A stretch of 64,000 nucleotides of DNA, from contig NZ_AP018818.1 of assembly GCF_024349785.1 (NCBI RefSeq), positions 857,501-921,500 of the forward strand. Direction: 5' to 3'. This DNA is from Sphingomonas bisphenolicum (GTDB taxonomy: Bacteria > Pseudomonadota > Alphaproteobacteria > Sphingomonadales > Sphingomonadaceae). This document shows positions 1 to 64,000 of this stretch, piece after piece. The position numbers were made by a program, and so were the translations under genes. Within the stretch, counting starts at the first letter, position 1. Each line of letters opens with the position of its first letter. Below the pieces are notes generated by a model. That model was not told the origin of the DNA and did not search any database. It worked only from the letters and a program-made list of their open reading frames with translations.

Positions 1-86
1 CTAGAGATTAGCGCAACGGTAACGTTGTGCTGATAGCTGAGCAGGCTCAAGCGCCTCTGGCTGCTAACGCAGCCTGATTGGCAGCT
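1..86 (+). other. 16S-tRNA-Ile internal transcribed spacer (partial)
   Basis: This is the end of the spacer between 16S rRNA, which lies outside the window, and tRNA-Ile. It has no coding signal and is assigned only by its place directly before the Ile-Ala-23S-5S series. Confidence 0.7.
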
Positions 87-163
<77 letters not shown>

Positions 164-175
164 GCAACATGGTGA

Positions 176-251
176 GGGGCTTTAGCTCAGCTGGGAGAGC
201 GGTTGCTTTGCAAGCATCAGGTCATCGGTTCGATCCCGATAAGCTCCACCA
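176..251 (+). tRNA. tRNA-Ala (TGC)
   Basis: A complete 76-nt cloverleaf. The GGGGCTT acceptor strand pairs with AAGCTCC, the anticodon TGC sits in a TTTGCAA loop, the T-loop is GTTCGATCC, and CCA is encoded. It is the second spacer tRNA between 16S and 23S. Confidence 0.97.
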
Positions 252-520
252 TGTGTGTTGTACCAGTTTCTCTAGAGATGAAGAGTAGCGGTTTGCCGGA
301 TACGTCCGGTGATATGGCTCGCCCTGCGAGCCTCTTTGACATTGTGAATGGGTTTTTTAATCGATGCCGTGGCGACATGGGGTTGGTTTTTCGGCGTTTC
401 CGCAAGGAAATGGCGGACGATCGATCAAATGTCGTACACACAAGATTATCTGGCTGAGTTTAATAACCACACCGATACAGCTGACGGCAAATGCTACCCA
501 GTATTGTCGTTGGTGGTGTG
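252..520 (+). other. tRNA-Ala-23S spacer
   Basis: About 270 nt of transcribed spacer before 23S rRNA. It should hold rRNA processing signals. The short open frames on both strands here are not supported as genes. Confidence 0.7.
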
Positions 521-3326
<2,806 letters not shown>

Positions 3327-3463
3327 CCACCATCAACGACAGCACTGGTCTCCAGCGCATGTCAGCGATCGTAGGTTGTTAAGCCAGCCCAGATATATGT
3401 TTATATACGAACCAAAATGTGCACGGCATCGATCAAAAACCCATATATGCGCCAGCTTCATTG

Positions 3464-3578
3464 CTTGGTGACCATAGCGTCTGTGACCCACCCGATCCCA
3501 TCCCGAACTCGGCCGTGAAACCAGTCTGCGCCGATGGTACTATTGCTCAAGCACTGGAAGAGTAGGGCGTCGCCAGGC
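3464..3578 (+). rRNA. 5S ribosomal RNA
   Basis: A 5S rRNA of about 115 nt with the conserved core CCCGATCCCATCCCGAACTC. The terminal helix pairs CTTGGTGACC with the 3' GTCGCCAGG strand. It lies 137 nt after 23S in the same operon. The ends are set by helix pairing and may shift by one or two bases. Confidence 0.95.
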
Positions 3579-3655
3579 ATTGAAGCTCGCGCATATATCG
3601 GAACACAAAAAAACCCATTCACAACGTCTTTTGCGATCTCTGGTCGTGCCTCTGG

Positions 3656-3732
<77 letters not shown>

Positions 3733-3847
3733 CAGGTCGCACCCAATGAACCACAGCCCACGTCAGCAGTCAGACGACCTGGCCCGATGATCCCCAGGAT
3801 CATCAGCCGTCGGCGTTCCACCCGAACTGCCTTTGGTGCTGCCGTCC

Positions 3848-3873
3848 CGTCAGGCTCATAAGCTGAAGGTCGC
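3848..3873 (+). repeat. Duplicated fragment of tRNA-fMet anticodon arm
   Basis: These 26 nt match tRNA-fMet positions 3681-3706 with one mismatch (C to G in the stem), in the same orientation. Similarity fades quickly on both sides. The copy abuts the truncated end of the IS3 orfB remnant, so it looks like a recombination or integration scar and not a working tRNA. Confidence 0.8.
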
Positions 3874-3878
3874 GTTCA

Positions 3879-4418
3879 GCCGGAGCCGGGCATGGACGCA
3901 GGCTATAGGCCTGCAGTTTCTTCTGATAATCATAAGAGCAATATTGGCTGCCGCGATCGGAATGGAAAATGCAGCCCTCGGGTGGCTGGCGAAGGCGCAC
4001 CGCCATATCCAGCGCCCGGGTCGCAAGATACTTTTCATCCTGTCGCTGACAGCTCAACCAACGACACGGCGGCTATGCAGGTCGAGGATGACGGCGAGAT
4101 AAAGCCAGCCTTCTCACGTACAGACATAGGTGATGTCGCCGGCCCATTTGCGGTTGGGCGTATTGGCGGCAAAATCCCCGTCCAGCCGGTTCGCCGCGAC
4201 ACCCAGGCGATGATGGCTGTCTGTCGTCACCTTGTGCTTGCAAGGCTCAGGCTATATTGTTCCCGGATATGGGCGAGCGCCTTCATATCCGTGCGCTCCC
4301 GGCGACTGATCGGGCATGAGCGCCAGGACCGATAGCCGCGCTCGCTGACCTGCAGAACACGGCACATTAACTCCACCGGCCAACGATGCCGCCAGCCATG
4401 CACAAAGGCGAACCTCAC
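3879..4418 (-). pseudogene. IS3-family transposase orfB, broken
   Basis: A remnant of the catalytic integrase-like subunit of an IS3-family element. Pieces of the DDE domain are readable in different frames. The N-terminal part is at 4227-4418. A middle part with WAGDITYV and LYLAVILDLHSRRVVG follows, carrying an internal stop. [10 protein letters not shown] lies near 3945-3974. At least two frame changes and one nonsense codon are needed to join them. The expected SMPG-GNCYDN region is cut off after SMPGSG, so the C-terminal third and its catalytic Glu are gone. It overlaps orfA by 4 nt, as in intact IS3 elements. It cannot encode an active transposase. Confidence 0.85.
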
Positions 4419-4687
4419 GGACTTTGGCTCGCGAAGAACTGGGTTGCCTTTTTTAGAACTTCCCTCTCCTCCCGGAGCACACGGCTCTCCAGGCGAAGCC
4501 GTTCATTCTCCCGCGCAAGATCTGCCTGCGGCGCGGACACCAGGTCTGACGGACGATAGTGTGACACCCATTTGTTCAGGGTCGACTTGCCAATCCCCAA
4601 ATCCGACGCAACCCGTTCGCGCGGCAACCCGCTGGTCAGCGCAATGCGCACTGCCTCCTGATTGAACTCTTCACTATGCTTGATCAT
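4415..4687 (-). CDS. IS3-family transposase orfA (helix-turn-helix subunit)
   Basis: A 90-residue OrfA. It begins MIKHSEEFNQEAV and carries a helix-turn-helix (RERVASDLGIGKSTLNKWV), followed by a leucine-zipper-like segment (ENERLRLESRVLREEREVLKKA) typical of IS3 OrfA. A longer frame back to 4831 exists, but ATG 4687 has a good GAGGAGA ribosome site, and the upstream part is another element in a different frame. The gene looks intact, yet its partner orfB is broken, so the element should be immobile unless helped in trans. Confidence 0.8.
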   Translation of the reverse strand: MIKHSEEFNQEAVRIALTSGLPRERVASDLGIGKSTLNKWVSHYRPSDLVSAPQADLARENERLRLESRVLREEREVLKKATQFFASQSP

Positions 4688-4722
4688 CTCGTCGGTCTCC
4701 TCAAGTGACCGGTACAAAACCG

Positions 4723-4797
4723 TTACAAGTCCATTCCCGCTTCGTGCTCCTTCAAGATCGCGATGATCTGCTCTTCGCTGAACCTGCTCCGCTTCAT
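4723..4797 (-). pseudogene. N-terminal scrap of a second IS3-family orfA
   Basis: Twenty-four codons starting MKRSRFSEEQIIAILKEHEA, a signature of a widespread IS3-subgroup OrfA different from the one at 4415-4687. The frame ends in TAA right after GMDL, where the other element begins. This implies one IS inserted into, or recombined with, another. Confidence 0.75.
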
Positions 4798-4905
4798 TCC
4801 GTCCGACTCCTTCGCGTCGGACTCTACTCAAAATCGGTCACATTCCAGGGGAGTACGTCAGCGCCATTGTCAATCAGAACGCATCGACTGCATCATGATG
4901 GCCAT

Positions 4906-5982
4906 TCAGTCTACTGGCAGTGCTTCAAAGCTAATATTATTCTGCATCTCGATGGTTCCTGGGCCGACCGCCATGGGGCAGCGCACGCCTGGCATGGCGA
5001 CCACGTCGAACAATTCGGCGATAAAACCGTCCAGCTTGATCCATTCGACCACGTCGCCGGTCGACAGGTCCACGATCATCACACCGCACCAGGCGGTCGC
5101 GTCTCGGCCGCGCATCTCGTCGTCCAGTTGCAGGCCCGCGAACGTGCCGTTGCGCGGCTTGGACAGGGTGACGAACGCGAAACCGTCGTGCAGTGCCAGG
5201 CCACGCAGGAAGCCGGGACAGAAGGCGATGTCCTTGCGCATGCCGCTGACGGGGTCGATGCGGCAGATGCGGCCGCGACCGGAATCGAGCAGGACGATGC
5301 TGCCGTCGCGATCGACTCGGGGGCTGTGGGGCATCGATAGCTGGTCGGTGATGATGCTGCCGTCGCGATAGTCGATGAGGACACCGCCCTCATGCCGCCG
5401 CTCGCGCCAGCCGTTCACGACGTCGCTACGGCTGACCGCCGTCAGATAGGCTGGTCTGCCGTCCACCATCGCGAGGCCGTTGAGGTGGCAGCGATCCTCC
5501 GGCGCAAGGCGGGAGATGAAGGGTGGCTTCCACAGCGGCCTGAAGCTGTGCCGCACGTCGAGCGTCGCTAGGCAGCTATATTTGGTGTTGACGAACAGGA
5601 TGTGGCCATCGGGGTCGACGCCCAGTTCGTGGATGTCGATGTCGCCCGTCGTCTGCGCATTGCGGGGTATCAGCACCTGATCGAACGATCCGTTACCGAC
5701 TTCGCCGGGGCGCAGCATATTCTCCAGCCGCCAGACCTGATCGAGCGCGCCTAGATACAGCCGACCGGACGGTTGCCAGCACAAACCCATGGCGCGGGTG
5801 AATTTTTGTTGATTGAAGGACACGCTGCCGTTCGGCAGCACGCCGACGAGAAACAACTGGCCGCTCTGGTAGCAGCTGAACGCCATGCTGGTGCGGTGCT
5901 GGGTAAGCCAGCCGGCAAGCCCACGCGATACGGTGAGATTGGTAGCCTGGTTCGCAGCGGGCGGCGGTGTGGTGGAGGACAT
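4906..5982 (-). CDS. TIGR03032-like protein (DUF4915-type beta-propeller)
   Basis: A 358-residue protein with no signal peptide or membrane segment. It resembles the uncharacterised TIGR03032 family: an early HRTSMAFSCYQSGQLFLVG-type motif, repeated short strands with a DPDG loop and WR/WKPP motifs, and GxLRGLALHDGFAFV near the C-terminus, consistent with a beta-propeller. Function is unknown. It lies 96 bp after the large autotransporter on the same strand, separated by a stem-loop. A role tied to that surface protein is inferred from position only. The family call rests on recalled motifs, not on a search. Confidence 0.65.
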   Translation of the reverse strand: MSSTTPPPAANQATNLTVSRGLAGWLTQHRTSMAFSCYQSGQLFLVGVLPNGSVSFNQQKFTRAMGLCWQPSGRLYLGALDQVWRLENMLRPGEVGNGSFDQVLIPRNAQTTGDIDIHELGVDPDGHILFVNTKYSCLATLDVRHSFRPLWKPPFISRLAPEDRCHLNGLAMVDGRPAYLTAVSRSDVVNGWRERRHEGGVLIDYRDGSIITDQLSMPHSPRVDRDGSIVLLDSGRGRICRIDPVSGMRKDIAFCPGFLRGLALHDGFAFVTLSKPRNGTFAGLQLDDEMRGRDATAWCGVMIVDLSTGDVVEWIKLDGFIAELFDVVAMPGVRCPMAVGPGTIEMQNNISFEALPVD

Positions 5983-6013
5983 GCAGGATCCGGAATCGTG
6001 AAGGGGAATGATC

Positions 6014-6057
6014 GCCGTGCAGGCGTTCGAGGATTAAGGCCTGAACGCCGGCGCGGC
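6014..6057 (-). terminator. Stem-loop between autotransporter and TIGR03032-like gene
   Basis: Two 15-nt arms (6014-6028 and 6043-6057) pair at 13 of 15 positions around a 14-nt loop, with an uninterrupted inner GGCGTTC/GAACGCC. There is no T-run. It could be an attenuator or mRNA-stability hairpin that lowers expression of the downstream gene. Confidence 0.5.
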
Positions 6058-6078
6058 AATTATCCCCTTGATTAAATG

Positions 6079-9000
6079 TCAGAAGCCGATCCGCAGGCCG
6101 ACCTTGCCGCCGCCGCTGCGATAGTCGCTGCTGAAGCGGGTATCGCCCTCGATAAAGCCGGTAATGCGCCCCTGCGTGATCGACAGCCCGACCCGGCCCT
6201 TGCCATAGGCGCCGATCCTGTCGTCATCGAACGATACGCCGGTCGTCATGGTGCTGAACGTCACCGCCGCCTTGCCGCCAAAGGGCTGGACATAGTCGCC
6301 CTGCGCATAGAGGTTCAGCTTCGCACCGCCGCCTATGTCGCGCGTGGAGCGTAGCCGCAGGCCCGCACTCGCCCGGCCACCTTCCAGATCGTCGAAATCG
6401 ACCGTCAATGGCAGATCGAGCGGATCGATCGAGACATGCTGCCAGGAGATGCTGGCGACCGGTTCGATATGGAAGGCGTCCGACCCCAGGCTGAGGCCGA
6501 TCTCACCGCGTGCGCCATAGGCGTTGCCGTCGATCTTCTTCCCATTCGCACCTGCCGACGCCAGCTTCACATCGATATTGTAGAAGTCATATTTGGCCAG
6601 AGCGTTGGCGAACAATATGCCGCTGCTAAAGCTTGCATAAGCGCCCAGGTTCCAGGCGTCGAAGCTGACGCGGTCAACCGACCCGGTGAAGCTGACGATC
6701 GAACTGGCATAGCCGCCGGTGAGACCAAAGCCGATATTGCCGTTGCCGATATCGACGCCCAACTGGCTGCCGAACACATCCTGCTTATAGCCGATATTCG
6801 CCGCCTGATCGAAGCCGAAAGCGTTGAAGATGCCGGCTTCGTCACGCTTGGCGACCCCACCGACCGCCGACATCCAGAAACCGGAACCGGTCACGCCCGC
6901 ATCGCGATTGGCGGACAGATGCGCCGCTACGCTGTCGGCGCTCTCGATCCAAAGCGACTGCGCCGTCTCACCGATATTGAGCAGGCGATAGGCCGCGGTC
7001 GAGGGCGCGATCGCCAGCGCGAAGCCGTTGGTCGCCGTGTCGAACACAAGGCCGCGCTGGAACAGCCCGCTCGAAACCTGGTTTGCGGCCAAAGTGAAAG
7101 CGGTCGCAGAAGTGCCCGTCCCGGCCTGGATTAGCGTCGGAGTACGGCCCAGTTCCGGCGTACCGCTAATGTCGAGCGCCACTATGGTCGACCCCGTCGC
7201 TGCGCCGCCGATCACCAGCTTGTCGGCGCTGATCGTCGCGCCATAGGCAAGGTCGAGGCCGAGCGTGCTTGCGCCATTGCCCGTAAAGGCGCCGGATAGC
7301 GTAAGGGTATCACCGGCTACGCCGTTACGCATCTCTATCAGGCCGCTGTTGGCAAAGCTTTCGAGGCCCGTGACGCTGCGGCTGACCGGTGTTATAGCGA
7401 GCGCCGCGAGGCTTGCGGCGCCATTGGGTGCCAGGCGCAGTGTGCCGCGGTTGACGACGGCGTCCGTGCCTGCGCCGAAACCCACGTCGCCGGCCAGCAG
7501 CAGCGCGCCGCTGTTGACCAGTCGATCGTCGCCAGCGCCGAAGCTGGTGCCGTCCGTCAGGCGCAAGGTGCCGCTGTTGATCACGCTGTCATTGCTGTCG
7601 GTCAACGCCAGCGCGCCGGATATAGCACCGCTGTTGACGATAGTGATGGGTGCGCCGGTCGCGCGTACCGCTGCGCCGGTGCCGCCGGAGATCGTGCCCG
7701 CATTGATCAGACTTGCGCCCCGTCCGGTCTGGAACGTCACGGCATCATGCGTGGCCGAGACGGTCCCGCCCGCCACGACCGTCAGCGCACCAGTCCCATA
7801 AGAGGCGATGGCGACGCCGTCACGGCCTGTTCCGGTGGCCAAGACCGTGCCGACAGTGACGTCGGCAGAGGTTGCGCCGCTCGCCATGACCGCCGCCAGT
7901 GGGCCGTCGGTTTCATTGTCGCCACGCGCTTCTACGCTATTGGCGCGCAGGGTGACGCTTGCGCCCTGCGCCTCGATCGAGGCATAGCGCGTCGCATTGG
8001 TCACGACGCGGTTCGCGGCGATGTCGACCGCGCCGCCGGTCGCAGCGTAAATGCCGGTGGCCCCCGCGCCGTCGGTGGTGATAGTGCCGCTGATCGCGAT
8101 GCTGATGTCCCCGCTCATACCGGTGGCCAGCACCCCGTTGCGCCGGTCGCCGGTCGCGATGATCGTGCCGCCCTGGATCAGGATGTCGCCGCTTGTCGCA
8201 GAAGCCGCGACCGCCGACGTATTGCCGTCGCCGCTGCTCTGCACCGATCCGAAGGTGATAGACGCGCCGGTGGCACCGCTGGCGGCAAGGCCGGGACCGA
8301 CGCCGGTGTCGCTCGCCTGGACAAGCTGTTCGACCGTGATGGAGGCCATGCCATTGGCGGCGAAGACGCCTATGCCCCTGCCATCGGCAACATGCACCGT
8401 ACCGGCGATCGCCGTTGCGTTGCCCTGGGCGTAGCTGGACACATCCATGCCGAGCGCGCCTGCGCCGGTCACCGTGATGCTCTGCGCCGCACCATAGGCC
8501 GCGCCATAGCTGTGCGAGACGAGGCCATGGGCCGTCGCGCCACTGGTAGCGATCGAACCGGCCATGGCGGCGGCAACTTCGCCTGCCTCCACGAGCAAGC
8601 CGATCGACCCGTCGCCACTGGTCTTGATCGACGCGACATCGGCATAGGCGCGGACATAGCTGCGCGCATGCACGGCGTTCGCATTGTCGCCTTGCGTCGA
8701 GACGGTGCCGGTCGAGATCACCACATTGCCCTGGGTCGCACCCGCATAGATGCCGGTGGCGCCATCGCCGCTGGTCGACACGCTGCCCGTACCGCTGACC
8801 AAGGCACCGCCGGGACTGCGCACCGCGATGCCGCCTTCCAGCGTGCCCGTGGTGGTGATGCTGCCGTCAAGATAGACCGCTGCGGCATCGGCCGCCTGGA
8901 CCGAGATGATCGCGCTGGCAGGGTCCTGAAGCCGACCGCCGGGACCGGCAGGCACGTCGGGGCCGCGAAGTTGGTCTGCCGAACCGATGACGGTGCCAAG

Positions 9001-12000
9001 CACGGTAACCGACGCGGCACCGCCGCTGAGGACGTTGACGCCGCGTGCGCCATCGCCGCTGACGGTGAGATCACCGACGGTCAGTTCGACATCCTGACCT
9101 GCCATGATGTCGATCGCGCTGGCGCCATCGCCGCTGACGGTGGCTGCGCCGACCAGTATATCGGCGGCACCGGCGGTCTGGAGGGCCAGACCGACGCTGT
9201 CGGCACCCTCTGCTATGATCGAACCGACCCCGACATAGGCGTCCGCGCCCGAAGCAATACTGATCCCCTGGCTTTCACGTCCTGACACGGACACGGAATT
9301 GAGCGCGATGCTGGCGGGGCCATATGTCGATACGATCACGCCGCCCGCATAATCGCCTTCTGCCGAGACCTGGCCCGCCACGATAGCCGCGCCGCTGGCG
9401 GCGGTGACATCGATAGCCGAGCTGGATTCGCCCTGCACCGAGACGGCATTGACGGCGACGGTCGCCATGCCGCCATTATAGACATAGATGCCACCGGCGT
9501 AGTTGCCGGTCGCGGACAATTGGCCGGCGAGAATATCGACGTCGCCTGCCGACTCCACGCTGATCACGCCACTATAGTCACCCGTGGCATTGCCCGACTC
9601 CAGTCCGATCGTGGTGCGGCCGCCGCTAGATACCAATATGGCTTGCGCACTCTCCCCTTCGGCCGCCAACCGACCGGCGACGATACCCACATCGCCTGCC
9701 GCGGTAACGTCGATCGCATTGCCATATGCGCCGGAGATGCTGGCGGATTGAACGCCGACATTGGCTGCGCCGCCTGTCGTCACCAATATGCCGTCGGCGC
9801 GATAGCCCTCGACCGCCAACTGGCCTGCGTAGACGGTCGCATCACCGTCTGCCGTGACATCGATCGCGCTGGCGTAGGTTCCCGAGATATCGGCCGATCG
9901 CAGCGCGACCGTCGCATCGCCGAACGTCGCCACCGAAATGCCCGTCGCATAATAGCCGGTCGCGCTGATGTCGCCCGCGACGACATTGGCGCCGCCCGAT
10001 GCGCTGATGCTGATGCCGGTGCTGTAGTCGCCGTCCAGCGTGGCGGTGCCGAGCGCGACATTCGCCACGCCGGCCGTCGTGACGTCGATGCCGGTGGCGG
10101 TGTTGCCGGAAGACGTCAGTTCACCGAGGATCACGGTCGCGTCACCGGCGGACACCGTCCTGATCGCGGTCGCACGATCGCCCGTCGTGCTGGCCGATCC
10201 TACGCCGACAGCAACCTCGCCCAAGGCGCTGGCGAAGATGCCATCGGCCCTTCGCCCCTTGGTGGAGAGCGTATCCACCAGGATGGATGCGTCGCCCCCG
10301 CTGCGGGTCGTAATGCCGTTGGCACGGGTACCGGCCGTGGTCACGCTGCCGGCGGCGATCGCGACGTCACCCAGAACATAGGCGGTGATGCCGCTGGAGG
10401 ACGCGCCGCTCGTGGTGACGCTGCCTACCTGAATATCCGCCGCGGTTGCCGGCTTGGGGATCGATATCTGTTCGCCGCCATAATAAAGGTCGCCGACATA
10501 ATAGCCTGGCAGATTGTAGGTTTCGGTACGCCCGGCGATGGTGATGCCGTGAGACCCTGCGCCTTCCGTCGTAATCGATCCAACGGTAACAGTGGCGACG
10601 GTTGGCGTTTCGATCTCCAGCGCGGTCGATAAATCGCCCGATGTTGCCACATCGTTCAGATCGACCGTCACATCGGCGCCAGCGAGGATCTGGATCGCCT
10701 TGGCCTCGTCGCCCTGCGTGAAAACATTGCCGTTGCCGCTGATCGTCACCGCGCCGCGCGTATAGGCGGAAATGCCGCCCACGCCGCCGCCCGAAGCCTC
10801 TACCGTACCGTTATTGACGATAGCAATGTCACCACCGGTGTCGGCGAAACTGCCGTCGGTATAGACATATTCGCCGTCCGGGCCGATTGCGACCGATCCG
10901 GGGATATAGGGCCGCTCACCGCGCACCCGAACCGCAAAGTCGCTGCCATTGCCGCCACCCTGGGCTGACACGGTGCCGTCGATCAGGACGCCGGCCGAAT
11001 AGCCTTCCACATCGATCGCGGTCGCGCGATAGCCGGTCACGACCACATCCTGCACGGCGACCGCAGCATTGCCGTTCGTCGCGCTGGCATCCACGGCGAC
11101 GGCGCGTTCGCCCGTCGCGGCGATCAGGCCCGTCGCGACGATCGCGGCATCGCCAAATGCACTGGATGCGCTGACTGTGCGAACGCTGCCGGCGGCGGTC
11201 GAGGCATCGATGATGCGTATCAGCGCATCGCCGGTGCCGGTGCTGGCGATGACGCCGAACGAGCCGCTATAATCTTCCGACGTCGCATGGACGCTGGCGA
11301 GGTCGATCACGACGTTGCCCGCATCGGATCGGGCGGACACGCCGGTCGAAAGCGCACCATGGGTGACGACGCTGCCGCCGCCGACAACCGCGACATCGCC
11401 GGCGCCGTAGACATCGATGCCGACGCTGCCCAAACCGAAGGTTTCGATCGTCCCGAATGCGCCGATCGACGCATCGCCCTGAGCAGACCGAACATAGGCG
11501 CCGTAAGAGTTCTGGCCACGCGTGACGATGTCGCCATTCAGCGCCATTGCTGCGTCCGCGCCGCGCGCGATTAGGCCATCGCTGCCATCGCCCCAGGTCG
11601 AGATGTCGCCAACGCTGACGGTCACGCTGCCCGATCCGCTATTCGGCGTGATCCGCGCCCCGGCAGCGACCGCGGCGCTCCGGTCGCCATAGGTGGCGAT
11701 CGGGCCTTCGGCGATCACAGTCACGTCTCCGCCGTTCAGCGCGCGCGCATCGATCGCGCGTGCGTCGTCACCATAGGTGGTGACGGAGCGGGCGAGCAGG
11801 TCGATCGCGCCGTTGCTGGTTTCAAGATCGATGCCGCGGGCTGAACTGCCGGCCGTCACTATATCCGGGGCGATGGCCGTGATGTCGCCGTTTGCCGTCC
11901 TGATCTTGAGGCCGGTCTGGTCGACGCCTTCGGTCACGACCACGGCACCCTCTTCCGCGTAGAGCGAGACCGAGGCAGCGTCTGTCGCCGAAAGGTCGAT

Positions 12001-12381
12001 CGCGGGCGCGGCGTTGCCGCCGGCCGGCATTACGATGGCAACGCCGCTGCGCACCAGCATGTCCAGATCGAGCAGGTCGGACGCCGGATCGGCGGCGGAG
12101 GGCTGCGCCCCATAGGCAATGCCGTCGGCGAAAGGATTGCCGCTGTCGTCGCAGATCACGCTACCCTGTTCGCTGACGTCGCCACAGGCCCCGGCAGCTT
12201 CCGCCCGATCCGCGAACGACATGCAGGCCAGCGCGGCGACCATGGCCGTGCCGGCGACGAAGGTCATTCGCTTCGGAACAGGCTTCGTCTCGAAAAAGGG
12301 CGCGAGATCAAGAACCGTCTGCGTGTCGCGCTCCGGCGCACTGACGACGAAAAAGCTGCGCGAAATGCCTACCGCGAACAT
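6079..12381 (-). CDS. Large type Va autotransporter with 25-residue passenger repeats
   Basis: A 2100-residue secreted or surface protein. Residues 1-62 form an extended signal sequence with a late hydrophobic core (TFVAGTAMVAALACM) ending near AEA. The passenger (about 65-1780) is rich in Gly, Ala, Ser, Thr and Val, as expected for a right-handed beta-helix, and includes 18 gapless 25-residue units (see 9022-10371). The last ~290 residues, from about SGFWMSAVGG, are an autotransporter beta-barrel ending in the outer-membrane signature GLRIGF with terminal Phe. The start at 12381 has an AGGGGGA ribosome site. It is almost Cys-free outside a small cluster after the signal. Adhesion or biofilm is plausible. 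No protease triad or toxin domain was seen. Confidence 0.9.
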   Translation of the reverse strand: MFAVGISRSFFVVSAPERDTQTVLDLAPFFETKPVPKRMTFVAGTAMVAALACMSFADRAEAAGACGDVSEQGSVICDDSGNPFADGIAYGAQPSAADPASDLLDLDMLVRSGVAIVMPAGGNAAPAIDLSATDAASVSLYAEEGAVVVTEGVDQTGLKIRTANGDITAIAPDIVTAGSSARGIDLETSNGAIDLLARSVTTYGDDARAIDARALNGGDVTVIAEGPIATYGDRSAAVAAGARITPNSGSGSVTVSVGDISTWGDGSDGLIARGADAAMALNGDIVTRGQNSYGAYVRSAQGDASIGAFGTIETFGLGSVGIDVYGAGDVAVVGGGSVVTHGALSTGVSARSDAGNVVIDLASVHATSEDYSGSFGVIASTGTGDALIRIIDASTAAGSVRTVSASSAFGDAAIVATGLIAATGERAVAVDASATNGNAAVAVQDVVVTGYRATAIDVEGYSAGVLIDGTVSAQGGGNGSDFAVRVRGERPYIPGSVAIGPDGEYVYTDGSFADTGGDIAIVNNGTVEASGGGVGGISAYTRGAVTISGNGNVFTQGDEAKAIQILAGADVTVDLNDVATSGDLSTALEIETPTVATVTVGSITTEGAGSHGITIAGRTETYNLPGYYVGDLYYGGEQISIPKPATAADIQVGSVTTSGASSSGITAYVLGDVAIAAGSVTTAGTRANGITTRSGGDASILVDTLSTKGRRADGIFASALGEVAVGVGSASTTGDRATAIRTVSAGDATVILGELTSSGNTATGIDVTTAGVANVALGTATLDGDYSTGISISASGGANVVAGDISATGYYATGISVATFGDATVALRSADISGTYASAIDVTADGDATVYAGQLAVEGYRADGILVTTGGAANVGVQSASISGAYGNAIDVTAAGDVGIVAGRLAAEGESAQAILVSSGGRTTIGLESGNATGDYSGVISVESAGDVDILAGQLSATGNYAGGIYVYNGGMATVAVNAVSVQGESSSAIDVTAASGAAIVAGQVSAEGDYAGGVIVSTYGPASIALNSVSVSGRESQGISIASGADAYVGVGSIIAEGADSVGLALQTAGAADILVGAATVSGDGASAIDIMAGQDVELTVGDLTVSGDGARGVNVLSGGAASVTVLGTVIGSADQLRGPDVPAGPGGRLQDPASAIISVQAADAAAVYLDGSITTTGTLEGGIAVRSPGGALVSGTGSVSTSGDGATGIYAGATQGNVVISTGTVSTQGDNANAVHARSYVRAYADVASIKTSGDGSIGLLVEAGEVAAAMAGSIATSGATAHGLVSHSYGAAYGAAQSITVTGAGALGMDVSSYAQGNATAIAGTVHVADGRGIGVFAANGMASITVEQLVQASDTGVGPGLAASGATGASITFGSVQSSGDGNTSAVAASATSGDILIQGGTIIATGDRRNGVLATGMSGDISIAISGTITTDGAGATGIYAATGGAVDIAANRVVTNATRYASIEAQGASVTLRANSVEARGDNETDGPLAAVMASGATSADVTVGTVLATGTGRDGVAIASYGTGALTVVAGGTVSATHDAVTFQTGRGASLINAGTISGGTGAAVRATGAPITIVNSGAISGALALTDSNDSVINSGTLRLTDGTSFGAGDDRLVNSGALLLAGDVGFGAGTDAVVNRGTLRLAPNGAASLAALAITPVSRSVTGLESFANSGLIEMRNGVAGDTLTLSGAFTGNGASTLGLDLAYGATISADKLVIGGAATGSTIVALDISGTPELGRTPTLIQAGTGTSATAFTLAANQVSSGLFQRGLVFDTATNGFALAIAPSTAAYRLLNIGETAQSLWIESADSVAAHLSANRDAGVTGSGFWMSAVGGVAKRDEAGIFNAFGFDQAANIGYKQDVFGSQLGVDIGNGNIGFGLTGGYASSIVSFTGSVDRVSFDAWNLGAYASFSSGILFANALAKYDFYNIDVKLASAGANGKKIDGNAYGARGEIGLSLGSDAFHIEPVASISWQHVSIDPLDLPLTVDFDDLEGGRASAGLRLRSTRDIGGGAKLNLYAQGDYVQPFGGKAAVTFSTMTTGVSFDDDRIGAYGKGRVGLSITQGRITGFIEGDTRFSSDYRSGGGKVGLRIGF
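9022..10371 (-). repeat. 18 tandem 75-bp (25-residue) units in the autotransporter
   Basis: Eighteen consecutive units of exactly 25 codons, 1350 bp in all, with no insertion or deletion. They fit roughly G-D-A-x-V-x-x-G-x-x-x-x-x-G-x-x-A-x-x-I-x-V-x-x-x. In the central stretch two types alternate: one with V-A-G near the start, the other usually with A-I-D-V-T-A near the end. This gives a 50-residue higher-order period. DNA identity is low, so the array is old at sequence level. One unit probably equals one beta-helix coil. Confidence 0.85.
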
Positions 12382-12553
12382 GGCGAATCCCCCTGCGACA
12401 TCGACGGAAGAAGGCTCCCATTAGCCCGCTATCCCGTCGCGCCGCGCAATTCGGCCGTCGCGCAGCGACAAGTCAACGCGTTGGCGGGGTGGTGATACAG
12501 AATGCTGGAACTCTGAGACGTTATGGGCGTAAAGCATAAAGCCAAATTTAATT

Positions 12554-13627
12554 ATGTTCGATTTTAAAGGTTTATTGATTCGGTCCATGACGTCACCATC
12601 CGACAGAGGCATCCCATTTTTCCAGGTATCGACCGACGACGTCTCCGCGGAGATGGCGTTCGCGGCCTTTAAGCAGTCTGTGCAGGATGTCTTCGCCATT
12701 TCCAGGCGATCGGACGACGATTATCGGCTCGACCTGATTGCCTGGCATCTGGGCACCATCATGCTCGGCACCTTCCGATCCTCGGCGCTGGCGTTTGATC
12801 GATCGCCCGCGCTCGTGGCGTCGAGCGGTCTGGATCATTTCCTGGTCCAGCTTTATGTCGAAGGCGGCTTCACCGGCGTGGCCGGCGACAGACCGGTGAC
12901 GGTGGGGGGCGGCGACATCGTCATATTCGATCTGGCCCAGACCCTGCAGACGCAGGCCAATGATTTCAGTAATATCACATTGCTGATCCCGCGCGCCTTT
13001 TTCGACCCGACTAACGGTCGCATAGATGGTTTGCATGGTCTGGTTTTGCCCGCGGGCGGCGCCATTACGGGTATGCTGGCAAGCTATATGATTGCTTTGG
13101 CTGAACGCACCACAGCCCTTGGTGCTGATGAAGCCGATGTCGCGGCGAAATCGACGGTAGCGCTCATCACCAATCTTCTTTCTGCTTCAAACCGCCAAAA
13201 TCTTTCTACCGCCACCTTCACGCCGTCTCCGATCAGCCGGCTGACGACGGAGATAGACCGACGGCTGCGCGATCCGGACTTGGATGCAGATATGCTGGCG
13301 GCATCGTTGGGCATGTCGCGCGCTTCATTATATCGGGCATTCGATACGATGGGGGGCATTGCCGATTACATCCGCCGGCGCCGGTTGACTATCGCCGCGA
13401 TGGCATTGACGATACCGGAAAACCGTCGACGCAAGATTTCGGAAATCGCTTTCGAATGCGGTTTTTCCAGCGAGTCCGCCTTCAATCGTGCGTTCAAAGC
13501 AGCTTTCGGCATGCCGCCAAGCCAGGCACGCGCACATAATAATCTGCTCTGGTCATGGGCCAATAACAACGTTCATCCCAATGCGAGCGCTGATTTCGTG
13601 CGATGGATGAGGATGCTGCGCGCTTGA
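12554..13627 (+). CDS. AraC-family transcriptional regulator
   Basis: A cytoplasmic 357-residue regulator. Residues ~60-200 resemble the AraC-binding-like N-terminal domain (long beta-rich sensing part with GDIVIFDL). Residues ~245-340 form the double HTH DNA-binding domain: LDADMLAASLGMSRASLYRAF for the first HTH and ISEIAFECGFSSESAFNRAFKAAFGMPPSQAR for the second, the family signature. ATG 12587 is an alternative start 11 codons in; neither start has a strong ribosome site. It is divergent from the autotransporter across ~170 bp, so it may control that gene; no operator was identified. Confidence 0.9.
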   Translation: MFDFKGLLIRSMTSPSDRGIPFFQVSTDDVSAEMAFAAFKQSVQDVFAISRRSDDDYRLDLIAWHLGTIMLGTFRSSALAFDRSPALVASSGLDHFLVQLYVEGGFTGVAGDRPVTVGGGDIVIFDLAQTLQTQANDFSNITLLIPRAFFDPTNGRIDGLHGLVLPAGGAITGMLASYMIALAERTTALGADEADVAAKSTVALITNLLSASNRQNLSTATFTPSPISRLTTEIDRRLRDPDLDADMLAASLGMSRASLYRAFDTMGGIADYIRRRRLTIAAMALTIPENRRRKISEIAFECGFSSESAFNRAFKAAFGMPPSQARAHNNLLWSWANNNVHPNASADFVRWMRMLRA

Positions 13628-14021
13628 AATTTCCGATTGGCGTAGCTCGAACTGATGCGGGGATGCTCCGCCGTTTTGCGACGAGACGGAAGACCGTCAC
13701 AGGCTGCAACGGCCAAGGCCGTGCCAGTCTTCGTCAGAAAATCTGGAACGTCGGCCTGTTCCCGATCTGAATTCGGTATCTGCCTTCTTAGAAGGGGAAG
13801 GTGGCGGGAATTGAAGCTGTAAAGGGTTTAGACCCACGCAAAGCGCATTTCGCTGGGCTTCCTGCCATGCCGGTCGTTACTCCATATATGCGACAGAGCA
13901 TTTGGTGGACAAGCTTGACTGGATGACGTGCGCTTGATTCGAGGCCGCCATCCGCTGAAACGCTTTTACTTAGACACACTTCATGATAGCGCTCCCAAAG
14001 ATAAAATGGGGAGGGTCCGAT
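13628..14021. other. Gene-poor gap
   Basis: About 390 bp between the AraC gene and the antiporter. A small hairpin follows the AraC stop. Short frames lack ribosome sites and family motifs. Nothing else was recognised apart from the GGAGGG ribosome site at its right edge. Confidence 0.6.
13657..13678 (+). terminator. Weak terminator-like hairpin after AraC gene
   Basis: GCGGGG and CTCCGC pair (one G-T pair) around a 3-nt ATG loop, followed by a short T-run (CGTTTTG). It lies about 30 nt past the AraC stop. The stem is short, so the call is tentative. Confidence 0.35.
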
Positions 14022-15361
14022 ATGGGCGGTGACATTCTATCCGTGTTGAAGGGCACGTTGGACCCTCACGGCCCCGCGGTGACCGCAAAAATGGTCAGTT
14101 ACACGCCGGCGGACTATAGCGTTCATTTCTTTCTGCAACTTGTGTTGATCATGGCGACATGTCGCGCGGTGGGATGGCTGGGCCGAAAATTTCTGGCTCA
14201 GCCTCAGGTGGTGGGCGAAATGATCGCGGGTGTGATCCTGGGGCCGTCGCTGTTCGGGATGATCGCACCGGAGCTGCACGCGATGATCTTTCCAAAGGAA
14301 ACCAGCAGCGTCCTTTACGCCGGATCGCAATTGGGCGTATCCCTTTATATGTTCCTCGTCGGCCTGACCTTGAGGCTTGATCATTTTCGATCCAAGGCGC
14401 GCAATGCAGCCATGGTTTCGGCGGCCGGGCTGCTTGCGCCGTTCCTGATGGCCGTGTTGATCACGCCTTATATATTGCAGGTTCCTGGTCTGTTTGCGGA
14501 TGGGTTGGGGCAGGGGCAGGCCACCTTGTTCATGGGTGCATGTATTGCGCTGACCGCTTTCCCTATGCTGGCGCGGATCATCAACGAGCGCGGTTTGGCG
14601 GATAGTCCGCTCGGAACGCTGTCGCTGACGGCGGGCGCATTCGACGACGCGGCGTCATGGTGTGTTCTGGCCGTGGTGCTGGCTTTGTCAGGGGGTAACA
14701 GCGCGATCGCGGTCGTCGCGATCGTGGGCGCGGTTCTGTACGCTGCGTTTCTCCTGTTGTTCGGCCGAAAATTATTGGCGCCGCTGGGTCGCGCCGTCGA
14801 GGCGCGGGGCGAAATGAGCGCAACGATATTGGCCATAACATTGTCCCTATTCTGCCTGTCCGCTTTCATCATGGATGCCATCGGCATTCACGGGATATTC
14901 GGCGGCTTCATTTTGGGTGTGTTCATGCCGCGCGGTCTGTTCGTGGAAGAACTGAAGGCGAAGATCGAGCCTATAGCGGTCGTCCTCCTTCTGCCGATGT
15001 TCTTCACCTATTCCGGCCTTAACACGCGCTTGGACGTCATGAGCTCGGTTCCCTATCTTTTGATAGCTTTGGGGATATTGTTCGTCTCCATCGTCGCCAA
15101 ATTTGGCGCCTGTTATCTGGCGGCCCGTTTGTCGGGGAAGATAATCACACCGCCTTGGGCATCGGAGCATTGATGAATTCCCGTGGTCTGATGGAATTGA
15201 TCATCGTCAATATCGGCATACAGAAGGGGATTATTCAGCCGGCGCTATTTTCGATGCTGGTGCTGATGGCCGTCGTGACCACGATGATGGCTGGCCCCCT
15301 GTTCGAGCTGTTTTATGGTCGGCGCGCGCGCGCTATTGGCCGATTGGCACCCAATATTTGA
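14022..15361 (+). pseudogene. Cation/proton antiporter (CPA2, KefB-type), frameshifted
   Basis: A polytopic inner-membrane antiporter of the Na_H_Exchanger/CPA2 family with about 12 hydrophobic segments. It contains GEMIAGVILGPSLFG, FLVGLTLRLD and the exchanger DD motif in GAFDDAASW. The first frame ends at 15173. The family C-terminus (ALGIGALMNSRGLMELIIVNIG) continues in another frame to 15361. The break is at the G4 tract 15134-15137, so one base is gained or lost there. ATG 14022 is preferred over 13983 because a GGGAGGG ribosome site sits just before it. The joined product would be ~446 residues, normal for the family. This is either a real mutation or a sequencing error. Confidence 0.8.
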
Positions 15362-15392
15362 CAGGCATTGCGCCAACAGTTCGTCTATGCCG

Positions 15393-17717
15393 TCAATGCG
15401 CCTCCAGGCTTCGAACGCCATAGATGGTGCTTTTGCCCTTGAGGCCTGTGAGCGTGACGGTGGACTGGGCTGCTCGTGTCGGTGCGAGCGGATAGTCGAT
15501 GAGCAGCCATTCATTATGCTTGCGCTGTTCGCGTCGTTCGATGGCGACCTCCTGGCCATCCACGAGGATACGCAGTTCGCGGCCGGTGTCGTTGCCCCAA
15601 TAGGTGATTTGGAGAAGGGCAGGGCCTGGACGACGCTGAATGGTGAAACTGGCCTGCGCGCCTTCCGGCAGGGAGCGATTCTTCTTGCCGTAGAATTCAG
15701 CGCTCTGTCCGTCGGTAGCGGTGAAGCCATGATCGCGTTCGGGCTGCATCTCGCCGATGTGGAAAATGTCGATGGTGCGGCGCGCGAGGTCGACGCGCAT
15801 AGCCTCTGCCGCAAGATAGGCCGCGCGCTCTTTCTGCCAGCTTTGCGGTGTGAAGGTGCGGAAATAGACCGCGGTGCGGCGGTCGTAAAGCGGATAGAAA
15901 GGAACGATGTCGTGCTTTTGGCCCAGCACGTCGGTCGCGCGATAATGATGCGGTTGATCGGAAAGGACCGTCAGCGCGCTGGCTGCGTCATTCTGGATCA
16001 GCAGAGCAGGGGCAGGACCATCGAAGCGCTGATCCGCCGGCGCGAGATTGGCCGCGAGGACCAGCGGGCCGCTCATATAGGCATAGGTCTCAGGCGCGCC
16101 GGCGAGCGGTTCTGATCGCAACGTCATCGGGATGGTGACGGCGATGCGATCGCCCGCGCGCCAGCGACGATCGATGCGCCAGTAACCGTCCTGCGGTTGC
16201 GCGGCGAACGGCTGGTCGTTGAGCATGACGGTCGCGCCGTCTGCCCAGGCCGGGCGGCGGATGGCCAGGGTGGTTGCGCGGCGAGGGGCGCGGGCGACCG
16301 TCAGGGTGACCAGGCCGTCGTGCGGATAGCGCGTGTTCATGTCCAACGTCAGGCCTGCTGGCAGGTCCAGCGTCGAGGGAATGAAGAGATTGACGAACAG
16401 CGTCGACCCATCGCGCCAATAGATGGAATCGGCATGTTTGGCGTGGCTTTCCATACCCGAACCGACGCAGCACCAGAAACTGTCCTCTGGGGTTGAATAG
16501 TCACGCTTGGCCCCGGCTTCCATCGGCATGAAATAGACGAACTGGCCCGTGTCGGGCCGCTGATGGGCGAGCATATGGTTGATCTGGATTCGTTCATAGA
16601 GGTCGAACCAGTCTGCGCTGGGCGACCAGCCATAAAGATGGCGGGTCAGCTTGAGCATGTTATAGCTGTTGCACGCTTCGCAGGTCGCGGTGGTCAACTG
16701 TTCGCCCTGCCTGTCCGGCTGGCCGAAATGTTCGCGTTCCGAATTGCCGCCGATGACATAGCTGTGATGGCCGGTGACAGCCTTATGGAAGAAACGGGCC
16801 GCGTTGGCGTCCTGCGCTTCGCCGCCCACCTCATGCAGGCGCGCCAGGCCGATGACCTTGGGTATCTGCGTGTTGGCGTGCAGGCCCGCCAGCTTGTCTT
16901 CGCCGCGCACCAGCGGATCGACCACCGCATGATGGCGCAGCCGCTGCGCGACATCGAGCCAGCGGGGCGTACCCGTCAGCGCATAGAGTTCGGCATAGCT
17001 TTCCAATATGCCACCATGTTCGACCGACAGGACTTTCTGGAGTTGATCATCGTTCAACCCCTCGACGATGGTCGCAAAATAGTCGCCGAGGCCGACCGCG
17101 ATCGACAGCGCAGGGCTGCGCCCGGCCAATTGATAGGCGTCGATCAGACCCGCGAGAATCTTGTGCAGGGCATAGATCGGCACCCAGGCGCCGTTGAGTT
17201 CCCAGGTCGCGCGGATATCGCCGCGACGGATTTCCTCGAACACGATCTTGCCCGGCACCGATTGGCCGTCGCGCGTCACCGTCATGCCACCCAGATAGCC
17301 GTCTTTACCGGCCTCCTGAATGCGCTGCATGGATGCCAGCGTTCGGTCCAGAACGGCTGTCAGTTCAGGGTCGTTTCCATTGGCGATGATCAGCGATACG
17401 GCGGAGATCCAGTGGCCCATCGTATGGCCTGCGATGCTTTCGCTCTCCCATCCGCGATAGACCGGTGCGGGCGCGGTCAGGCCCGCGCTGATGTAGAAGT
17501 TGTGGAGCAACCGTTCCGGGTCGAGCGAGAGAAGATAGCGGCGATTGGCCGCCATCGCATCGGCAAAGAGCGAAGGCTTTAGCCGCACATGGCGGCTGGG
17601 GACCGGCGTAGCGCGCCGTGGGCCGCGCGCGGTCGCGGCGCGCAGCATGGCGGGCGAGAGCGGGAAAAGCAGACTGGCCGAAGTCAGCAACGTCCGGCGG
17701 GCAAGTGGGTAGCGCAT
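15393..17717 (-). CDS. GH127-family beta-L-arabinofuranosidase (DUF1680)
   Basis: A 774-residue exported glycosidase with a twin-arginine-like signal (LARRTLLTSASLLF). The alpha/alpha-barrel region includes GHTMGHWISAVSL, NGAWVPIYALHKILAGLIDAY and KVIGLARL. Zinc and catalytic residues of GH127 are seen as TCEACNSYNMLKLT (Glu and Cys) and FWCCVGSGMESH (Cys pair; one is the nucleophile in characterised members). The C-terminal ~100 residues form a beta-rich accessory part. It is the last gene of the five-gene leftward GH operon, 17 bp after GH27, with an AAGGAGAG ribosome site. Likely role: removal of beta-linked L-arabinofuranose in the periplasm. GH146 or another DUF1680 clan member is possible. 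Confidence 0.85.
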   Translation of the reverse strand: MRYPLARRTLLTSASLLFPLSPAMLRAATARGPRRATPVPSRHVRLKPSLFADAMAANRRYLLSLDPERLLHNFYISAGLTAPAPVYRGWESESIAGHTMGHWISAVSLIIANGNDPELTAVLDRTLASMQRIQEAGKDGYLGGMTVTRDGQSVPGKIVFEEIRRGDIRATWELNGAWVPIYALHKILAGLIDAYQLAGRSPALSIAVGLGDYFATIVEGLNDDQLQKVLSVEHGGILESYAELYALTGTPRWLDVAQRLRHHAVVDPLVRGEDKLAGLHANTQIPKVIGLARLHEVGGEAQDANAARFFHKAVTGHHSYVIGGNSEREHFGQPDRQGEQLTTATCEACNSYNMLKLTRHLYGWSPSADWFDLYERIQINHMLAHQRPDTGQFVYFMPMEAGAKRDYSTPEDSFWCCVGSGMESHAKHADSIYWRDGSTLFVNLFIPSTLDLPAGLTLDMNTRYPHDGLVTLTVARAPRRATTLAIRRPAWADGATVMLNDQPFAAQPQDGYWRIDRRWRAGDRIAVTIPMTLRSEPLAGAPETYAYMSGPLVLAANLAPADQRFDGPAPALLIQNDAASALTVLSDQPHHYRATDVLGQKHDIVPFYPLYDRRTAVYFRTFTPQSWQKERAAYLAAEAMRVDLARRTIDIFHIGEMQPERDHGFTATDGQSAEFYGKKNRSLPEGAQASFTIQRRPGPALLQITYWGNDTGRELRILVDGQEVAIERREQRKHNEWLLIDYPLAPTRAAQSTVTLTGLKGKSTIYGVRSLEAH

Positions 17718-17734
17718 GCCATTCTCTCTCCTTG

Positions 17735-19648
17735 TCAGCGGCGCAGGGCCGCGTCGCCCCAGGTCACCGGCACGGCGTTAGCTGTAACGCCGTCGGCACG
17801 GGCGATGAGTTCGAGGATGGCGACCCCCTTGACGTCTGCGTCCAGCGGCTGGGCAGGTGCCCCGCGACGCAGCGGTGGCGTGCTGGCGAGCGCTTTGCCG
17901 TCGCCATAGAGGAAGAAACGGACCGGTTGATCGCCATCCAGCGCGCTGTCGTCCACCCCCACCGACGCGGTGAAGCGGGCAAAGCCTTTGCTGCGCACTT
18001 CAAGCCGCGAGTTGGCAAGGATGCCCACGCCCGACGCGAAGGTGCGGCCGGCAATCACAAGCGCCTGATTATAGGGCGTCGCATCGGCCATCGCGCCGCC
18101 CCATCCGGCATACATGGGCCGCTCGCCAATCCCGCGCGTGCCGCGCCAGCCGGGTATCGACCGATAGATGGTGGGATCTGGTTCGGGCCGCATCACCCCG
18201 TCCACTGCCGGATTCACGACGCCGGGCTGCTCCGACAGATAAAGGCCGTCAGCCAATAGGCGGCCGCCTTTCGCGCGAAACACCAGGGTTTGGCGCGGTT
18301 CGACACGCAGCTTCATTTCTTTGGTGAACTCGCTCTTCGCACCCGTCCAAAGATCGGACAAGGCGATCGGGCGATCGGTGCGAAACTTCAGGTGCTCGGC
18401 GGTCAGCACAGCATTTACGGCGGACAATCCCCGGTTGAACAGCGCGACGGCTTTATCGCCGTTCGCCAGCGTCTTGACGAGAATCTGGAAACCATCGCTG
18501 TCGAAGGCGACCGTCGCCTGATTGCCGGCAGGGTCCTGATTGAGCGCGATCAGGTCGGCATTGCCAAAAATATCGAGCAGCGGTTGGGGCGTGGTGCGCA
18601 AATCCGAGCCGATCAGCAGCGGCGCATTCATCATCGCCCAAAGAGCGAAATGCGACCGGGCCTCGGTCAGATGGTTGGCGTCGAAATCCCCCTTGCCGAT
18701 GAAGAGCATGTCGGGATCGTTCCAGCTACCCGGATGTGCATAGAATGCGCGGCGCACGGCGCTGTCATAATTGGTGAGCATCCGCCCCCAGTCGGGCGAG
18801 ATATCGTCGCTGGTGCGCGAGATGCTGCCGACATCCTTGCCCCAGGCGCGAACATTGGCGCTGCCCCAGATGCAGAGCGAAAGCAGATAGTCGCCGTCAG
18901 GATTATATTGGGCGAGCGATCGGTTGATATCGGCAAAGAGCGTCTTGACCGCCGGGATGTCCGATCGGGTAATGCTGTGCTGGTCGATGAGAGGCGGGAG
19001 GGCGCGGAACTGGCCATTACGGACGCGTTCCGCATCAGCAGCAAAAGCGCGGATGCCGCAGCCGTCCACCTTGATCGCGTCGAAGCCCCAGTCCGCGAAA
19101 AAGAGGCGGATATCCTGATCGCTATGCCCGTACAGGCCGACTTCCCGCTCGGCCACCGTGCCTTCGGGCAGTTGCGCGGGTCCATCAGAATAGGCCTGCG
19201 AACAACTGTTGCGGCCCAGGTCGGAATAGATGCCGGCCTTGAAACCCATGGCATGGAGTTTATCGGTCAGGGGACGGAAGGAAGGATCGCCCTTTACGAT
19301 GCGGGACGAAGGAAATTTGTCGGCCCGGATGATGAGTTTATTGTCGCTTGTGCGGCGTTTCAGCCACCAGCCATCGTCGATGTTGATGAAGCGATAGCCC
19401 TTTTTCGCCAGGCCGGTATCCAGGATACGCTGGGCGGAACCGAGCAGCTTCTCCTCATCGATTTCCGTGAAAAAGGCGTTCCAGCTGTTCCAGCCCATCG
19501 GGGGCAGCTGTGCGCTGCCGGACTGATAGGCGCTCCAGCGGCCGGTGGGCGTCAGTGGATCGACTAAGTCGGAAGCAGGGGTTTGTGCCCGGAGGCTGGT
19601 GCTGGCGCACAGAGCGAGCATCGGCAGGATGCAACGTCGGAAGGTCAT
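17735..19648 (-). CDS. GH27 alpha-galactosidase with C-terminal NPCBM-like domain
   Basis: A 637-residue secreted enzyme with an N-terminal signal ending near LRAQ. The (beta/alpha)8 barrel starts at PPMGWNSWNAF; YRFINIDDGWW, GIYSDLG and FDAIKVDGCG (nucleophile Asp) are canonical GH27/clan D motifs, and ISRTSDDIS carries the acid/base Asp. A beta-sandwich follows. The last ~150 residues (WGGAMADATPYNQALVIAG-type start, ending VTWGDAALR) fit an NPCBM carbohydrate-binding domain. Its start overlaps the GH95 stop by ATGA, implying coupled translation. It probably trims terminal alpha-galactose; alpha-N-acetylgalactosaminidase or beta-L-arabinopyranosidase activity also occurs in this family. Confidence 0.88.
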   Translation of the reverse strand: MTFRRCILPMLALCASTSLRAQTPASDLVDPLTPTGRWSAYQSGSAQLPPMGWNSWNAFFTEIDEEKLLGSAQRILDTGLAKKGYRFINIDDGWWLKRRTSDNKLIIRADKFPSSRIVKGDPSFRPLTDKLHAMGFKAGIYSDLGRNSCSQAYSDGPAQLPEGTVAEREVGLYGHSDQDIRLFFADWGFDAIKVDGCGIRAFAADAERVRNGQFRALPPLIDQHSITRSDIPAVKTLFADINRSLAQYNPDGDYLLSLCIWGSANVRAWGKDVGSISRTSDDISPDWGRMLTNYDSAVRRAFYAHPGSWNDPDMLFIGKGDFDANHLTEARSHFALWAMMNAPLLIGSDLRTTPQPLLDIFGNADLIALNQDPAGNQATVAFDSDGFQILVKTLANGDKAVALFNRGLSAVNAVLTAEHLKFRTDRPIALSDLWTGAKSEFTKEMKLRVEPRQTLVFRAKGGRLLADGLYLSEQPGVVNPAVDGVMRPEPDPTIYRSIPGWRGTRGIGERPMYAGWGGAMADATPYNQALVIAGRTFASGVGILANSRLEVRSKGFARFTASVGVDDSALDGDQPVRFFLYGDGKALASTPPLRRGAPAQPLDADVKGVAILELIARADGVTANAVPVTWGDAALRR

Positions 19649-21984
19649 GCGAAATCCTTGGGCGTCAGGGAAACCGGCGCACCGGTCTTGAGTGTCAGGG
19701 TCCGGCGTTTGCCAGCGAGGCGGACGGTGCGCGGGCCCGACAGTTCGGGGCGCAGGATCGCATGGTCGAGTTGGCCGTCCTTCCAGTAGAGATCGACGCC
19801 GCAGCGGCCACGCGCGCGCAGGCCGGTGATCCGGCAGGTCGGCCAGGCTTTCGGAAGCGCTGGCAACAGATCGATGACGTCGCCATGACTGTCCATCAGC
19901 ATGGCGACAATCCCCGCCGCACCGCCGAAATTGCCGTCAATCTGGAACGGCGGATGGGCGTCGAACATATTGGGATAGGTGCGTTCCGGCCCGAGCAGGA
20001 AGCGCAGGATGTCGTGCGCATGATCGCCTTCGCGCAGGCGCGCCCACAGGTTGATGCGCCAGGCGGTCGCCCAGCCGGTCGCACGGTCGCCCCGTATCTC
20101 CAATGAACGGCGCGCGGCTGCGGCAAGATCGGGCGTGGCGTCGGGCGTGATCTGGTGGGACGGGTGGAGGCCGTAGAGGTGGGACACATGACGGTGATTC
20201 TGCTCCGGCGCGTCGGAGTCCCAATCCTGCTGCCATTCCTGAAGCTGGCCCTGACTCCCGATTTTATAGGGCGCGAGCGCGTCGCGTGCAGCGCGCGCTT
20301 CGGCGACGAGCGCGGCGTCGGTGTCCAGAATGGTCGCGGCCTCGATCGTCTGGGTGAAGAGGTCGCGCAATATCCCCATGTCCATCGTTGGCCCCGCGCA
20401 GAGCGTCCCGCCATGGCCGTGTGGATTTTCAGGGCTCATCGACGGGTTGGTGACGAGAAAGCCGGTGGTTGGATCGCGCTGGAGCGTATCGAGGAAGAAA
20501 CGCGCCGCGCCGGCCATCAGGGGATAGATGGACGCCAGATAGGCGCGATCGCGACTATAGTCATAATGGTCCCATAAATGGGTGCAGAGCCAAGCGCCGC
20601 CGGTGGGCCACAAGCCGAATTGCGCGCCGTCGATCGGTGCGGTGGCGCGCCACAGGTCGGTGTTGTGATGGGCGACCCAGCCCCGCGCGCCATACATCGT
20701 TCGGGCGGTGCGCTCGCCGGTAACGGCCAGTTCGCGCACCAAATCAACCAGCGGCACGACGCATTCGCCCAAGGCTGTCGGCTCGGCCGGCCAATAGTTC
20801 ATCTGCGTGTTGATGTTGATCGTATATTTGGAACCCCAGGGCGGATTGAGGCTGTCGTTCCAGAGGCCCTGCAAATTGGCGGGCTGGCCACCGGGGCGGG
20901 ACGAGCAGATGAGCAGGTAGCGAGCATAGTCGAAATAGAGGGCGGCGAGCGCGGGATCGTCGTTGGTCTGGGAGCCGGCAATGCGTTGATCGGTGGGCAG
21001 CAGCGCGGCCGGCGTAGTGCCCAGGTCAAGGGTGACGCGGCGGAACAGGCGCTGGTGCGCGGCGGCGGTGTCGGTGGCGATGCGGACGAATGGGCGGCCC
21101 TTGACCCTGGCCAGCGTGGTGGCGGTGGCGGCGACCGGATCGCCGCTGACATCATCGAAGCGCTTGTGGCTGGTCGCCATGGCGATGAACAGCGTGACGG
21201 CCTTGGCGTCGCGGATACTGAGACGGCCATCGGCGCTATGCGTGGCACGGCCGCCTTCGATCTGTGCCGCCAGACGCGCGGCGAAGCAGAGGTTGCCCTC
21301 GATCCCCTTGGATGCGCCATTGCGGCCGGTGAGGAGTAGCCCGACGGGGCCATCCGCCATGATCTCGATGTCGCGTTGGAGTGAGCGCAAGGCGATGTCG
21401 ACATCGATTTTGCCTGACCTGCCAATGGTCAAGTGGACCGCAACGAGCTGGTCAACCGGGGAGGCGACGACCTGACGGACATGGGTGACGCCGTTCGCGT
21501 CGAACCGGGTGGTCGCTATCGCCTTGTCGAGATCAAGATCGCGGCGATAGGCGCTGGCGTCGCCGATGCCGGGGAAGTCGAGGATCAGGTCGCCCAGCGT
21601 CTGATAGGGCATTTGGGTCAGCGGTTTGGCCATCAGTGTCTGGTTGGCGAGCGCTTCGGCTTCCGCGATTTTCCCTGCGAAGATCAGCGCACGCACTTTG
21701 GGCAATATATCCTTGGCCTGCGGATCGACGGGGTCATAGGGCTGGCCTGCCCAGAGCGTGCTTTCGTTGAGTTGCAGCCTGTCCTGATTGACGCCGCCGA
21801 ACAGCATCGCTCCCAGACGCCCATTGCCAATGGGTAGCGCTTGGGTCCATGCCGTCGCGGGCTGGCGATACCATAGCAAGGGCGCGGCTGATGCGTCGGG
21901 CGCTGCGGCGGTCGGCCGGGCTGACACGAGCGCGGCGGTGCCGGCTGCCATGGCGGCCATGGTTTCACGACGGCTCAGGGTCAT
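19645..21984 (-). CDS. GH95 alpha-L-fucosidase (or alpha-L-galactosidase)
   Basis: A 779-residue exported glycosidase with a Tat-type signal (LSRRETMAAMAAG). The GH95 N-terminal sandwich begins with TQALPIGNGRLGAMLFGGV and LNESTLWAGQP. The catalytic barrel has LWNDSLNPPWGSKYTININTQMNYWPAEP, with the active-site Asn residues, and NHRHVSHLYGLHPSHQI. FQIDGNFGGAAGIVAMLM near the C-terminus is typical. Length matches the family. It is third in the operon and coupled by 4-bp ATGA overlaps to both neighbours. It removes fucose or L-galactose side chains, as found on xyloglucan, arabinogalactan or complex glucuronoarabinoxylan. Confidence 0.9.
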   Translation of the reverse strand: MTLSRRETMAAMAAGTAALVSARPTAAAPDASAAPLLWYRQPATAWTQALPIGNGRLGAMLFGGVNQDRLQLNESTLWAGQPYDPVDPQAKDILPKVRALIFAGKIAEAEALANQTLMAKPLTQMPYQTLGDLILDFPGIGDASAYRRDLDLDKAIATTRFDANGVTHVRQVVASPVDQLVAVHLTIGRSGKIDVDIALRSLQRDIEIMADGPVGLLLTGRNGASKGIEGNLCFAARLAAQIEGGRATHSADGRLSIRDAKAVTLFIAMATSHKRFDDVSGDPVAATATTLARVKGRPFVRIATDTAAAHQRLFRRVTLDLGTTPAALLPTDQRIAGSQTNDDPALAALYFDYARYLLICSSRPGGQPANLQGLWNDSLNPPWGSKYTININTQMNYWPAEPTALGECVVPLVDLVRELAVTGERTARTMYGARGWVAHHNTDLWRATAPIDGAQFGLWPTGGAWLCTHLWDHYDYSRDRAYLASIYPLMAGAARFFLDTLQRDPTTGFLVTNPSMSPENPHGHGGTLCAGPTMDMGILRDLFTQTIEAATILDTDAALVAEARAARDALAPYKIGSQGQLQEWQQDWDSDAPEQNHRHVSHLYGLHPSHQITPDATPDLAAAARRSLEIRGDRATGWATAWRINLWARLREGDHAHDILRFLLGPERTYPNMFDAHPPFQIDGNFGGAAGIVAMLMDSHGDVIDLLPALPKAWPTCRITGLRARGRCGVDLYWKDGQLDHAILRPELSGPRTVRLAGKRRTLTLKTGAPVSLTPKDFA

Positions 21985-23549
21985 GGCTGCAAGCCTGTGG
22001 CCAAGGGCGCGAGGGTGAAGCTGTCGATATCGACATAGCCGCCCGAGGCGGTGGAATTATAGCAGGACAGTGCGATCTGTTGTCCCTGGAAGGTGCCGGT
22101 GCGCCAGTCGAAGGCAAGCGGGAACGGGCCGCCGACTTCCGTCCATTTGCGGTTGTCGAGGCTGTAGGCGACATGGCCCTGCTTCATGTCAAAATCCATG
22201 TCAGTACGCAGCCATATGCTGTTGCCGGCGATGGCTATGGCGGGGACGCGGACCTGGGTGCGGGGGCCGTCCTTCGTGCTTTCGGTCAGCTGCATCCGCA
22301 GCGATCGTGCGTTTTTCGCACCACCCACGATCGAGATCTGGGCACTATATTTGCCGAAGCTGCCCAAACCGCAGATATCGCTCGCCTTGATACCGGCGAT
22401 GTCGAGTTTTGCGATGGCGCGCATCCTTGGCCCCTGCGCCTTTTGCGTCAGCGTGTTGCGCGCGGTCCAGATGCCGTCCGCACGAGTTGCATGAAGACGC
22501 AGGAAGCCGGGACGCTGCGTCAGCGACCATTTGCTGTCGTCTGGATTATGGTTCCATTGCCATTGCAACCCAAGTTTCGACGAGGAGAAATCATCCGACG
22601 AAGGCGGTTCGGTGAAAGGATGGCCGGCGATCGGCTTGGGCGACCGCTCGGGCACGACGTCGGGCTTGTCTGGCCTGCCCCACCAGGGCCAGTCGTCCTT
22701 CCAGAAGATGGGGCTGATATTGGTCATGCGGCCGATCGCGCCAGCGTCCACCATGACGAAGCCATACCAGCTACCGTTCGGCATATCGACCATCCCGCCC
22801 TGATGGCCGCCGGTCTTGTCATCGATCGACGGTTTGGTTTCCCATGGCCCCCAAAGGCTGCGCGAGCGCGATATAGTCATCGCGAGCTTGCCGGGGATGG
22901 CGTTGAAAAGATAATAATAGCCATTGTGACGGATGATCTTCGATCCCTCCGCGCCCTTGTTATAATAAGTGACTTTTGCGGCGGTGACGGCGGAGAGATC
23001 GTCGTTGAGCGTCAGCAGCGTGACCGTGCCGTCCGAGCCGATCGAGGTGCCGAGATAGGCGGTTCCGTCCGCGTCGATGAACAAGGCGGGATCGAAGGCT
23101 TCGCGGTCCAGTTCCTTATAGGCCCAGGGGCCGCCGATCCTGGCCGATCGGTAGATACGCGTCTTGTGGCCAACCGGGGTGACGGCGAGATAGAACAGGC
23201 CCTTGTGCCAGCGCAGGCTGGCTGCGTAGAAGCCGTGGCGATAGTCGCCACCGTTTTTGAGGTCATAGCGGGGGTCGCCGTCAAGCCGGTCGACCACGTG
23301 GGTCGCGATACGCCAGTTCACCAAATCCTTCGAATGGAGGATGGTGACGCCCGGCGCGTTGGCGAAGGTGGTGGAGACGAAATAGAAATCGTCCTCGACC
23401 CGAATGATGTCGGGATCGGGATAGTCGGCGAACAGCACCGGATTACGATAGGTGCCATCACCCTGATCGGACCGCCAGACCTGCGCGGGCAGGGCGGCGG
23501 CGATCAGGCCGGTGGTGAGGGCGAGGCTAATGCATGCGGTCCGGATCAT
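21981..23549 (-). CDS. GH43 glycosidase with C-terminal beta-sandwich (GH43_12-like)
   Basis: A 522-residue secreted protein with a signal peptide of about 22 residues. The five-bladed propeller carries the GH43 base in YPDPDIIR, the pKa modulator in FDPALFID and the acid in AEGSKIIRHNGYYYL. The C-terminal half is a concanavalin-like sandwich (GLQWQWNHNPDDSKWSL, RPGFLRL, FGKYSAQISI) common to beta-xylosidase/arabinofuranosidase members. The subfamily guess is from memory. It starts 11 bp after the preceding GH43 stop and overlaps GH95 by ATGA. It likely releases xylose or arabinose. Confidence 0.87.
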   Translation of the reverse strand: MIRTACISLALTTGLIAAALPAQVWRSDQGDGTYRNPVLFADYPDPDIIRVEDDFYFVSTTFANAPGVTILHSKDLVNWRIATHVVDRLDGDPRYDLKNGGDYRHGFYAASLRWHKGLFYLAVTPVGHKTRIYRSARIGGPWAYKELDREAFDPALFIDADGTAYLGTSIGSDGTVTLLTLNDDLSAVTAAKVTYYNKGAEGSKIIRHNGYYYLFNAIPGKLAMTISRSRSLWGPWETKPSIDDKTGGHQGGMVDMPNGSWYGFVMVDAGAIGRMTNISPIFWKDDWPWWGRPDKPDVVPERSPKPIAGHPFTEPPSSDDFSSSKLGLQWQWNHNPDDSKWSLTQRPGFLRLHATRADGIWTARNTLTQKAQGPRMRAIAKLDIAGIKASDICGLGSFGKYSAQISIVGGAKNARSLRMQLTESTKDGPRTQVRVPAIAIAGNSIWLRTDMDFDMKQGHVAYSLDNRKWTEVGGPFPLAFDWRTGTFQGQQIALSCYNSTASGGYVDIDSFTLAPLATGLQP

Positions 23550-23560
23550 GGCGGTGCGCC

Positions 23561-25234
23561 TCAGTTGGCCGGCATGTAGTGATAGGGGCCAACGACCGTG
23601 CCGACGAAGCCGCCCGCTTTTTTCGTACTGAGCAGGGTGGCGTCGACGTCAGCCTTCAGCGTCTTAATAGTGCCATCGACGCCATAGTCGAAGGCGATCG
23701 TTCCGCCGGTCGCGCGGATGGTGAGGGTCACAGGGCCGCTAGTGGCGACGGGTGCGGAGGCGACCAGCGTGTCGGCATCCGCCGTGTCGCGGGTGTACAG
23801 GGCGACCACCGGCTTGCCCGCGATCCGGGTGAGGCCGAAGAAGAGGTTGCTGCGATCGCTCTGTACGGCGGCAAGGCCGGCGCGGTCGCCATCCTTGGCC
23901 GGGGTGTAGCGCAGCGTGGTGGAGAAGGTGGCGTTACTATGCTGTTGCCGCCGTCCGATGAAGGCGGGAACGCCGTTCAGGTCACCAAGGGACGCGCCGC
24001 TTTCCAGCGCCAGCGCGCCGCCCGTGAGGTGGTAGAAGGGCTTTTGCGGTGTACGGATGCCGACCCATTCCATCGGCAGCGCCGCGCCGTCGAATTCTTC
24101 GATATAGGCGAAATCGCCGCTGGTGGGCAAAATAGGCTTGGCTTGGGCGGGCAGATTGGGCGCCTTGAGGACATGGGGGATGGCCTGCCCGCGTGGCAGG
24201 ATGATCGGCCATCCGTCCTTCCACTCGACCGGCAGCAGGAAGGTTTCGCGGCCGATATTATAATGATCGTCGCCGTCATAGGGGCGGACGGCCAGGAAGG
24301 TCGCCCACCAGTCGCCATTTTGCGTCTGGACAAGTTCGGCATGGCCGGCCGAGCCGATCATGTCGGGCCGCGCCGGATCAAGATCGCGCTGCGTCAGGAT
24401 CGGGTTGCCCTCGAACGGGATGTAGGGGCCGCGCAATGCCTTTGCACGGAAGACGACCTGAGAATGGTTGACGCTGGTGCCGCCTTCGGCCGCAGTCAGA
24501 TAATAATAGCCGTCCTTGCGGAAGATATGCGGTCCTTCGATCCAGACCGGCTTCCTGGCGATGTCGACGCCGCCGTTGATGAGTTGGGTGCTTTCCCCCA
24601 CCATCTTGTCGGTGCGCCAGTCATATTCCTGAATCCAGATGGCGCGATGTCCGTCGTAGCGGGGCGCTTCGTCGGGCGCGCGGTTGTTGACGATATAGGC
24701 CTTGTCGCCCTCCCAATAGATGGACGGATCGATCCCTTCGAAGGGCAGCCAGATCGGGTTGGACCAGGGGCCGGCCGGGTCTCGGGCGGTGATGACGAAA
24801 TTGCCCTTACATTCGACGCAGGTGTTGACGATGTAGAAGGTGCCGTCGTGATAACTGATATCGGGCGCGAACACCGCCTGCGAGGTCCGACGGCCGTCGA
24901 AGTTCAACTGTTCGGGCCGGTCGATGGCATTGGCGATCTGGGTCCAGTTGACCAGATCCTTCGACCGGAAGATCGGCAGTCCCGGATAATGGGCGAAGGA
25001 CGAATTGACGAGATAATAGTCGTCGCCAACACGTGTCACCGACGGGTCCGGATAATAGCCGGTCAGGATCGGATTGCGATATTCACCGGGCTTGACCACG
25101 ACCTTTTCCGTCGAATGCCCTTTATAGGTAAAGCGTTCGAACCGCGCCGGGGCGGCGTGGGCGGAGGCGGCGAACAGCGACAGAGACAGTATCGAAGGCA
25201 TGAGCGCAGACAGGCGCAAAGTACGTCGGGCCAT
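23561..25234 (-). CDS. GH43 glycosidase, first gene of the GH operon
   Basis: A 557-residue secreted enzyme with an N-terminal signal (LRLSALMPSILSLSLFAASAHA). GH43 motifs are YYPDPSVTRVGDDYYL (base Asp), GIDPSIYW (modulator) and WIEGPHIFRKDGYYYL (acid Glu). A C-terminal GH43_C2-like sandwich follows (FAYIEEFDGAALPMEW onward). A frame extends to 25276, but ATG 25234 has a perfect GGAGGAGAG ribosome site. The GTTAGCGCTAAC operator lies 48 bp upstream. Context supports beta-xylosidase or alpha-L-arabinofuranosidase action; which one cannot be read from sequence alone. Confidence 0.88.
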   Translation of the reverse strand: MARRTLRLSALMPSILSLSLFAASAHAAPARFERFTYKGHSTEKVVVKPGEYRNPILTGYYPDPSVTRVGDDYYLVNSSFAHYPGLPIFRSKDLVNWTQIANAIDRPEQLNFDGRRTSQAVFAPDISYHDGTFYIVNTCVECKGNFVITARDPAGPWSNPIWLPFEGIDPSIYWEGDKAYIVNNRAPDEAPRYDGHRAIWIQEYDWRTDKMVGESTQLINGGVDIARKPVWIEGPHIFRKDGYYYLTAAEGGTSVNHSQVVFRAKALRGPYIPFEGNPILTQRDLDPARPDMIGSAGHAELVQTQNGDWWATFLAVRPYDGDDHYNIGRETFLLPVEWKDGWPIILPRGQAIPHVLKAPNLPAQAKPILPTSGDFAYIEEFDGAALPMEWVGIRTPQKPFYHLTGGALALESGASLGDLNGVPAFIGRRQQHSNATFSTTLRYTPAKDGDRAGLAAVQSDRSNLFFGLTRIAGKPVVALYTRDTADADTLVASAPVATSGPVTLTIRATGGTIAFDYGVDGTIKTLKADVDATLLSTKKAGGFVGTVVGPYHYMPAN

Positions 25235-25281
25235 GATTATTCTCTCCTCCCACTGCTGCGCTGACGCGCGCCGCATCTATC

Positions 25282-25293
25282 GTTAGCGCTAAC
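25282..25293. promoter_or_regulatory. LacI-type operator GTTAGCGCTAAC (GH operon)
   Basis: A perfect 12-bp palindrome with the central CG typical of LacI-family sites, 48 bp before the start of the five-gene GH operon. Identical copies are at 30594 and 62739. It resembles the XylR/xyl-box palindromes known from Caulobacter and Xanthomonas. Binding by the LacI protein at 26521-27567 is inferred. Confidence 0.85.
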
Positions 25294-25327
25294 ATAATCC
25301 GCTATGAATGTTCGGCGCAAGCTGTGT

Positions 25328-26317
25328 TTATGTTTCCGGATCACTGGCCGTGACACCGGCCTCCGTTTGCACGACGGTCTTCATGGTGCCGTCCGACTCA
25401 TATTCCAGCCGCTCCACCGTCACGGCACGACGCCCGATCGCGCCACTCTGGTCGCCGATGGCGAGCGCTGCATTGTGCAGGAAAATATACCATTGTTTCT
25501 TGAACTCGGTGATGCCGGCGTGGATGGTGAAACTGTATTTGCCCGACCCGGTCAATTCCCCGCGATAGATCCAGGGGCCGCCGAGCGACGGTGCCGTAGC
25601 GTAGGAGATACGCTCGTCGCGATGGGTGGCGCGGTCGAGCGAGGCGTAGGTCAGATAATAGAGCTTGCCCCGCTTGTGCAGCCAGGGCCCTTCCTCGAAA
25701 TGCGGCGGTGTGATCTCGCGGATCGGCCCGTCGATCTCGATCATGTTGGGCTTGAGCTTCGCGATATAGCATTGGCGATTGCCCCAGGCGATCCACGTGA
25801 CGTCGTCATCGTCGGTAAAGACGGTTGGGTCGATATCCTCCCAACTATGCGTGCCCTTGGGCGTCATCTGGTTGGTGATGAGCGCCGATCCCTTAGCATC
25901 GACGAACGGGCCGGTGGGCTTGTCGGCAACCGCCACAGCGATCGCCTTGCCCGGATGCGTGCCGTCATGTTCGACTGCAGCGTAAAACCAGTATTTGTCA
26001 TTCTTCTTGATGGTCTGCGACGCCCAGGCGTCCTTCTTGGCCCATTTGAAGTCGGACACGTTCATGATCGGGCCATGGTCGGTCCAATGTCGCATGTCGG
26101 TGGTTGAATAGACGAGCCATTCGCGCATGTTGAACATTTCGTCCCGTTGCGCCTCGTCATGGCCGACATAGAGATAGAGACGGTTCCCATCGACCATCGG
26201 CGCAGGGTCCGCGGTGAACTTGTCTCGGATGATGGGATTGGTGCCGGGTGCGTCCTGCGACAGGGCTGGCGCCGCCATGGCGTTGAGGAGGAAAAAGGCA
26301 AGGAGCGAGCGGCGCAT
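25328..26317 (-). CDS. Single-domain GH43 glycosidase
   Basis: A 329-residue secreted GH43 propeller with a short signal peptide ending near ALSQ. Catalytic positions are in KFTADPAPMV (base), DIDPTVFTDDD (modulator) and FEEGPWLHKRGKLYYLTY (acid). It has no accessory domain, unlike the other three GH43 proteins here. It is divergent from the LacI gene across ~200 bp and has an AAGGA ribosome site. The same-strand GH operon begins 94 bp further on with its own operator. Members with this short form include exo-arabinanases, galactan-active enzymes and arabinofuranosidases, so substrate is open. Confidence 0.85.
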   Translation of the reverse strand: MRRSLLAFFLLNAMAAPALSQDAPGTNPIIRDKFTADPAPMVDGNRLYLYVGHDEAQRDEMFNMREWLVYSTTDMRHWTDHGPIMNVSDFKWAKKDAWASQTIKKNDKYWFYAAVEHDGTHPGKAIAVAVADKPTGPFVDAKGSALITNQMTPKGTHSWEDIDPTVFTDDDDVTWIAWGNRQCYIAKLKPNMIEIDGPIREITPPHFEEGPWLHKRGKLYYLTYASLDRATHRDERISYATAPSLGGPWIYRGELTGSGKYSFTIHAGITEFKKQWYIFLHNAALAIGDQSGAIGRRAVTVERLEYESDGTMKTVVQTEAGVTASDPET

Positions 26318-26520
26318 GAAGATGGTCCTTATGGATGGACGTCAGGAGAGGATGATGCGGTGCGCTTCCCCTTTAGGATTGGGTCCGCCTTGCTGTTTTC
26401 GCCGTCAGTTGGCTGTGATCGATGGGAGTGGCCTTGAAGGAAGGCCCGTATTTCCTGCTTTGCCGATGCCGGTCCATGTTTTAGGTCGGCTGATCGATTT
26501 GGGAGCGCGTAAGGAAAAAC

Positions 26521-27567
26521 ATGGCACGATCGCAGCAGGTGGGGCGTGGCGCGACCATAGTGGATGTTGCAAAGCGCGCCGGGGTTTCCTCGATGACCGT
26601 ATCGCGGGTCATCAATGGGCGATCGGGCGTCAGCGCGGAAACGCGCGCGGCTGTCGAGGACGCCATCAAGGCGCTTGCCTACACGCCCAATGTCGCGGCG
26701 CGCAATCTGGTGAATTCGACGGAATTGCGGATCGGCATCATCTATTCCAATGCGAGCGCCGCCTTCATGAGCGAGTTTTTGACGGGCGTCTTCGAGGAGG
26801 CGTCGTCGCGCGGCGCCAGACTGATGTTGCTGAAAGGAGAAGGCGGGCGCCCTCCGGCGGTCGAAGCCATTGAAGATCTGGTTGCATCCGGGCTGAGCGG
26901 CGCTTTGCTGGCCCCCCCGCTGGGGGAGGCGCCCGATGTGCTGCGCGTGCTGCGGGATGCAGGATGCGCTATGGCGGCGGTGGGGGCCTATCAGACGCCC
27001 GGTACGATCTGCGTTCGCATCGACGATCGCGCGGCGTCCTACCAGATGGCCCGGTTGCTGCTTGATCTGGGCCACCGGCAACTGGGTTTCATATTGGGCA
27101 ACCCCGACCAAGCGGCGAGCGCGGAACGGATGGCCGGATTCTATGCAGCGGTCCGTGAAACCGGTGGGGTGGAGGTCCATGTAGTTCAGGGCGACTTCAC
27201 CTATGCGTCGGGACTGGCCGCAGCCGAGCATCTGTTGACATTGCCCAGGCGGCCGACCGCCATTTTCGCAAGTAATGATGACATGGCCGCCGCGGTCGTT
27301 TCTGTAGCGCATCGGCGGCATCTGGACGTTCCGACCGAACTCGCTGTGGCAGGGTTCGACGATACCACCCTGGCAAGCACGCTGTGGCCCCCGTTGACTA
27401 CAGTCCATCAACCTGTGCGCGAACTCGCGGCCGAAGCGCTGAGCCTGTTGATCGCCGAAATCGCGGCGAAAAAGGGCAAATCGCGCGTCCCACGCGAAAC
27501 CATCCTCGATCACAGGATCGTCGAGCGTCAATCGACCGGCGCGCATATGTCGTCATTACCTTCATAG
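26521..27567 (+). CDS. LacI-family transcriptional regulator (XylR-like candidate)
   Basis: A 348-residue repressor. Residues 12-60 form the LacI HTH and hinge (TIVDVAKRAGVSSMTVSRVINGRSGVSAETRAAV, then YTPNVAARNL). The rest is a periplasmic-binding-protein-like effector domain (LRIGIIYSNASAAFMSEFL, IFASNDDMAAAVV, VAGFDDTTLASTLWPPLTTVHQP). The start has an AAGGA site. It sits in the middle of the glycan locus, divergent from one GH43 gene and convergent with another; its last 40 bp overlap that gene. It is the likely ligand of the GTTAGCGCTAAC sites. The inducer is unknown but probably a pentose, oligosaccharide or sugar acid. Confidence 0.93.
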   Translation: MARSQQVGRGATIVDVAKRAGVSSMTVSRVINGRSGVSAETRAAVEDAIKALAYTPNVAARNLVNSTELRIGIIYSNASAAFMSEFLTGVFEEASSRGARLMLLKGEGGRPPAVEAIEDLVASGLSGALLAPPLGEAPDVLRVLRDAGCAMAAVGAYQTPGTICVRIDDRAASYQMARLLLDLGHRQLGFILGNPDQAASAERMAGFYAAVRETGGVEVHVVQGDFTYASGLAAAEHLLTLPRRPTAIFASNDDMAAAVVSVAHRRHLDVPTELAVAGFDDTTLASTLWPPLTTVHQPVRELAAEALSLLIAEIAAKKGKSRVPRETILDHRIVERQSTGAHMSSLPS

Positions 27568-29162
27568 AGGAACCAGGCGAAATCGGCTGGGGTCGCCATG
27601 CCGGACAAATCCTGACAGGCCATGCCGACGAAGGTCCCGGTGAAATTGGGAAGGCCGGGACAAGTGACCTCATCCGAGAGGATCGTCGCATCGAGTTGTT
27701 GGGGCAGTATATGCCAGATTGATGCCCCTTCGCTGCGCCAACCGAAGATCAGCGCATCTCCGTCGACTTGTGCCCTCAGCTCGATCGATCCTTCCGGCAG
27801 CGGTCCGATCACCTCGATAGTAATGCCTTCCGCAAGGGCGGGCGATGCGATCATCAGCTGTAACTCGCGAATGTCCGCTTCCTTGCTGATGCTCAGATAG
27901 TAAAATTTCGTGCTGTTATAGTAGAGGATGAGGCCCGCTGCCTGCTGAAAGCAACAGGGCGAAAAGTCCACGCATGTCGTCGCGGTGAAGCGACCATGTT
28001 CCAGCCGGCGGGCGACAAGCGCCTGTTCGAAATGGCTGCCGACGGTTTCCCGGCCATGCAGTCTCAGGAAGCCGGGCCGTTCGGACAGGCTGAAAAGCCG
28101 CTCCGGCATGGGGGTGCGTAACCATTGAAATTCTGGGGGTAAATCCCCGCGATCAAAGCCGCCATCCCATCTGTTCTGGGGCCAGGGCATCGACGGCAGT
28201 TTGGGCGCCTCAGGGGCCTCCATCGGCTGTGCGCTGCCGTCCAGCGTTCGGAGCCATCCATCGTCATGCCATCGCATCGGCTGGATCGCCGTCTCGCGGC
28301 CAAGGATACATCGCTCTCGCTTCGGGATGGGCCGTCCGCACAGATAGGCGAGCCACGGCGTGCCATCCTTCAGTTCCACCAAGTCGCCATGGCCTGTGCG
28401 CGTAAGCGGCCCTTCGCGATTGCCGGCCGCTGTCAGTACCACGGCGTCGGGGTGAATCGCATATGGACCCAGCAGGTCGCGGGAACGGGCCATCACCACC
28501 GCATGATCCCAGCCGGTGCCGCCTTCCGCCACCAAAAGATGATACCATCCGTCGCGCTTGTAGATGTGGGGGCCTTCCGTGAAACCCAGATCGGTTCCTT
28601 CGAAAATCAGATGGGGCTGGCCAACGAGTTTCAGGGCGGCGCGATCCAGTTCCTGGATCTGGATGCCCGCGAAACGGCCGCGGCCGGGACGGTGATCCCA
28701 GAGCATGTTCAGCATCCAGCTTCGCCCGTCCTCGTCGTGAAACAAGGCGGGATCAAAACCGCTGCTGTTGAGGTGGACGGCGTCCGACCAGTCGCCGTCA
28801 ATCTGGTCGCAATAGACGACATAATTGGGGAAGTCGCGCAATGACGCGCCCTTCGCGCCGTTGACCGTGGTGACGCCGTACCGCTTCACATTGGTGAAGA
28901 TGAGCCAGAAGCGGCCATCGGCATAGCTGAGGTCGGGCGCCCAGACGCCGCAGGAATCGGGCACGCCGCGCATGTCCAGTTGTGACGCGCGCGCCAATGG
29001 GCGGCCGATCAGCCGCCAATGTTCCAGATCACGGCTATGGTGAATCTGCACGCCCGGATACCATTCGAAGGTCGATGTCGCGATGTAGAAATCATCGCCA
29101 ACCCGCAGGATCGATGGATCGGGATTAAAACCCGGAAGGATGGGATTTGAGATGATGTTCAT
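27528..29162 (-). CDS. GH43_11-like beta-xylosidase/alpha-L-arabinofuranosidase
   Basis: A 544-residue enzyme without a signal peptide, so probably cytoplasmic. It starts NPILPGFNPDPSILRVGDDFY with the GH43 base Asp at residue ~14, then GFDPALFHDEDGRSW (modulator) and FTEGPHIYKRDGWYHLL (acid). The ~200-residue C-terminal sandwich (FQWLRTPMP, LSERPGFLRLHG, AGLILYYNSTKFYYL) closes the active site in well-studied beta-xylosidases of this type. An open frame runs further upstream inside the MFS gene, but ATG 29162 overlaps the MFS stop (ATGA), fixing the start. It would cleave imported xylo- or arabino-oligosaccharides. Confidence 0.92.
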   Translation of the reverse strand: MNIISNPILPGFNPDPSILRVGDDFYIATSTFEWYPGVQIHHSRDLEHWRLIGRPLARASQLDMRGVPDSCGVWAPDLSYADGRFWLIFTNVKRYGVTTVNGAKGASLRDFPNYVVYCDQIDGDWSDAVHLNSSGFDPALFHDEDGRSWMLNMLWDHRPGRGRFAGIQIQELDRAALKLVGQPHLIFEGTDLGFTEGPHIYKRDGWYHLLVAEGGTGWDHAVVMARSRDLLGPYAIHPDAVVLTAAGNREGPLTRTGHGDLVELKDGTPWLAYLCGRPIPKRERCILGRETAIQPMRWHDDGWLRTLDGSAQPMEAPEAPKLPSMPWPQNRWDGGFDRGDLPPEFQWLRTPMPERLFSLSERPGFLRLHGRETVGSHFEQALVARRLEHGRFTATTCVDFSPCCFQQAAGLILYYNSTKFYYLSISKEADIRELQLMIASPALAEGITIEVIGPLPEGSIELRAQVDGDALIFGWRSEGASIWHILPQQLDATILSDEVTCPGLPNFTGTFVGMACQDLSGMATPADFAWFLYEGNDDICAPVD

Positions 29163-30403
29163 GCCGGTTTGCGTATCAACGTCCACAAGAGAATGGCGCC
29201 CAGCAGGTCCAGGAGGCCAAGGATGATGAAGAATGGGCCGTAGCCGACCTGGTCGACGGTCTGGCCCAGGAGGAGCGTGAAGACGAGAACGCCCAGATTG
29301 CCCGCCAGTCCGGCCAGACCTGCCGCGGTGGCCACCATGTTGCGCGGAAAGAGGTCCGACGCCATCGTGATGACGGTGACCGACAGCGTCTGATGCGCGA
29401 ACCCGCCCAGACAGAGCAACGCTATCGCGACATAAGGGTTCGTCGCCATGCCGACAAAGGCCATGCCGGTCATCATCACGGCGCCCAAAGTGAAGGTCCA
29501 GCGGCGGGCATCGATCAGGTCGACGTTGCGCCGTTGCAGGAAGGTGACGACGGCCGGACCGAACAGGCATCCAAGATCGGCCGCGAGAAAGGGTAGCCAG
29601 GCGAAGAGCGCGATCTGCGTCAGATCGAAACCGCGCACGCGGGCCAGATATAAGGGCATCCAGAAGGACAACATGCCCCATACCGGATCGGCGAGCATCC
29701 TGGGTAGGGCAATCCCCCAAAGGTCGCGTTGGCGCAGCAGCGACAGGATGGACGCGCGTGTCGCCTGCGGGGCGAGCCGGGCCTCCTGTCCACTGGCAAT
29801 ATAGTCGCGTTCCTGTGCGGTCAGTCGCGGGTGGTGGGCGGGGCTATTATAATAAAATAGCCAGAGTAATGCCCAGATCAGACCGATGGCCCCAGCAATG
29901 ACGAACGCCAGCCGCCAACTGTGCATCATGACGGCCCATGCTACCAATGGCGGCGCGAAAACGGCGCCGAAGGACGCGCCGATATTGTAGACGCCGCCGG
30001 CCAGCCCACGTTCCTTGGAGGGGAACCATTCGGCCACCAGCTTCTGGCCTGCGGGTTGCGCGGAACCCTCGGCCAATCCCAGCAAGCCGCGCAGGGCCGC
30101 AAATCCGAACCAGCCGTTGACGAAGCCATGCGCCATTGTGATGAGCGACCAGGCGGCGACGCAGACGCCAAAACCGATACGCAATCCTACGCTGTCGAGA
30201 AAATAGCCTGCCGCTGGCTGAAACATGACGCCGAGCTGAAACGCGCTCGTGATCCAGCCATATTCGACACTGTTTATCGACTGTTCCGTCAGAATGATCG
30301 GCGCCGCGACCCCCAGGACGGAACGCGAAAGATAGTTGATGACCATCGCGCCCACGAACAGGCCGATGATGGTCCATCTTATTTTTCCCATGCGCCCGGT
30401 CAT
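29159..30403 (-). CDS. MFS transporter, ACS/hexuronate-transporter-like
   Basis: An inner-membrane permease of ~414 residues with 12 predicted helices. Motifs of the anion:cation symporter (ExuT-like) group are seen: NYLSRSVLGVAAP in helix 1, RGLLGLAEGSAQPAGQKLVAEWFPSKERGLAGGVYNIGASFG, and a central loop near TAQERDYI. ATG 30403 and GTG 30412 are both possible starts. It is coupled by ATGA to the downstream cytoplasmic GH43, which suggests it imports the oligosaccharide or uronate-decorated sugar that this enzyme cuts. A degenerate LacI-type palindrome lies just upstream. Confidence 0.88.
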   Translation of the reverse strand: MTGRMGKIRWTIIGLFVGAMVINYLSRSVLGVAAPIILTEQSINSVEYGWITSAFQLGVMFQPAAGYFLDSVGLRIGFGVCVAAWSLITMAHGFVNGWFGFAALRGLLGLAEGSAQPAGQKLVAEWFPSKERGLAGGVYNIGASFGAVFAPPLVAWAVMMHSWRLAFVIAGAIGLIWALLWLFYYNSPAHHPRLTAQERDYIASGQEARLAPQATRASILSLLRQRDLWGIALPRMLADPVWGMLSFWMPLYLARVRGFDLTQIALFAWLPFLAADLGCLFGPAVVTFLQRRNVDLIDARRWTFTLGAVMMTGMAFVGMATNPYVAIALLCLGGFAHQTLSVTVITMASDLFPRNMVATAAGLAGLAGNLGVLVFTLLLGQTVDQVGYGPFFIILGLLDLLGAILLWTLIRKPA

Positions 30404-30417
30404 CGCAACCACCGCTT

Positions 30418-30429
30418 GATAACGTTAAC
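30418..30429. promoter_or_regulatory. Degenerate LacI-type operator (MFS-GH43 operon)
   Basis: GATAACGTTAAC, with central ACGT, differs from GTTAGCGCTAAC at three positions and sits immediately before the MFS start. Position and the shared ends suggest a weaker site for the same regulator. Confidence 0.5.
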
Positions 30430-30593
30430 ATAAATTATCGGGGACGGACGCCGTGGGCGTAACATCGCGGATTTCCTATGATCCGCGCGCTTGCGTGTAT
30501 GAAGTGACGCTAGTCGTTCCAACGCATGACATCCTCATCTTTTCAGTCTTGTCAGACTATTGACAACAATCCTGGAAGATATCAATAGACGTT

Positions 30594-30605
30594 GTTAGCG
30601 CTAAC
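30594..30605. promoter_or_regulatory. LacI-type operator GTTAGCGCTAAC (TonB receptor)
   Basis: A perfect copy of the 25282 palindrome, 93 bp before the TonB receptor start. A TTGACA hexamer at 30560-30565 could be the -35 box, which would put the operator over the transcription start. No strong -10 box could be fixed. Confidence 0.85.
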
Positions 30606-30698
30606 TAAATTTCTGTCGAGTCTTTGACATGGTCGGCAGAAGAGGTGCCGTTCCGGAGCTTGCTCCGCGACAGACAGAAAAATCCAGGGGAGAGCATT

Positions 30699-33644
30699 AT
30701 GTCACAATCCAGTTTTCGTGTCGTAAAATCCTGCATGGCGTCCGCCACGGTCAGCATGGCGGCCATGCTGGCCTCCATGGTCGCTGCGCCCGTCTTCGCG
30801 CAAAATGCAGTTGATGTCGCCGCGCCTCAAGACGCAGAGCGACGCGCCGCCGAGAGTGAGATCGTCGTCACCGGATCGCGTATCAAGACCAGCGGCTATA
30901 CCGCGCCCACGCCAACGACCGTGATCGATTCGGGCGCGATCGAAGCCAATGCGCAGCCCAATATCTTCACTACCATTGCGCAACTGCCTTCCTTGCAGGG
31001 GTCGAGCGGCACGTCAGTCAACACGTTCAGCACGTCGAGCGGGCAGCAGGGACTGAGTTCTTTCTCGCTGCGCGGCGTGGGCGCGATCCGTACCCTGACG
31101 TTGCTGGATGGCCAGCGTGTCGTCGGCGCGAATGTGACCGGCGTTCCCGACATCAGCCTGTTCCCGCAACTTCTCGTCCAGAGGGTCGATGTGGTGAATG
31201 GCGGCGCGTCCGCATCCTATGGATCGGACGCGGTCGGCGGCGTCGTCAATTTCATTACCGACACCCGGTTCAAGGGCGTCAAGGGCAATGTCCAGGGCGG
31301 CATCAGCCGATATAGCGACAATGAGCAGTTCCTGATCCAGTTGGCGGCCGGCACCAGCTTTCTCGACGATCGCGCGCATCTGGTCGTCAGTGGCGAATAT
31401 GCCGATGAAAAGGGCGTAGGCGGCGGCGATTTCGGTATCGGCCTCGCCGGTGGGCGCGACTGGTTCAAGCAGACCAGCCTGATCGACCGCGGTGTCGTGA
31501 ACGACGGATCGCCGCGCTACGTGCTGCGCGATTATGCCCAGGCCATCAATTATGCCAAATATGGCTTGATCACGGCTGGCCCGCTTCAAGGCACGGCCTT
31601 CGACCAGAATGGCAATCCATTTCAATTCAATTATGGTTCAAACGGCGTGCCGACGCGCGGCAGCTCGAATGTCGTTGACGGCTGCTTCCCCGGCTTCTGT
31701 CTTGGCGGCGACCTGTCGGGCAATGTCGATGCGGGTCGGACGCTTCAGTCGGCGATCAAGCGTATCAACAGCTATGCGCGTCTGGGCTTCGACTTCGCCG
31801 ACAATGACGAACTTTATTTCACCTTCAATTTCGGTCAGGTGAAAACGCATAACACGCCGGTTGGCGGGATGAACAAGCCGGGCCTGACCATCCAGTGCGC
31901 CAATCCGTTCGTGCCCGATTCGATCAAGGCGGCGTGCGCGACCGCGGGCATCAGCAACTTCAGTTACGGCACCAGCAATGCTGCGTTGGGCAATACCCGC
32001 GTGGATACGGATCGTCGGCAGTATCGCGGCGTAATCGGCGCCAAGGGCGCGTTCGACCTGCTGGGGACCGAATGGTCCTACGATAATTATTTCGAGCATG
32101 GCGTGAATTTCACCGCCATCGACGTGTCCAATATCCTGCTGACCAATCGTTTCAACGACGCCATCAACGCGACCACGTTGAACGGATCGATCGTGTGCGC
32201 CAGCGCCACCGCGCGGGCGAACGGATGCCAGCCGCTCAACATCTTCGGCGGGAATCCGTCGGCCGGGGCGCTTGCCTATATTATGCCGGAAAACGGCCCG
32301 TTTCAGCGGACGCGCCAGACGCAGGACGTGGTCAGCATAAACTTCTCGGGTTCGCCCGTCGATCTGTGGGCCGGTCCGCTCTCGATCGCATTCGGCGGCG
32401 AATATCGGCATGAATTCTACCGCGTACGCGCCGACGCCTATGGCATGGGTTCGAATTTCGTCCCCAACACCGCGGACTATCCGTTCGACCCCACGCTGCT
32501 GCCGGGCGGCAATAATTGGTATGCCGGCAACTATAAGAGCGGTGGTGGCGCTTATGGCGTGAAAGAAGCCTTCTTCGAGGCCGACTTGCCGATCATCAAC
32601 AGCGATGCGCTGGGCAAGGCGAACATCAATGGTGCGGTGCGCGTGACCGACTACAGCACGTCCGGCACTATCTGGGCGTGGAAGGTTGGTGGCACCTGGA
32701 ACCTGCCGGTCGACGGATTCCGCCTGCGCGGCGTGACGTCGAAGGACGTGCGCGCGCCAAACCTGTCGGAATTGTTTGCGGCGCCCGTCACCACGACGCT
32801 GCCCAACTTCTTCGATCCGTTCACCGGCCGAAATGTGCTGGCGATCCAGAACAGTATCGGCAACGCCAATTTACGTCCCGAAACTGCGCGCAATACGACG
32901 GCGGGCATCGCCTTTTCCGGCGCATCCTGGCTGCCGGGTTTCAGCGCATCGTTCGATTACTACAAGATCAAGATCAAGGATGTCATTTCCAGCCTGGGCG
33001 CGGGCGACATCGTCAATTTATGTTTCCAGAATGTCCGGCCCGAAACCTGTGGCGCGTTCAACCTGAACAACCAGCAGGGGCCGAACTTCATCAACGTGCA
33101 GGCGTTCAACCTGGCTTCGATCGATACGAGCGGCTTCGATATCGAGGCCAGCTATCAGTGGCAGCGGCCGCTGGGCCTGCCGGGCAGCCTGACCTTGCGT
33201 GGCTTGGCGACCCATGTCCGCAAATTCGTGACGGACTCCGGCCTGATCGGCACGATCCCGGTGGATTCGGCCGGCGTCAACACCGGCAATACGCCCGACT
33301 GGAAATTCCTGGCCATACAGAGCTACGAGAATGACAAATTTTCGTTCATGATCCAGGAACGCTGGTTCAGTTCGGGTGTGCTGGGGCATCAATATGTGGT
33401 CTGCGAGCCAGGTAGCTGCCCTGCCTCCACCAACAATGCGCCGACCATCGACCAGAACTATATGCCGGGCGCCTTTTACATGGACATCGGCGGCACCTAC
33501 AATCTCACACCGCAGGTTACCGCCTATTTCAAGGTCGATAATCTGTTTGATCGCGATCCGGCAAAATCACCGTTCTTCGTCAATCCGGCGCTCTATGACG
33601 TGATCGGCAGGATGTACCGCGCAGGCGTGCGCTTCCGTTTCTGA
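30699..33644 (+). CDS. TonB-dependent receptor of the glycan locus
   Basis: A 981-residue outer-membrane receptor. The signal (KSCMASATVSMAAMLASMVAAPVFAQ) is followed by a TonB-box-like segment (SEIVVTGSRI), the plug domain (FSLRGVGAIRTLTLLDGQRV, DVVNGGASASYGSDAVGGVVNFIT) and a 22-strand barrel ending VRFRF with terminal Phe. ATG 30699 has a GGGGAGAG ribosome site; an upstream in-frame start at 30624 lacks one. The LacI-type operator upstream ties it to the GH genes. It probably imports plant oligosaccharides across the outer membrane. No SusD partner is present, as usual for sphingomonads. Confidence 0.93.
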   Translation: MSQSSFRVVKSCMASATVSMAAMLASMVAAPVFAQNAVDVAAPQDAERRAAESEIVVTGSRIKTSGYTAPTPTTVIDSGAIEANAQPNIFTTIAQLPSLQGSSGTSVNTFSTSSGQQGLSSFSLRGVGAIRTLTLLDGQRVVGANVTGVPDISLFPQLLVQRVDVVNGGASASYGSDAVGGVVNFITDTRFKGVKGNVQGGISRYSDNEQFLIQLAAGTSFLDDRAHLVVSGEYADEKGVGGGDFGIGLAGGRDWFKQTSLIDRGVVNDGSPRYVLRDYAQAINYAKYGLITAGPLQGTAFDQNGNPFQFNYGSNGVPTRGSSNVVDGCFPGFCLGGDLSGNVDAGRTLQSAIKRINSYARLGFDFADNDELYFTFNFGQVKTHNTPVGGMNKPGLTIQCANPFVPDSIKAACATAGISNFSYGTSNAALGNTRVDTDRRQYRGVIGAKGAFDLLGTEWSYDNYFEHGVNFTAIDVSNILLTNRFNDAINATTLNGSIVCASATARANGCQPLNIFGGNPSAGALAYIMPENGPFQRTRQTQDVVSINFSGSPVDLWAGPLSIAFGGEYRHEFYRVRADAYGMGSNFVPNTADYPFDPTLLPGGNNWYAGNYKSGGGAYGVKEAFFEADLPIINSDALGKANINGAVRVTDYSTSGTIWAWKVGGTWNLPVDGFRLRGVTSKDVRAPNLSELFAAPVTTTLPNFFDPFTGRNVLAIQNSIGNANLRPETARNTTAGIAFSGASWLPGFSASFDYYKIKIKDVISSLGAGDIVNLCFQNVRPETCGAFNLNNQQGPNFINVQAFNLASIDTSGFDIEASYQWQRPLGLPGSLTLRGLATHVRKFVTDSGLIGTIPVDSAGVNTGNTPDWKFLAIQSYENDKFSFMIQERWFSSGVLGHQYVVCEPGSCPASTNNAPTIDQNYMPGAFYMDIGGTYNLTPQVTAYFKVDNLFDRDPAKSPFFVNPALYDVIGRMYRAGVRFRF

Positions 33645-33651
33645 TCGTCAC

Positions 33652-33686
33652 ATGTCAGGTCGGTCATTCCGAATTCGACCTGACAT
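33652..33686 (+). terminator. Hairpin after the TonB receptor gene
   Basis: ATGTCAGGTCG and CGACCTGACAT are perfect 11-nt inverted arms around a 13-nt loop, starting 7 bp after the stop codon. There is no T-run, so it may be an attenuator or 3'-end stabiliser and not a strict terminator. Confidence 0.5.
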
Positions 33687-33715
33687 AATCATATGAGACT
33701 GGGAAGAGGGTGTTC

Positions 33716-35169
33716 ATGAGACGAACCGCCTTCATGGCTGCGATGGTGGCCATGTTCCATCCGTCCGCATTGCAGGCGTCCTCTCCCCCTTCTTCCGTTG
33801 CATCCGCGTCCAAGCAGCGGCTTGTCATATTGAGCGATATCGAGGCCGACCCGGACGATACACAGTCTTTCGTTCGGCTATTTCTCTACGCCAACCAGAT
33901 CGATCTGGAAGGCCTGGTCGCGACGACGTCCGTTCATATGAAGCAGGCGGTCCATGCGGATTCGATCCGAAGCGTCATCGATGCCTATGGCAAGGTGCAG
34001 CCCAATTTGAACCTGCACGAACCGGGCTATCCCAGCGCTGGGCGCTTGCACGCCCTAGTGCGCGAAGGACAGCCGGCTTATGGGATGGCGGCGGTAGGCG
34101 AAGGGCGGGACACGGCAGGATCGCGCCTGATCGTGCAGGCGATCGAGAAAGACGATCCACGGCCGCTTTGGATTTCGGTCTGGGGCGGGGGAACAGTTTG
34201 GCACAAGCGCTTTACAGCTTGCGCGCCACGAGGTCCGCTGAGGATGTGGCGCGGCTTGTGAGCCGCCTGCGCGTCTATACGATTTCCGATCAGGACGACA
34301 GTGGCGCATGGATACGCCGGAACTTCCCCGCGCTTTTCTACATCGTCAGTCCCGGCGGCTATGGCGCCGGGACGTGGACTGGCATCCATAGCCGGATCGA
34401 AGGCATCGACAACAGCGTCATCGGCAACGACTGGTTACGGGACAATATCCAGCAAGGGCACGGCCCGCTGGGCGCGGCCTATCCCGATGTTTCCTATGGG
34501 ATGGAAGGGGATACGCCGGCTTATCTGTCCTTACTGCCCAATGGACTGAGCGATCCGGACCACCCGGACTGGGGCGGCTGGGGAGGGCGGTATGAATTCT
34601 ACGTGCCCGCCGCCGCGGCGACCGACCCCAATGGCTTTACAGGTGGGGTGCCGATCGAACAGGAGACACGGCCGATCTGGACCAACGCGACCGATGCCGT
34701 GGCGCCGTTGACCCGTAACGCGACCGGGCGCGCGGTTGCGCCCGCCGAACGGTCGATCAGGGATTTTCGCGCCACGCTCTGGCGCTGGCGAACGGATTTT
34801 CAGAACGACTTCGCCGCGCGGATGGACTGGGCGATCAAGGCCTATAAGGACGCCAATCATCCACCGAAGGTCCAACTCGCGCATCCCGACCGGATGACGG
34901 TGAAGGCCGGACAGCGTTTCTTCCTGAGCGGTCTGGGCACGACAGACCCTGACGGGGACAGCCTGAGCTATTATTGGCTCCATTATCCCGAAGTGGGTGG
35001 CTGGGCGTCGGCGATTCCGTCGGGGATCGCGCCGAATATCGTGACGGTCGATTTTACCGCTCCGATGGTCAAGGAGCGACGCGAGGCGCATTTCATCTTG
35101 TCGGTCACAGATAAGGGAACGCCGCCTGTTACCCGGTACCGACGCGTGATTGTGACGATCGAACCCTGA
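33716..35169 (+). pseudogene. DUF1593 / Sde182-like nucleoside-hydrolase-fold protein, frameshifted
   Basis: A secreted protein of the DUF1593 (cellulose-binding Sde182-like) family. After a signal peptide, the nucleoside-hydrolase-like Asp motif appears as LSDIEADPDDTQSFVRL. The first frame ends at 34261. The match continues in another frame (NSLAQALYSLRATRSAEDVARL, then YTISDQDDSGAWIR and FYIVSPGG) to 35169, with a C-terminal Ig-like domain (TDPDGDSLSYYWLHYPE). The break is at the G5 tract near 34187-34191; one more G would restore one frame of ~485 residues. ATG 33716 has a GGAAGAGGG ribosome site. It is either a real null allele or a sequencing error. Confidence 0.8.
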
Positions 35170-35208
35170 ATGGGATAGCCAAAGATGACGGATGAGCGGA
35201 GGAAGTGG

Positions 35209-37311
35209 ATGCGGATGCGGTGGTCTCTCATATGCGCGGCCCTTGCAGGCTGGCCGTTCCCGACAGGGGCGCAATTGCCCGCGATGCCGGACATCCCACA
35301 GGTCGGCGCGCGTGACCGTCAGGCTGGGGATCATCTGCGGATCGTCATTCCCAACCGCCCCGACGCCGCGCCGCTGGTCGTGCATGTTTCTCCAAAAGGA
35401 TCGGACGATGGGGACGGGTCAGCCACGAGACCCTTCGCCTCGCTGGTCCGTGCCCAGCAGGCGGTGCGGATGCTCAATCATGATCACGATGTCACCGTGG
35501 CGCTGGCCGAAGGCGTTTATCGCCTGCAGGCGCCGCTCCGTTTCAACGCCAGAGACGGTGGGCAAAACGGCTACACCGTACGTTGGGAAGGCGCGCCCGG
35601 TCTGCGCACCATGCTGTCCGGCGGCGCCCCGGTCACGGGCTGGAGCCAAATCGACAAGCAGCGCGATATCTGGGTCGCGCGCGTGCCGGTCGGCATGGAC
35701 CCGCGACAATTGAGCGTTGCCGGGCGATTGGTCCAGCGTGCGTCGGTGGAAATTCCCCGATCGGCGGTGGCCTTCCATCCATGGGGTCTGGAAATCCGTG
35801 ACCCTGCTTGGCGATTTCTCGCAAAATTGCCTGATCAGGGCAGGCTGGAAGTCGAAGGGATGAGCTGGTTCACCCATCGCCATGCGGTGGTGGATCATAT
35901 CGACGGCGACAGGATCGTGATGCGGCAGCCTGGCTGGCGCAACAATCTGGTCGGATATGACACGCTTGCCCGTCCGGTTTCGGTAGAGGTGGCCCGCATG
36001 TTCCTAGTGAATGCCTTGGCATTTCTGCGCGATCCGGGCCAGTGGTTCGTCGATCCCAAGGCCGGGCAGCTTTATTATAAGCCGATGCCGGGCGAGAATA
36101 TGAGCCGGATCGAAGTGGTCCTGCCGCATCTGGACCATCTGGTTTCCATCGCTGGCACCTATGAGGATCCCGTTCGGGATCTGGAATTTCGTCGGCTCCA
36201 TTTCAGCCATACGAGTTGGCGACGCCCGTCCGGGCCGGATGGCTATGCCAGTCAACAGAGCGGCGCCTACCTTGCAGGCGAACTTGTCGATTACCCGGCC
36301 GATCCCATCCGCGATTGCAGTTGGGGGTGCTGGTCGTTCGAACGGATGCGCAATCGTTGGAGTCAGCAACCTGCTGCCGTGCAGCTTGCAGCAGCGCGGC
36401 GCATCGTCTTTGACGAAGATCGATTTTCCGAACTGGGGCAGATCGCGCTGGGTATCGGCAACAATCCGGAGGCCAATGATAGCGGCATTGGTTTTGGCGC
36501 GGCGGCGATCGAGGTGACGAACAGTGAATTTATCGATCTGGCCGGGGGAGCGATCATGGCGGGCGGGGTGCAGCCTGACGCCCATCATCCCTCGCGTCCG
36601 GAGATGGGATTGCGCGATATCGTCATTCGCAACAATCGCATCAAAGGTGTTTCGCACGACTATAAAGAGCAATCGGCCATTCTTGTGACCTATGCCTCTG
36701 CTACGATCATCATGAACAGTGATGTGTCCGACACGCCCTATGACGGCATAGATATAGGCTGGGGATGGGGTGCCAATGATCCTGGTGGAAGCGCGGAATA
36801 TTGGCGAAAACAGCGTGGATATTATGATCAGCCGGGAAATATCGTATATGACACGCCAACGACGCTGCGCGATACGGTCGTGAAGGGAAATCGTGTGGGA
36901 CGGGTGAAGCAATGGTTCCCCGATGGCGGCGCAATCTATCATCTGTCTGCTGATCCAGGCGGCCTGATCGCGGAAAATTATATATATGATGTCACAGGGG
37001 CCGGGGGCATCGCCATCTATCTTGATGAAGGTTCGCGCTATGTGACCGTACGTAACAATGTCATCGATAATGTGGGTGGGGTGTGGTTGAATCTCAACAC
37101 CCAGTCTCATATTGCTCCCAAACGCACCGCGTTGGACAATGTAGCAACGCAGAATTGGTATAATGGTGGAAAGATAAATGGGGAATGGAGCAAATATCTT
37201 AATAATATTGAAAATGACAATGTGAAAGTTACAGGCAATAGCTGGCCGATCGAGGCAAGGAAGATTATTGATTCAAGCGGAGTGCGGGGTACGTCACCGA
37301 CGAGGCCTTAG
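35209..37311 (+). CDS. Right-handed beta-helix protein, GH141-like
   Basis: A secreted protein of about 700 residues with a signal (WSLICAALAGWPFPTGAQ). It opens with VVHVSPKGSDDGDGSATRPFASL, typical of the start of a parallel beta-helix glycan enzyme. It then has a beta-sandwich insertion (RTMLSGGAPVTGW, FVDPKAGQLYYKP) and helix coils (IEVTNSEFIDLAGGAIMAGG, RDIVIRNNRIKG, VTVRNNVIDNVGG). Family GH141 (fucosidase or xylanase) fits this layout; a polysaccharide lyase is less likely. The catalytic residues could not be fixed. An in-frame ATG at 35185 exists, but GGAGGAAG precedes 35209. It follows the DUF1593 gene by ~40 bp and probably belongs to the same transcript. Confidence 0.75.
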   Translation: MRMRWSLICAALAGWPFPTGAQLPAMPDIPQVGARDRQAGDHLRIVIPNRPDAAPLVVHVSPKGSDDGDGSATRPFASLVRAQQAVRMLNHDHDVTVALAEGVYRLQAPLRFNARDGGQNGYTVRWEGAPGLRTMLSGGAPVTGWSQIDKQRDIWVARVPVGMDPRQLSVAGRLVQRASVEIPRSAVAFHPWGLEIRDPAWRFLAKLPDQGRLEVEGMSWFTHRHAVVDHIDGDRIVMRQPGWRNNLVGYDTLARPVSVEVARMFLVNALAFLRDPGQWFVDPKAGQLYYKPMPGENMSRIEVVLPHLDHLVSIAGTYEDPVRDLEFRRLHFSHTSWRRPSGPDGYASQQSGAYLAGELVDYPADPIRDCSWGCWSFERMRNRWSQQPAAVQLAAARRIVFDEDRFSELGQIALGIGNNPEANDSGIGFGAAAIEVTNSEFIDLAGGAIMAGGVQPDAHHPSRPEMGLRDIVIRNNRIKGVSHDYKEQSAILVTYASATIIMNSDVSDTPYDGIDIGWGWGANDPGGSAEYWRKQRGYYDQPGNIVYDTPTTLRDTVVKGNRVGRVKQWFPDGGAIYHLSADPGGLIAENYIYDVTGAGGIAIYLDEGSRYVTVRNNVIDNVGGVWLNLNTQSHIAPKRTALDNVATQNWYNGGKINGEWSKYLNNIENDNVKVTGNSWPIEARKIIDSSGVRGTSPTRP

Positions 37312-37748
37312 CTGGAGAAGGCAGGATGGCGTTGGCCTGAGCCGCGATTGCAGGTTCTGCGGCGCGCGCGGACGGGTCTGCATGACGCGTAACGAGATCA
37401 GTGCAGGGCCGCACAATGTGCGGTCCATGTGGGGATGGTAAACACCAGGATCAGCGAAACCGTTGCGCTCATGCCACGGCACACGCGCTGCAGTCTCATT
37501 CTTGCGATGGGGCGCAGATGCTGCGGCGCTTCGGAATGAGGAACGAGCGCGTATAACGCCATTTCAGGCAATAAATGCGGACGGTGACCATGCACGGTGA
37601 GAATGAAGAAAATATCCGGGCATAGGAGGCTTATCTCCGGATTTTCCCGGCATGACACCGCAGCGTGGATGAGGCCTTTGCGTTGTCTGCCTTGCGTCAA
37701 TTTCAAGAAAGCCTATGGCCGCCGGCAGCAAAAAGAAAAGGAAAAATC
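37312..37748. other. Gene-poor gap
   Basis: About 440 bp marking the right edge of the glycan locus. A 102-codon reverse frame (37398-37706) has no ribosome site or recognisable domain and is not called. Imperfect CCGG-bearing inverted segments lie near 37615-37650. Nothing else was recognised. Confidence 0.55.
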
Positions 37749-38003
37749 ATGGCGGCCCTATCAGCGGATGAGCGGCGGGATCATTTTGCGCACTGTGTCC
37801 AGCTCTTTGGTGGCATCACATCCTTCTCGCGGCGCCTTGGCATCGACGAGCGGGCTATTCGCCGTTTTATCAACGGCGAGCGTGCTCTCAGTGACGGTCT
37901 GCTGGCAGACACCGCGACAGCATTGCGCCAACTTATCGCCGAATCGACCGTTGCCGAAGAGCAAATCTCGCAGATGATGCGTGCCGAACCGCGTCCGCAA
38001 TAG
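37749..38003 (+). CDS. Small HTH-like DNA-binding protein
   Basis: An 84-residue protein from ATG 37749, preceded by an A/G-rich stretch with AGGAAA. The frame extends upstream to 37665 but without a ribosome site. Residues 20-55 (FGGITSFSRRLGIDERAIRRFINGERALS) look like a Cro-type helix-turn-helix, where RAIRRFINGER would be the recognition helix. It may be a small regulator. It has no obvious partner nearby and no close family was recognised. Confidence 0.6.
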   Translation: MAALSADERRDHFAHCVQLFGGITSFSRRLGIDERAIRRFINGERALSDGLLADTATALRQLIAESTVAEEQISQMMRAEPRPQ

Positions 38004-38434
38004 GCAAGAACCGGGAACGGGTCGGAATACGGGCCTTTCGTTCCGCTGACAGTTTGGACACCCCGTGGCTTGGCAGGGCAAGGGGTTTGAGCCGCTGCTG
38101 CCGGGCCGCTTCATGGTTTGCGTTGGGACTTTGCGCTCGGTCAGCTTTGGAGCGCGGCCATGCCTCACTGCAACTGCGCGCGTGCATTCACGTCCCTGCA
38201 GCGTAGTGACCGCCCGCAGACCAGCGGACCATGCGCTGACATAGGCCAACCCCCCTCCTGCCAACGCAACGTCCAGAATGGCATTCGCCTGATCGAGGGT
38301 CAGCGGACCGTCCAGCGCAACTTCCGGTTCCTGCCCGCATTGCGAGAACGCCCAGCGAGTGGACATGCCAAGTTCAGGGCCGCCGGTGCGAAAGTTGCCG
38401 GGTCGAACCGCGGCAACTACGGCGAGGCAGGGCG
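38004..38434. other. Gap with regulator remnant
   Basis: About 430 bp between the small HTH gene and the PI-PLC gene. Apart from the LysR-like scrap at 38229-38365, no gene, RNA or clear repeat was seen. Confidence 0.5.
38229..38365 (-). pseudogene. Fragment of a LysR-family regulator (substrate-binding domain)
   Basis: About 45 codons read like the C-terminal part of a LysR-type effector domain: RWAFSQCGQEPEVALDGPLTLD then ILDVALAGGGLAYVSAW, matching the usual W-F...G...V-x-G-x-L-x-N-D...A-x-x-G-x-G-I-A-Y-L pattern. No HTH domain or start is nearby and flanking codons do not fit, so this is a decayed remnant. Confidence 0.5.
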
Positions 38435-39655
38435 TTATTTGGCCGTCGTGCAGCGCGATGTCCGGACATTGCATCGCCAGGCCCTGGCGAAGGGAGCCAG
38501 ATGATAGTCATTGGCATAGATATTGGGCGCGGTGAGATAGTCGGTGGAGACGATCTGCGCGCCGCTGGCCAACGCAGCGTCCCTGCGCGCGCCATCATTG
38601 TTCCGCGCATCGGCCGTGTCGATGTCGGCGCGGGTGCGGACGAGATAGCCTTTCTGCACGGCGTCGCGGATATCGGCGCCGCGCGTCAGGGCGTTGTCGA
38701 AGAGCATGAATGCCGTGTGGGCCATACCCGCCTTGCCCTGCACGAAGGCCATGCGTCCTTGCAATGAGGGGCGACCGTCAAGATAGGGGGCAAAGGCAGG
38801 GAGGTTCATGCCCGGCACCAGATAGAGGAACAGGAACTTGCCCCGCGCCTGCGCCACGGTCGGCCAGCGCCTGGCCAGTGCGGCGGCCTCCAGCGTGGGC
38901 ATGTCGCCGCGCAGGTCGTCGGGCGTGAAAACCTTGTCCCGGCCCAGGATCGTGCGAATGCTGTCATCGACTTCCTCGAACGCGGCCTTGTCGAACGGCG
39001 GTACGGCCGTCGCGCCGGGGATAGCCTTGTCCAGGCCCGACAACTTGGGTTCCAGCAGAATGAAGACCGGGCTGTGGTTCGGCTCTGAATCCGACCATTG
39101 TTTCAGGATCGTCAGGCAGGATTTGAGCGTCGGGCACTGGCTGCGGAAATCAAGGTCGGCGACATGGAAGACCTTCATGCCGGGCTTGGCGAGTTCGTCA
39201 CGATAGATGGGCGCGAGATCGGTGGCACCCTGTTCGCGCAACTGTCGATAGGGCAGCGGATCGGCATAGGCGCCGCCCTTGGGATCGGGCTGCATGTCGA
39301 TTTCCAGGCTGCGCACGCCGCTGCGCAACTGCGCCTGAATTGGCATCTGCACATAGTCGAGGGTCTTGGCCATGTCGGTGATGCCACCGGGATGCTCGTC
39401 CTGCATAGCGGCCGCCTTTTCAGGCGACAGGGTCTTGACCATCGACTGCATCAGCGTGGCGAGGCGCGGCGCCATCAGCGCTATGACGCGCGGGTCGGCG
39501 GGCATGGCATAGCTGTTATGGGTGCCTACCACCTGGATCTGGTTGATCTGCAGCGCGTCTTCGTTCGGCGCGGCAGAGGGTTGCGGGGCCTGGGCCACCG
39601 CCACCCCTGAAAGGAGCGCAGCGGCAGCCAGACTGCCGACGATGTAGTTTTTCAT
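38435..39655 (-). CDS. Ca2+-dependent phosphatidylinositol-specific phospholipase C-like protein
   Basis: A 406-residue exported protein with a signal peptide ending AVAQA. It fits the bacterial Ca2+-dependent PI-PLC family: QIQVVGTHNSYAMP with the first catalytic His, RSGVRSLEIDMQPDP, FHVADLDFRSQCPTL with the second His region, and AQIVSTDYL near the C-terminus. It would cleave inositol phospholipids or related phosphodiesters outside the inner membrane. It lies 23 bp after a TonB receptor on the same strand and is probably co-transcribed with it, which suggests that released head groups are imported. No strong ribosome site was seen. Confidence 0.85.
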   Translation of the reverse strand: MKNYIVGSLAAAALLSGVAVAQAPQPSAAPNEDALQINQIQVVGTHNSYAMPADPRVIALMAPRLATLMQSMVKTLSPEKAAAMQDEHPGGITDMAKTLDYVQMPIQAQLRSGVRSLEIDMQPDPKGGAYADPLPYRQLREQGATDLAPIYRDELAKPGMKVFHVADLDFRSQCPTLKSCLTILKQWSDSEPNHSPVFILLEPKLSGLDKAIPGATAVPPFDKAAFEEVDDSIRTILGRDKVFTPDDLRGDMPTLEAAALARRWPTVAQARGKFLFLYLVPGMNLPAFAPYLDGRPSLQGRMAFVQGKAGMAHTAFMLFDNALTRGADIRDAVQKGYLVRTRADIDTADARNNDGARRDAALASGAQIVSTDYLTAPNIYANDYHLAPFARAWRCNVRTSRCTTAK

Positions 39656-39678
39656 GATGGGTGTTTCCGGTCCGATAA

Positions 39679-41958
39679 TCAGAAGCTGACGTTGACGAAG
39701 CCGCCAACCGTGCGACGGGCATTGGGCGATGTGTAGTGAAGCAGGCCGAGCGCACCGTAATTCTGCCAGCCGGTCGAGAAATAGGTGTCGAACAGGTTGC
39801 GGGCATAGACGCCGAACTCGACCGTCTTACTGGGCAGCGCGAAGGTCAGGCGGGTGTTGACCAGGCCATAGCTCGGCACGTTAGAGTAGGCCGGCTGGCC
39901 CACCACGGTCCAATATTCGCTGCGATAGGCATAGTCGGCATGGGCGCGCACTTCGAAACCGGGGCCGAATTCGGTTTCATAGTCGATCGCCGCCGTGCCC
40001 GACCATTTGGGCGAGTTGGTCAGGCGCGATCCGGTATAGTCGGTCGTGGCGTTGTAGACATAGTCGGTGAACTTGGCGTCGGTATAGCTGAGCGCGCCTG
40101 ACAGGGTCAGGCCGCGCACCGGCTGGACCGCGATATTGCCTTCCACGCCCTGCGTGCGCAGGCCACCGGCGTTGCCGATCACCGTCGCGTCCAGCAGGCC
40201 GCCATTGCCATCGGGAATCTTGGTCAGGATGGTCGCCTGGAAGTCCTTGAAGTCCGAGCGGAAAATATCGACGTTCACGCGCAAACGGCGGCCGAACCAT
40301 TCGGACTTGATGCCCGCCTCCCATGCCTTGACCGTTTCATCGCGATAGGGCGCATATTTGTTGCCGACAAAGGCGATTCCCGCCGGTTTGTAGCCGGTCG
40401 AATAGCTCGCATAGAGCATGACATTGTCGGTGACCTGGAATTGCGGAGCGATGCGATACGAGAAGTTGTCGCCCGACACCTTGCCATAGTCGATGGTGGG
40501 GGCGGCGCTCGATCCGACGAAGATCGGCGTATAGCCCGCGATCGGCACGGGATCGACGGTGATGAAGTCCAGACCCTGTGAGTTGTTATCGTGGGTGTAG
40601 CGGCCACCCAGCGTCAGGCTGAGCCGGTCCGAAATGTTGAATTTGAGCTGGCCGAAGGCGGCCATCGTCTCGTTCTGTGCGTCGAAGCGGGAAGCGTTTG
40701 CGTCCACCCCGATCGCGCCGGTCAGCGCGAACAACCTCGGTGCGGGTACGCCGTTAGTGTACAACGGCGCACCGAGCGTACCCCATTGCAACTGCACCTG
40801 GCGCGCGCGCAGGTCGTTGTAGAAGCCGCCGACCAGCCATTCAACGAACCCGCCGGTGGGGGAGGCGAGATGGATTTCCTGGCTGACCTTTTGCGTATCC
40901 AGATAACCGTTATTGAACGGGATATAGGCATAACGATCGACAGGTACGAGGCTGGCGGGGGTCGCATTGTCATAGCGCGTGACGCGATAGGCGGTGATCG
41001 AGGTCAGGTCGAGATCGCCAAGCTTGGCGTTCAGGCGCAGCGACGTGCCCCATTCCTCGGTCGTGATCTGGCCAAAGGACGAGTCGGCCGTGTCGGCGCT
41101 CTTCGGGCCGGGGAAGACGCCCAGTTCATTGAGGATCGCGGTGACGGCGGCGGGCTGGCCAGAGACCGGCGTGCGCACGCTGCTGTCCCAATGATAGGCA
41201 TAGTCGCCCGACAGCATCAGGTTGAACTTGTCTGATGGTTCCAGATACAGCTTGGCGCGGCCGCCATATTCATGCTGTGATCCTACCTTGCGGTTCAGCG
41301 TCACGTTGCGGCCGAAGCCGTCATACGCCTGGTCGAAACCCGATACGCGCAATGCGGCGATCGGCCCCAGCGGGATATTCACCGTGCCGTTCAGGATGCG
41401 CTCGTCATGCTCGCCGAAGCTGGCGCTGGCTTTTACGGAGGTATCGCCGATCCTGGGCTTGCCGGTGGTCACCGCGATGACGCCGGATGTGGCGTTCTTC
41501 CCGAACAACGTGCCCTGTGGCCCCATCAGCACATCGACGCGCTCGATATCGACCAGTCCGGTCAAGCCATTGGCGCGCTGGCCGTCCATCACGACATCGT
41601 CGACCACGACACTGACCGACTTTGCGTTGGAAAAGTCGAAGGAGGTGCTGCCGACGCCGCGGATCTGGAAGGCGGCGCCCTGCGTCGGATCATATTGCAC
41701 GCCCGGCATGGTATATTGAAGGTCGGTGACGGAGGTGTAGCCGGCCTTGGCCAGCGTCTCACCGCTGATCGACTGGATCGCCAATGGCACCTTCTGGCTG
41801 CTTTCGGCGCGGCGCTCGGCGGTCACCACGATTTCCGTGAGGCCTGTATCCTCCGCAGCTTCCTGCGCCTGGGCGATTCCCGCACCGAAGGGCGCGGCGG
41901 CGCCCATCAGCATTGTAGAAACCAGGTAAAAGGCGCGCTTTCCCTTGAGAATTGACAT
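39679..41958 (-). CDS. TonB-dependent receptor paired with PI-PLC
   Basis: A 759-residue outer-membrane receptor. The signal ends near GIAQAQ, and the TonB box region is TEIVVTAERRAESSQKVPLAI. The plug contains FQIRGVGSTSFDF and DVLMGPQGTLFGKNATSGVIAVTT, the pattern of FecA/FyuA-like sphingomonad receptors. The barrel ends GGFVNVSF with terminal Phe. It lies downstream of the double-HTH TetR gene on the same strand, with palindromes in the 120-bp gap, and just upstream of the PI-PLC gene. The ligand is unknown; an inositol- or phosphate-containing compound is suggested by the neighbour. Confidence 0.93.
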   Translation of the reverse strand: MSILKGKRAFYLVSTMLMGAAAPFGAGIAQAQEAAEDTGLTEIVVTAERRAESSQKVPLAIQSISGETLAKAGYTSVTDLQYTMPGVQYDPTQGAAFQIRGVGSTSFDFSNAKSVSVVVDDVVMDGQRANGLTGLVDIERVDVLMGPQGTLFGKNATSGVIAVTTGKPRIGDTSVKASASFGEHDERILNGTVNIPLGPIAALRVSGFDQAYDGFGRNVTLNRKVGSQHEYGGRAKLYLEPSDKFNLMLSGDYAYHWDSSVRTPVSGQPAAVTAILNELGVFPGPKSADTADSSFGQITTEEWGTSLRLNAKLGDLDLTSITAYRVTRYDNATPASLVPVDRYAYIPFNNGYLDTQKVSQEIHLASPTGGFVEWLVGGFYNDLRARQVQLQWGTLGAPLYTNGVPAPRLFALTGAIGVDANASRFDAQNETMAAFGQLKFNISDRLSLTLGGRYTHDNNSQGLDFITVDPVPIAGYTPIFVGSSAAPTIDYGKVSGDNFSYRIAPQFQVTDNVMLYASYSTGYKPAGIAFVGNKYAPYRDETVKAWEAGIKSEWFGRRLRVNVDIFRSDFKDFQATILTKIPDGNGGLLDATVIGNAGGLRTQGVEGNIAVQPVRGLTLSGALSYTDAKFTDYVYNATTDYTGSRLTNSPKWSGTAAIDYETEFGPGFEVRAHADYAYRSEYWTVVGQPAYSNVPSYGLVNTRLTFALPSKTVEFGVYARNLFDTYFSTGWQNYGALGLLHYTSPNARRTVGGFVNVSF

Positions 41959-42024
41959 GATTTTTGCTCCGTCCCTGCAAATGTTGGGGCGGCACTAGGG
42001 CTGATTGGTGACGGTTTTAAGACG

Positions 42025-42057
42025 ATAGTTCGACTATAATATCTACCATAAAAGATA
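42025..42057. promoter_or_regulatory. Palindromes upstream of TonB receptor (possible TetR operator)
   Basis: ATAGT-TCG-ACTAT (42025-42037) is a perfect inverted repeat. TATCT-N8-AGATA (42040-42057) follows at once. They lie in the AT-rich gap between the TetR-like gene and the TonB receptor. Binding by that TetR protein is inferred from position only. Confidence 0.45.
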
Positions 42058-42078
42058 ATTTAAAACGATCGTACTGCA

Positions 42079-43251
42079 TCACGCGAGAAGTGCGGTGACA
42101 TCGGGGCCGGACAACGGCGCTTCTCCGACGGCCATTGCGCGGAGACCATTGCCGATCATCGCCATGACCATTGCCTGCACCCGCGCACGGTCGAAGCCGG
42201 GGGCGATGCCCAACCATTGGGCGACCTGAACATGCACATTTTCCGCGCGCCGCCGCCGCATATCGATCGCGAACGGTATGAAGTCGGGATTCCACAATGC
42301 GGTCAGGGCGCTGTCATGGGTCAGGCGGATCACATCGCCGCTGCCCGGTGCCGCGGCATTGGTCGCCCGGATATCCGCGCGCATCCGTCGATAGATGGCC
42401 TCCACCCCCGCGGAAAGTATGTCCCGCTGGGAAGGGTAATGATGCGCCACGCTGGATGCGGCCATGGCGCAGGCGTGGCCGACGACGCGATGCGATAGCG
42501 CGCCCACACCCTGTGCGATGATGACGTCAGCGATATGGTCGGCGATGACAGCCTTGGCGCCCTCGGGTATTTCGGCCGCCTTGCCGAGTGCGGCGGCAGC
42601 CGGCACCGCCAGTCGGTCGACCAGATGCATATGCCATGCGTTCCGGTCGCCCCCGACCGGCAGGCTGTGGTCCCGCAGCAAGCCACGCACCGTGGAATGG
42701 CGCAACAGCCTATAATCCACATTATCCGCCAGCAGCAGCGAAAAGGGCTGTTCGTCCAGGCAATAGCGCGCGACCCTTCGGCTCAGGCCCGGCCGGTCGG
42801 TCGGGACGCCCAGCAGATCGGTCCAGAGCTTCTCGCCATGGTCGAGCAAGATCCTCACGTCCGGCATCGCCCGGGCGTCCCGACTGGCGAGGAGCGCGAG
42901 TTCACAAGTGACGATCGCCGACGTACGCCGCTCGGGCAGGTCGAGCCATTCGCAGATCAGGTCGGGCAGGATGTGCGCCGCGACAGGATCGACACCGGCC
43001 AGTCGTTCTCGCCAGCGATGCCCGACTGCGGTGAGCAGATCGATTTCCCGGTCCACGATCGCGCGGACCAGCGCCGCGCGATCGCCGATGCGGTAGCTGA
43101 TCGAGCCTACGGATATGCCGGCCTCGTCGGCAACGGTGCGCAGGCTCATGCCGGACAGTCCCCGATGCGCGATGACGGTTCGGGCGGCGTCCAAAATAGC
43201 CGCGTTGCCTTCAAGACTACGGGTGGCGCTTCGATCGGGAGAACTGGTCAT
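42079..43251 (-). CDS. TetR-type regulator with two HTH domains in one chain
   Basis: About 390 residues, twice the usual TetR length. The first HTH spans residues ~18-72 (ILDAARTVIAHRG, MSLRTVADEAGISVGSISYRIGDRAALV). A second TetR-like HTH lies at ~230-280 (IADVIIAQGVGALSHRVVGHACAMAASSVAHHYPSQRDIL), followed by its own helical domain. The chain thus looks like two fused TetR protomers. The frame extends to 43329, but the N-terminal part there is not TetR-like and crowds the divergent MFS gene; ATG 43251 is favoured, without a clear ribosome site. It probably regulates the MFS gene, the TonB receptor and itself. Confidence 0.85.
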   Translation of the reverse strand: MTSSPDRSATRSLEGNAAILDAARTVIAHRGLSGMSLRTVADEAGISVGSISYRIGDRAALVRAIVDREIDLLTAVGHRWRERLAGVDPVAAHILPDLICEWLDLPERRTSAIVTCELALLASRDARAMPDVRILLDHGEKLWTDLLGVPTDRPGLSRRVARYCLDEQPFSLLLADNVDYRLLRHSTVRGLLRDHSLPVGGDRNAWHMHLVDRLAVPAAAALGKAAEIPEGAKAVIADHIADVIIAQGVGALSHRVVGHACAMAASSVAHHYPSQRDILSAGVEAIYRRMRADIRATNAAAPGSGDVIRLTHDSALTALWNPDFIPFAIDMRRRRAENVHVQVAQWLGIAPGFDRARVQAMVMAMIGNGLRAMAVGEAPLSGPDVTALLA

Positions 43252-43331
43252 GCGCCATTGCATATCGTGTAGCGACGAACAGTCCAGCTTGACGCGTCGT
43301 CCCAATTCGGATTGTCGCCAGCCTGTCACGC

Positions 43332-44612
43332 ATGGCGTCTATCGGCCCGGCTGTGACCGCCAATCGCCTGCTCCCGATCGCCTTCGGCATGACCCATGCG
43401 GGCAAGAGCCTGCTGTGGGCGGGCACCGACGCCTTCACCCTCTTCATCCTCGTCAAGATACTGCATATGCCGCCAGTCACGGCCGGCGCGCTGTTCGTGC
43501 TGTCCTCCTTCTGGAACGCGATGGTAGATGGCGTCTGGGGCCATATTGTCAATCGCTGCGCGGCAATCCGCATGATATTGCCGAGCCTGTGCGGCCTGGC
43601 GGCGGGACTGGGCTGCCTGTCCTTCATCGTTCTGCCCTGGTTACCGACCGAGTCCACAGCCGAGACGATTTTTGCGCTTTTCCTGTTCAGGACGGCCTTC
43701 TCGCTCCTCGACGTCCCGCACAACGCCACGGCGGCTGTACTCGCCAATCTCCATGGCCATCTGGTCGTAGCGCGGTGGCGATCGATCCTGAGCGCCCTGA
43801 CTGCAATCATGGTGGCTGCGGCGGCTTTACCGATGATCGACACGGCAGTCATCGGGCCGCATATTGCGCGGATGATGTTCCTGGGAATTGCCGGCCTGGC
43901 TTGCTTGCTGCTGGCGCCGCTTCCCTGGCTGATACGCATGGCTCGCCCCGCGACGCCAATTTTCCGTAACGCGCGCATGGGCCATGCCAAGGGGGTGTCG
44001 CTAAGCGGACTCGCGCTATTCTGTCTCGCCCAGATGCTGGGTTTCGCAGCGCTGGGCTCCATGGGCAAGGCGATGCTACATGCGGGCGCGATGCAGGGCT
44101 GGTTGTTCGACTATGCCCTGTTGATCCTCACCGTGGTCCGCCTCGCGGCGGTCGGCCTGTGGTCGCCTCTCGCCGCGCATATGGGGTCCGCCAGAGCGTT
44201 GAGTGTGGCTTATATGGGCAGCGCGTTCGCAACCATCGCCCTCCCCGCAGCGATCGGTCAAGGGACATGGAGTGCCGCCGTAATTCTTGGCCTTTTGGGA
44301 ATGTCCGTTGGTGGCGTGATCCTGCTGGCCTGGTCCAGCTTCTCCGAGCAACTGGGCAATTGGGGCATGGCGGATGATCCGGCCGCCGCCGCCCGGGCCT
44401 ATGGCTGGTTCACGGCGACATCGAAGATCGGTCTGGGCTTTTCCGGCCTGTTCACCGGCGCCTGGTTGAGCCAGGCGGGCGGTGGCTCGCTCTGGGCATT
44501 GTGGATGCTCGTCATGCCCATTGCCATCCTGTGTCTCGCAAGCGCTTTGCTGGCTTGGCCCGGTTGGGGTTTGAGGATGCGCTTGATGTTGCAGCGGTTT
44601 GAGCCGGCCTGA
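43332..44612 (+). CDS. MFS transporter, GPH (MelB-like) type
   Basis: A 426-residue inner-membrane permease with about 12 helices. The N-terminal half shows the glycoside-pentoside-hexuronide symporter pattern: an early FGMTHAGKSLLW, then WNAMVDGVWGHIVNR, where the Asp-containing motif replaces the usual D-P-x-x-G, and FSLLDVPHNATAAVLANLHG. It is divergent from the double-HTH TetR gene with ~80 bp between starts, so regulation by that protein is likely. The substrate is unknown. Confidence 0.8.
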   Translation: MASIGPAVTANRLLPIAFGMTHAGKSLLWAGTDAFTLFILVKILHMPPVTAGALFVLSSFWNAMVDGVWGHIVNRCAAIRMILPSLCGLAAGLGCLSFIVLPWLPTESTAETIFALFLFRTAFSLLDVPHNATAAVLANLHGHLVVARWRSILSALTAIMVAAAALPMIDTAVIGPHIARMMFLGIAGLACLLLAPLPWLIRMARPATPIFRNARMGHAKGVSLSGLALFCLAQMLGFAALGSMGKAMLHAGAMQGWLFDYALLILTVVRLAAVGLWSPLAAHMGSARALSVAYMGSAFATIALPAAIGQGTWSAAVILGLLGMSVGGVILLAWSSFSEQLGNWGMADDPAAAARAYGWFTATSKIGLGFSGLFTGAWLSQAGGGSLWALWMLVMPIAILCLASALLAWPGWGLRMRLMLQRFEPA

Positions 44613-44872
44613 GTCGCTTGAGAAAATCGCTATGGGCAAAAAATGGGCGCGAGATCGGCAGATCGTTTCCGGCGGCCTTTGCGCACTGAGGCGGGTGGCC
44701 CGATTTTCCACCACGGCATGGAACCCATCGCCTCAACGCAGTGGGCGGCGCACGTCGCCCGCCTACATCTTGCTGGGCGACGGACATGATCGGTGCGCCT
44801 ATATAATCCTCTCAGCATTCCATTCGACTGCGGCCCTGCGGGGCACAGTTCAATCCAAAAGTTCGATATCAT

Positions 44873-45814
44873 TCAGTTTTGAGGTCTTAAGACGAGGGCG
44901 ACGCCATTTTCTTCCGTTGCCATCACGGCTGTGCCAGCGGGCAGGGCCTGGGTGACGTCATGCCGATTGATCGGGACCGGGTTAGGACTGTTCGGCGCTG
45001 GCCCGCGCAGAAAGGTCTTGTCGTCCAAAACAAGCGTGACATCGATTTCTTCTTCGCTGCGGATGACGATTTGATCTGTCGATATGCTCTTGACGGTGCC
45101 GACGACCGGAAGTCGGTCGGATCTGCGCACCGCACGAATATCAAGGGACAGGCGGAACCGGTCGGACGTGTTCGAGCGTCCATAATGCGGCATGGTACGG
45201 GTAAAGATCACCACGTCGCCAAGGCGGTAATCGGCCGTGCTCCAACTGTCCTCCGGGATCGGTCCGTCGGTAAAGCCCGCCTTGCCGTCGGCAAATGCCA
45301 TGTAACCGCGTTTCTCCTGGCCCGCGGCTATGACCAGGCCGCCGACCTTGTCATCGATATCTGTGAGCGGCATCCAGCAGGTGACGAACTCCACGCCGGG
45401 ATTGGACATGCCATCCTGATGCAGGCCTAGATAAGCGTCGGACGTGGCGTTCCTGTTCGGTGCTACGATGCGATAATAATCCATCGGAATCCAGTAAACG
45501 GCGTCGTCCAGCACATCCTCGAAAAACGCGTTGATCCGGGGCTCGCGGACGAACTTCTGCCAGACTTTCCGTTGGTGCAGCGTACGGAAGGTGGCTGGGA
45601 AATTCTCGATCGGTCGGCCGTTCCAGAACGGGTCGGTTGAATCGGCATCGACCAGTTCGAGCGCCTTGAGTTCGCGCATATATTCGTCACGCAATGCGGT
45701 CGTCGCCTCCCGATCGAGAACATCCCGGAAGAACCAGTAGCCATGCTCCTCCCAGATGCGCGTCAGCGCCTCGCGGTCTCCCAGGGCATGGGTGGAATCC
45801 ATCAGTTCACGCAC
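44873..45814 (-). CDS. Phytanoyl-CoA dioxygenase-like enzyme with C-terminal beta domain
   Basis: A 313-residue Fe(II)/2-oxoglutarate oxygenase. The PhyH fold covers residues ~10-229: GYWFFRDVLD, LGLHQDGMS (first His and Asp of the iron triad), CWMPLTDIDDKVGGLVIAAG, GDVVIFTRTMPHYGRSNTSDRFRLSLDIR (third His and the 2-oxoglutarate Arg). Residues 230-313 form a separate strand-rich part resembling DUF5666-type modules (VGTVKSISTDQIVIR, VTLVLDDKTFLRG, LPAGTAVMATEENGVALVL). GTG 45814 is chosen because GGGAGA lies 6 nt upstream; longer frames lack this. Divergent from the SDR-led operon, it probably hydroxylates the same substrate. Confidence 0.82.
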   Translation of the reverse strand: MRELMDSTHALGDREALTRIWEEHGYWFFRDVLDREATTALRDEYMRELKALELVDADSTDPFWNGRPIENFPATFRTLHQRKVWQKFVREPRINAFFEDVLDDAVYWIPMDYYRIVAPNRNATSDAYLGLHQDGMSNPGVEFVTCWMPLTDIDDKVGGLVIAAGQEKRGYMAFADGKAGFTDGPIPEDSWSTADYRLGDVVIFTRTMPHYGRSNTSDRFRLSLDIRAVRRSDRLPVVGTVKSISTDQIVIRSEEEIDVTLVLDDKTFLRGPAPNSPNPVPINRHDVTQALPAGTAVMATEENGVALVLRPQN

Positions 45815-45966
45815 ATCGTTTCTCCCGCCAACCCGGCTGTTGCCGAAGATATCGGGGCAAACATGCGTGGCTTGGCCTGACGCGGCCATATGACAGAACG
45901 CGGCAGTTTTGCGCCATGTCCAAGGGCGCGAGCCTATCGCATGGTCCATCCGGAAGCGGAGGATAT

Positions 45967-46824
45967 GTGACAAGATCGACGGTAGGAACGAGCGCGCGAC
46001 CCGACCTTCCCCTGGCGGTGGTGGTCGGGGCCGGTGGCATGGGCGCAGCGATCGCGCGCCGGCTTGGCGCGCGTAATAGGTTGATAGTTGCCGACCGCGA
46101 TCGGGCTAGTCTTGATCGGCTGGTTGCTGCCTTGTGTGGGGAAGGTCATGATGCGCGCGGCGTCGTGTGTGACGTGACCGACCGCGCTGCGGTTGAGGAA
46201 TTTGCTGAGGTGGTTGCAAAAGCGGGGCCGCTGGCAGCGCTGGCCCATGTCGTCGGACTGTCGCCGAGCATGGGTGATTTTCGCACGATCATGGCGGTAA
46301 ATCTAATCGGCGCCCGCCTGATTCATGATGCGATGCTGCCGCTGGCGACCGGCGGCACGGCCGCGATCTTCATTGCTTCGCTGGCTGCGCATGCGGCGCC
46401 GATCGATCCGTCGCTGCACGCGATATTGGACGATCCGCTGGCGCCCGTTTTCCTGGACAGGATCGAAACGGCGCCAGATGAACCCGCGACGCCTACACTG
46501 GCCTATCGTCTATCCAAATCAGCCCTGATCCGCCTGTGTCAGCGTGAAGCACGGGCATGGGGAGCGCAAGGCGCGCGCATCCTTTCGCTGTCGCCGGGCC
46601 TGATCGCGACGCCGATGGGCGCGCTTGAATTTGAAAAGCAGCCGATGAAGTACGACCTGCTGGCCGCCACGCCGCTGGCGCGCGAGGGTACGATGCTGGA
46701 GATCGCGGCGACCGTCGACTTCCTCATATCGCGCGATGCCTCCTTCATCAGCGGTATCGACATTCTTGTGGACGGCGGGCTGCTTGCCGCCACGCGCCAT
46801 CCTGCTTCCGGAGAGCCGACGTGA
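45967..46824 (+). CDS. Short-chain dehydrogenase/reductase
   Basis: A 285-residue NAD(P)-dependent oxidoreductase. The Rossmann motif is VVVGAGGMGAAIARRLGA, the acidic stop is CDVTDRAAV, and the active site is Y-x-x-x-K in LAYRLSKSALIRL. The C-terminus has SPGLIATPMG and FISGIDILVDGGLL, as in classical SDRs. The usual NNAG segment is altered (LAHVVGLSPS), so it is an atypical member. The start is GTG 45967 with GCGGAGGAT just upstream. It opens the operon and its stop overlaps the ALDH start (GTGA). Confidence 0.88.
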   Translation: MTRSTVGTSARPDLPLAVVVGAGGMGAAIARRLGARNRLIVADRDRASLDRLVAALCGEGHDARGVVCDVTDRAAVEEFAEVVAKAGPLAALAHVVGLSPSMGDFRTIMAVNLIGARLIHDAMLPLATGGTAAIFIASLAAHAAPIDPSLHAILDDPLAPVFLDRIETAPDEPATPTLAYRLSKSALIRLCQREARAWGAQGARILSLSPGLIATPMGALEFEKQPMKYDLLAATPLAREGTMLEIAATVDFLISRDASFISGIDILVDGGLLAATRHPASGEPT

Positions 46825-48287
46825 CCGCACCGACAACCCCGATCCCTGTCCATCTGCATATCGGCGACCGTAGATTAGCGCAGGCATCTGGCGGCACGCA
46901 CGATCATATCTATCCCGCGGACGGATCGACCACGAGCCGCATCCCGCTGGCGGGCGCCGCCGAAGCGCAGGAGGCGGTTGAGGCTGCGTCAGAGGCGTTC
47001 AAGAGCTGGCGCCGGTCCAAGCCCATCGAGCGGCGCCAGATGCTGCAGCGTCTGGCGCAACTGATACGCGATAATGACGCGGAGTTCGGACGGCTGGGGG
47101 CGCTGGACAACGGTACGCCTGCAACCTTTGCGGCGGGCGGGGCGCATATCGCCGCTGAATGGATCGACTATTATGCCGGTTGGGCGGACCGGATCGAAAG
47201 CCGGGTCAACAGCACGGTGATGGCCGACGGCGAACTGGGCTACACGCTGGCCGAACCCTATGGCGTGATCGGCGTCATCATCACCTGGAACGGTCCGCTG
47301 ATCTCGCTGGGCATGAAAGTCGCGCCGGCGATCGCGGCGGGCAATACGGTGGTGGTGAAGCCGTCCGAGATGACGCCCTATTCTGGCGAGCTGTTCATGA
47401 AGCTGGCGGCGGAGGCGGGCATTCCGGCTGGCGTCATCAACATGATCCCCGGATCGATCGAGGCGGGCGACGCGCTGGTGCGGCATCCTCTGGTCGAGAA
47501 GGTGAGCTTCACCGGCGGGCCAGTGACGGCGCGCAAGATATTGGCGGCCTGCGCCGAACAGATGAAACCCGCGGTGCTGGAACTGGGCGGAAAGTCGGCC
47601 AATATCATCTTCCCCGATGCCGATCTGGATGCAGCCTGCACCTTCGGCGTGTTCAATTCGATCGGCATGATGAGCGGCCAGGGGTGCGCCTTCCCCACGC
47701 GGCTGCTGGTTCATACGGACATTTACGACCAGGTCGTCGAGCGGGTGTTGGCGATCGCCGCCCACATCAAGGTCGGCGATCCCTTCGACGCTGTCACGAC
47801 GTCAGGCCCGGTGATCAACGAGGCCGGCATGAACCGCATCCTGGCGATGATCGAAACCGCGAAGGCACGGGGTGCGGGGACATTGCTGATGGGTGGAAAC
47901 CGGATCGGCGGTGCACTGGCCAGCGGCTATTTCATCGAGCCGACCATATTCGGAGAGGTCGATCCGGATTCGGAACTGGCGCAGAAGGAATTGTTCGGCC
48001 CGGTACTGGCGATCAGTCGCTTTCGTGACGAGGCCGAGGCGATCCGCATCGCCAACGCCACCCGTTACGGCCTGTCCGCCTATGCCGAAACGCGCGATCT
48101 CGGCATTGCGATGCGGCTGGCGGAAGAGCTGAAGAGCGGCTGCGTGCTGATTAACCAGTCCCGTAACATCCAGCCCAAGCGACCGTTCGGCGGACTGCTC
48201 GACAGCGGCTATGGGCGCGAGGGCGGCAAGGAGGGGCTGGACGAGTTCCTGCGGGTCAAGACCGTCGGCATCGGGCTGCCGCGGTGA
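46821..48287 (+). CDS. Aldehyde dehydrogenase (NAD(P)+)
   Basis: A 488-residue ALDH superfamily enzyme. Conserved parts: PYGVIGVIITWNGP and VVVKPSEMTP in the cofactor domain, FTGGPVTARKI, LELGGKSANIIFPDAD with the catalytic Glu, GQGCAFPTRLLV with the catalytic Cys, KELFGPVLAISRF and PFGGLLDSGYGREGG. GTG start at 46821 overlaps the SDR stop by 4 nt, with GGAGAG upstream. It likely oxidises an aldehyde made by a neighbouring dehydrogenase or oxygenase. Substrate unknown. Confidence 0.94.
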   Translation: MTAPTTPIPVHLHIGDRRLAQASGGTHDHIYPADGSTTSRIPLAGAAEAQEAVEAASEAFKSWRRSKPIERRQMLQRLAQLIRDNDAEFGRLGALDNGTPATFAAGGAHIAAEWIDYYAGWADRIESRVNSTVMADGELGYTLAEPYGVIGVIITWNGPLISLGMKVAPAIAAGNTVVVKPSEMTPYSGELFMKLAAEAGIPAGVINMIPGSIEAGDALVRHPLVEKVSFTGGPVTARKILAACAEQMKPAVLELGGKSANIIFPDADLDAACTFGVFNSIGMMSGQGCAFPTRLLVHTDIYDQVVERVLAIAAHIKVGDPFDAVTTSGPVINEAGMNRILAMIETAKARGAGTLLMGGNRIGGALASGYFIEPTIFGEVDPDSELAQKELFGPVLAISRFRDEAEAIRIANATRYGLSAYAETRDLGIAMRLAEELKSGCVLINQSRNIQPKRPFGGLLDSGYGREGGKEGLDEFLRVKTVGIGLPR

Positions 48288-50698
48288 ACGCGGCTGTCGT
48301 GCCATCGCCGGAACGCCGCGGCTTTCGCGCGCGCCCTTATCTGTTCGCCCTGTTGCTGCTGGCGCTGGGCATCGTGCTGGCCTGGGGTGGATCGTCGCTC
48401 GTGCGGCTGGGCGGATCGCCCTATTATCTGCTGGCGGGCCTGACCGTCATCGCCAGTGCTGTACTGGTGGGGACGGGACGTCACGCGGGGGCCAAAGTCT
48501 ATGGCGTGATGCTGGCGGCGACACTGGCCTGGTCGATCTGGGAGTCGGGCTTCGACGGCTGGGCGCTGACCGCGCGGCTCGCCGCGCCGACGGTGCTGGG
48601 CCTGTGGTTCCTCATGCCCTGGACCCGGCGCAAGCTGGCGGGCGACGCGCCCTGGTCCTGGCCGACGCGGATCGGCATAGGAGTGGCCGCCCTGCTGCTG
48701 GGCGCGGCGCTCAACGCTGCGTTCGGCACCCGGCCGGTCGATCCTCTATTCCAGACCGGCATGGCGCCGGTCCCGGTCGCGACGATGGCGGCGGTCCCCG
48801 CGCAGCAGCAGGTCGGCGACTGGGCAAGCTATGGCAATGACGCGGGGGGCACCCGCTTCTCGCCATTGGCGCAGATCACGCCTGCCAATGTCGGCGACCT
48901 TCAGCCGGCCTGGACCTACCGCTTCGGTCCGGCGCCGGCCGGCGCACCCCGGTCGTTGCAGGTGACGCCGATCAAGGTCGGCGACACGCTCTACGCCTGC
49001 ACCAGCTATAACGACATCGTGGCGCTGGACGCGGAGACCGGGCATCAGCGCTGGCGCTATCGCGCGCGCACCGACGTCAGTGGCGCCCCTCATGGTGCGT
49101 GCCGGGGGGTATCTTATTATCCCGTGCCCGGAGCGACCGGCGCCTGTGCCGCGCGCATCTTCACCAACACGATCGACGCGCGCCTGATTGCGGTGGATGC
49201 AGCGACCGGCAAGCCTTGCCAGGATTTCGGCCACAACGGAATCGTGTCCCTGCAGGAGGGCATGCCCAAGTCGCCCAAGGGCTATTATTATGTCAGCTCC
49301 GCGCCAACCATCGCGCGCGGCCGCATCGTGCTGGGCGGATGGGTGTTCGACAATATGTATTGGGGCGAGCCGTCCGGCGTGATCCGCGCCTTCGACGCCG
49401 TCACCGGCAGGCTGAGCTGGGCGTTCGACATCGGACGGCCTGACCGCAAGGGCGCGCCGCCGCCGGGGGAAACCTATACCCCGTCCACCCCCAATAGCTG
49501 GGCGCCGATGAGCGTGGACGACAAGCTGGGCCTGATCTACGCGCCCTTGGGCGGGGCAGTGCTGGACTATGCCGGCCACGCCCGCCGCCCGTTCGACGAC
49601 GCCTGGTCGGGTTCCGTCGTCGCGCTGGACGCGGAAACCGGAACCCCGCGCTGGAAGTTCCAGACCGTCCATCACGACCTGTGGGACTATGACGTCGCGT
49701 CGCAGCCGACGCTGGTGGACCTGCCGATGCCGGGTGGCGTCCGCCATGCCTTGATCCAGCCAACCAAGCGGGGCGAGATGTTCGTGCTGGACCGGGAGAC
49801 GGGCAAGCCACTCTATCCCGTGACAGAACATGCTGCGCCAACGCGCGGCGCGGTGCCGGGGGAGCGCCCATCGCCCAGCCAGCCCTATTCGGATGCGATG
49901 CCGTCCTTCCGGGGGCCATTGCTCACCGAGCAGTCCATGTGGGGCGTGACGCCCTTGGATCAGCTCTGGTGCCGTATCGCCTTTCGCGAGGCGCGCTATG
50001 ACGGGCCGCTGACGCCGCCCGGCTTCACACCCAATATCGTATCGCCCGGTTTCCTGGGCGGGTCGGACTGGGGCAGCGTGTCGATCGACGCCGACCGCCA
50101 TCTGATGATCGTCAATTCCAATCGCATGGCAAATTACATCAAACTCATCGCGCGTGCGACCGCCGACAAGATGGGCATCGCCCCTGCCGACCTGACGAAG
50201 ACGACAAGCGGGGAGGGGGCGGGCTATGCCGCGCTCAAAGGCACGCCGGTCGCGGTGAAGATCTATCCCTTCCTCTCGCCCATCTTCGCGCCCTGCCAGG
50301 CTCCGCCCTGGGGCAATATCAGCGCGGTCGATCTGGTCACGGGCAAGCTGGTGTGGACGCACAGGCTGGGCACAGCGCGTGACAGTGGTCCGCTCGGCCT
50401 TTCATCCATGCTGCCCTTCCGTATCGGTGTGCCCAATATGGGCGGCGCGGTGACGACGCGCGGGGGTCTGTTCTTCCTCGCCGCGACCCAGGACCGCTAT
50501 CTGCGCGCTTTCGACACCGCGACCGGCGAGGTGCTGTGGCGCTCGCGCCTGCCAGCCGGCGGCCAGTCGACACCGATGACCTATTTGTCGCCCGGCGGGC
50601 GACAGATGGTGGCCGTCGCGGCCGGCGGCCATCCCATGATGAACACCAGGGCCGGCGACTATCTGATCGCTTATGCCTTACCTGCAAAAGCCAAATGA
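48284..50698 (+). CDS. Membrane-bound PQQ-dependent dehydrogenase (glucose/quinate DH type)
   Basis: An 804-residue quinoprotein. Residues ~20-150 have about five hydrophobic helices, the membrane anchor of mGDH/QuiA-type enzymes. The rest is an eight-bladed PQQ propeller in the periplasm: GDWASYGNDAGGTRFSPLAQI, ALDAETGHQRWRYR, QTVHHDLWDYDVASQPTL with conserved His-His/Asp, GGSDWGSVSIDADRHLMIVNSN, CQAPPWGNISAVDLVTGKLVW. Electrons would go to ubiquinone. GTG 48284 overlaps the ALDH stop (GTGA). No PQQ biosynthesis genes are in the window. Glucose, quinate/shikimate or another cyclic polyol or alcohol may be the substrate. Confidence 0.92.
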   Translation: MNAAVVPSPERRGFRARPYLFALLLLALGIVLAWGGSSLVRLGGSPYYLLAGLTVIASAVLVGTGRHAGAKVYGVMLAATLAWSIWESGFDGWALTARLAAPTVLGLWFLMPWTRRKLAGDAPWSWPTRIGIGVAALLLGAALNAAFGTRPVDPLFQTGMAPVPVATMAAVPAQQQVGDWASYGNDAGGTRFSPLAQITPANVGDLQPAWTYRFGPAPAGAPRSLQVTPIKVGDTLYACTSYNDIVALDAETGHQRWRYRARTDVSGAPHGACRGVSYYPVPGATGACAARIFTNTIDARLIAVDAATGKPCQDFGHNGIVSLQEGMPKSPKGYYYVSSAPTIARGRIVLGGWVFDNMYWGEPSGVIRAFDAVTGRLSWAFDIGRPDRKGAPPPGETYTPSTPNSWAPMSVDDKLGLIYAPLGGAVLDYAGHARRPFDDAWSGSVVALDAETGTPRWKFQTVHHDLWDYDVASQPTLVDLPMPGGVRHALIQPTKRGEMFVLDRETGKPLYPVTEHAAPTRGAVPGERPSPSQPYSDAMPSFRGPLLTEQSMWGVTPLDQLWCRIAFREARYDGPLTPPGFTPNIVSPGFLGGSDWGSVSIDADRHLMIVNSNRMANYIKLIARATADKMGIAPADLTKTTSGEGAGYAALKGTPVAVKIYPFLSPIFAPCQAPPWGNISAVDLVTGKLVWTHRLGTARDSGPLGLSSMLPFRIGVPNMGGAVTTRGGLFFLAATQDRYLRAFDTATGEVLWRSRLPAGGQSTPMTYLSPGGRQMVAVAAGGHPMMNTRAGDYLIAYALPAKAK

Positions 50699-50711
50699 GA
50701 AGGACCGGGAT

Positions 50712-51098
50712 ATGGGAGAGAAACGCGAGCAGGCTATGGGCCTTCTGAAGAGGATGCTGGCGCCCGAAATGGCCGCCGAACTTGGCAAGGGGCCGACTGG
50801 GCCTTCCTTTGCCGGCCAGATCGGCGAGATGGCGATGAACAATATCTTCGAGCCGTTGTGGACCGACGACACGCTGGACACACGGACGCGCAGTCTGGTG
50901 ACGGTGTCGATCCTGATCGCGTTGCGCGCCTATGAGGAACTGGAAATTCATTTTCCCGCCGCCATCCGCAACGGCGCGACGGTCGCCGAGCTGGAGCAGG
51001 TCATCTACCAGGCGAGCGGTTATGCCGGTTTCCCCGCTGCGCACAGCGCGCGCAATGTCGCGATCGCCGCGCTGGGGCGCGCAGGCATGTTGGGCTGA
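50712..51098 (+). CDS. Carboxymuconolactone decarboxylase-family protein
   Basis: A 128-residue CMD-fold protein. Residues ~50-110 contain LDTRTRSLVTVSILIALRAYEELEIHFPAAIRNGATVAELEQVIYQASGYAGFPAAHSA, the family core with conserved E-x-x-x-H-type residues. It lacks the C-x-x-C pair of AhpD, so it resembles gamma-carboxymuconolactone decarboxylase-like members. ATG 50712 has AAGGA upstream, 13 bp after the PQQ dehydrogenase stop; a longer frame overlaps that gene. A decarboxylation or ring-opening step in the pathway is plausible. Confidence 0.88.
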   Translation: MGEKREQAMGLLKRMLAPEMAAELGKGPTGPSFAGQIGEMAMNNIFEPLWTDDTLDTRTRSLVTVSILIALRAYEELEIHFPAAIRNGATVAELEQVIYQASGYAGFPAAHSARNVAIAALGRAGMLG

Positions 51099-51107
51099 GG
51101 GTCGGTC

Positions 51108-51929
51108 ATGGACAGTCTTGCGGGAAAAGTCGCCATCATCACCGGTGCCGCCAGTGGCATCGGCCGCGCTACGGCGCTGTCGCTGGCGGCGCGCGGCACG
51201 TCGATCCTCGTCGCTGACATTAACGCCGATGCCGCGAAGACGGTGGCTGGAGAGATCGAGACCGCCGGCGGCGACGCCATTGCCCAGCCGTGCGACATCA
51301 CCTGCGACAACGCGTTCGAGGCACTCAAGGACAAGGCGCTCGACCGGTTCGGTCGGGTCGATATCGTCATGAACAATGCCGGCGGGCTGACCCGGGGATT
51401 GCCCGAGCATGTCCCGCTTGACGAGTGGCGCCGGGTGCTGGACGTCAACCTGCTGTCGGTGGTGCGCAGCAACCTCGCTTTCCTGCCGCTGCTGATCGCG
51501 CAGGGCAGCGGCCATATCGTCAATACCGCCTCCTTCGCCGGGCTCATGACCTATGCCTTCGACCGGCTGGCCTATTCGGCCTCCAAGGCGGCGGTGGTCC
51601 AGATTTCCGAGGGGCTCGCCCTCTATCTGCGCCCCAAGGGTATTGGGGTTACGGTGCTGTGCCCCGGACCGGTGAAGACGAACATCATGGCAAGCCTGCG
51701 CACTTTCGGCCCGCCCACCGATACGCGGGGGCCGGGGCCGGCTTTTGACCTGATGGAGCCAGCCGAGGTCGGAGAGCAGGTCGCCGACGCCATATTGGCC
51801 AACAGCTTCATGCTGCCGACGCACGCCCAGATCCGCGACCATCTGATCGACCGGGCAGGCGATTGGGATGGCTTCATCGACCGGCAGATTGCCGACCCGC
51901 ACATTGTCGCCCGCGCGGCCGACGCATGA
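51108..51929 (+). CDS. Short-chain dehydrogenase/reductase
   Basis: A 273-residue classical SDR. It has VAIITGAASGIGRATAL (cofactor loop), VADIN (NAD-preferring acidic residue), MNNAGG, the catalytic Ser in HIVNTASFAG and Tyr-Lys in LAYSASKAAVVQ, then VLCPGPVKTNIM. It starts 9 bp after the CMD-like gene and its stop overlaps the MFS start (ATGA), so it is the fifth gene of the operon. It probably oxidises or reduces a hydroxyl/keto group of the pathway substrate. Confidence 0.93.
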   Translation: MDSLAGKVAIITGAASGIGRATALSLAARGTSILVADINADAAKTVAGEIETAGGDAIAQPCDITCDNAFEALKDKALDRFGRVDIVMNNAGGLTRGLPEHVPLDEWRRVLDVNLLSVVRSNLAFLPLLIAQGSGHIVNTASFAGLMTYAFDRLAYSASKAAVVQISEGLALYLRPKGIGVTVLCPGPVKTNIMASLRTFGPPTDTRGPGPAFDLMEPAEVGEQVADAILANSFMLPTHAQIRDHLIDRAGDWDGFIDRQIADPHIVARAADA

Positions 51930-53179
51930 GCGGTCCCAGAGGACGCGCGCGCCGTCCGGCCTACACGCTGGCGCTCCTGACCTGCGTCTATTTCTTCTAC
52001 CTGCTCGATCGCAATGCCGTGCTGGTGACGCAGGAGTTGTTCAAGGCGGAATTCCACCTGAGCGACACGCAGGTGGGTCTCGCCACGGGGCTGAGCTATG
52101 GTGTGTTCTACGCACTGGTCGGCCTGCCGCTCGGCTTCATGATCGACCGGACGAACCGGTCCCGACTGCTCGGCGCGCTGGTCGCGATCTGGAGCGGGGG
52201 CACCATGCTCTGTGCGCTGGCGGGGCAGTTCTGGCATCTGGCGGTGTCGCGCGCCATCGTCGGCGCGGCGGAATCGGGCGGATCGCCGACGTCGCTTTCG
52301 ATCCTGAGCGACCTGTATCCGCCTGAGAAGCGCGCGACCGTTTCCAGCATCTTCTTCGCTGGCGCCGGCGTCGGCGGCATCGTCAGCTTTCTTGTGGGGG
52401 GCTATATCGCGCAGCATTTCGGCTGGCGAGCGGTATTCTTCGTCTATGGCGCTCCGGGCCTGCTGCTCGCCGCGCTCATCTGGTTGACCGTGCCCGAGCC
52501 GAAGCGTCGGGCGATCACCGATACGAGCGTGGCGCGCGGCTTCTGGACGACCGCGCGCGGGCTTATCCAGGATCGCGCGCTGCTGCCCGTCTATTGCGGG
52601 TCGGTGCTTTATACCCTGTCCATGTCGGGTGTCGGCAGCTGGATGGTGCCCTATCTGATGCGGGTCCATCATCTGCCGGTCGCGACTGCGGGCGTCACGG
52701 TAGCGCTTGCCTTCGGGCTGTTGGCGACGCTGGGCAGCATCGGTTTCGGCTTTGCGTCGGATTGGTTCGAGCGGAAGCGCAAGGGCGGGATGCTGACCGC
52801 GCTCGCTATCGCCGCGCTGTTCAACGGCGGCGCCGGGATCGCGCTCGCGGTGTCGCAATATTTCCCGGTTGCGCTCGCCTGCTTTGCCCTGTGGGGCGTG
52901 AGTGCGCTGGTCTATTCCGGGCCGGCCAATGCGGGCATCGCCGGCCTGGCGCCCGAACGCGCGCGGGGCGTGGGTTTTGCCTTGTTCGCAGTGCTGTGCA
53001 ACCTCATCGGGTCGGGGCTGGGGCCTTTGCTGACGGGCCTGTTGTCGGATTGGCTGGCGCCTGCGCTGGGCGCGCGTTCGATCAGTGCGGCGATTGGCGT
53101 GCTTGCAACCGTCCAGCTCGGTGCGGCCGTCGCCTTTTTCCTGGCGGCGCGCCAATGGCGAGCGCGCCAGCAGGTCTGA
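51926..53179 (+). CDS. MFS transporter (spinster/aromatic-acid-like)
   Basis: A 417-residue 12-helix inner-membrane transporter. Helix 1 begins TLALLTCVYFFYLLDRNAVLVTQELFKAEFHLSDTQVGLATGLSYGVFYALVGLPLGFMIDRTNR, a pattern common in sphingomonad MFS proteins of catabolic clusters; AESGGSPTSLSILSDLYPPEKRATVSSIF follows. ATG 51926 overlaps the SDR stop. It is the last gene of the operon and should import the substrate after TonB-driven passage of the outer membrane. Confidence 0.92.
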   Translation: MSGPRGRARRPAYTLALLTCVYFFYLLDRNAVLVTQELFKAEFHLSDTQVGLATGLSYGVFYALVGLPLGFMIDRTNRSRLLGALVAIWSGGTMLCALAGQFWHLAVSRAIVGAAESGGSPTSLSILSDLYPPEKRATVSSIFFAGAGVGGIVSFLVGGYIAQHFGWRAVFFVYGAPGLLLAALIWLTVPEPKRRAITDTSVARGFWTTARGLIQDRALLPVYCGSVLYTLSMSGVGSWMVPYLMRVHHLPVATAGVTVALAFGLLATLGSIGFGFASDWFERKRKGGMLTALAIAALFNGGAGIALAVSQYFPVALACFALWGVSALVYSGPANAGIAGLAPERARGVGFALFAVLCNLIGSGLGPLLTGLLSDWLAPALGARSISAAIGVLATVQLGAAVAFFLAARQWRARQQV

Positions 53180-53260
53180 CCGTTCTGACGGCTGCGCAGG
53201 AAGTTGTGGGCTGTATGGTGCTGATGACGACGATTCTGGAGTAGGCACACGTAAAAAAGA

Positions 53261-53286
53261 GCCCGCCGGATATGTATCCGGCGGGC
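53261..53286 (-). terminator. Rho-independent terminator of the TonB receptor gene
   Basis: GCCCGCCGGATA and TATCCGGCGGGC form a perfect stem with a minimal loop. An A-run lies on its left side, which is a U-tract when read leftward. It lies 29 bp past the TonB receptor stop. It may also limit rightward read-through from the MFS gene. Confidence 0.85.
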
Positions 53287-53314
53287 CATTGCGTCCCCCT
53301 TTGGCCGCAATCCT

Positions 53315-55753
53315 TCAGAATTTGTAGCCCAGCTCCAGGCCGTACATACGCGGCTCGTTATAGGAACGGGTGAAGATGCCCAGGCTCGCCGAACTGGCCG
53401 AGCTGGCATAGGCGTAGGTGTCGTTAAAGGCGTTGCGCAGGAAAGCCGCCACCGTCATGCCGCTACCGCCGATGCCGCTCCATTCGATCCGCGCGTTGAC
53501 ATTGTCATAGGCCGCGAACGTGTCGTTGCCGTTGTAGAAGCGGCTCTGGTGATAATGGTCGGCATTCAGCACGATCTCGCCATCGGCCGGGCGGAACGGC
53601 AGCACCCAGCGGATCGAGTTGGTGAGCGACCATTTGGGCGAAGCGGGCGTAAGCGAGGGCAGTTGCAGGCCTGGAATGTCAGGCAGCGTGTTCGAGAGGA
53701 TCTTCTGATGCACATAGGCCAGCGTGTTGGTGAAGCTGAGGCTCCGGTTGGGCTGGAACATCACTTCGGTCTCGAAGCCCGACAGGCGGCGCTTGCCGAC
53801 ATTGATGCCGATCGAACTCGATTGGGGCGCCGACGTGTCGTTCGACGGTACGATGGCTGAGGTGTTGAAGGCGACCACAGCATTCGAATAAGTGCCGCGA
53901 TAGGCCGATACGTTGAAGCGCAGCCGGCCCTCGCCCAGGCGGAATTCAGACTTCACGCCGATTTCGACATCCTTGAGCGTTTCGGGCTGATAGGATTGAT
54001 AGGGACGAAGGTCGGCCGGATTGGCCGTGGGCAAGCCGTTGTTGCCGATGCAGACGCCGTTGGAATTGCCCGTCGTGCAAGGCGTGGTGAAGCCCGGATA
54101 GTTGAGGCCGCCCTCGCGGTAGCCCTTCCGGTGGGTGACATAGGCGAAGATTGAATCCGAGACCTGCCAGTCGACACCCACATTGTAGGTAGTTGCGCTT
54201 TCCTTCGTGCTTGCCGTGCTGGCGCCAGCCGCCGAGGCACAGGCGTCCGGGGCGATGGAGGGTTCCGACGTGTCGATCAGGATGGTCGGCACCGTGTTCT
54301 TCTCGGTTACCGAACAGGCGCTTTGCGACGTCTTGTTGTAGCGGATGCCGCCATTCAGCTTGATGCTGTCCGTGATCTTGAAACCGAGCTGGCCGAACAC
54401 AGCCTTGTTGGTCTTGTCGGTATAGGCGATCACCCAGGGGCCCGCGGCGGCGGCGACGGGAAAGTTGCTGCCCTCCAAACCGGTCGGGTTTTCCTTGATG
54501 TAGAAAGCGCCGACCAGATAATCGAGCCGGTCGTTGAACAGCGTACCGAAGACGTGGAATTCGTCGCTGATTTGCTCTTCGCGCGCCCGGTTCGATGCGG
54601 TGATGATCGGCAGCGGCGTGAAGGCGACGCCGTCGGTGTTGAGGTCGGTTTCCAGATGGGTGCGGCGATAGCCGAAGATGTTGCGCAGCGTCACCGCGTC
54701 GCTCAACGCGAACTCGGTCTTGTTGGATACGCCCCACAGGTCGCGGTTGAGGCGCTGGTTGATTTCCGAGAAGGTCTTGCGTGGCCCCAGTTGTTGCTGG
54801 AGCGCAAAGGTGTCGTCAATGTCGTTGCCCGCCGGAAGGGCGCCGGGAATGGCGCCGCAGCCGGGGTTGAACGCGTTGACGGTATGGCAATCGAAGAAAT
54901 GGGCCAGTTGCGGGACACGGACGAGGCCCGTGGGCAGCACGGCGCTCAAGATCGAGCCGGTGCCGGCCTCGCGTGCGCGGAACCAGTCGAATATCGTGAT
55001 ATTGCGGAACCCGTCGGTCGGTTCGATCAGCAGCGAGGCGCGGAAGCTGTCCTGGTGAACATCGTCCATGTCGTGCCCGCCGGACAGATTTTTGGTGTAT
55101 CCATCACGGCGGGTCATCTTGCCGGACAGGCGCAGGGCGATCTTGCCATCGATGATCGGCACGTTGATGGCGCCTTCGACGTCCTTATAATCGTAATTGC
55201 CGTAGCTGCCGCGGACATAGCCTTCCAGATTATAGGTAGGTGCCTGGGGCGTAATGATTACGGCGCCACCAATGGCGTTGCGGCCGAACAATGTACCTTG
55301 CGGTCCCTTGAGCACCTGAACGCTGCCCAGATCATAGGCTGGAATGTTGGATCCCTGGAAATTCAGCGGGATGTCGGCAAAGTAATTGATGACCGCATTC
55401 GGCGCGACGCCGATCGGGATGCGCTGCAGCCCGCGCATGACGACGTTCATATTGCCGCCGCCGCCCTGGTGGACGAAGCGTATGCCGGGGGCGACGGCCG
55501 TCAGGTCTCCCAGCGAGCGCACGCTCTTTTCGGCCAGCGCCTCGGTGCCGAATGCAATCACCGATACGGGAACGGTCTGGGCATTTTCCTCGCGCCGATT
55601 AGCCGTGACGATGATGTCGCTAAAGGATGCGTCGCTGGCCGTTTCCTGTGGCGGCGCCTTCGCGGAACTTTCGGCTGTCTGGGCATAGACCGGGAAGACC
55701 GTCACCGCCCCCATGGCCAGCGCGCTCGCGCTCACCATTTCCATCAACTTCAT
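53315..55753 (-). CDS. TonB-dependent receptor of the oxidative catabolic cluster
   Basis: An 812-residue outer-membrane receptor. The signal ends near VYAQ, the TonB box area is FSDIIVTANRREENAQTVPVSV, the plug shows NVVMRGLQRIPIGV and VQVLKGPQGTLFGRNAIGGAVIITPQ, and the barrel ends MYGLELGYKF with terminal Phe. ATG 55753 is chosen because GGGAGGGG lies 6 nt upstream; the frame extends further to 55840 without support. It is convergent with the six-gene operon and near TetR, VOC and P450 genes. It likely takes up the hydrophobic substrate of this cluster. Confidence 0.93.
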   Translation of the reverse strand: MKLMEMVSASALAMGAVTVFPVYAQTAESSAKAPPQETASDASFSDIIVTANRREENAQTVPVSVIAFGTEALAEKSVRSLGDLTAVAPGIRFVHQGGGGNMNVVMRGLQRIPIGVAPNAVINYFADIPLNFQGSNIPAYDLGSVQVLKGPQGTLFGRNAIGGAVIITPQAPTYNLEGYVRGSYGNYDYKDVEGAINVPIIDGKIALRLSGKMTRRDGYTKNLSGGHDMDDVHQDSFRASLLIEPTDGFRNITIFDWFRAREAGTGSILSAVLPTGLVRVPQLAHFFDCHTVNAFNPGCGAIPGALPAGNDIDDTFALQQQLGPRKTFSEINQRLNRDLWGVSNKTEFALSDAVTLRNIFGYRRTHLETDLNTDGVAFTPLPIITASNRAREEQISDEFHVFGTLFNDRLDYLVGAFYIKENPTGLEGSNFPVAAAAGPWVIAYTDKTNKAVFGQLGFKITDSIKLNGGIRYNKTSQSACSVTEKNTVPTILIDTSEPSIAPDACASAAGASTASTKESATTYNVGVDWQVSDSIFAYVTHRKGYREGGLNYPGFTTPCTTGNSNGVCIGNNGLPTANPADLRPYQSYQPETLKDVEIGVKSEFRLGEGRLRFNVSAYRGTYSNAVVAFNTSAIVPSNDTSAPQSSSIGINVGKRRLSGFETEVMFQPNRSLSFTNTLAYVHQKILSNTLPDIPGLQLPSLTPASPKWSLTNSIRWVLPFRPADGEIVLNADHYHQSRFYNGNDTFAAYDNVNARIEWSGIGGSGMTVAAFLRNAFNDTYAYASSASSASLGIFTRSYNEPRMYGLELGYKF

Positions 55754-55969
55754 GATAACCCCTCCCATATGTGCACCCGGCATCGCTTTGTACGATCTTG
55801 CCGACATGGGAGAGCATAGGCAGCGCGGGGCATGCTTCAATTCAGGAGAACTTGCGGGTTTTGCCGGGCTGCGCCGCGCGGAACGCGCGCTAAAGTCGGA
55901 TCATGTTACGGGTCGGTACGCCCATGCATCTCCCGTGGAGGTGACTCCGAACGGAAGCGCACAGGTTCC

Positions 55970-56674
55970 TCATTCGACGGCGGAGGGAGCGAGCGGGCTG
56001 CAGCCGTAGAGGAACAGATGCACGGTCCGCTCGGCATGCGCGCGAATGTCGCGATATTCCTCGGCATGGACTGGTTCGAGAATGACATGATTGGTGAAAA
56101 AGATGGTCTGGAAGAAATGTTCGGCCAGAAACTCCGGTTCGGCATTCACGAGGGCGCCGGTGCGCAGCATTTCGGCAAAATATTGCCGCAGCGGCAAGCC
56201 TTCTTCTTGACGGAACACTTCCAGGCATCGACGGCTCAGTTCGGGATGAGTTATGGCCGCGCTCAACAGGACGCGCGCGAACTGATAATAGGGCTGCGAT
56301 CCGCAGACGGGACGGAACATGCGCAATATATGTTGTTCGGCAAAGTCGCTCAGCACCTGCTTGATCGGCAGGTCGGTTCGCAATGTATTCCGCAACAGCA
56401 CCGAACTCGTCCCGACTGCTTCCAGAAGGCATTGCGCGAACAGTTCGGTCTTGTCGCCGAACAACTGGTAGATCGCTGCCTTTCCCACGCCCGCTGCGAA
56501 GGCGATCTCGTCCAGATTGGTGCCGGCAAATCCGCGCTCCAGGAAAATCTCGGTCGCACGATGCAGAATCCGCAGGCGCTTCTGGGGCGAAGCAGTCTCG
56601 ACAATGTCGAGAGGGACACGCGACGGTGCGGCGGTGGAAACATCCTTCAGCCGCCGGACGGGATCAGAAGCCAT
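55970..56674 (-). CDS. TetR-family transcriptional regulator
   Basis: A 234-residue regulator. The N-terminal HTH is LRILHRATEIFLERGFAGTNLDEIAFAAGVGKAAIYQLFGDKTELF, canonical for TetR. The C-terminal part is helical and resembles the AefR-like ligand-binding region (FRPVCGSQPYYQFARVLLSAAITHPELSRR). ATG 56674 has GGAGAG 7 nt upstream; the frame extends to 56755. It is divergent from the VOC gene and lies upstream of the TonB receptor, so it may control the cluster. Confidence 0.9.
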   Translation of the reverse strand: MASDPVRRLKDVSTAAPSRVPLDIVETASPQKRLRILHRATEIFLERGFAGTNLDEIAFAAGVGKAAIYQLFGDKTELFAQCLLEAVGTSSVLLRNTLRTDLPIKQVLSDFAEQHILRMFRPVCGSQPYYQFARVLLSAAITHPELSRRCLEVFRQEEGLPLRQYFAEMLRTGALVNAEPEFLAEHFFQTIFFTNHVILEPVHAEEYRDIRAHAERTVHLFLYGCSPLAPSAVE

Positions 56675-56810
56675 GGTCCGCTCTCCACATATAGCAGGCG
56701 CTCTTTTAAGCGTCGATTGCCGCCGATGTTTAGCGTGCGCCTTCATCTCCGCCACCTGCCTTCGGACAGGACGCTCAAGGCGCGGCTCTTGGTTTTAGAG
56801 GGACACAGAT

Positions 56811-57266
56811 ATGAAGCAGACGGTCGATCCATTCGGCATTTTCTTCCAGCTTCGCTATGTCGCCCGCGACATTCGGGGCGCGGTCGCCATGCTGGAAACC
56901 CGGATGGGCGCACGCCGTATTGACCTGATCTCGGATTTCGCCGATCCGGCGGGGAATGCCGTCGCGATACGGTCGCTGGCTCATTTGTCGATGGGTGATG
57001 TCGAGATCGAGATCATCCAACCCCGGCTCAACTGGCCTTCGATCTATCTCGACGCCCTGCCGATCGGTGGCGCCATGATAGGGCTCCATCATCTGGGCTA
57101 CATGCAATCCGACATGCCTTCGTGGGAGGCTGCGATGCGGACGATACGCGCGTCGGGCATGGACATCGCCATGGAAGGCGACACCCCGAACGCACGCTTC
57201 GCCTACGTCGATACCAGACCTCTTGTGGGGCATTTCACCGAAATGGTCTATCGCGCTTCGAGATAG
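56811..57266 (+). CDS. VOC-family (glyoxalase-like) protein
   Basis: A 151-residue protein of the vicinal-oxygen-chelate superfamily, glyoxalase_4 type: FQLRYVARDIRGAVAMLETRMGARR at the N-terminus, VEIEIIQPRLNWPSIY, and IGLHHLGYMQSDMPSWEAAM with metal-side His residues, ending YVDTRPLVGHFTEMVY. It may be a lyase, isomerase or hydrolase of the pathway. Its 3' end overlaps the convergent P450 gene by 19 bp. GAGGGA ribosome site. Confidence 0.85.
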   Translation: MKQTVDPFGIFFQLRYVARDIRGAVAMLETRMGARRIDLISDFADPAGNAVAIRSLAHLSMGDVEIEIIQPRLNWPSIYLDALPIGGAMIGLHHLGYMQSDMPSWEAAMRTIRASGMDIAMEGDTPNARFAYVDTRPLVGHFTEMVYRASR

Positions 57267-58486
57267 AGCTTGCCGATGTGGCGCGCACGGGGGGTCGATG
57301 TGTCCCACTGCACCGCATCGTCGCGATCGGCGAGCCGCAGGTCGGGCATGCGCGCGAGCAACTTGTTCAGGAGCAGCGGCACGACATTGCGGGTGATCGC
57401 ATTGCCTATGCAGGTGTGCATACCATAGCCGAAGGCCAGATGGTCCTTCCCATTGGGTCGGTCGATGTCGAACCTGTAGGGATCGGGGAAGATGTCCGGA
57501 TCATGACAGGCGACCCCGAGCATGGCATAGACCGGCATGCCTTTGGGAATGACCTTTCCACCCAGTTCCGTGTCATCGGTCGCGAAGCGCATGACGAGCG
57601 ATACAGGCGGGTCGAGCCGCATACTTTCTTCCAGCACGGCGCCGGCAAGCGATGGATTCTGCCGCACGCGTTCCGCGATGTCCGGATGCCGCGCCAGGTT
57701 CATGAGCGAGGCTGCGGCAGCGCCCGCGACCGTCGATACGCCACCGATCAGCAGAACGATCATCATCGCCATCATCTCGTCATCATCGATCGCGCCGTCC
57801 TCGGCGCCATCGGCAATGACTCCGATGAGATTATGGCATCGACCTTGCCGGGCAAGCGCCTGTTGTTCCTTGCAATAGGCCGCGCCCTGGGCCCAGGCGT
57901 CGAGATAGGGTTGCGGCTTGGGATCGCCCGGTCGCATGCTGTCCAGCAGCGGCAGCGTCGCGACATAGTTCATGAAAATCGCCTGGTCCTTGTCCTCGAT
58001 CCCCAAAAAGCGACGCAACAAAATGTCGATCGAAAGCGGTTTGGTGAGATCGCCGAGCGCTTCGAAGCCTTTGCCTCGCTCCACTATGTCGTCGATCAGC
58101 CTGTCGATAAGGATCGCGGCATTTTCGTTCAGCATCTGCGTGCGCTTGGGCGTGAAGGCGGGGTTTACGACTTTGCGGCGGCGCGTATGGTCTGGCGGGT
58201 CGGCATAGTTCATCACTGGCAGGCCATTGAAGAAGTCGATCCGCTCCATTCCGGGTAGATTTTTCGGCTTCAGGCTGGAAAAGGCCTTGAAGTTGCGCAG
58301 CATCGCCTGGTTTTGCGCGAAGCCTGCGACATAAGCCGATGGCACACCCTCCATATGGATGAAGCCCGGAGACTGGGTGAGCAGCATCGGATGGAATTTT
58401 TCTGGATGGCGCCGGAAGGCGTCCCCAAACGGATCGAAGTCGGAAAATTCCAGATCCCTGGCATTTCCTGCAATATAGCTGGTCAT
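57248..58486 (-). CDS. Cytochrome P450
   Basis: A 412-residue soluble bacterial P450. The heme motif is FGYGMHTCIGNAITR, the ExxR motif is EESMRLDPP, and the C-helix area is YADPPDHTRRRKVV. The I-helix reads VLLIGGVSTVAGAAA: the expected G-x-(D/E)-T has Ser in place of the acid used in oxygen activation, though the Thr is kept. ATG 58486 has GGGAGG 5 nt upstream. It is convergent with the VOC gene. No ferredoxin or reductase gene is in the window, so electron partners must be elsewhere. Confidence 0.93.
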   Translation of the reverse strand: MTSYIAGNARDLEFSDFDPFGDAFRRHPEKFHPMLLTQSPGFIHMEGVPSAYVAGFAQNQAMLRNFKAFSSLKPKNLPGMERIDFFNGLPVMNYADPPDHTRRRKVVNPAFTPKRTQMLNENAAILIDRLIDDIVERGKGFEALGDLTKPLSIDILLRRFLGIEDKDQAIFMNYVATLPLLDSMRPGDPKPQPYLDAWAQGAAYCKEQQALARQGRCHNLIGVIADGAEDGAIDDDEMMAMMIVLLIGGVSTVAGAAAASLMNLARHPDIAERVRQNPSLAGAVLEESMRLDPPVSLVMRFATDDTELGGKVIPKGMPVYAMLGVACHDPDIFPDPYRFDIDRPNGKDHLAFGYGMHTCIGNAITRNVVPLLLNKLLARMPDLRLADRDDAVQWDTSTPRARHIGKLYLEAR

Positions 58487-58830
58487 CGTCGCCTCCCGCA
58501 ATTCTTCTCATCGGGGCGACCTTAGGAAGAGAGGCTCATGCGGGTCCATCAGGCAGAACTCGCGAGTTCGGGACGAAAATAGGTAAGCCAGGGGTTCACA
58601 ATTTGTCTCGTCGCATCCGGGCAAGCGGAATGTCCGCTTCTGCGTGTACGAGCGGCAGCAGGCAGCGATACGCCGCCACTTCAGGACGCTCTGCTGGGTG
58701 ATCCCGTTTCGCTTCGCGAGGGCGCGCGAATGAAGCTGGCGATCACTGTAGCTGGCCTCGACTGGCGTGCGTGGCGTTGCCGTGGAGAAGCTGGCCCATG
58801 GCTCCCTCCGCTGCGATGAGGATACCTATA
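58487..58830. other. Gap upstream of P450, left flank of the IS element
   Basis: About 345 bp. It holds the P450 promoter region and a short reverse stretch with HTH-like wording (NGITQQSVLKWRR) that could be a decayed transposase or regulator, too short to call. The last three bases, ATA, are the target duplication of the IS element. Confidence 0.5.
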
Positions 58831-58857
58831 TGAACCGTACCGGGTTTGCCGGAGGCT
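58831..58857 (+). repeat. IS3 terminal inverted repeat (left)
   Basis: Twenty-seven bases identical to the reverse complement of 60125-60151. The outer end is TGA. Confidence 0.95.
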
Positions 58858-58869
58858 ATTTGGTTTAAG

Positions 58870-60098
<1,229 letters not shown>

Positions 60099-60124
60099 AT
60101 CGGCTCCACTTACTCAGAAGTTGG

Positions 60125-60151
60125 AGCCTCCGGCAAACCCGGTACGGTTCA
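60125..60151 (-). repeat. IS3 terminal inverted repeat (right)
   Basis: Exact inverse of 58831-58857, directly followed by the ATA target duplication. Confidence 0.95.
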
Positions 60152-60235
60152 ATACCCCATCACATACTGGCACCAAACGCCCAGCGTCATGCGTTTTCAA
60201 TGCGCGACGACGCCGGTCTGGCATGCTGCCTGCGG

Positions 60236-61243
60236 CTATAAAAGCGCGATGATCGCAACACTATCCGATGATGTCATGAACAGGCTTTTGCCATTGGCGC
60301 CAAAGCAACAATTGGCGACCGCCTTGCCGGTGCCTACGATGCCCAGCAATACCCCGTCCGGTGTCAATATATGCACGCCGCCCGGACCGGTCGCAAAGAC
60401 ATGGCCATCGGGCGCCACCTTGATCCCATCGGGCAAGCCCGGCAGACCCTGGGCGCGCTGGCTTCTCATGTCGTGAAACAGGCGCTGATCGATAAGGCGT
60501 CCTTTGGCGTCCAGCGTGTAGGCGCGTACCTCCGGCCGCTTTTCGTCGGATAAGGCCAGATACAGGGTGCGGCCGTCCGGCGACAGCGCCACGCCGTTGG
60601 GACGGCGGTGATTGCCATCCAGCAGGGCCACGTCACCATCCGGCGTCAGCGCATAGAGGCCATTATGGTCGATTTCGCGCAGCGATGACGCATCGCCATC
60701 CGCAAAACCATAAGGCGGATCGGTGAAATAGATGGTGCCCGATGGCGCGATGCACAGATCGTTGGGGCTGTTGAAGCGCCTGGAATGAAATCGATCGGCC
60801 AGGATGGTGCGCTTGGTCGTTTGCAGGTCGATCCGTACGATCGCGCGCGTGCCGCTGTCGGCGGCGATCAGTTGACCCGTCTTGTCGATGGCCAGGCCGT
60901 TGAGACCGGCTTCGCGAATGCCGGGAGGCACAGCGGTTTGCAATCCGGCGGGGGAGAGGAAAGGCTGCGCGCCCAGTCCGGCACGCCAGCGATAGACGAT
61001 ATTGGCGGGCGGATCGCTGAACAGCAGATAGTCGCCCTGTGGCACCCACACAGGCCCTTCGGCCCAGCGAAAGCCGTGAGCCAATATCTCGATCGAAGCG
61101 GATGGCGCGATGATCCGATCCAGCGCCGCGGACAGGCGCGTGACGCTGCCCATGGTCGCCGATCCGGCAACAGATTTTCCCACTGCGATCGCAGCGAGCG
61201 GCATGGCAGCCAGCGACGCCAGCACGGTCCGGCGCGCGATCAA
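60236..61243 (-). CDS. SMP-30/gluconolactonase-family lactonase
   Basis: A 335-residue exported six-bladed propeller. It likely starts at TTG 61243, which overlaps the Gfo/Idh stop (TTGA), with AGGA upstream; a Tat-like signal follows (ARRTVLASLAAM). The SMP-30 metal ligands appear as GFRWAEGPVW (Glu), RFNSPNDLCI (Asn) and HRRPNGVALSPDGRTLY (Asn/Asp). It would hydrolyse a sugar lactone. Translational coupling to the oxidoreductase suggests the two act in sequence in the periplasm. The start is less certain than the body. Confidence 0.88.
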   Translation of the reverse strand: MIARRTVLASLAAMPLAAIAVGKSVAGSATMGSVTRLSAALDRIIAPSASIEILAHGFRWAEGPVWVPQGDYLLFSDPPANIVYRWRAGLGAQPFLSPAGLQTAVPPGIREAGLNGLAIDKTGQLIAADSGTRAIVRIDLQTTKRTILADRFHSRRFNSPNDLCIAPSGTIYFTDPPYGFADGDASSLREIDHNGLYALTPDGDVALLDGNHRRPNGVALSPDGRTLYLALSDEKRPEVRAYTLDAKGRLIDQRLFHDMRSQRAQGLPGLPDGIKVAPDGHVFATGPGGVHILTPDGVLLGIVGTGKAVANCCFGANGKSLFMTSSDSVAIIALL

Positions 61244-62343
61244 GCGCCAATCCTGACGCTGCGGCCCTGCGCCGCGGATTGATAGATCGCCTCGATCACG
61301 CGCAGGTCGGCCAGACCTTCTTCGCCCGGCACGATTGGCGTCTTGCCCGTCAGGATGCATTCGGCGAAATGATCGAGTTGCCCCGCAAATTGCGTTTTGC
61401 CGGCCGGGGGCAGGGTGCGCGGCGCGGTGACGCCATCCTTGCGGATCGTCATGCTTTGGCCCGCATAGGGCGTCGCCGGCTCCATCCCGATCCAGCCCTG
61501 GGTTCCGTTGATGCGATAGCTGTTATGCCCGCTGCTGTAACTGGAAATACAGTCCGCTACGATGCCGGACGGAAAGCGCAGCAGGAAGCTGATCCGATCC
61601 TCCACAGTGCGGAAACGCGGGTCGGACCGGTCAGTGGATTCGACTGCGCTCACTTCAACCGGTTCCTCGCCCGTCAGGTAACGCGCGGCGTTCAGGCTGT
61701 AGATGCCGATGTCCATCATCGATCCGCCGCCGGACAAAGGCTTGTCGAGCCGCCATTGGTCCGGCTTGATCGGAAAGCCATGTTCCGCCGTGATCAGACG
61801 AGTGGGGCCGACATGCCCGCTGCGCGCCAGATCGATGGCCAGGCGGTTATAGGGTTCGAACCGCGATCGATAGCCGATCATCAACTTCTTCCCCGCCTGG
61901 CGACAGGCCGCGATCATCGCCTGACAATCGGCCACGGATGTCGCCATCGGCTTTTCGCACATCACATGCTTGCCAGCCTTCGCGGCGCGAATGGCATATT
62001 CGGCGTGCAGGCTGTTGGGCAATATGATGTAGACGGCGTCGATATCGGGATTATCGCGGATGCGATCGAAATCGGCATAGCTGTAGCGATGCGTCTTGGG
62101 GACGCCATATTGATCGCCAAAGTTCTCCAGCTTGGCAGGCGTGCCGCTGACCAGCGCTGCAATATGGGCGTGCTCGCATCCGGCGAAATTCGGCATGATC
62201 TGGCGTGTGGCATAGGAACCAAGCCCGACGATCGCATAGCCGATCTTGCGCGCCGACGCCGCCGACACGCCGCTGCCGACGGAGGCCAGCATCAATCCGG
62301 CGCCCAAACCGCCGATAATGTCACGCCGCGAACCGGTCGCCAT
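61240..62343 (-). CDS. Gfo/Idh/MocA-family oxidoreductase with Tat signal
   Basis: A 367-residue exported NAD(P)-binding oxidoreductase resembling periplasmic glucose-fructose oxidoreductase. The Tat signal is GSRRDIIGGLGAGLML. The Rossmann fold starts YAIVGLGSYATRQIMPNF, the catalytic Lys motif is HVMCEKPMATS, and the C-terminal sheet domain includes GGGSMMDIGIYSLNAARYLTGEEP, typical of GFOR-like enzymes. Downstream coupling with an SMP-30 lactonase suggests sugar oxidation to a lactone and then to an aldonate. It follows the LuxR-type gene by 33 bp in one operon. Confidence 0.9.
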   Translation of the reverse strand: MATGSRRDIIGGLGAGLMLASVGSGVSAASARKIGYAIVGLGSYATRQIMPNFAGCEHAHIAALVSGTPAKLENFGDQYGVPKTHRYSYADFDRIRDNPDIDAVYIILPNSLHAEYAIRAAKAGKHVMCEKPMATSVADCQAMIAACRQAGKKLMIGYRSRFEPYNRLAIDLARSGHVGPTRLITAEHGFPIKPDQWRLDKPLSGGGSMMDIGIYSLNAARYLTGEEPVEVSAVESTDRSDPRFRTVEDRISFLLRFPSGIVADCISSYSSGHNSYRINGTQGWIGMEPATPYAGQSMTIRKDGVTAPRTLPPAGKTQFAGQLDHFAECILTGKTPIVPGEEGLADLRVIEAIYQSAAQGRSVRIGA

Positions 62344-62376
62344 ATCCGCCTCCCAATATCCTGTGGCTTTGCGCTT

Positions 62377-62670
62377 TCAGTCGGCCGGCCAACCAGGCGC
62401 AGCGCGAAGCCAGCCCAGATTGCGCGCGGCGATCGCGGCTTGTGTGCGGTTGCGCACATTGAGTTTGCGCATCAACGCCGTCATGTGCACCTTCACCGTT
62501 GCTTCCGCCATGCCCAGTTCATAGGCGATCTGCTTGTTCAACAGGCCCGAATGGACGCAGCGCAGGACTTTCATCTGGGTGGGGGTCAGCGCCGGCGGCT
62601 CGTGGGGTCTTGCAGGCTGTCGGAAGTCCCGCTGATCGGAACTATTGTGCAGGTCCAGCGCAATGAACAT
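62377..62670 (-). CDS. Stand-alone LuxR-type HTH regulator
   Basis: A 97-residue protein consisting of little more than a LuxR/GerE HTH (residues ~28-90: LTPTQMKVLRCVHSGLLNKQIAYELGMAEATVKVHMTALMRKLNVRNRTQAAI). It has no receiver or ligand-binding domain. The start has GGGAGAGGA just upstream, so this is probably the true start and not a truncation. It leads the Gfo/Idh-lactonase operon and shares the upstream region, with its GTTAGCGCTAAC operator, with the GntP permease gene. Confidence 0.88.
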   Translation of the reverse strand: MFIALDLHNSSDQRDFRQPARPHEPPALTPTQMKVLRCVHSGLLNKQIAYELGMAEATVKVHMTALMRKLNVRNRTQAAIAARNLGWLRAAPGWPAD

Positions 62671-62738
62671 CCGTCCTCTCCCTGTTCGATCCGATTCGAA
62701 TCAGCCAGCCTGTTTGGCCTGCCAGCTTGGTGAATGTC

Positions 62739-62750
62739 GTTAGCGCTAAC
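62739..62750. promoter_or_regulatory. LacI-type operator GTTAGCGCTAAC (LuxR/GntP divergent region)
   Basis: A third perfect copy of the palindrome at 25282 and 30594. It lies 69 bp before the LuxR-type gene and within the region upstream of the divergent GntP gene. It links this sugar-acid module to the glycan locus more than 30 kb away. Confidence 0.82.
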
Positions 62751-62905
62751 AGTAAGAGGATTGGTCAGACAGGTTCAAGCCAAAAATGCGATATACGACC
62801 ATGAAAGGGTAGAATATCGCAAAATGGCGCGATATCTGTCTAACAGATTTATAGAAGCGCTGGTGCGGGACGTCGTGATGGCGGCGCGCGAGAAGGGGGA
62901 GAAGG

Positions 62906-62986
62906 ATGACGTTAACATCGCGTCGGTCGGCCGTAGCCGACCATGTCCCGACAAGGCTGTCCATCCGCTGGGTCGCCGGACGATGA
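62906..62986 (+). CDS. Possible 26-codon leader ORF overlapping the GntP start
   Basis: ATG 62906 is preceded by AAGGGGGAGAAGG, the strongest ribosome site in the region. The frame runs 26 codons and ends in TGA that overlaps the GntP ATG (ATGA). The peptide has no recognised motif. It may couple translation to the permease, or its ribosome site may mark a frameshift in an earlier GntP start. Confidence 0.4.
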   Translation: MTLTSRRSAVADHVPTRLSIRWVAGR

Positions 62987-64000
62987 CACCGGCGGATTAT
63001 CGGCTGATCCTGTCGGCCGTCATCGGCATCGCGCTCTCCATTGTCCTGATCATCCGGGGTCGCTTGCATCCCTTCGTCGGCCTGCTCTGCGGTGCCTTCA
63101 CCGTGGGCCTGCTCGCGGGCCTGCCCATGGAAGACACTGCCAAGGCGGTCGAAAAGGGGGCAGGCGCCATCCTCGGCGGCACCGGGCTGGTCGTGGCACT
63201 CGGCCTTGGCCTCGGCGCGATGCTGCAATTGTCCGATGGCGCTGGCGGTATGGCCCGTGCCGCGCTGCGTCTATCGGGCGTGAAGGGCGCGCCATGGGCC
63301 AGCCTGTTCACGGCGATCGTCATCGGCCTGCCGCTCTTCTTCGAGACCGGTCTGGTCTTGCTGCTACCGATCGTCGCATCGGCCGCGGCCGCGCTCCCCG
63401 CGGGGCAGAATGGCGATACGGCGAAGCTCCGCCTCATGCTGCCCGCGCTGGCGGGCCTGTCCGTTGTTCACGCGCTGGTGCCGCCGCATCCCGGCCCGTT
63501 GCTGGCGGTCAACGCACTGGGCGCCAATCTGGGTCTGACCCTGCTCTACGGCCTGATCATCGGCATTCCGACGGCAATCATCGCCGGGCCACTACTGGCG
63601 CGTTTCACCGCGCCGGGCGTGGCGCTCAGCCCGCCTTTGCTCGATCCGGTGAAGGTCGATGTCGCCACCCCCTCTGTCGGCCGCTCGCTCGCCGCCGTGC
63701 TGTTGCCGGTTGTCCTGATCGCCGCAGGACAGGCGGTGGCGCTGCTGCCGCCAGCCGTGGGCGTGCATTTCCATTGGCTTAGCTGGGTCAGCGATCCGGT
63801 GGTGGCGCTGCTGGTGGCCGTGCTCGCCGCCTTGCCGCTGCTGTTCGGCCGCCGGATCACCGACCGCACGATCCAGAACGCGATCTGGACCGAAGCGATG
63901 ACGCCCGCTGGCGGCATCATCCTGGCGATCGGCGCGGGCGGCGCGCTCAAGCAGGTGCTGGTGACGGCCGGGCTGTCCGACATGCTAGTGCGGGTGGCGG
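62983..64000 (+). CDS. GntP-family gluconate/sugar-acid permease (partial, runs off window)
   Basis: The first ~339 residues of an inner-membrane GntP-type symporter. Motifs: an N-terminal helix LILSAVIGIALSIVLIIRGRLHPFVGLL, GLGLGAMLQLSDGAGGMARAAL, IGLPLFFETGLVLLLPIV and LVPPHPGPLLAVNALGANLG, all hallmark GntP segments. It is open to the window edge. An in-frame extension back to 62824 exists, but GntP proteins begin close to the first helix, so ATG 62983 is preferred. With the divergent Gfo/Idh-lactonase operon it suggests uptake of aldonates (gluconate, xylonate or galactonate). Confidence 0.9.
   Translation, partial: MTPADYRLILSAVIGIALSIVLIIRGRLHPFVGLLCGAFTVGLLAGLPMEDTAKAVEKGAGAILGGTGLVVALGLGLGAMLQLSDGAGGMARAALRLSGVKGAPWASLFTAIVIGLPLFFETGLVLLLPIVASAAAALPAGQNGDTAKLRLMLPALAGLSVVHALVPPHPGPLLAVNALGANLGLTLLYGLIIGIPTAIIAGPLLARFTAPGVALSPPLLDPVKVDVATPSVGRSLAAVLLPVVLIAAGQAVALLPPAVGVHFHWLSWVSDPVVALLVAVLAALPLLFGRRITDRTIQNAIWTEAMTPAGGIILAIGAGGALKQVLVTAGLSDMLVRVA

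Follow-up and report, generated by a model that had tools for sequence, protein, structure and literature searches.

Genes and candidate operators at the locus

The window, by which is meant the whole 64,000-nucleotide stretch of DNA that was analysed, contains a glycan locus and, at some distance from it, a predicted sugar-acid module, and candidate operators of one kind lie in both. The features are as follows.

15393..25276, minus strand: glycoside hydrolase operon, GH43, GH43, GH95, GH27 and GH127 (Pfam)
25282..25293, strand not applicable: candidate operator 1, GTTAGCGCTAAC, before the GH43-GH43-GH95-GH27-GH127 operon (minus)
25328..26317, minus strand: GH43-family gene between operator 1 and the LacI gene, not found in G013 or G078
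26521..27567, plus strand: LacI-family repressor, recognition residues S-M-T-V-S-R, favoured owner of operators 1-3
27528..30412, minus strand: MFS transporter (29159-30412) and GH43 enzyme (27528 to about 29231, start read from the sequence)
30418..30429, strand not applicable: candidate operator 2, degenerate GATAACGTTAAC with three mismatches, before MFS-GH43 (minus)
30560..30588, plus strand: putative TonB-receptor promoter, TTGACA-17 bases-CAATAG, picked by eye from an alignment; the operator starts 5 bases on
30594..30605, strand not applicable: candidate operator 3, GTTAGCGCTAAC, before the TonB receptor (plus)
30624..33644, plus strand: TonB-dependent receptor, likely ATG 30699
37296..60231, strand not applicable: 22.9 kb separating the two blocks; an IS3-type element (58870-60098) lies at the right edge of this stretch
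60236..61360, minus strand: SMP-30/gluconolactonase-family protein, start uncertain and overlapping Gfo
61240..62343, minus strand: Gfo/Idh oxidoreductase, closest to the Caulobacter aldose-aldose oxidoreductase
62377..62670, minus strand: LuxR/GerE-type protein, 97 aa
62739..62750, strand not applicable: candidate operator 4, GTTAGCGCTAAC, between LuxR-Gfo-lactonase (minus) and GntP (plus)
62878..64000, plus strand: GntP permease, start read from the sequence, running past the window end to C2:921829

The protein encoded at 26521-27567 matches PF00356 (E 5.2e-19) and PF13377 (E 7.8e-33), which gives it the LacI helix-turn-helix and the periplasmic-binding-protein-like domain that define a member of the LacI family, and its best sequence matches among known structures are CcpA and PurR. 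The Gfo protein matches PDB entry 5a02 with E 2.6e-149 and 1ofg with E 1.5e-103, and its N-terminus, judged by eye, is twin-arginine-like. An FCD/GntR regulator gene adjoins GntP. The LacI gene inside the glycan locus, the LuxR, Gfo/Idh, lactonase and GntP genes, and the insertion sequence between the two blocks had all been named in the original prediction, and all of them are present.

The window contains just three exact copies of the 12-mer GTTAGCGCTAAC, at 25282-25293, 30594-30605 and 62739-62750. These copies, which all lie inside 37.5 kb, are also the only ones in the genome (5,209,012 bases, 6 contigs); the word read backwards, used as a control, occurs once. All three are intergenic, as the original prediction had held in placing them only upstream of genes, and a start codon lies roughly 50-95 bp downstream of each. 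With starts read from the sequence, the GH43 operon has its likely ATG (25234) about 48 nt from the first site, the TonB receptor has its own (30699) 94 nt from the second, and the third is 69 nt from the LuxR start (62670) and 128 nt from the likely GntP ATG (62878). Operator 2 is perhaps nearer to its start codon, at about 15-27 nt on the same kind of reading.

Inexact copies give a less distinct picture. The window has five places with at most two mismatches to GTTAGCGCTAAC, where shuffles have 1.37 (sd 1.14), and the genome has five with at most one mismatch, where the reversed word has 17; the two places in the genome count that are not exact copies are C1:2774181 and C2:944864. The first of these is surrounded by YspA/SLOG-type genes. 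A strict scan with the pattern GNTARCGYTANC returns ten sites in the genome, of which six lie in this region, three around a xylan-type LacI gene on C1, and one at C2:330567, the 5' end of a GH2 gene of uncertain start. Since the reversed pattern returns 92 matches in this genome, with similar ratios in five relatives taken from the 18 module genomes that lack the local LacI, no numerical enrichment of the degenerate motif is claimed. Once mismatches are allowed, the counts alone are unremarkable, and the strength of the motif lies in its exactness, clustering, position and conservation.

Two further sites are found past the window end: GATAGCGCTATC at C2:937542, which precedes GH43-GH3-esterase genes, and GTTAGCGCTATC at C2:944864, between a TonB receptor/tryptophan-halogenase-like pair and SapC/cupin genes. 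G033 and G013 keep both, and G019 has the first unchanged and the second with a one-base difference. Directly upstream of the local LacI gene this genome has no strict site, so that autoregulation is not visible there. G013 and G078 are the genomes in which no GH43 gene was found between the operator-1 site and LacI; there the site stands about 190 bp before LacI and could serve both genes.

Conservation of the sites in Sphingobium

The comparison set comprised 94 genomes of the genus Sphingobium. Exact copies of GTTAGCGCTAAC number 33, in 22 of the 94, and 27 of them fall, by coordinates, at the same two places, namely the glycan locus of the local LacI (13) and the GntP/LuxR divergon (14). 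The remaining six occur one each in G067, G094, G095, G108, G033 and G114; a paralogous LacI gene lies 4.3 kb away from the copies in G094 and in G095, and the extra copy of G033 precedes a response-regulator gene.

When conserved islands are ranked in the MFS-TonB interval of eight genomes, operator 3 comes 2nd of 267 and operator 2, which is aligned in seven genomes, comes 17th of 267. Before LuxR, operator 4 ranks 7th of 219 in a comparison that covers 24 of the 30 loci of the Gfo-GntP module (without L147, L155, L157, L164, L167 and L168). The degenerate copy at 30418-30429 was itself part of the original prediction and has held up, since a GNTARCGYTANC site is present at the MFS promoter in seven of the eight other LacI-bearing genomes compared (G033, G013, G015, G031, G019, G012, G004 and G025), G012 being the one in which none was found there. 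Matches to Gfo number 35, of which 30 were read as module loci; beside Gfo in the other five (G019, G085, G114, G005 and G025, at 75-77% identity) neither a LuxR match, a GntP match nor a site was found. In 29 of the 30 module loci a site with at most two mismatches lies upstream of LuxR or Gfo, and the thirtieth, in G076, stops at a contig edge.

The alignments also bear on how the sites are placed relative to promoters. The motif TTGAA lies 27-28 bases upstream of the operator in 27 of 27 aligned LuxR-Gfo loci, the alignment holding 27 of the 30 module loci (without L147, L155 and L157), and TTGACA lies 33-34 bases upstream in six of seven aligned TonB-receptor loci. Given a spacer of about 17 bases after these elements, the operator probably covers the -10 end or the transcription start, the classic position for a repressor, if the alignments have been read correctly by eye; a consensus promoter scan did not report these promoters and reported other promoter-like matches instead.

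A short palindrome may recur by chance, and the fact that the motif is no commoner than controls once mismatches are allowed would agree with such an origin. Chance recurrence is nonetheless rejected, with a probability that is close to negligible, because the exact copies are clustered, intergenic and kept at orthologous promoters. The sites are taken, from these comparisons of sequence, to be real and conserved control sites of the familiar LacI kind.

The probable repressor of the glycan-locus sites

The genome encodes 11 LacI-type HTHs. A tree of 94, which includes S. cyanobacteriorum twice and contains no Xanthomonas XylR, assigns the local LacI to a distinct clade (48 of 48 sequences, support 1.0). 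In G025, G005 and G085 the orthologue of the local LacI is 64-65% identical, and all six of the strict sites at the MFS and TonB promoters of these genomes have the core TAACGTTA; the recognition helix is A-M, not S-M, in the orthologues of G025 and G005. The 16-base sites of the xylan-type LacI, TTGATAGCGCTACCAA and ATGGTAACGCTATCAG, are identical in the same three genomes to those of this genome. Because the sites of the local LacI have diverged in three relatives while those of the xylan-type LacI have remained unchanged, the local LacI (26521-27567) is the best-supported owner of the glycan-locus sites, a candidate put forward by co-divergence. G111, with an orthologue at 62%, is mixed, having two TAAC-type sites and one GATAGCGTTAAC.

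Public sequences extend the series. Among 40 LacI loci that are orthologous or near-orthologous (at least 57% identity), 25 contain a strict site and 15, including all five with an R-M helix, contain none, while in 18 public loci with a P-M helix, from outside Sphingobium, 24 of 25 strict sites have the TAACGTTA core. The sites in 40 paralogue loci (at most 51% identity) have the cores TAGCGCTA or TAACGCTA, with one TAACGTTA; in all such figures, a site inside a fetched stretch need not belong to the LacI that is encoded there.

Gene order and rearrangement

In this genome the two blocks, one at 13983-37295 and the other starting at 60232 and ending about 28 kb beyond the window, are 22.9 kb apart and stand in the reverse of their order in G033 and G013. 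In those two relatives the module and its pectin/esterase genes are followed directly by NaH-(GH127)-GH27-GH95-GH43-LacI, with about 50 and 14 bases respectively at the junction, GH127 being absent from the map of G013. Other arrangements bring Gfo to about 9 kb (G012) and 6 kb (G101) from a local-type LacI. The intervening 20 kb, which had been described as unrelated, is best understood as the reflection of a rearrangement, the two halves making up one contiguous island in two relatives. The linkage of the module to the glycan locus persists through rearrangement, and it therefore supports a shared function.

Control of the GntP/LuxR site

The assignment of operator 4 is more involved than that of the glycan-locus sites. 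Twelve of the 30 module genomes carry the local LacI at at least 78% identity and 18 have no orthologue at at least 61%, and the GntP/LuxR operator is equally conserved in those 18. The module is present in 12 of 14 genomes with the LacI (at least 78%) versus 18 of 80 without it (Fisher p 1e-5), and in 29 of 60 genomes with a paralogous LacI group versus 1 of 34 without it (Fisher p 1.2e-6); phylogeny is uncontrolled in both tests, the counts of which were entered by hand, and the second includes G005, whose match lies just below the cut-off used elsewhere.

The paralogous group (45-50% identity), which in this genome is of the xylan type, is present in all but one of the 30 module genomes, the one being a 60%-complete assembly. 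This distribution would suit an arrangement of two regulons, in which the local LacI controls the glycan locus only and the GntP/LuxR operator belongs to the xylan-type LacI (C1:2134946), which has nearly the same operator. The xylan-type locus contains GH67, UxaC, a mannitol-dehydrogenase-like enzyme, a lactonase and a TonB receptor, a content which suggests that both loci feed related metabolism. In other genera, moreover, the exact 12-mer occurs in 4 of 40 paralogue-group loci: 84 bp before the LacI match in Croceibacterium (L287), about 110 bp after it in Asticcacaulis, and 4-6 kb from the paralogue in an Erythrobacter and a Sphingomonas. Against this, the paralogue's own sites, here and in G025, G005 and G085, are GATAGCGCTACC or GGTAACGCTATC and never the T/T form of the module, and the LacI with which the module is repeatedly linked is the local one and not the xylan-type paralogue, so that separate ownership is considered unlikely.

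The site might also belong to another LacI, such as an orphan with an I-K helix (C1:1198081), in a role like that of Caulobacter GluR, a LacI-family regulator whose predicted regulon includes gnl-gfo (PMC4052901). The I-K LacI is present in this genome and in all five of the LacI-less module genomes inspected (five of the 18 were taken), and in G059 an I-K LacI lies 135 bp from an exact 12-mer. Its neighbours, for example argininosuccinate synthase, have no sugar-acid link, however, and a search based on palindrome conservation found no usable operators near the I-K gene or near the K-K, P-M and M-M LacI genes, and the probability given to such an owner is small. A LacI of the I-R type (C2:308453-309607) was rejected as general owner of the module, being present in 24 of the 94 genomes and absent from many that have the module. 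A GTTAGCGCTATC site nevertheless stands immediately before the I-R-type LacI in G016, G018, G022 and G030.

A local regulator outside the LacI family is more improbable still. Both the LuxR-type and the FCD/GntR genes adjoin the site, and LuxR and GntP surround it in all eight of the LacI-less exact-site loci among those fetched. But G101 has a near-identical site before Gfo with no LuxR or GntP match, the same word stands at promoters that have no LuxR or GntR gene, and an even palindrome with a central CG is a hallmark of LacI operators according to PMC4052901.

In this genome, then, the GntP/LuxR site is most likely bound by the local LacI as well. Across the genus the site is independent of the local LacI, and a paralogous LacI probably shares it or was the first to use it. 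The presence of the exact word near both paralogue and I-K LacI genes suggests that one operator word may be readable by two or three LacI paralogues. A more specific history can be put forward as a tentative idea, itself rather doubtful: the S-M clade in Sphingobium would have shifted to the TAGCGCTA core already used by the xylan-type LacI and the Gfo-GntP module, by which the glycan LacI would have gained the module, and two paralogous repressors would read one operator and jointly gate sugar-acid metabolism. The proposal that hydrolysis, import and oxidation form one regulon survives to the extent that an operator common to these genes is conserved and the parts are contiguous in two relatives; sole control of the module by the local LacI is less secure, given the 18 of 30 module genomes that lack it and the 29 of 30 that have the paralogue.

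The predicted regulon

The explanation that is preferred, and held to be reasonably probable, is that a LacI-family repressor governs, through the operator GTTAGCGCTAAC, a regulon for a complex plant glycan in which the local LacI owns the glycan sites and most likely binds the GntP/LuxR site here, that site probably being shared with or first used by a paralogue. The observations behind it are the sites, their conservation, the gene content, the gene order and the co-divergence of regulator and sites, from which binding, repression, promoter positions and inducer are inferred. Without inducer, a LacI dimer would lie over the transcription starts of the glycoside hydrolase operon, MFS-GH43, the TonB receptor and the LuxR-Gfo-lactonase/GntP divergon and would block initiation at these promoters; a sugar or oligosaccharide freed from the glycan would lift LacI off the operators. 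Lactone formation, hydrolysis and import by GntP would fit the use of sugar acids.

Such a regulon offers a testable and conserved case in which hydrolysis of plant glycan and TonB-dependent uptake would be coupled to sugar oxidation and sugar-acid import in Sphingobium. It also supplies a natural series, with S-M, A-M and P-M recognition residues set against TAGCGCTA and TAACGTTA cores, for the study of how paralogous LacI repressors keep, lose and share operators.

Comparison with known systems

A full-text literature search for the 12-mer, together with a search at the level of listings for LacI regulation of glycan genes in Sphingomonas and Sphingobium, returned no description of this regulon, most subscription papers lying outside its scope. 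The regulon is read here as real, conserved and of a known LacI kind, and the sharing of an operator between paralogous repressors is its interesting residue.

The nearest operator is that of Xanthomonas XylR, a LacI-family repressor whose xyl-box is given as TGGTAGCGCTAACA in PMC10380989 and PMC7748154. GTTAGCGCTAAC differs by one base from the inner 12 bases of that box, which bears out the resemblance to xyl-box palindromes that had been proposed. Both systems have a LacI-family repressor and genes for plant cell-wall sugars, but the predicted targets here are GH43/GH95/GH27/GH127, a TonB receptor and the Gfo-GntP module, not xylose genes; the local LacI also lies outside the xylan-type clade, in a tree without Xanthomonas XylR, and the xylan-type locus is on C1.

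GluR of Caulobacter provides the parallel for control of a lactonase and a glucose-fructose-oxidoreductase-type pair by a LacI protein, a control which is predicted in both cases. GluR differs in that it is said to recognise a 20-bp palindrome and to have central glycolytic genes as targets (PMC4052901). The Gfo protein itself is closest to the Caulobacter aldose-aldose oxidoreductase and next to Zymomonas GFOR. The Caulobacter enzyme, CC1225, has a periplasmic signal and lies in a putative operon with a gluconolactonase, the lactonase being CC1224, according to PMC4628093. The present gene resembles that pair in its match to 5a02 and in the lactonase beside it, and differs from CC1225 in being divergent from a GntP permease, with a LuxR-type gene and a predicted operator in front.

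Gene content of the intervening stretch and reading frames in the window

The stretch that lies between the glycan block and the LuxR-Gfo-lactonase/GntP block (window 37296-60231) contains no strict operator site. It does contain an aldehyde dehydrogenase and a PQQ-type dehydrogenase, and oxidative genes are therefore not absent from it.

46821-50698: aldehyde dehydrogenase, followed by PQQ-type dehydrogenase
33710-35169: Sde182-like (nucleoside-hydrolase-like) gene, divided over two frames
6079-12381, minus strand: open frame of 2100 codons

The Sde182-like gene occupies a single open frame of 472-490 codons in the Sphingobium genomes G033, G108 and G015, and its division in the window, which is close to a G-rich run, is a frameshift or a sequencing error. 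The 2100-codon frame had no match in a Pfam search with an E-value cut-off of 1e-5. In G033, the orthologue of the TonB receptor gene carries an interruption of about 2.4 kb (locus L069, 12702-15123).

Sites outside the window

G033 also has an exact copy of the LacI-type 12-mer at C5:2482152 (L072:10152), upstream of a response regulator/GerE gene and distant from every sugar gene seen. Beyond the window end in the source genome, at C2:937542 (L021:19542), GATAGCGCTATC has a partner, GGTAGCGCAAAC, at a distance of 100 bp, and this pair is found again in G033, G013, G015 and G082.
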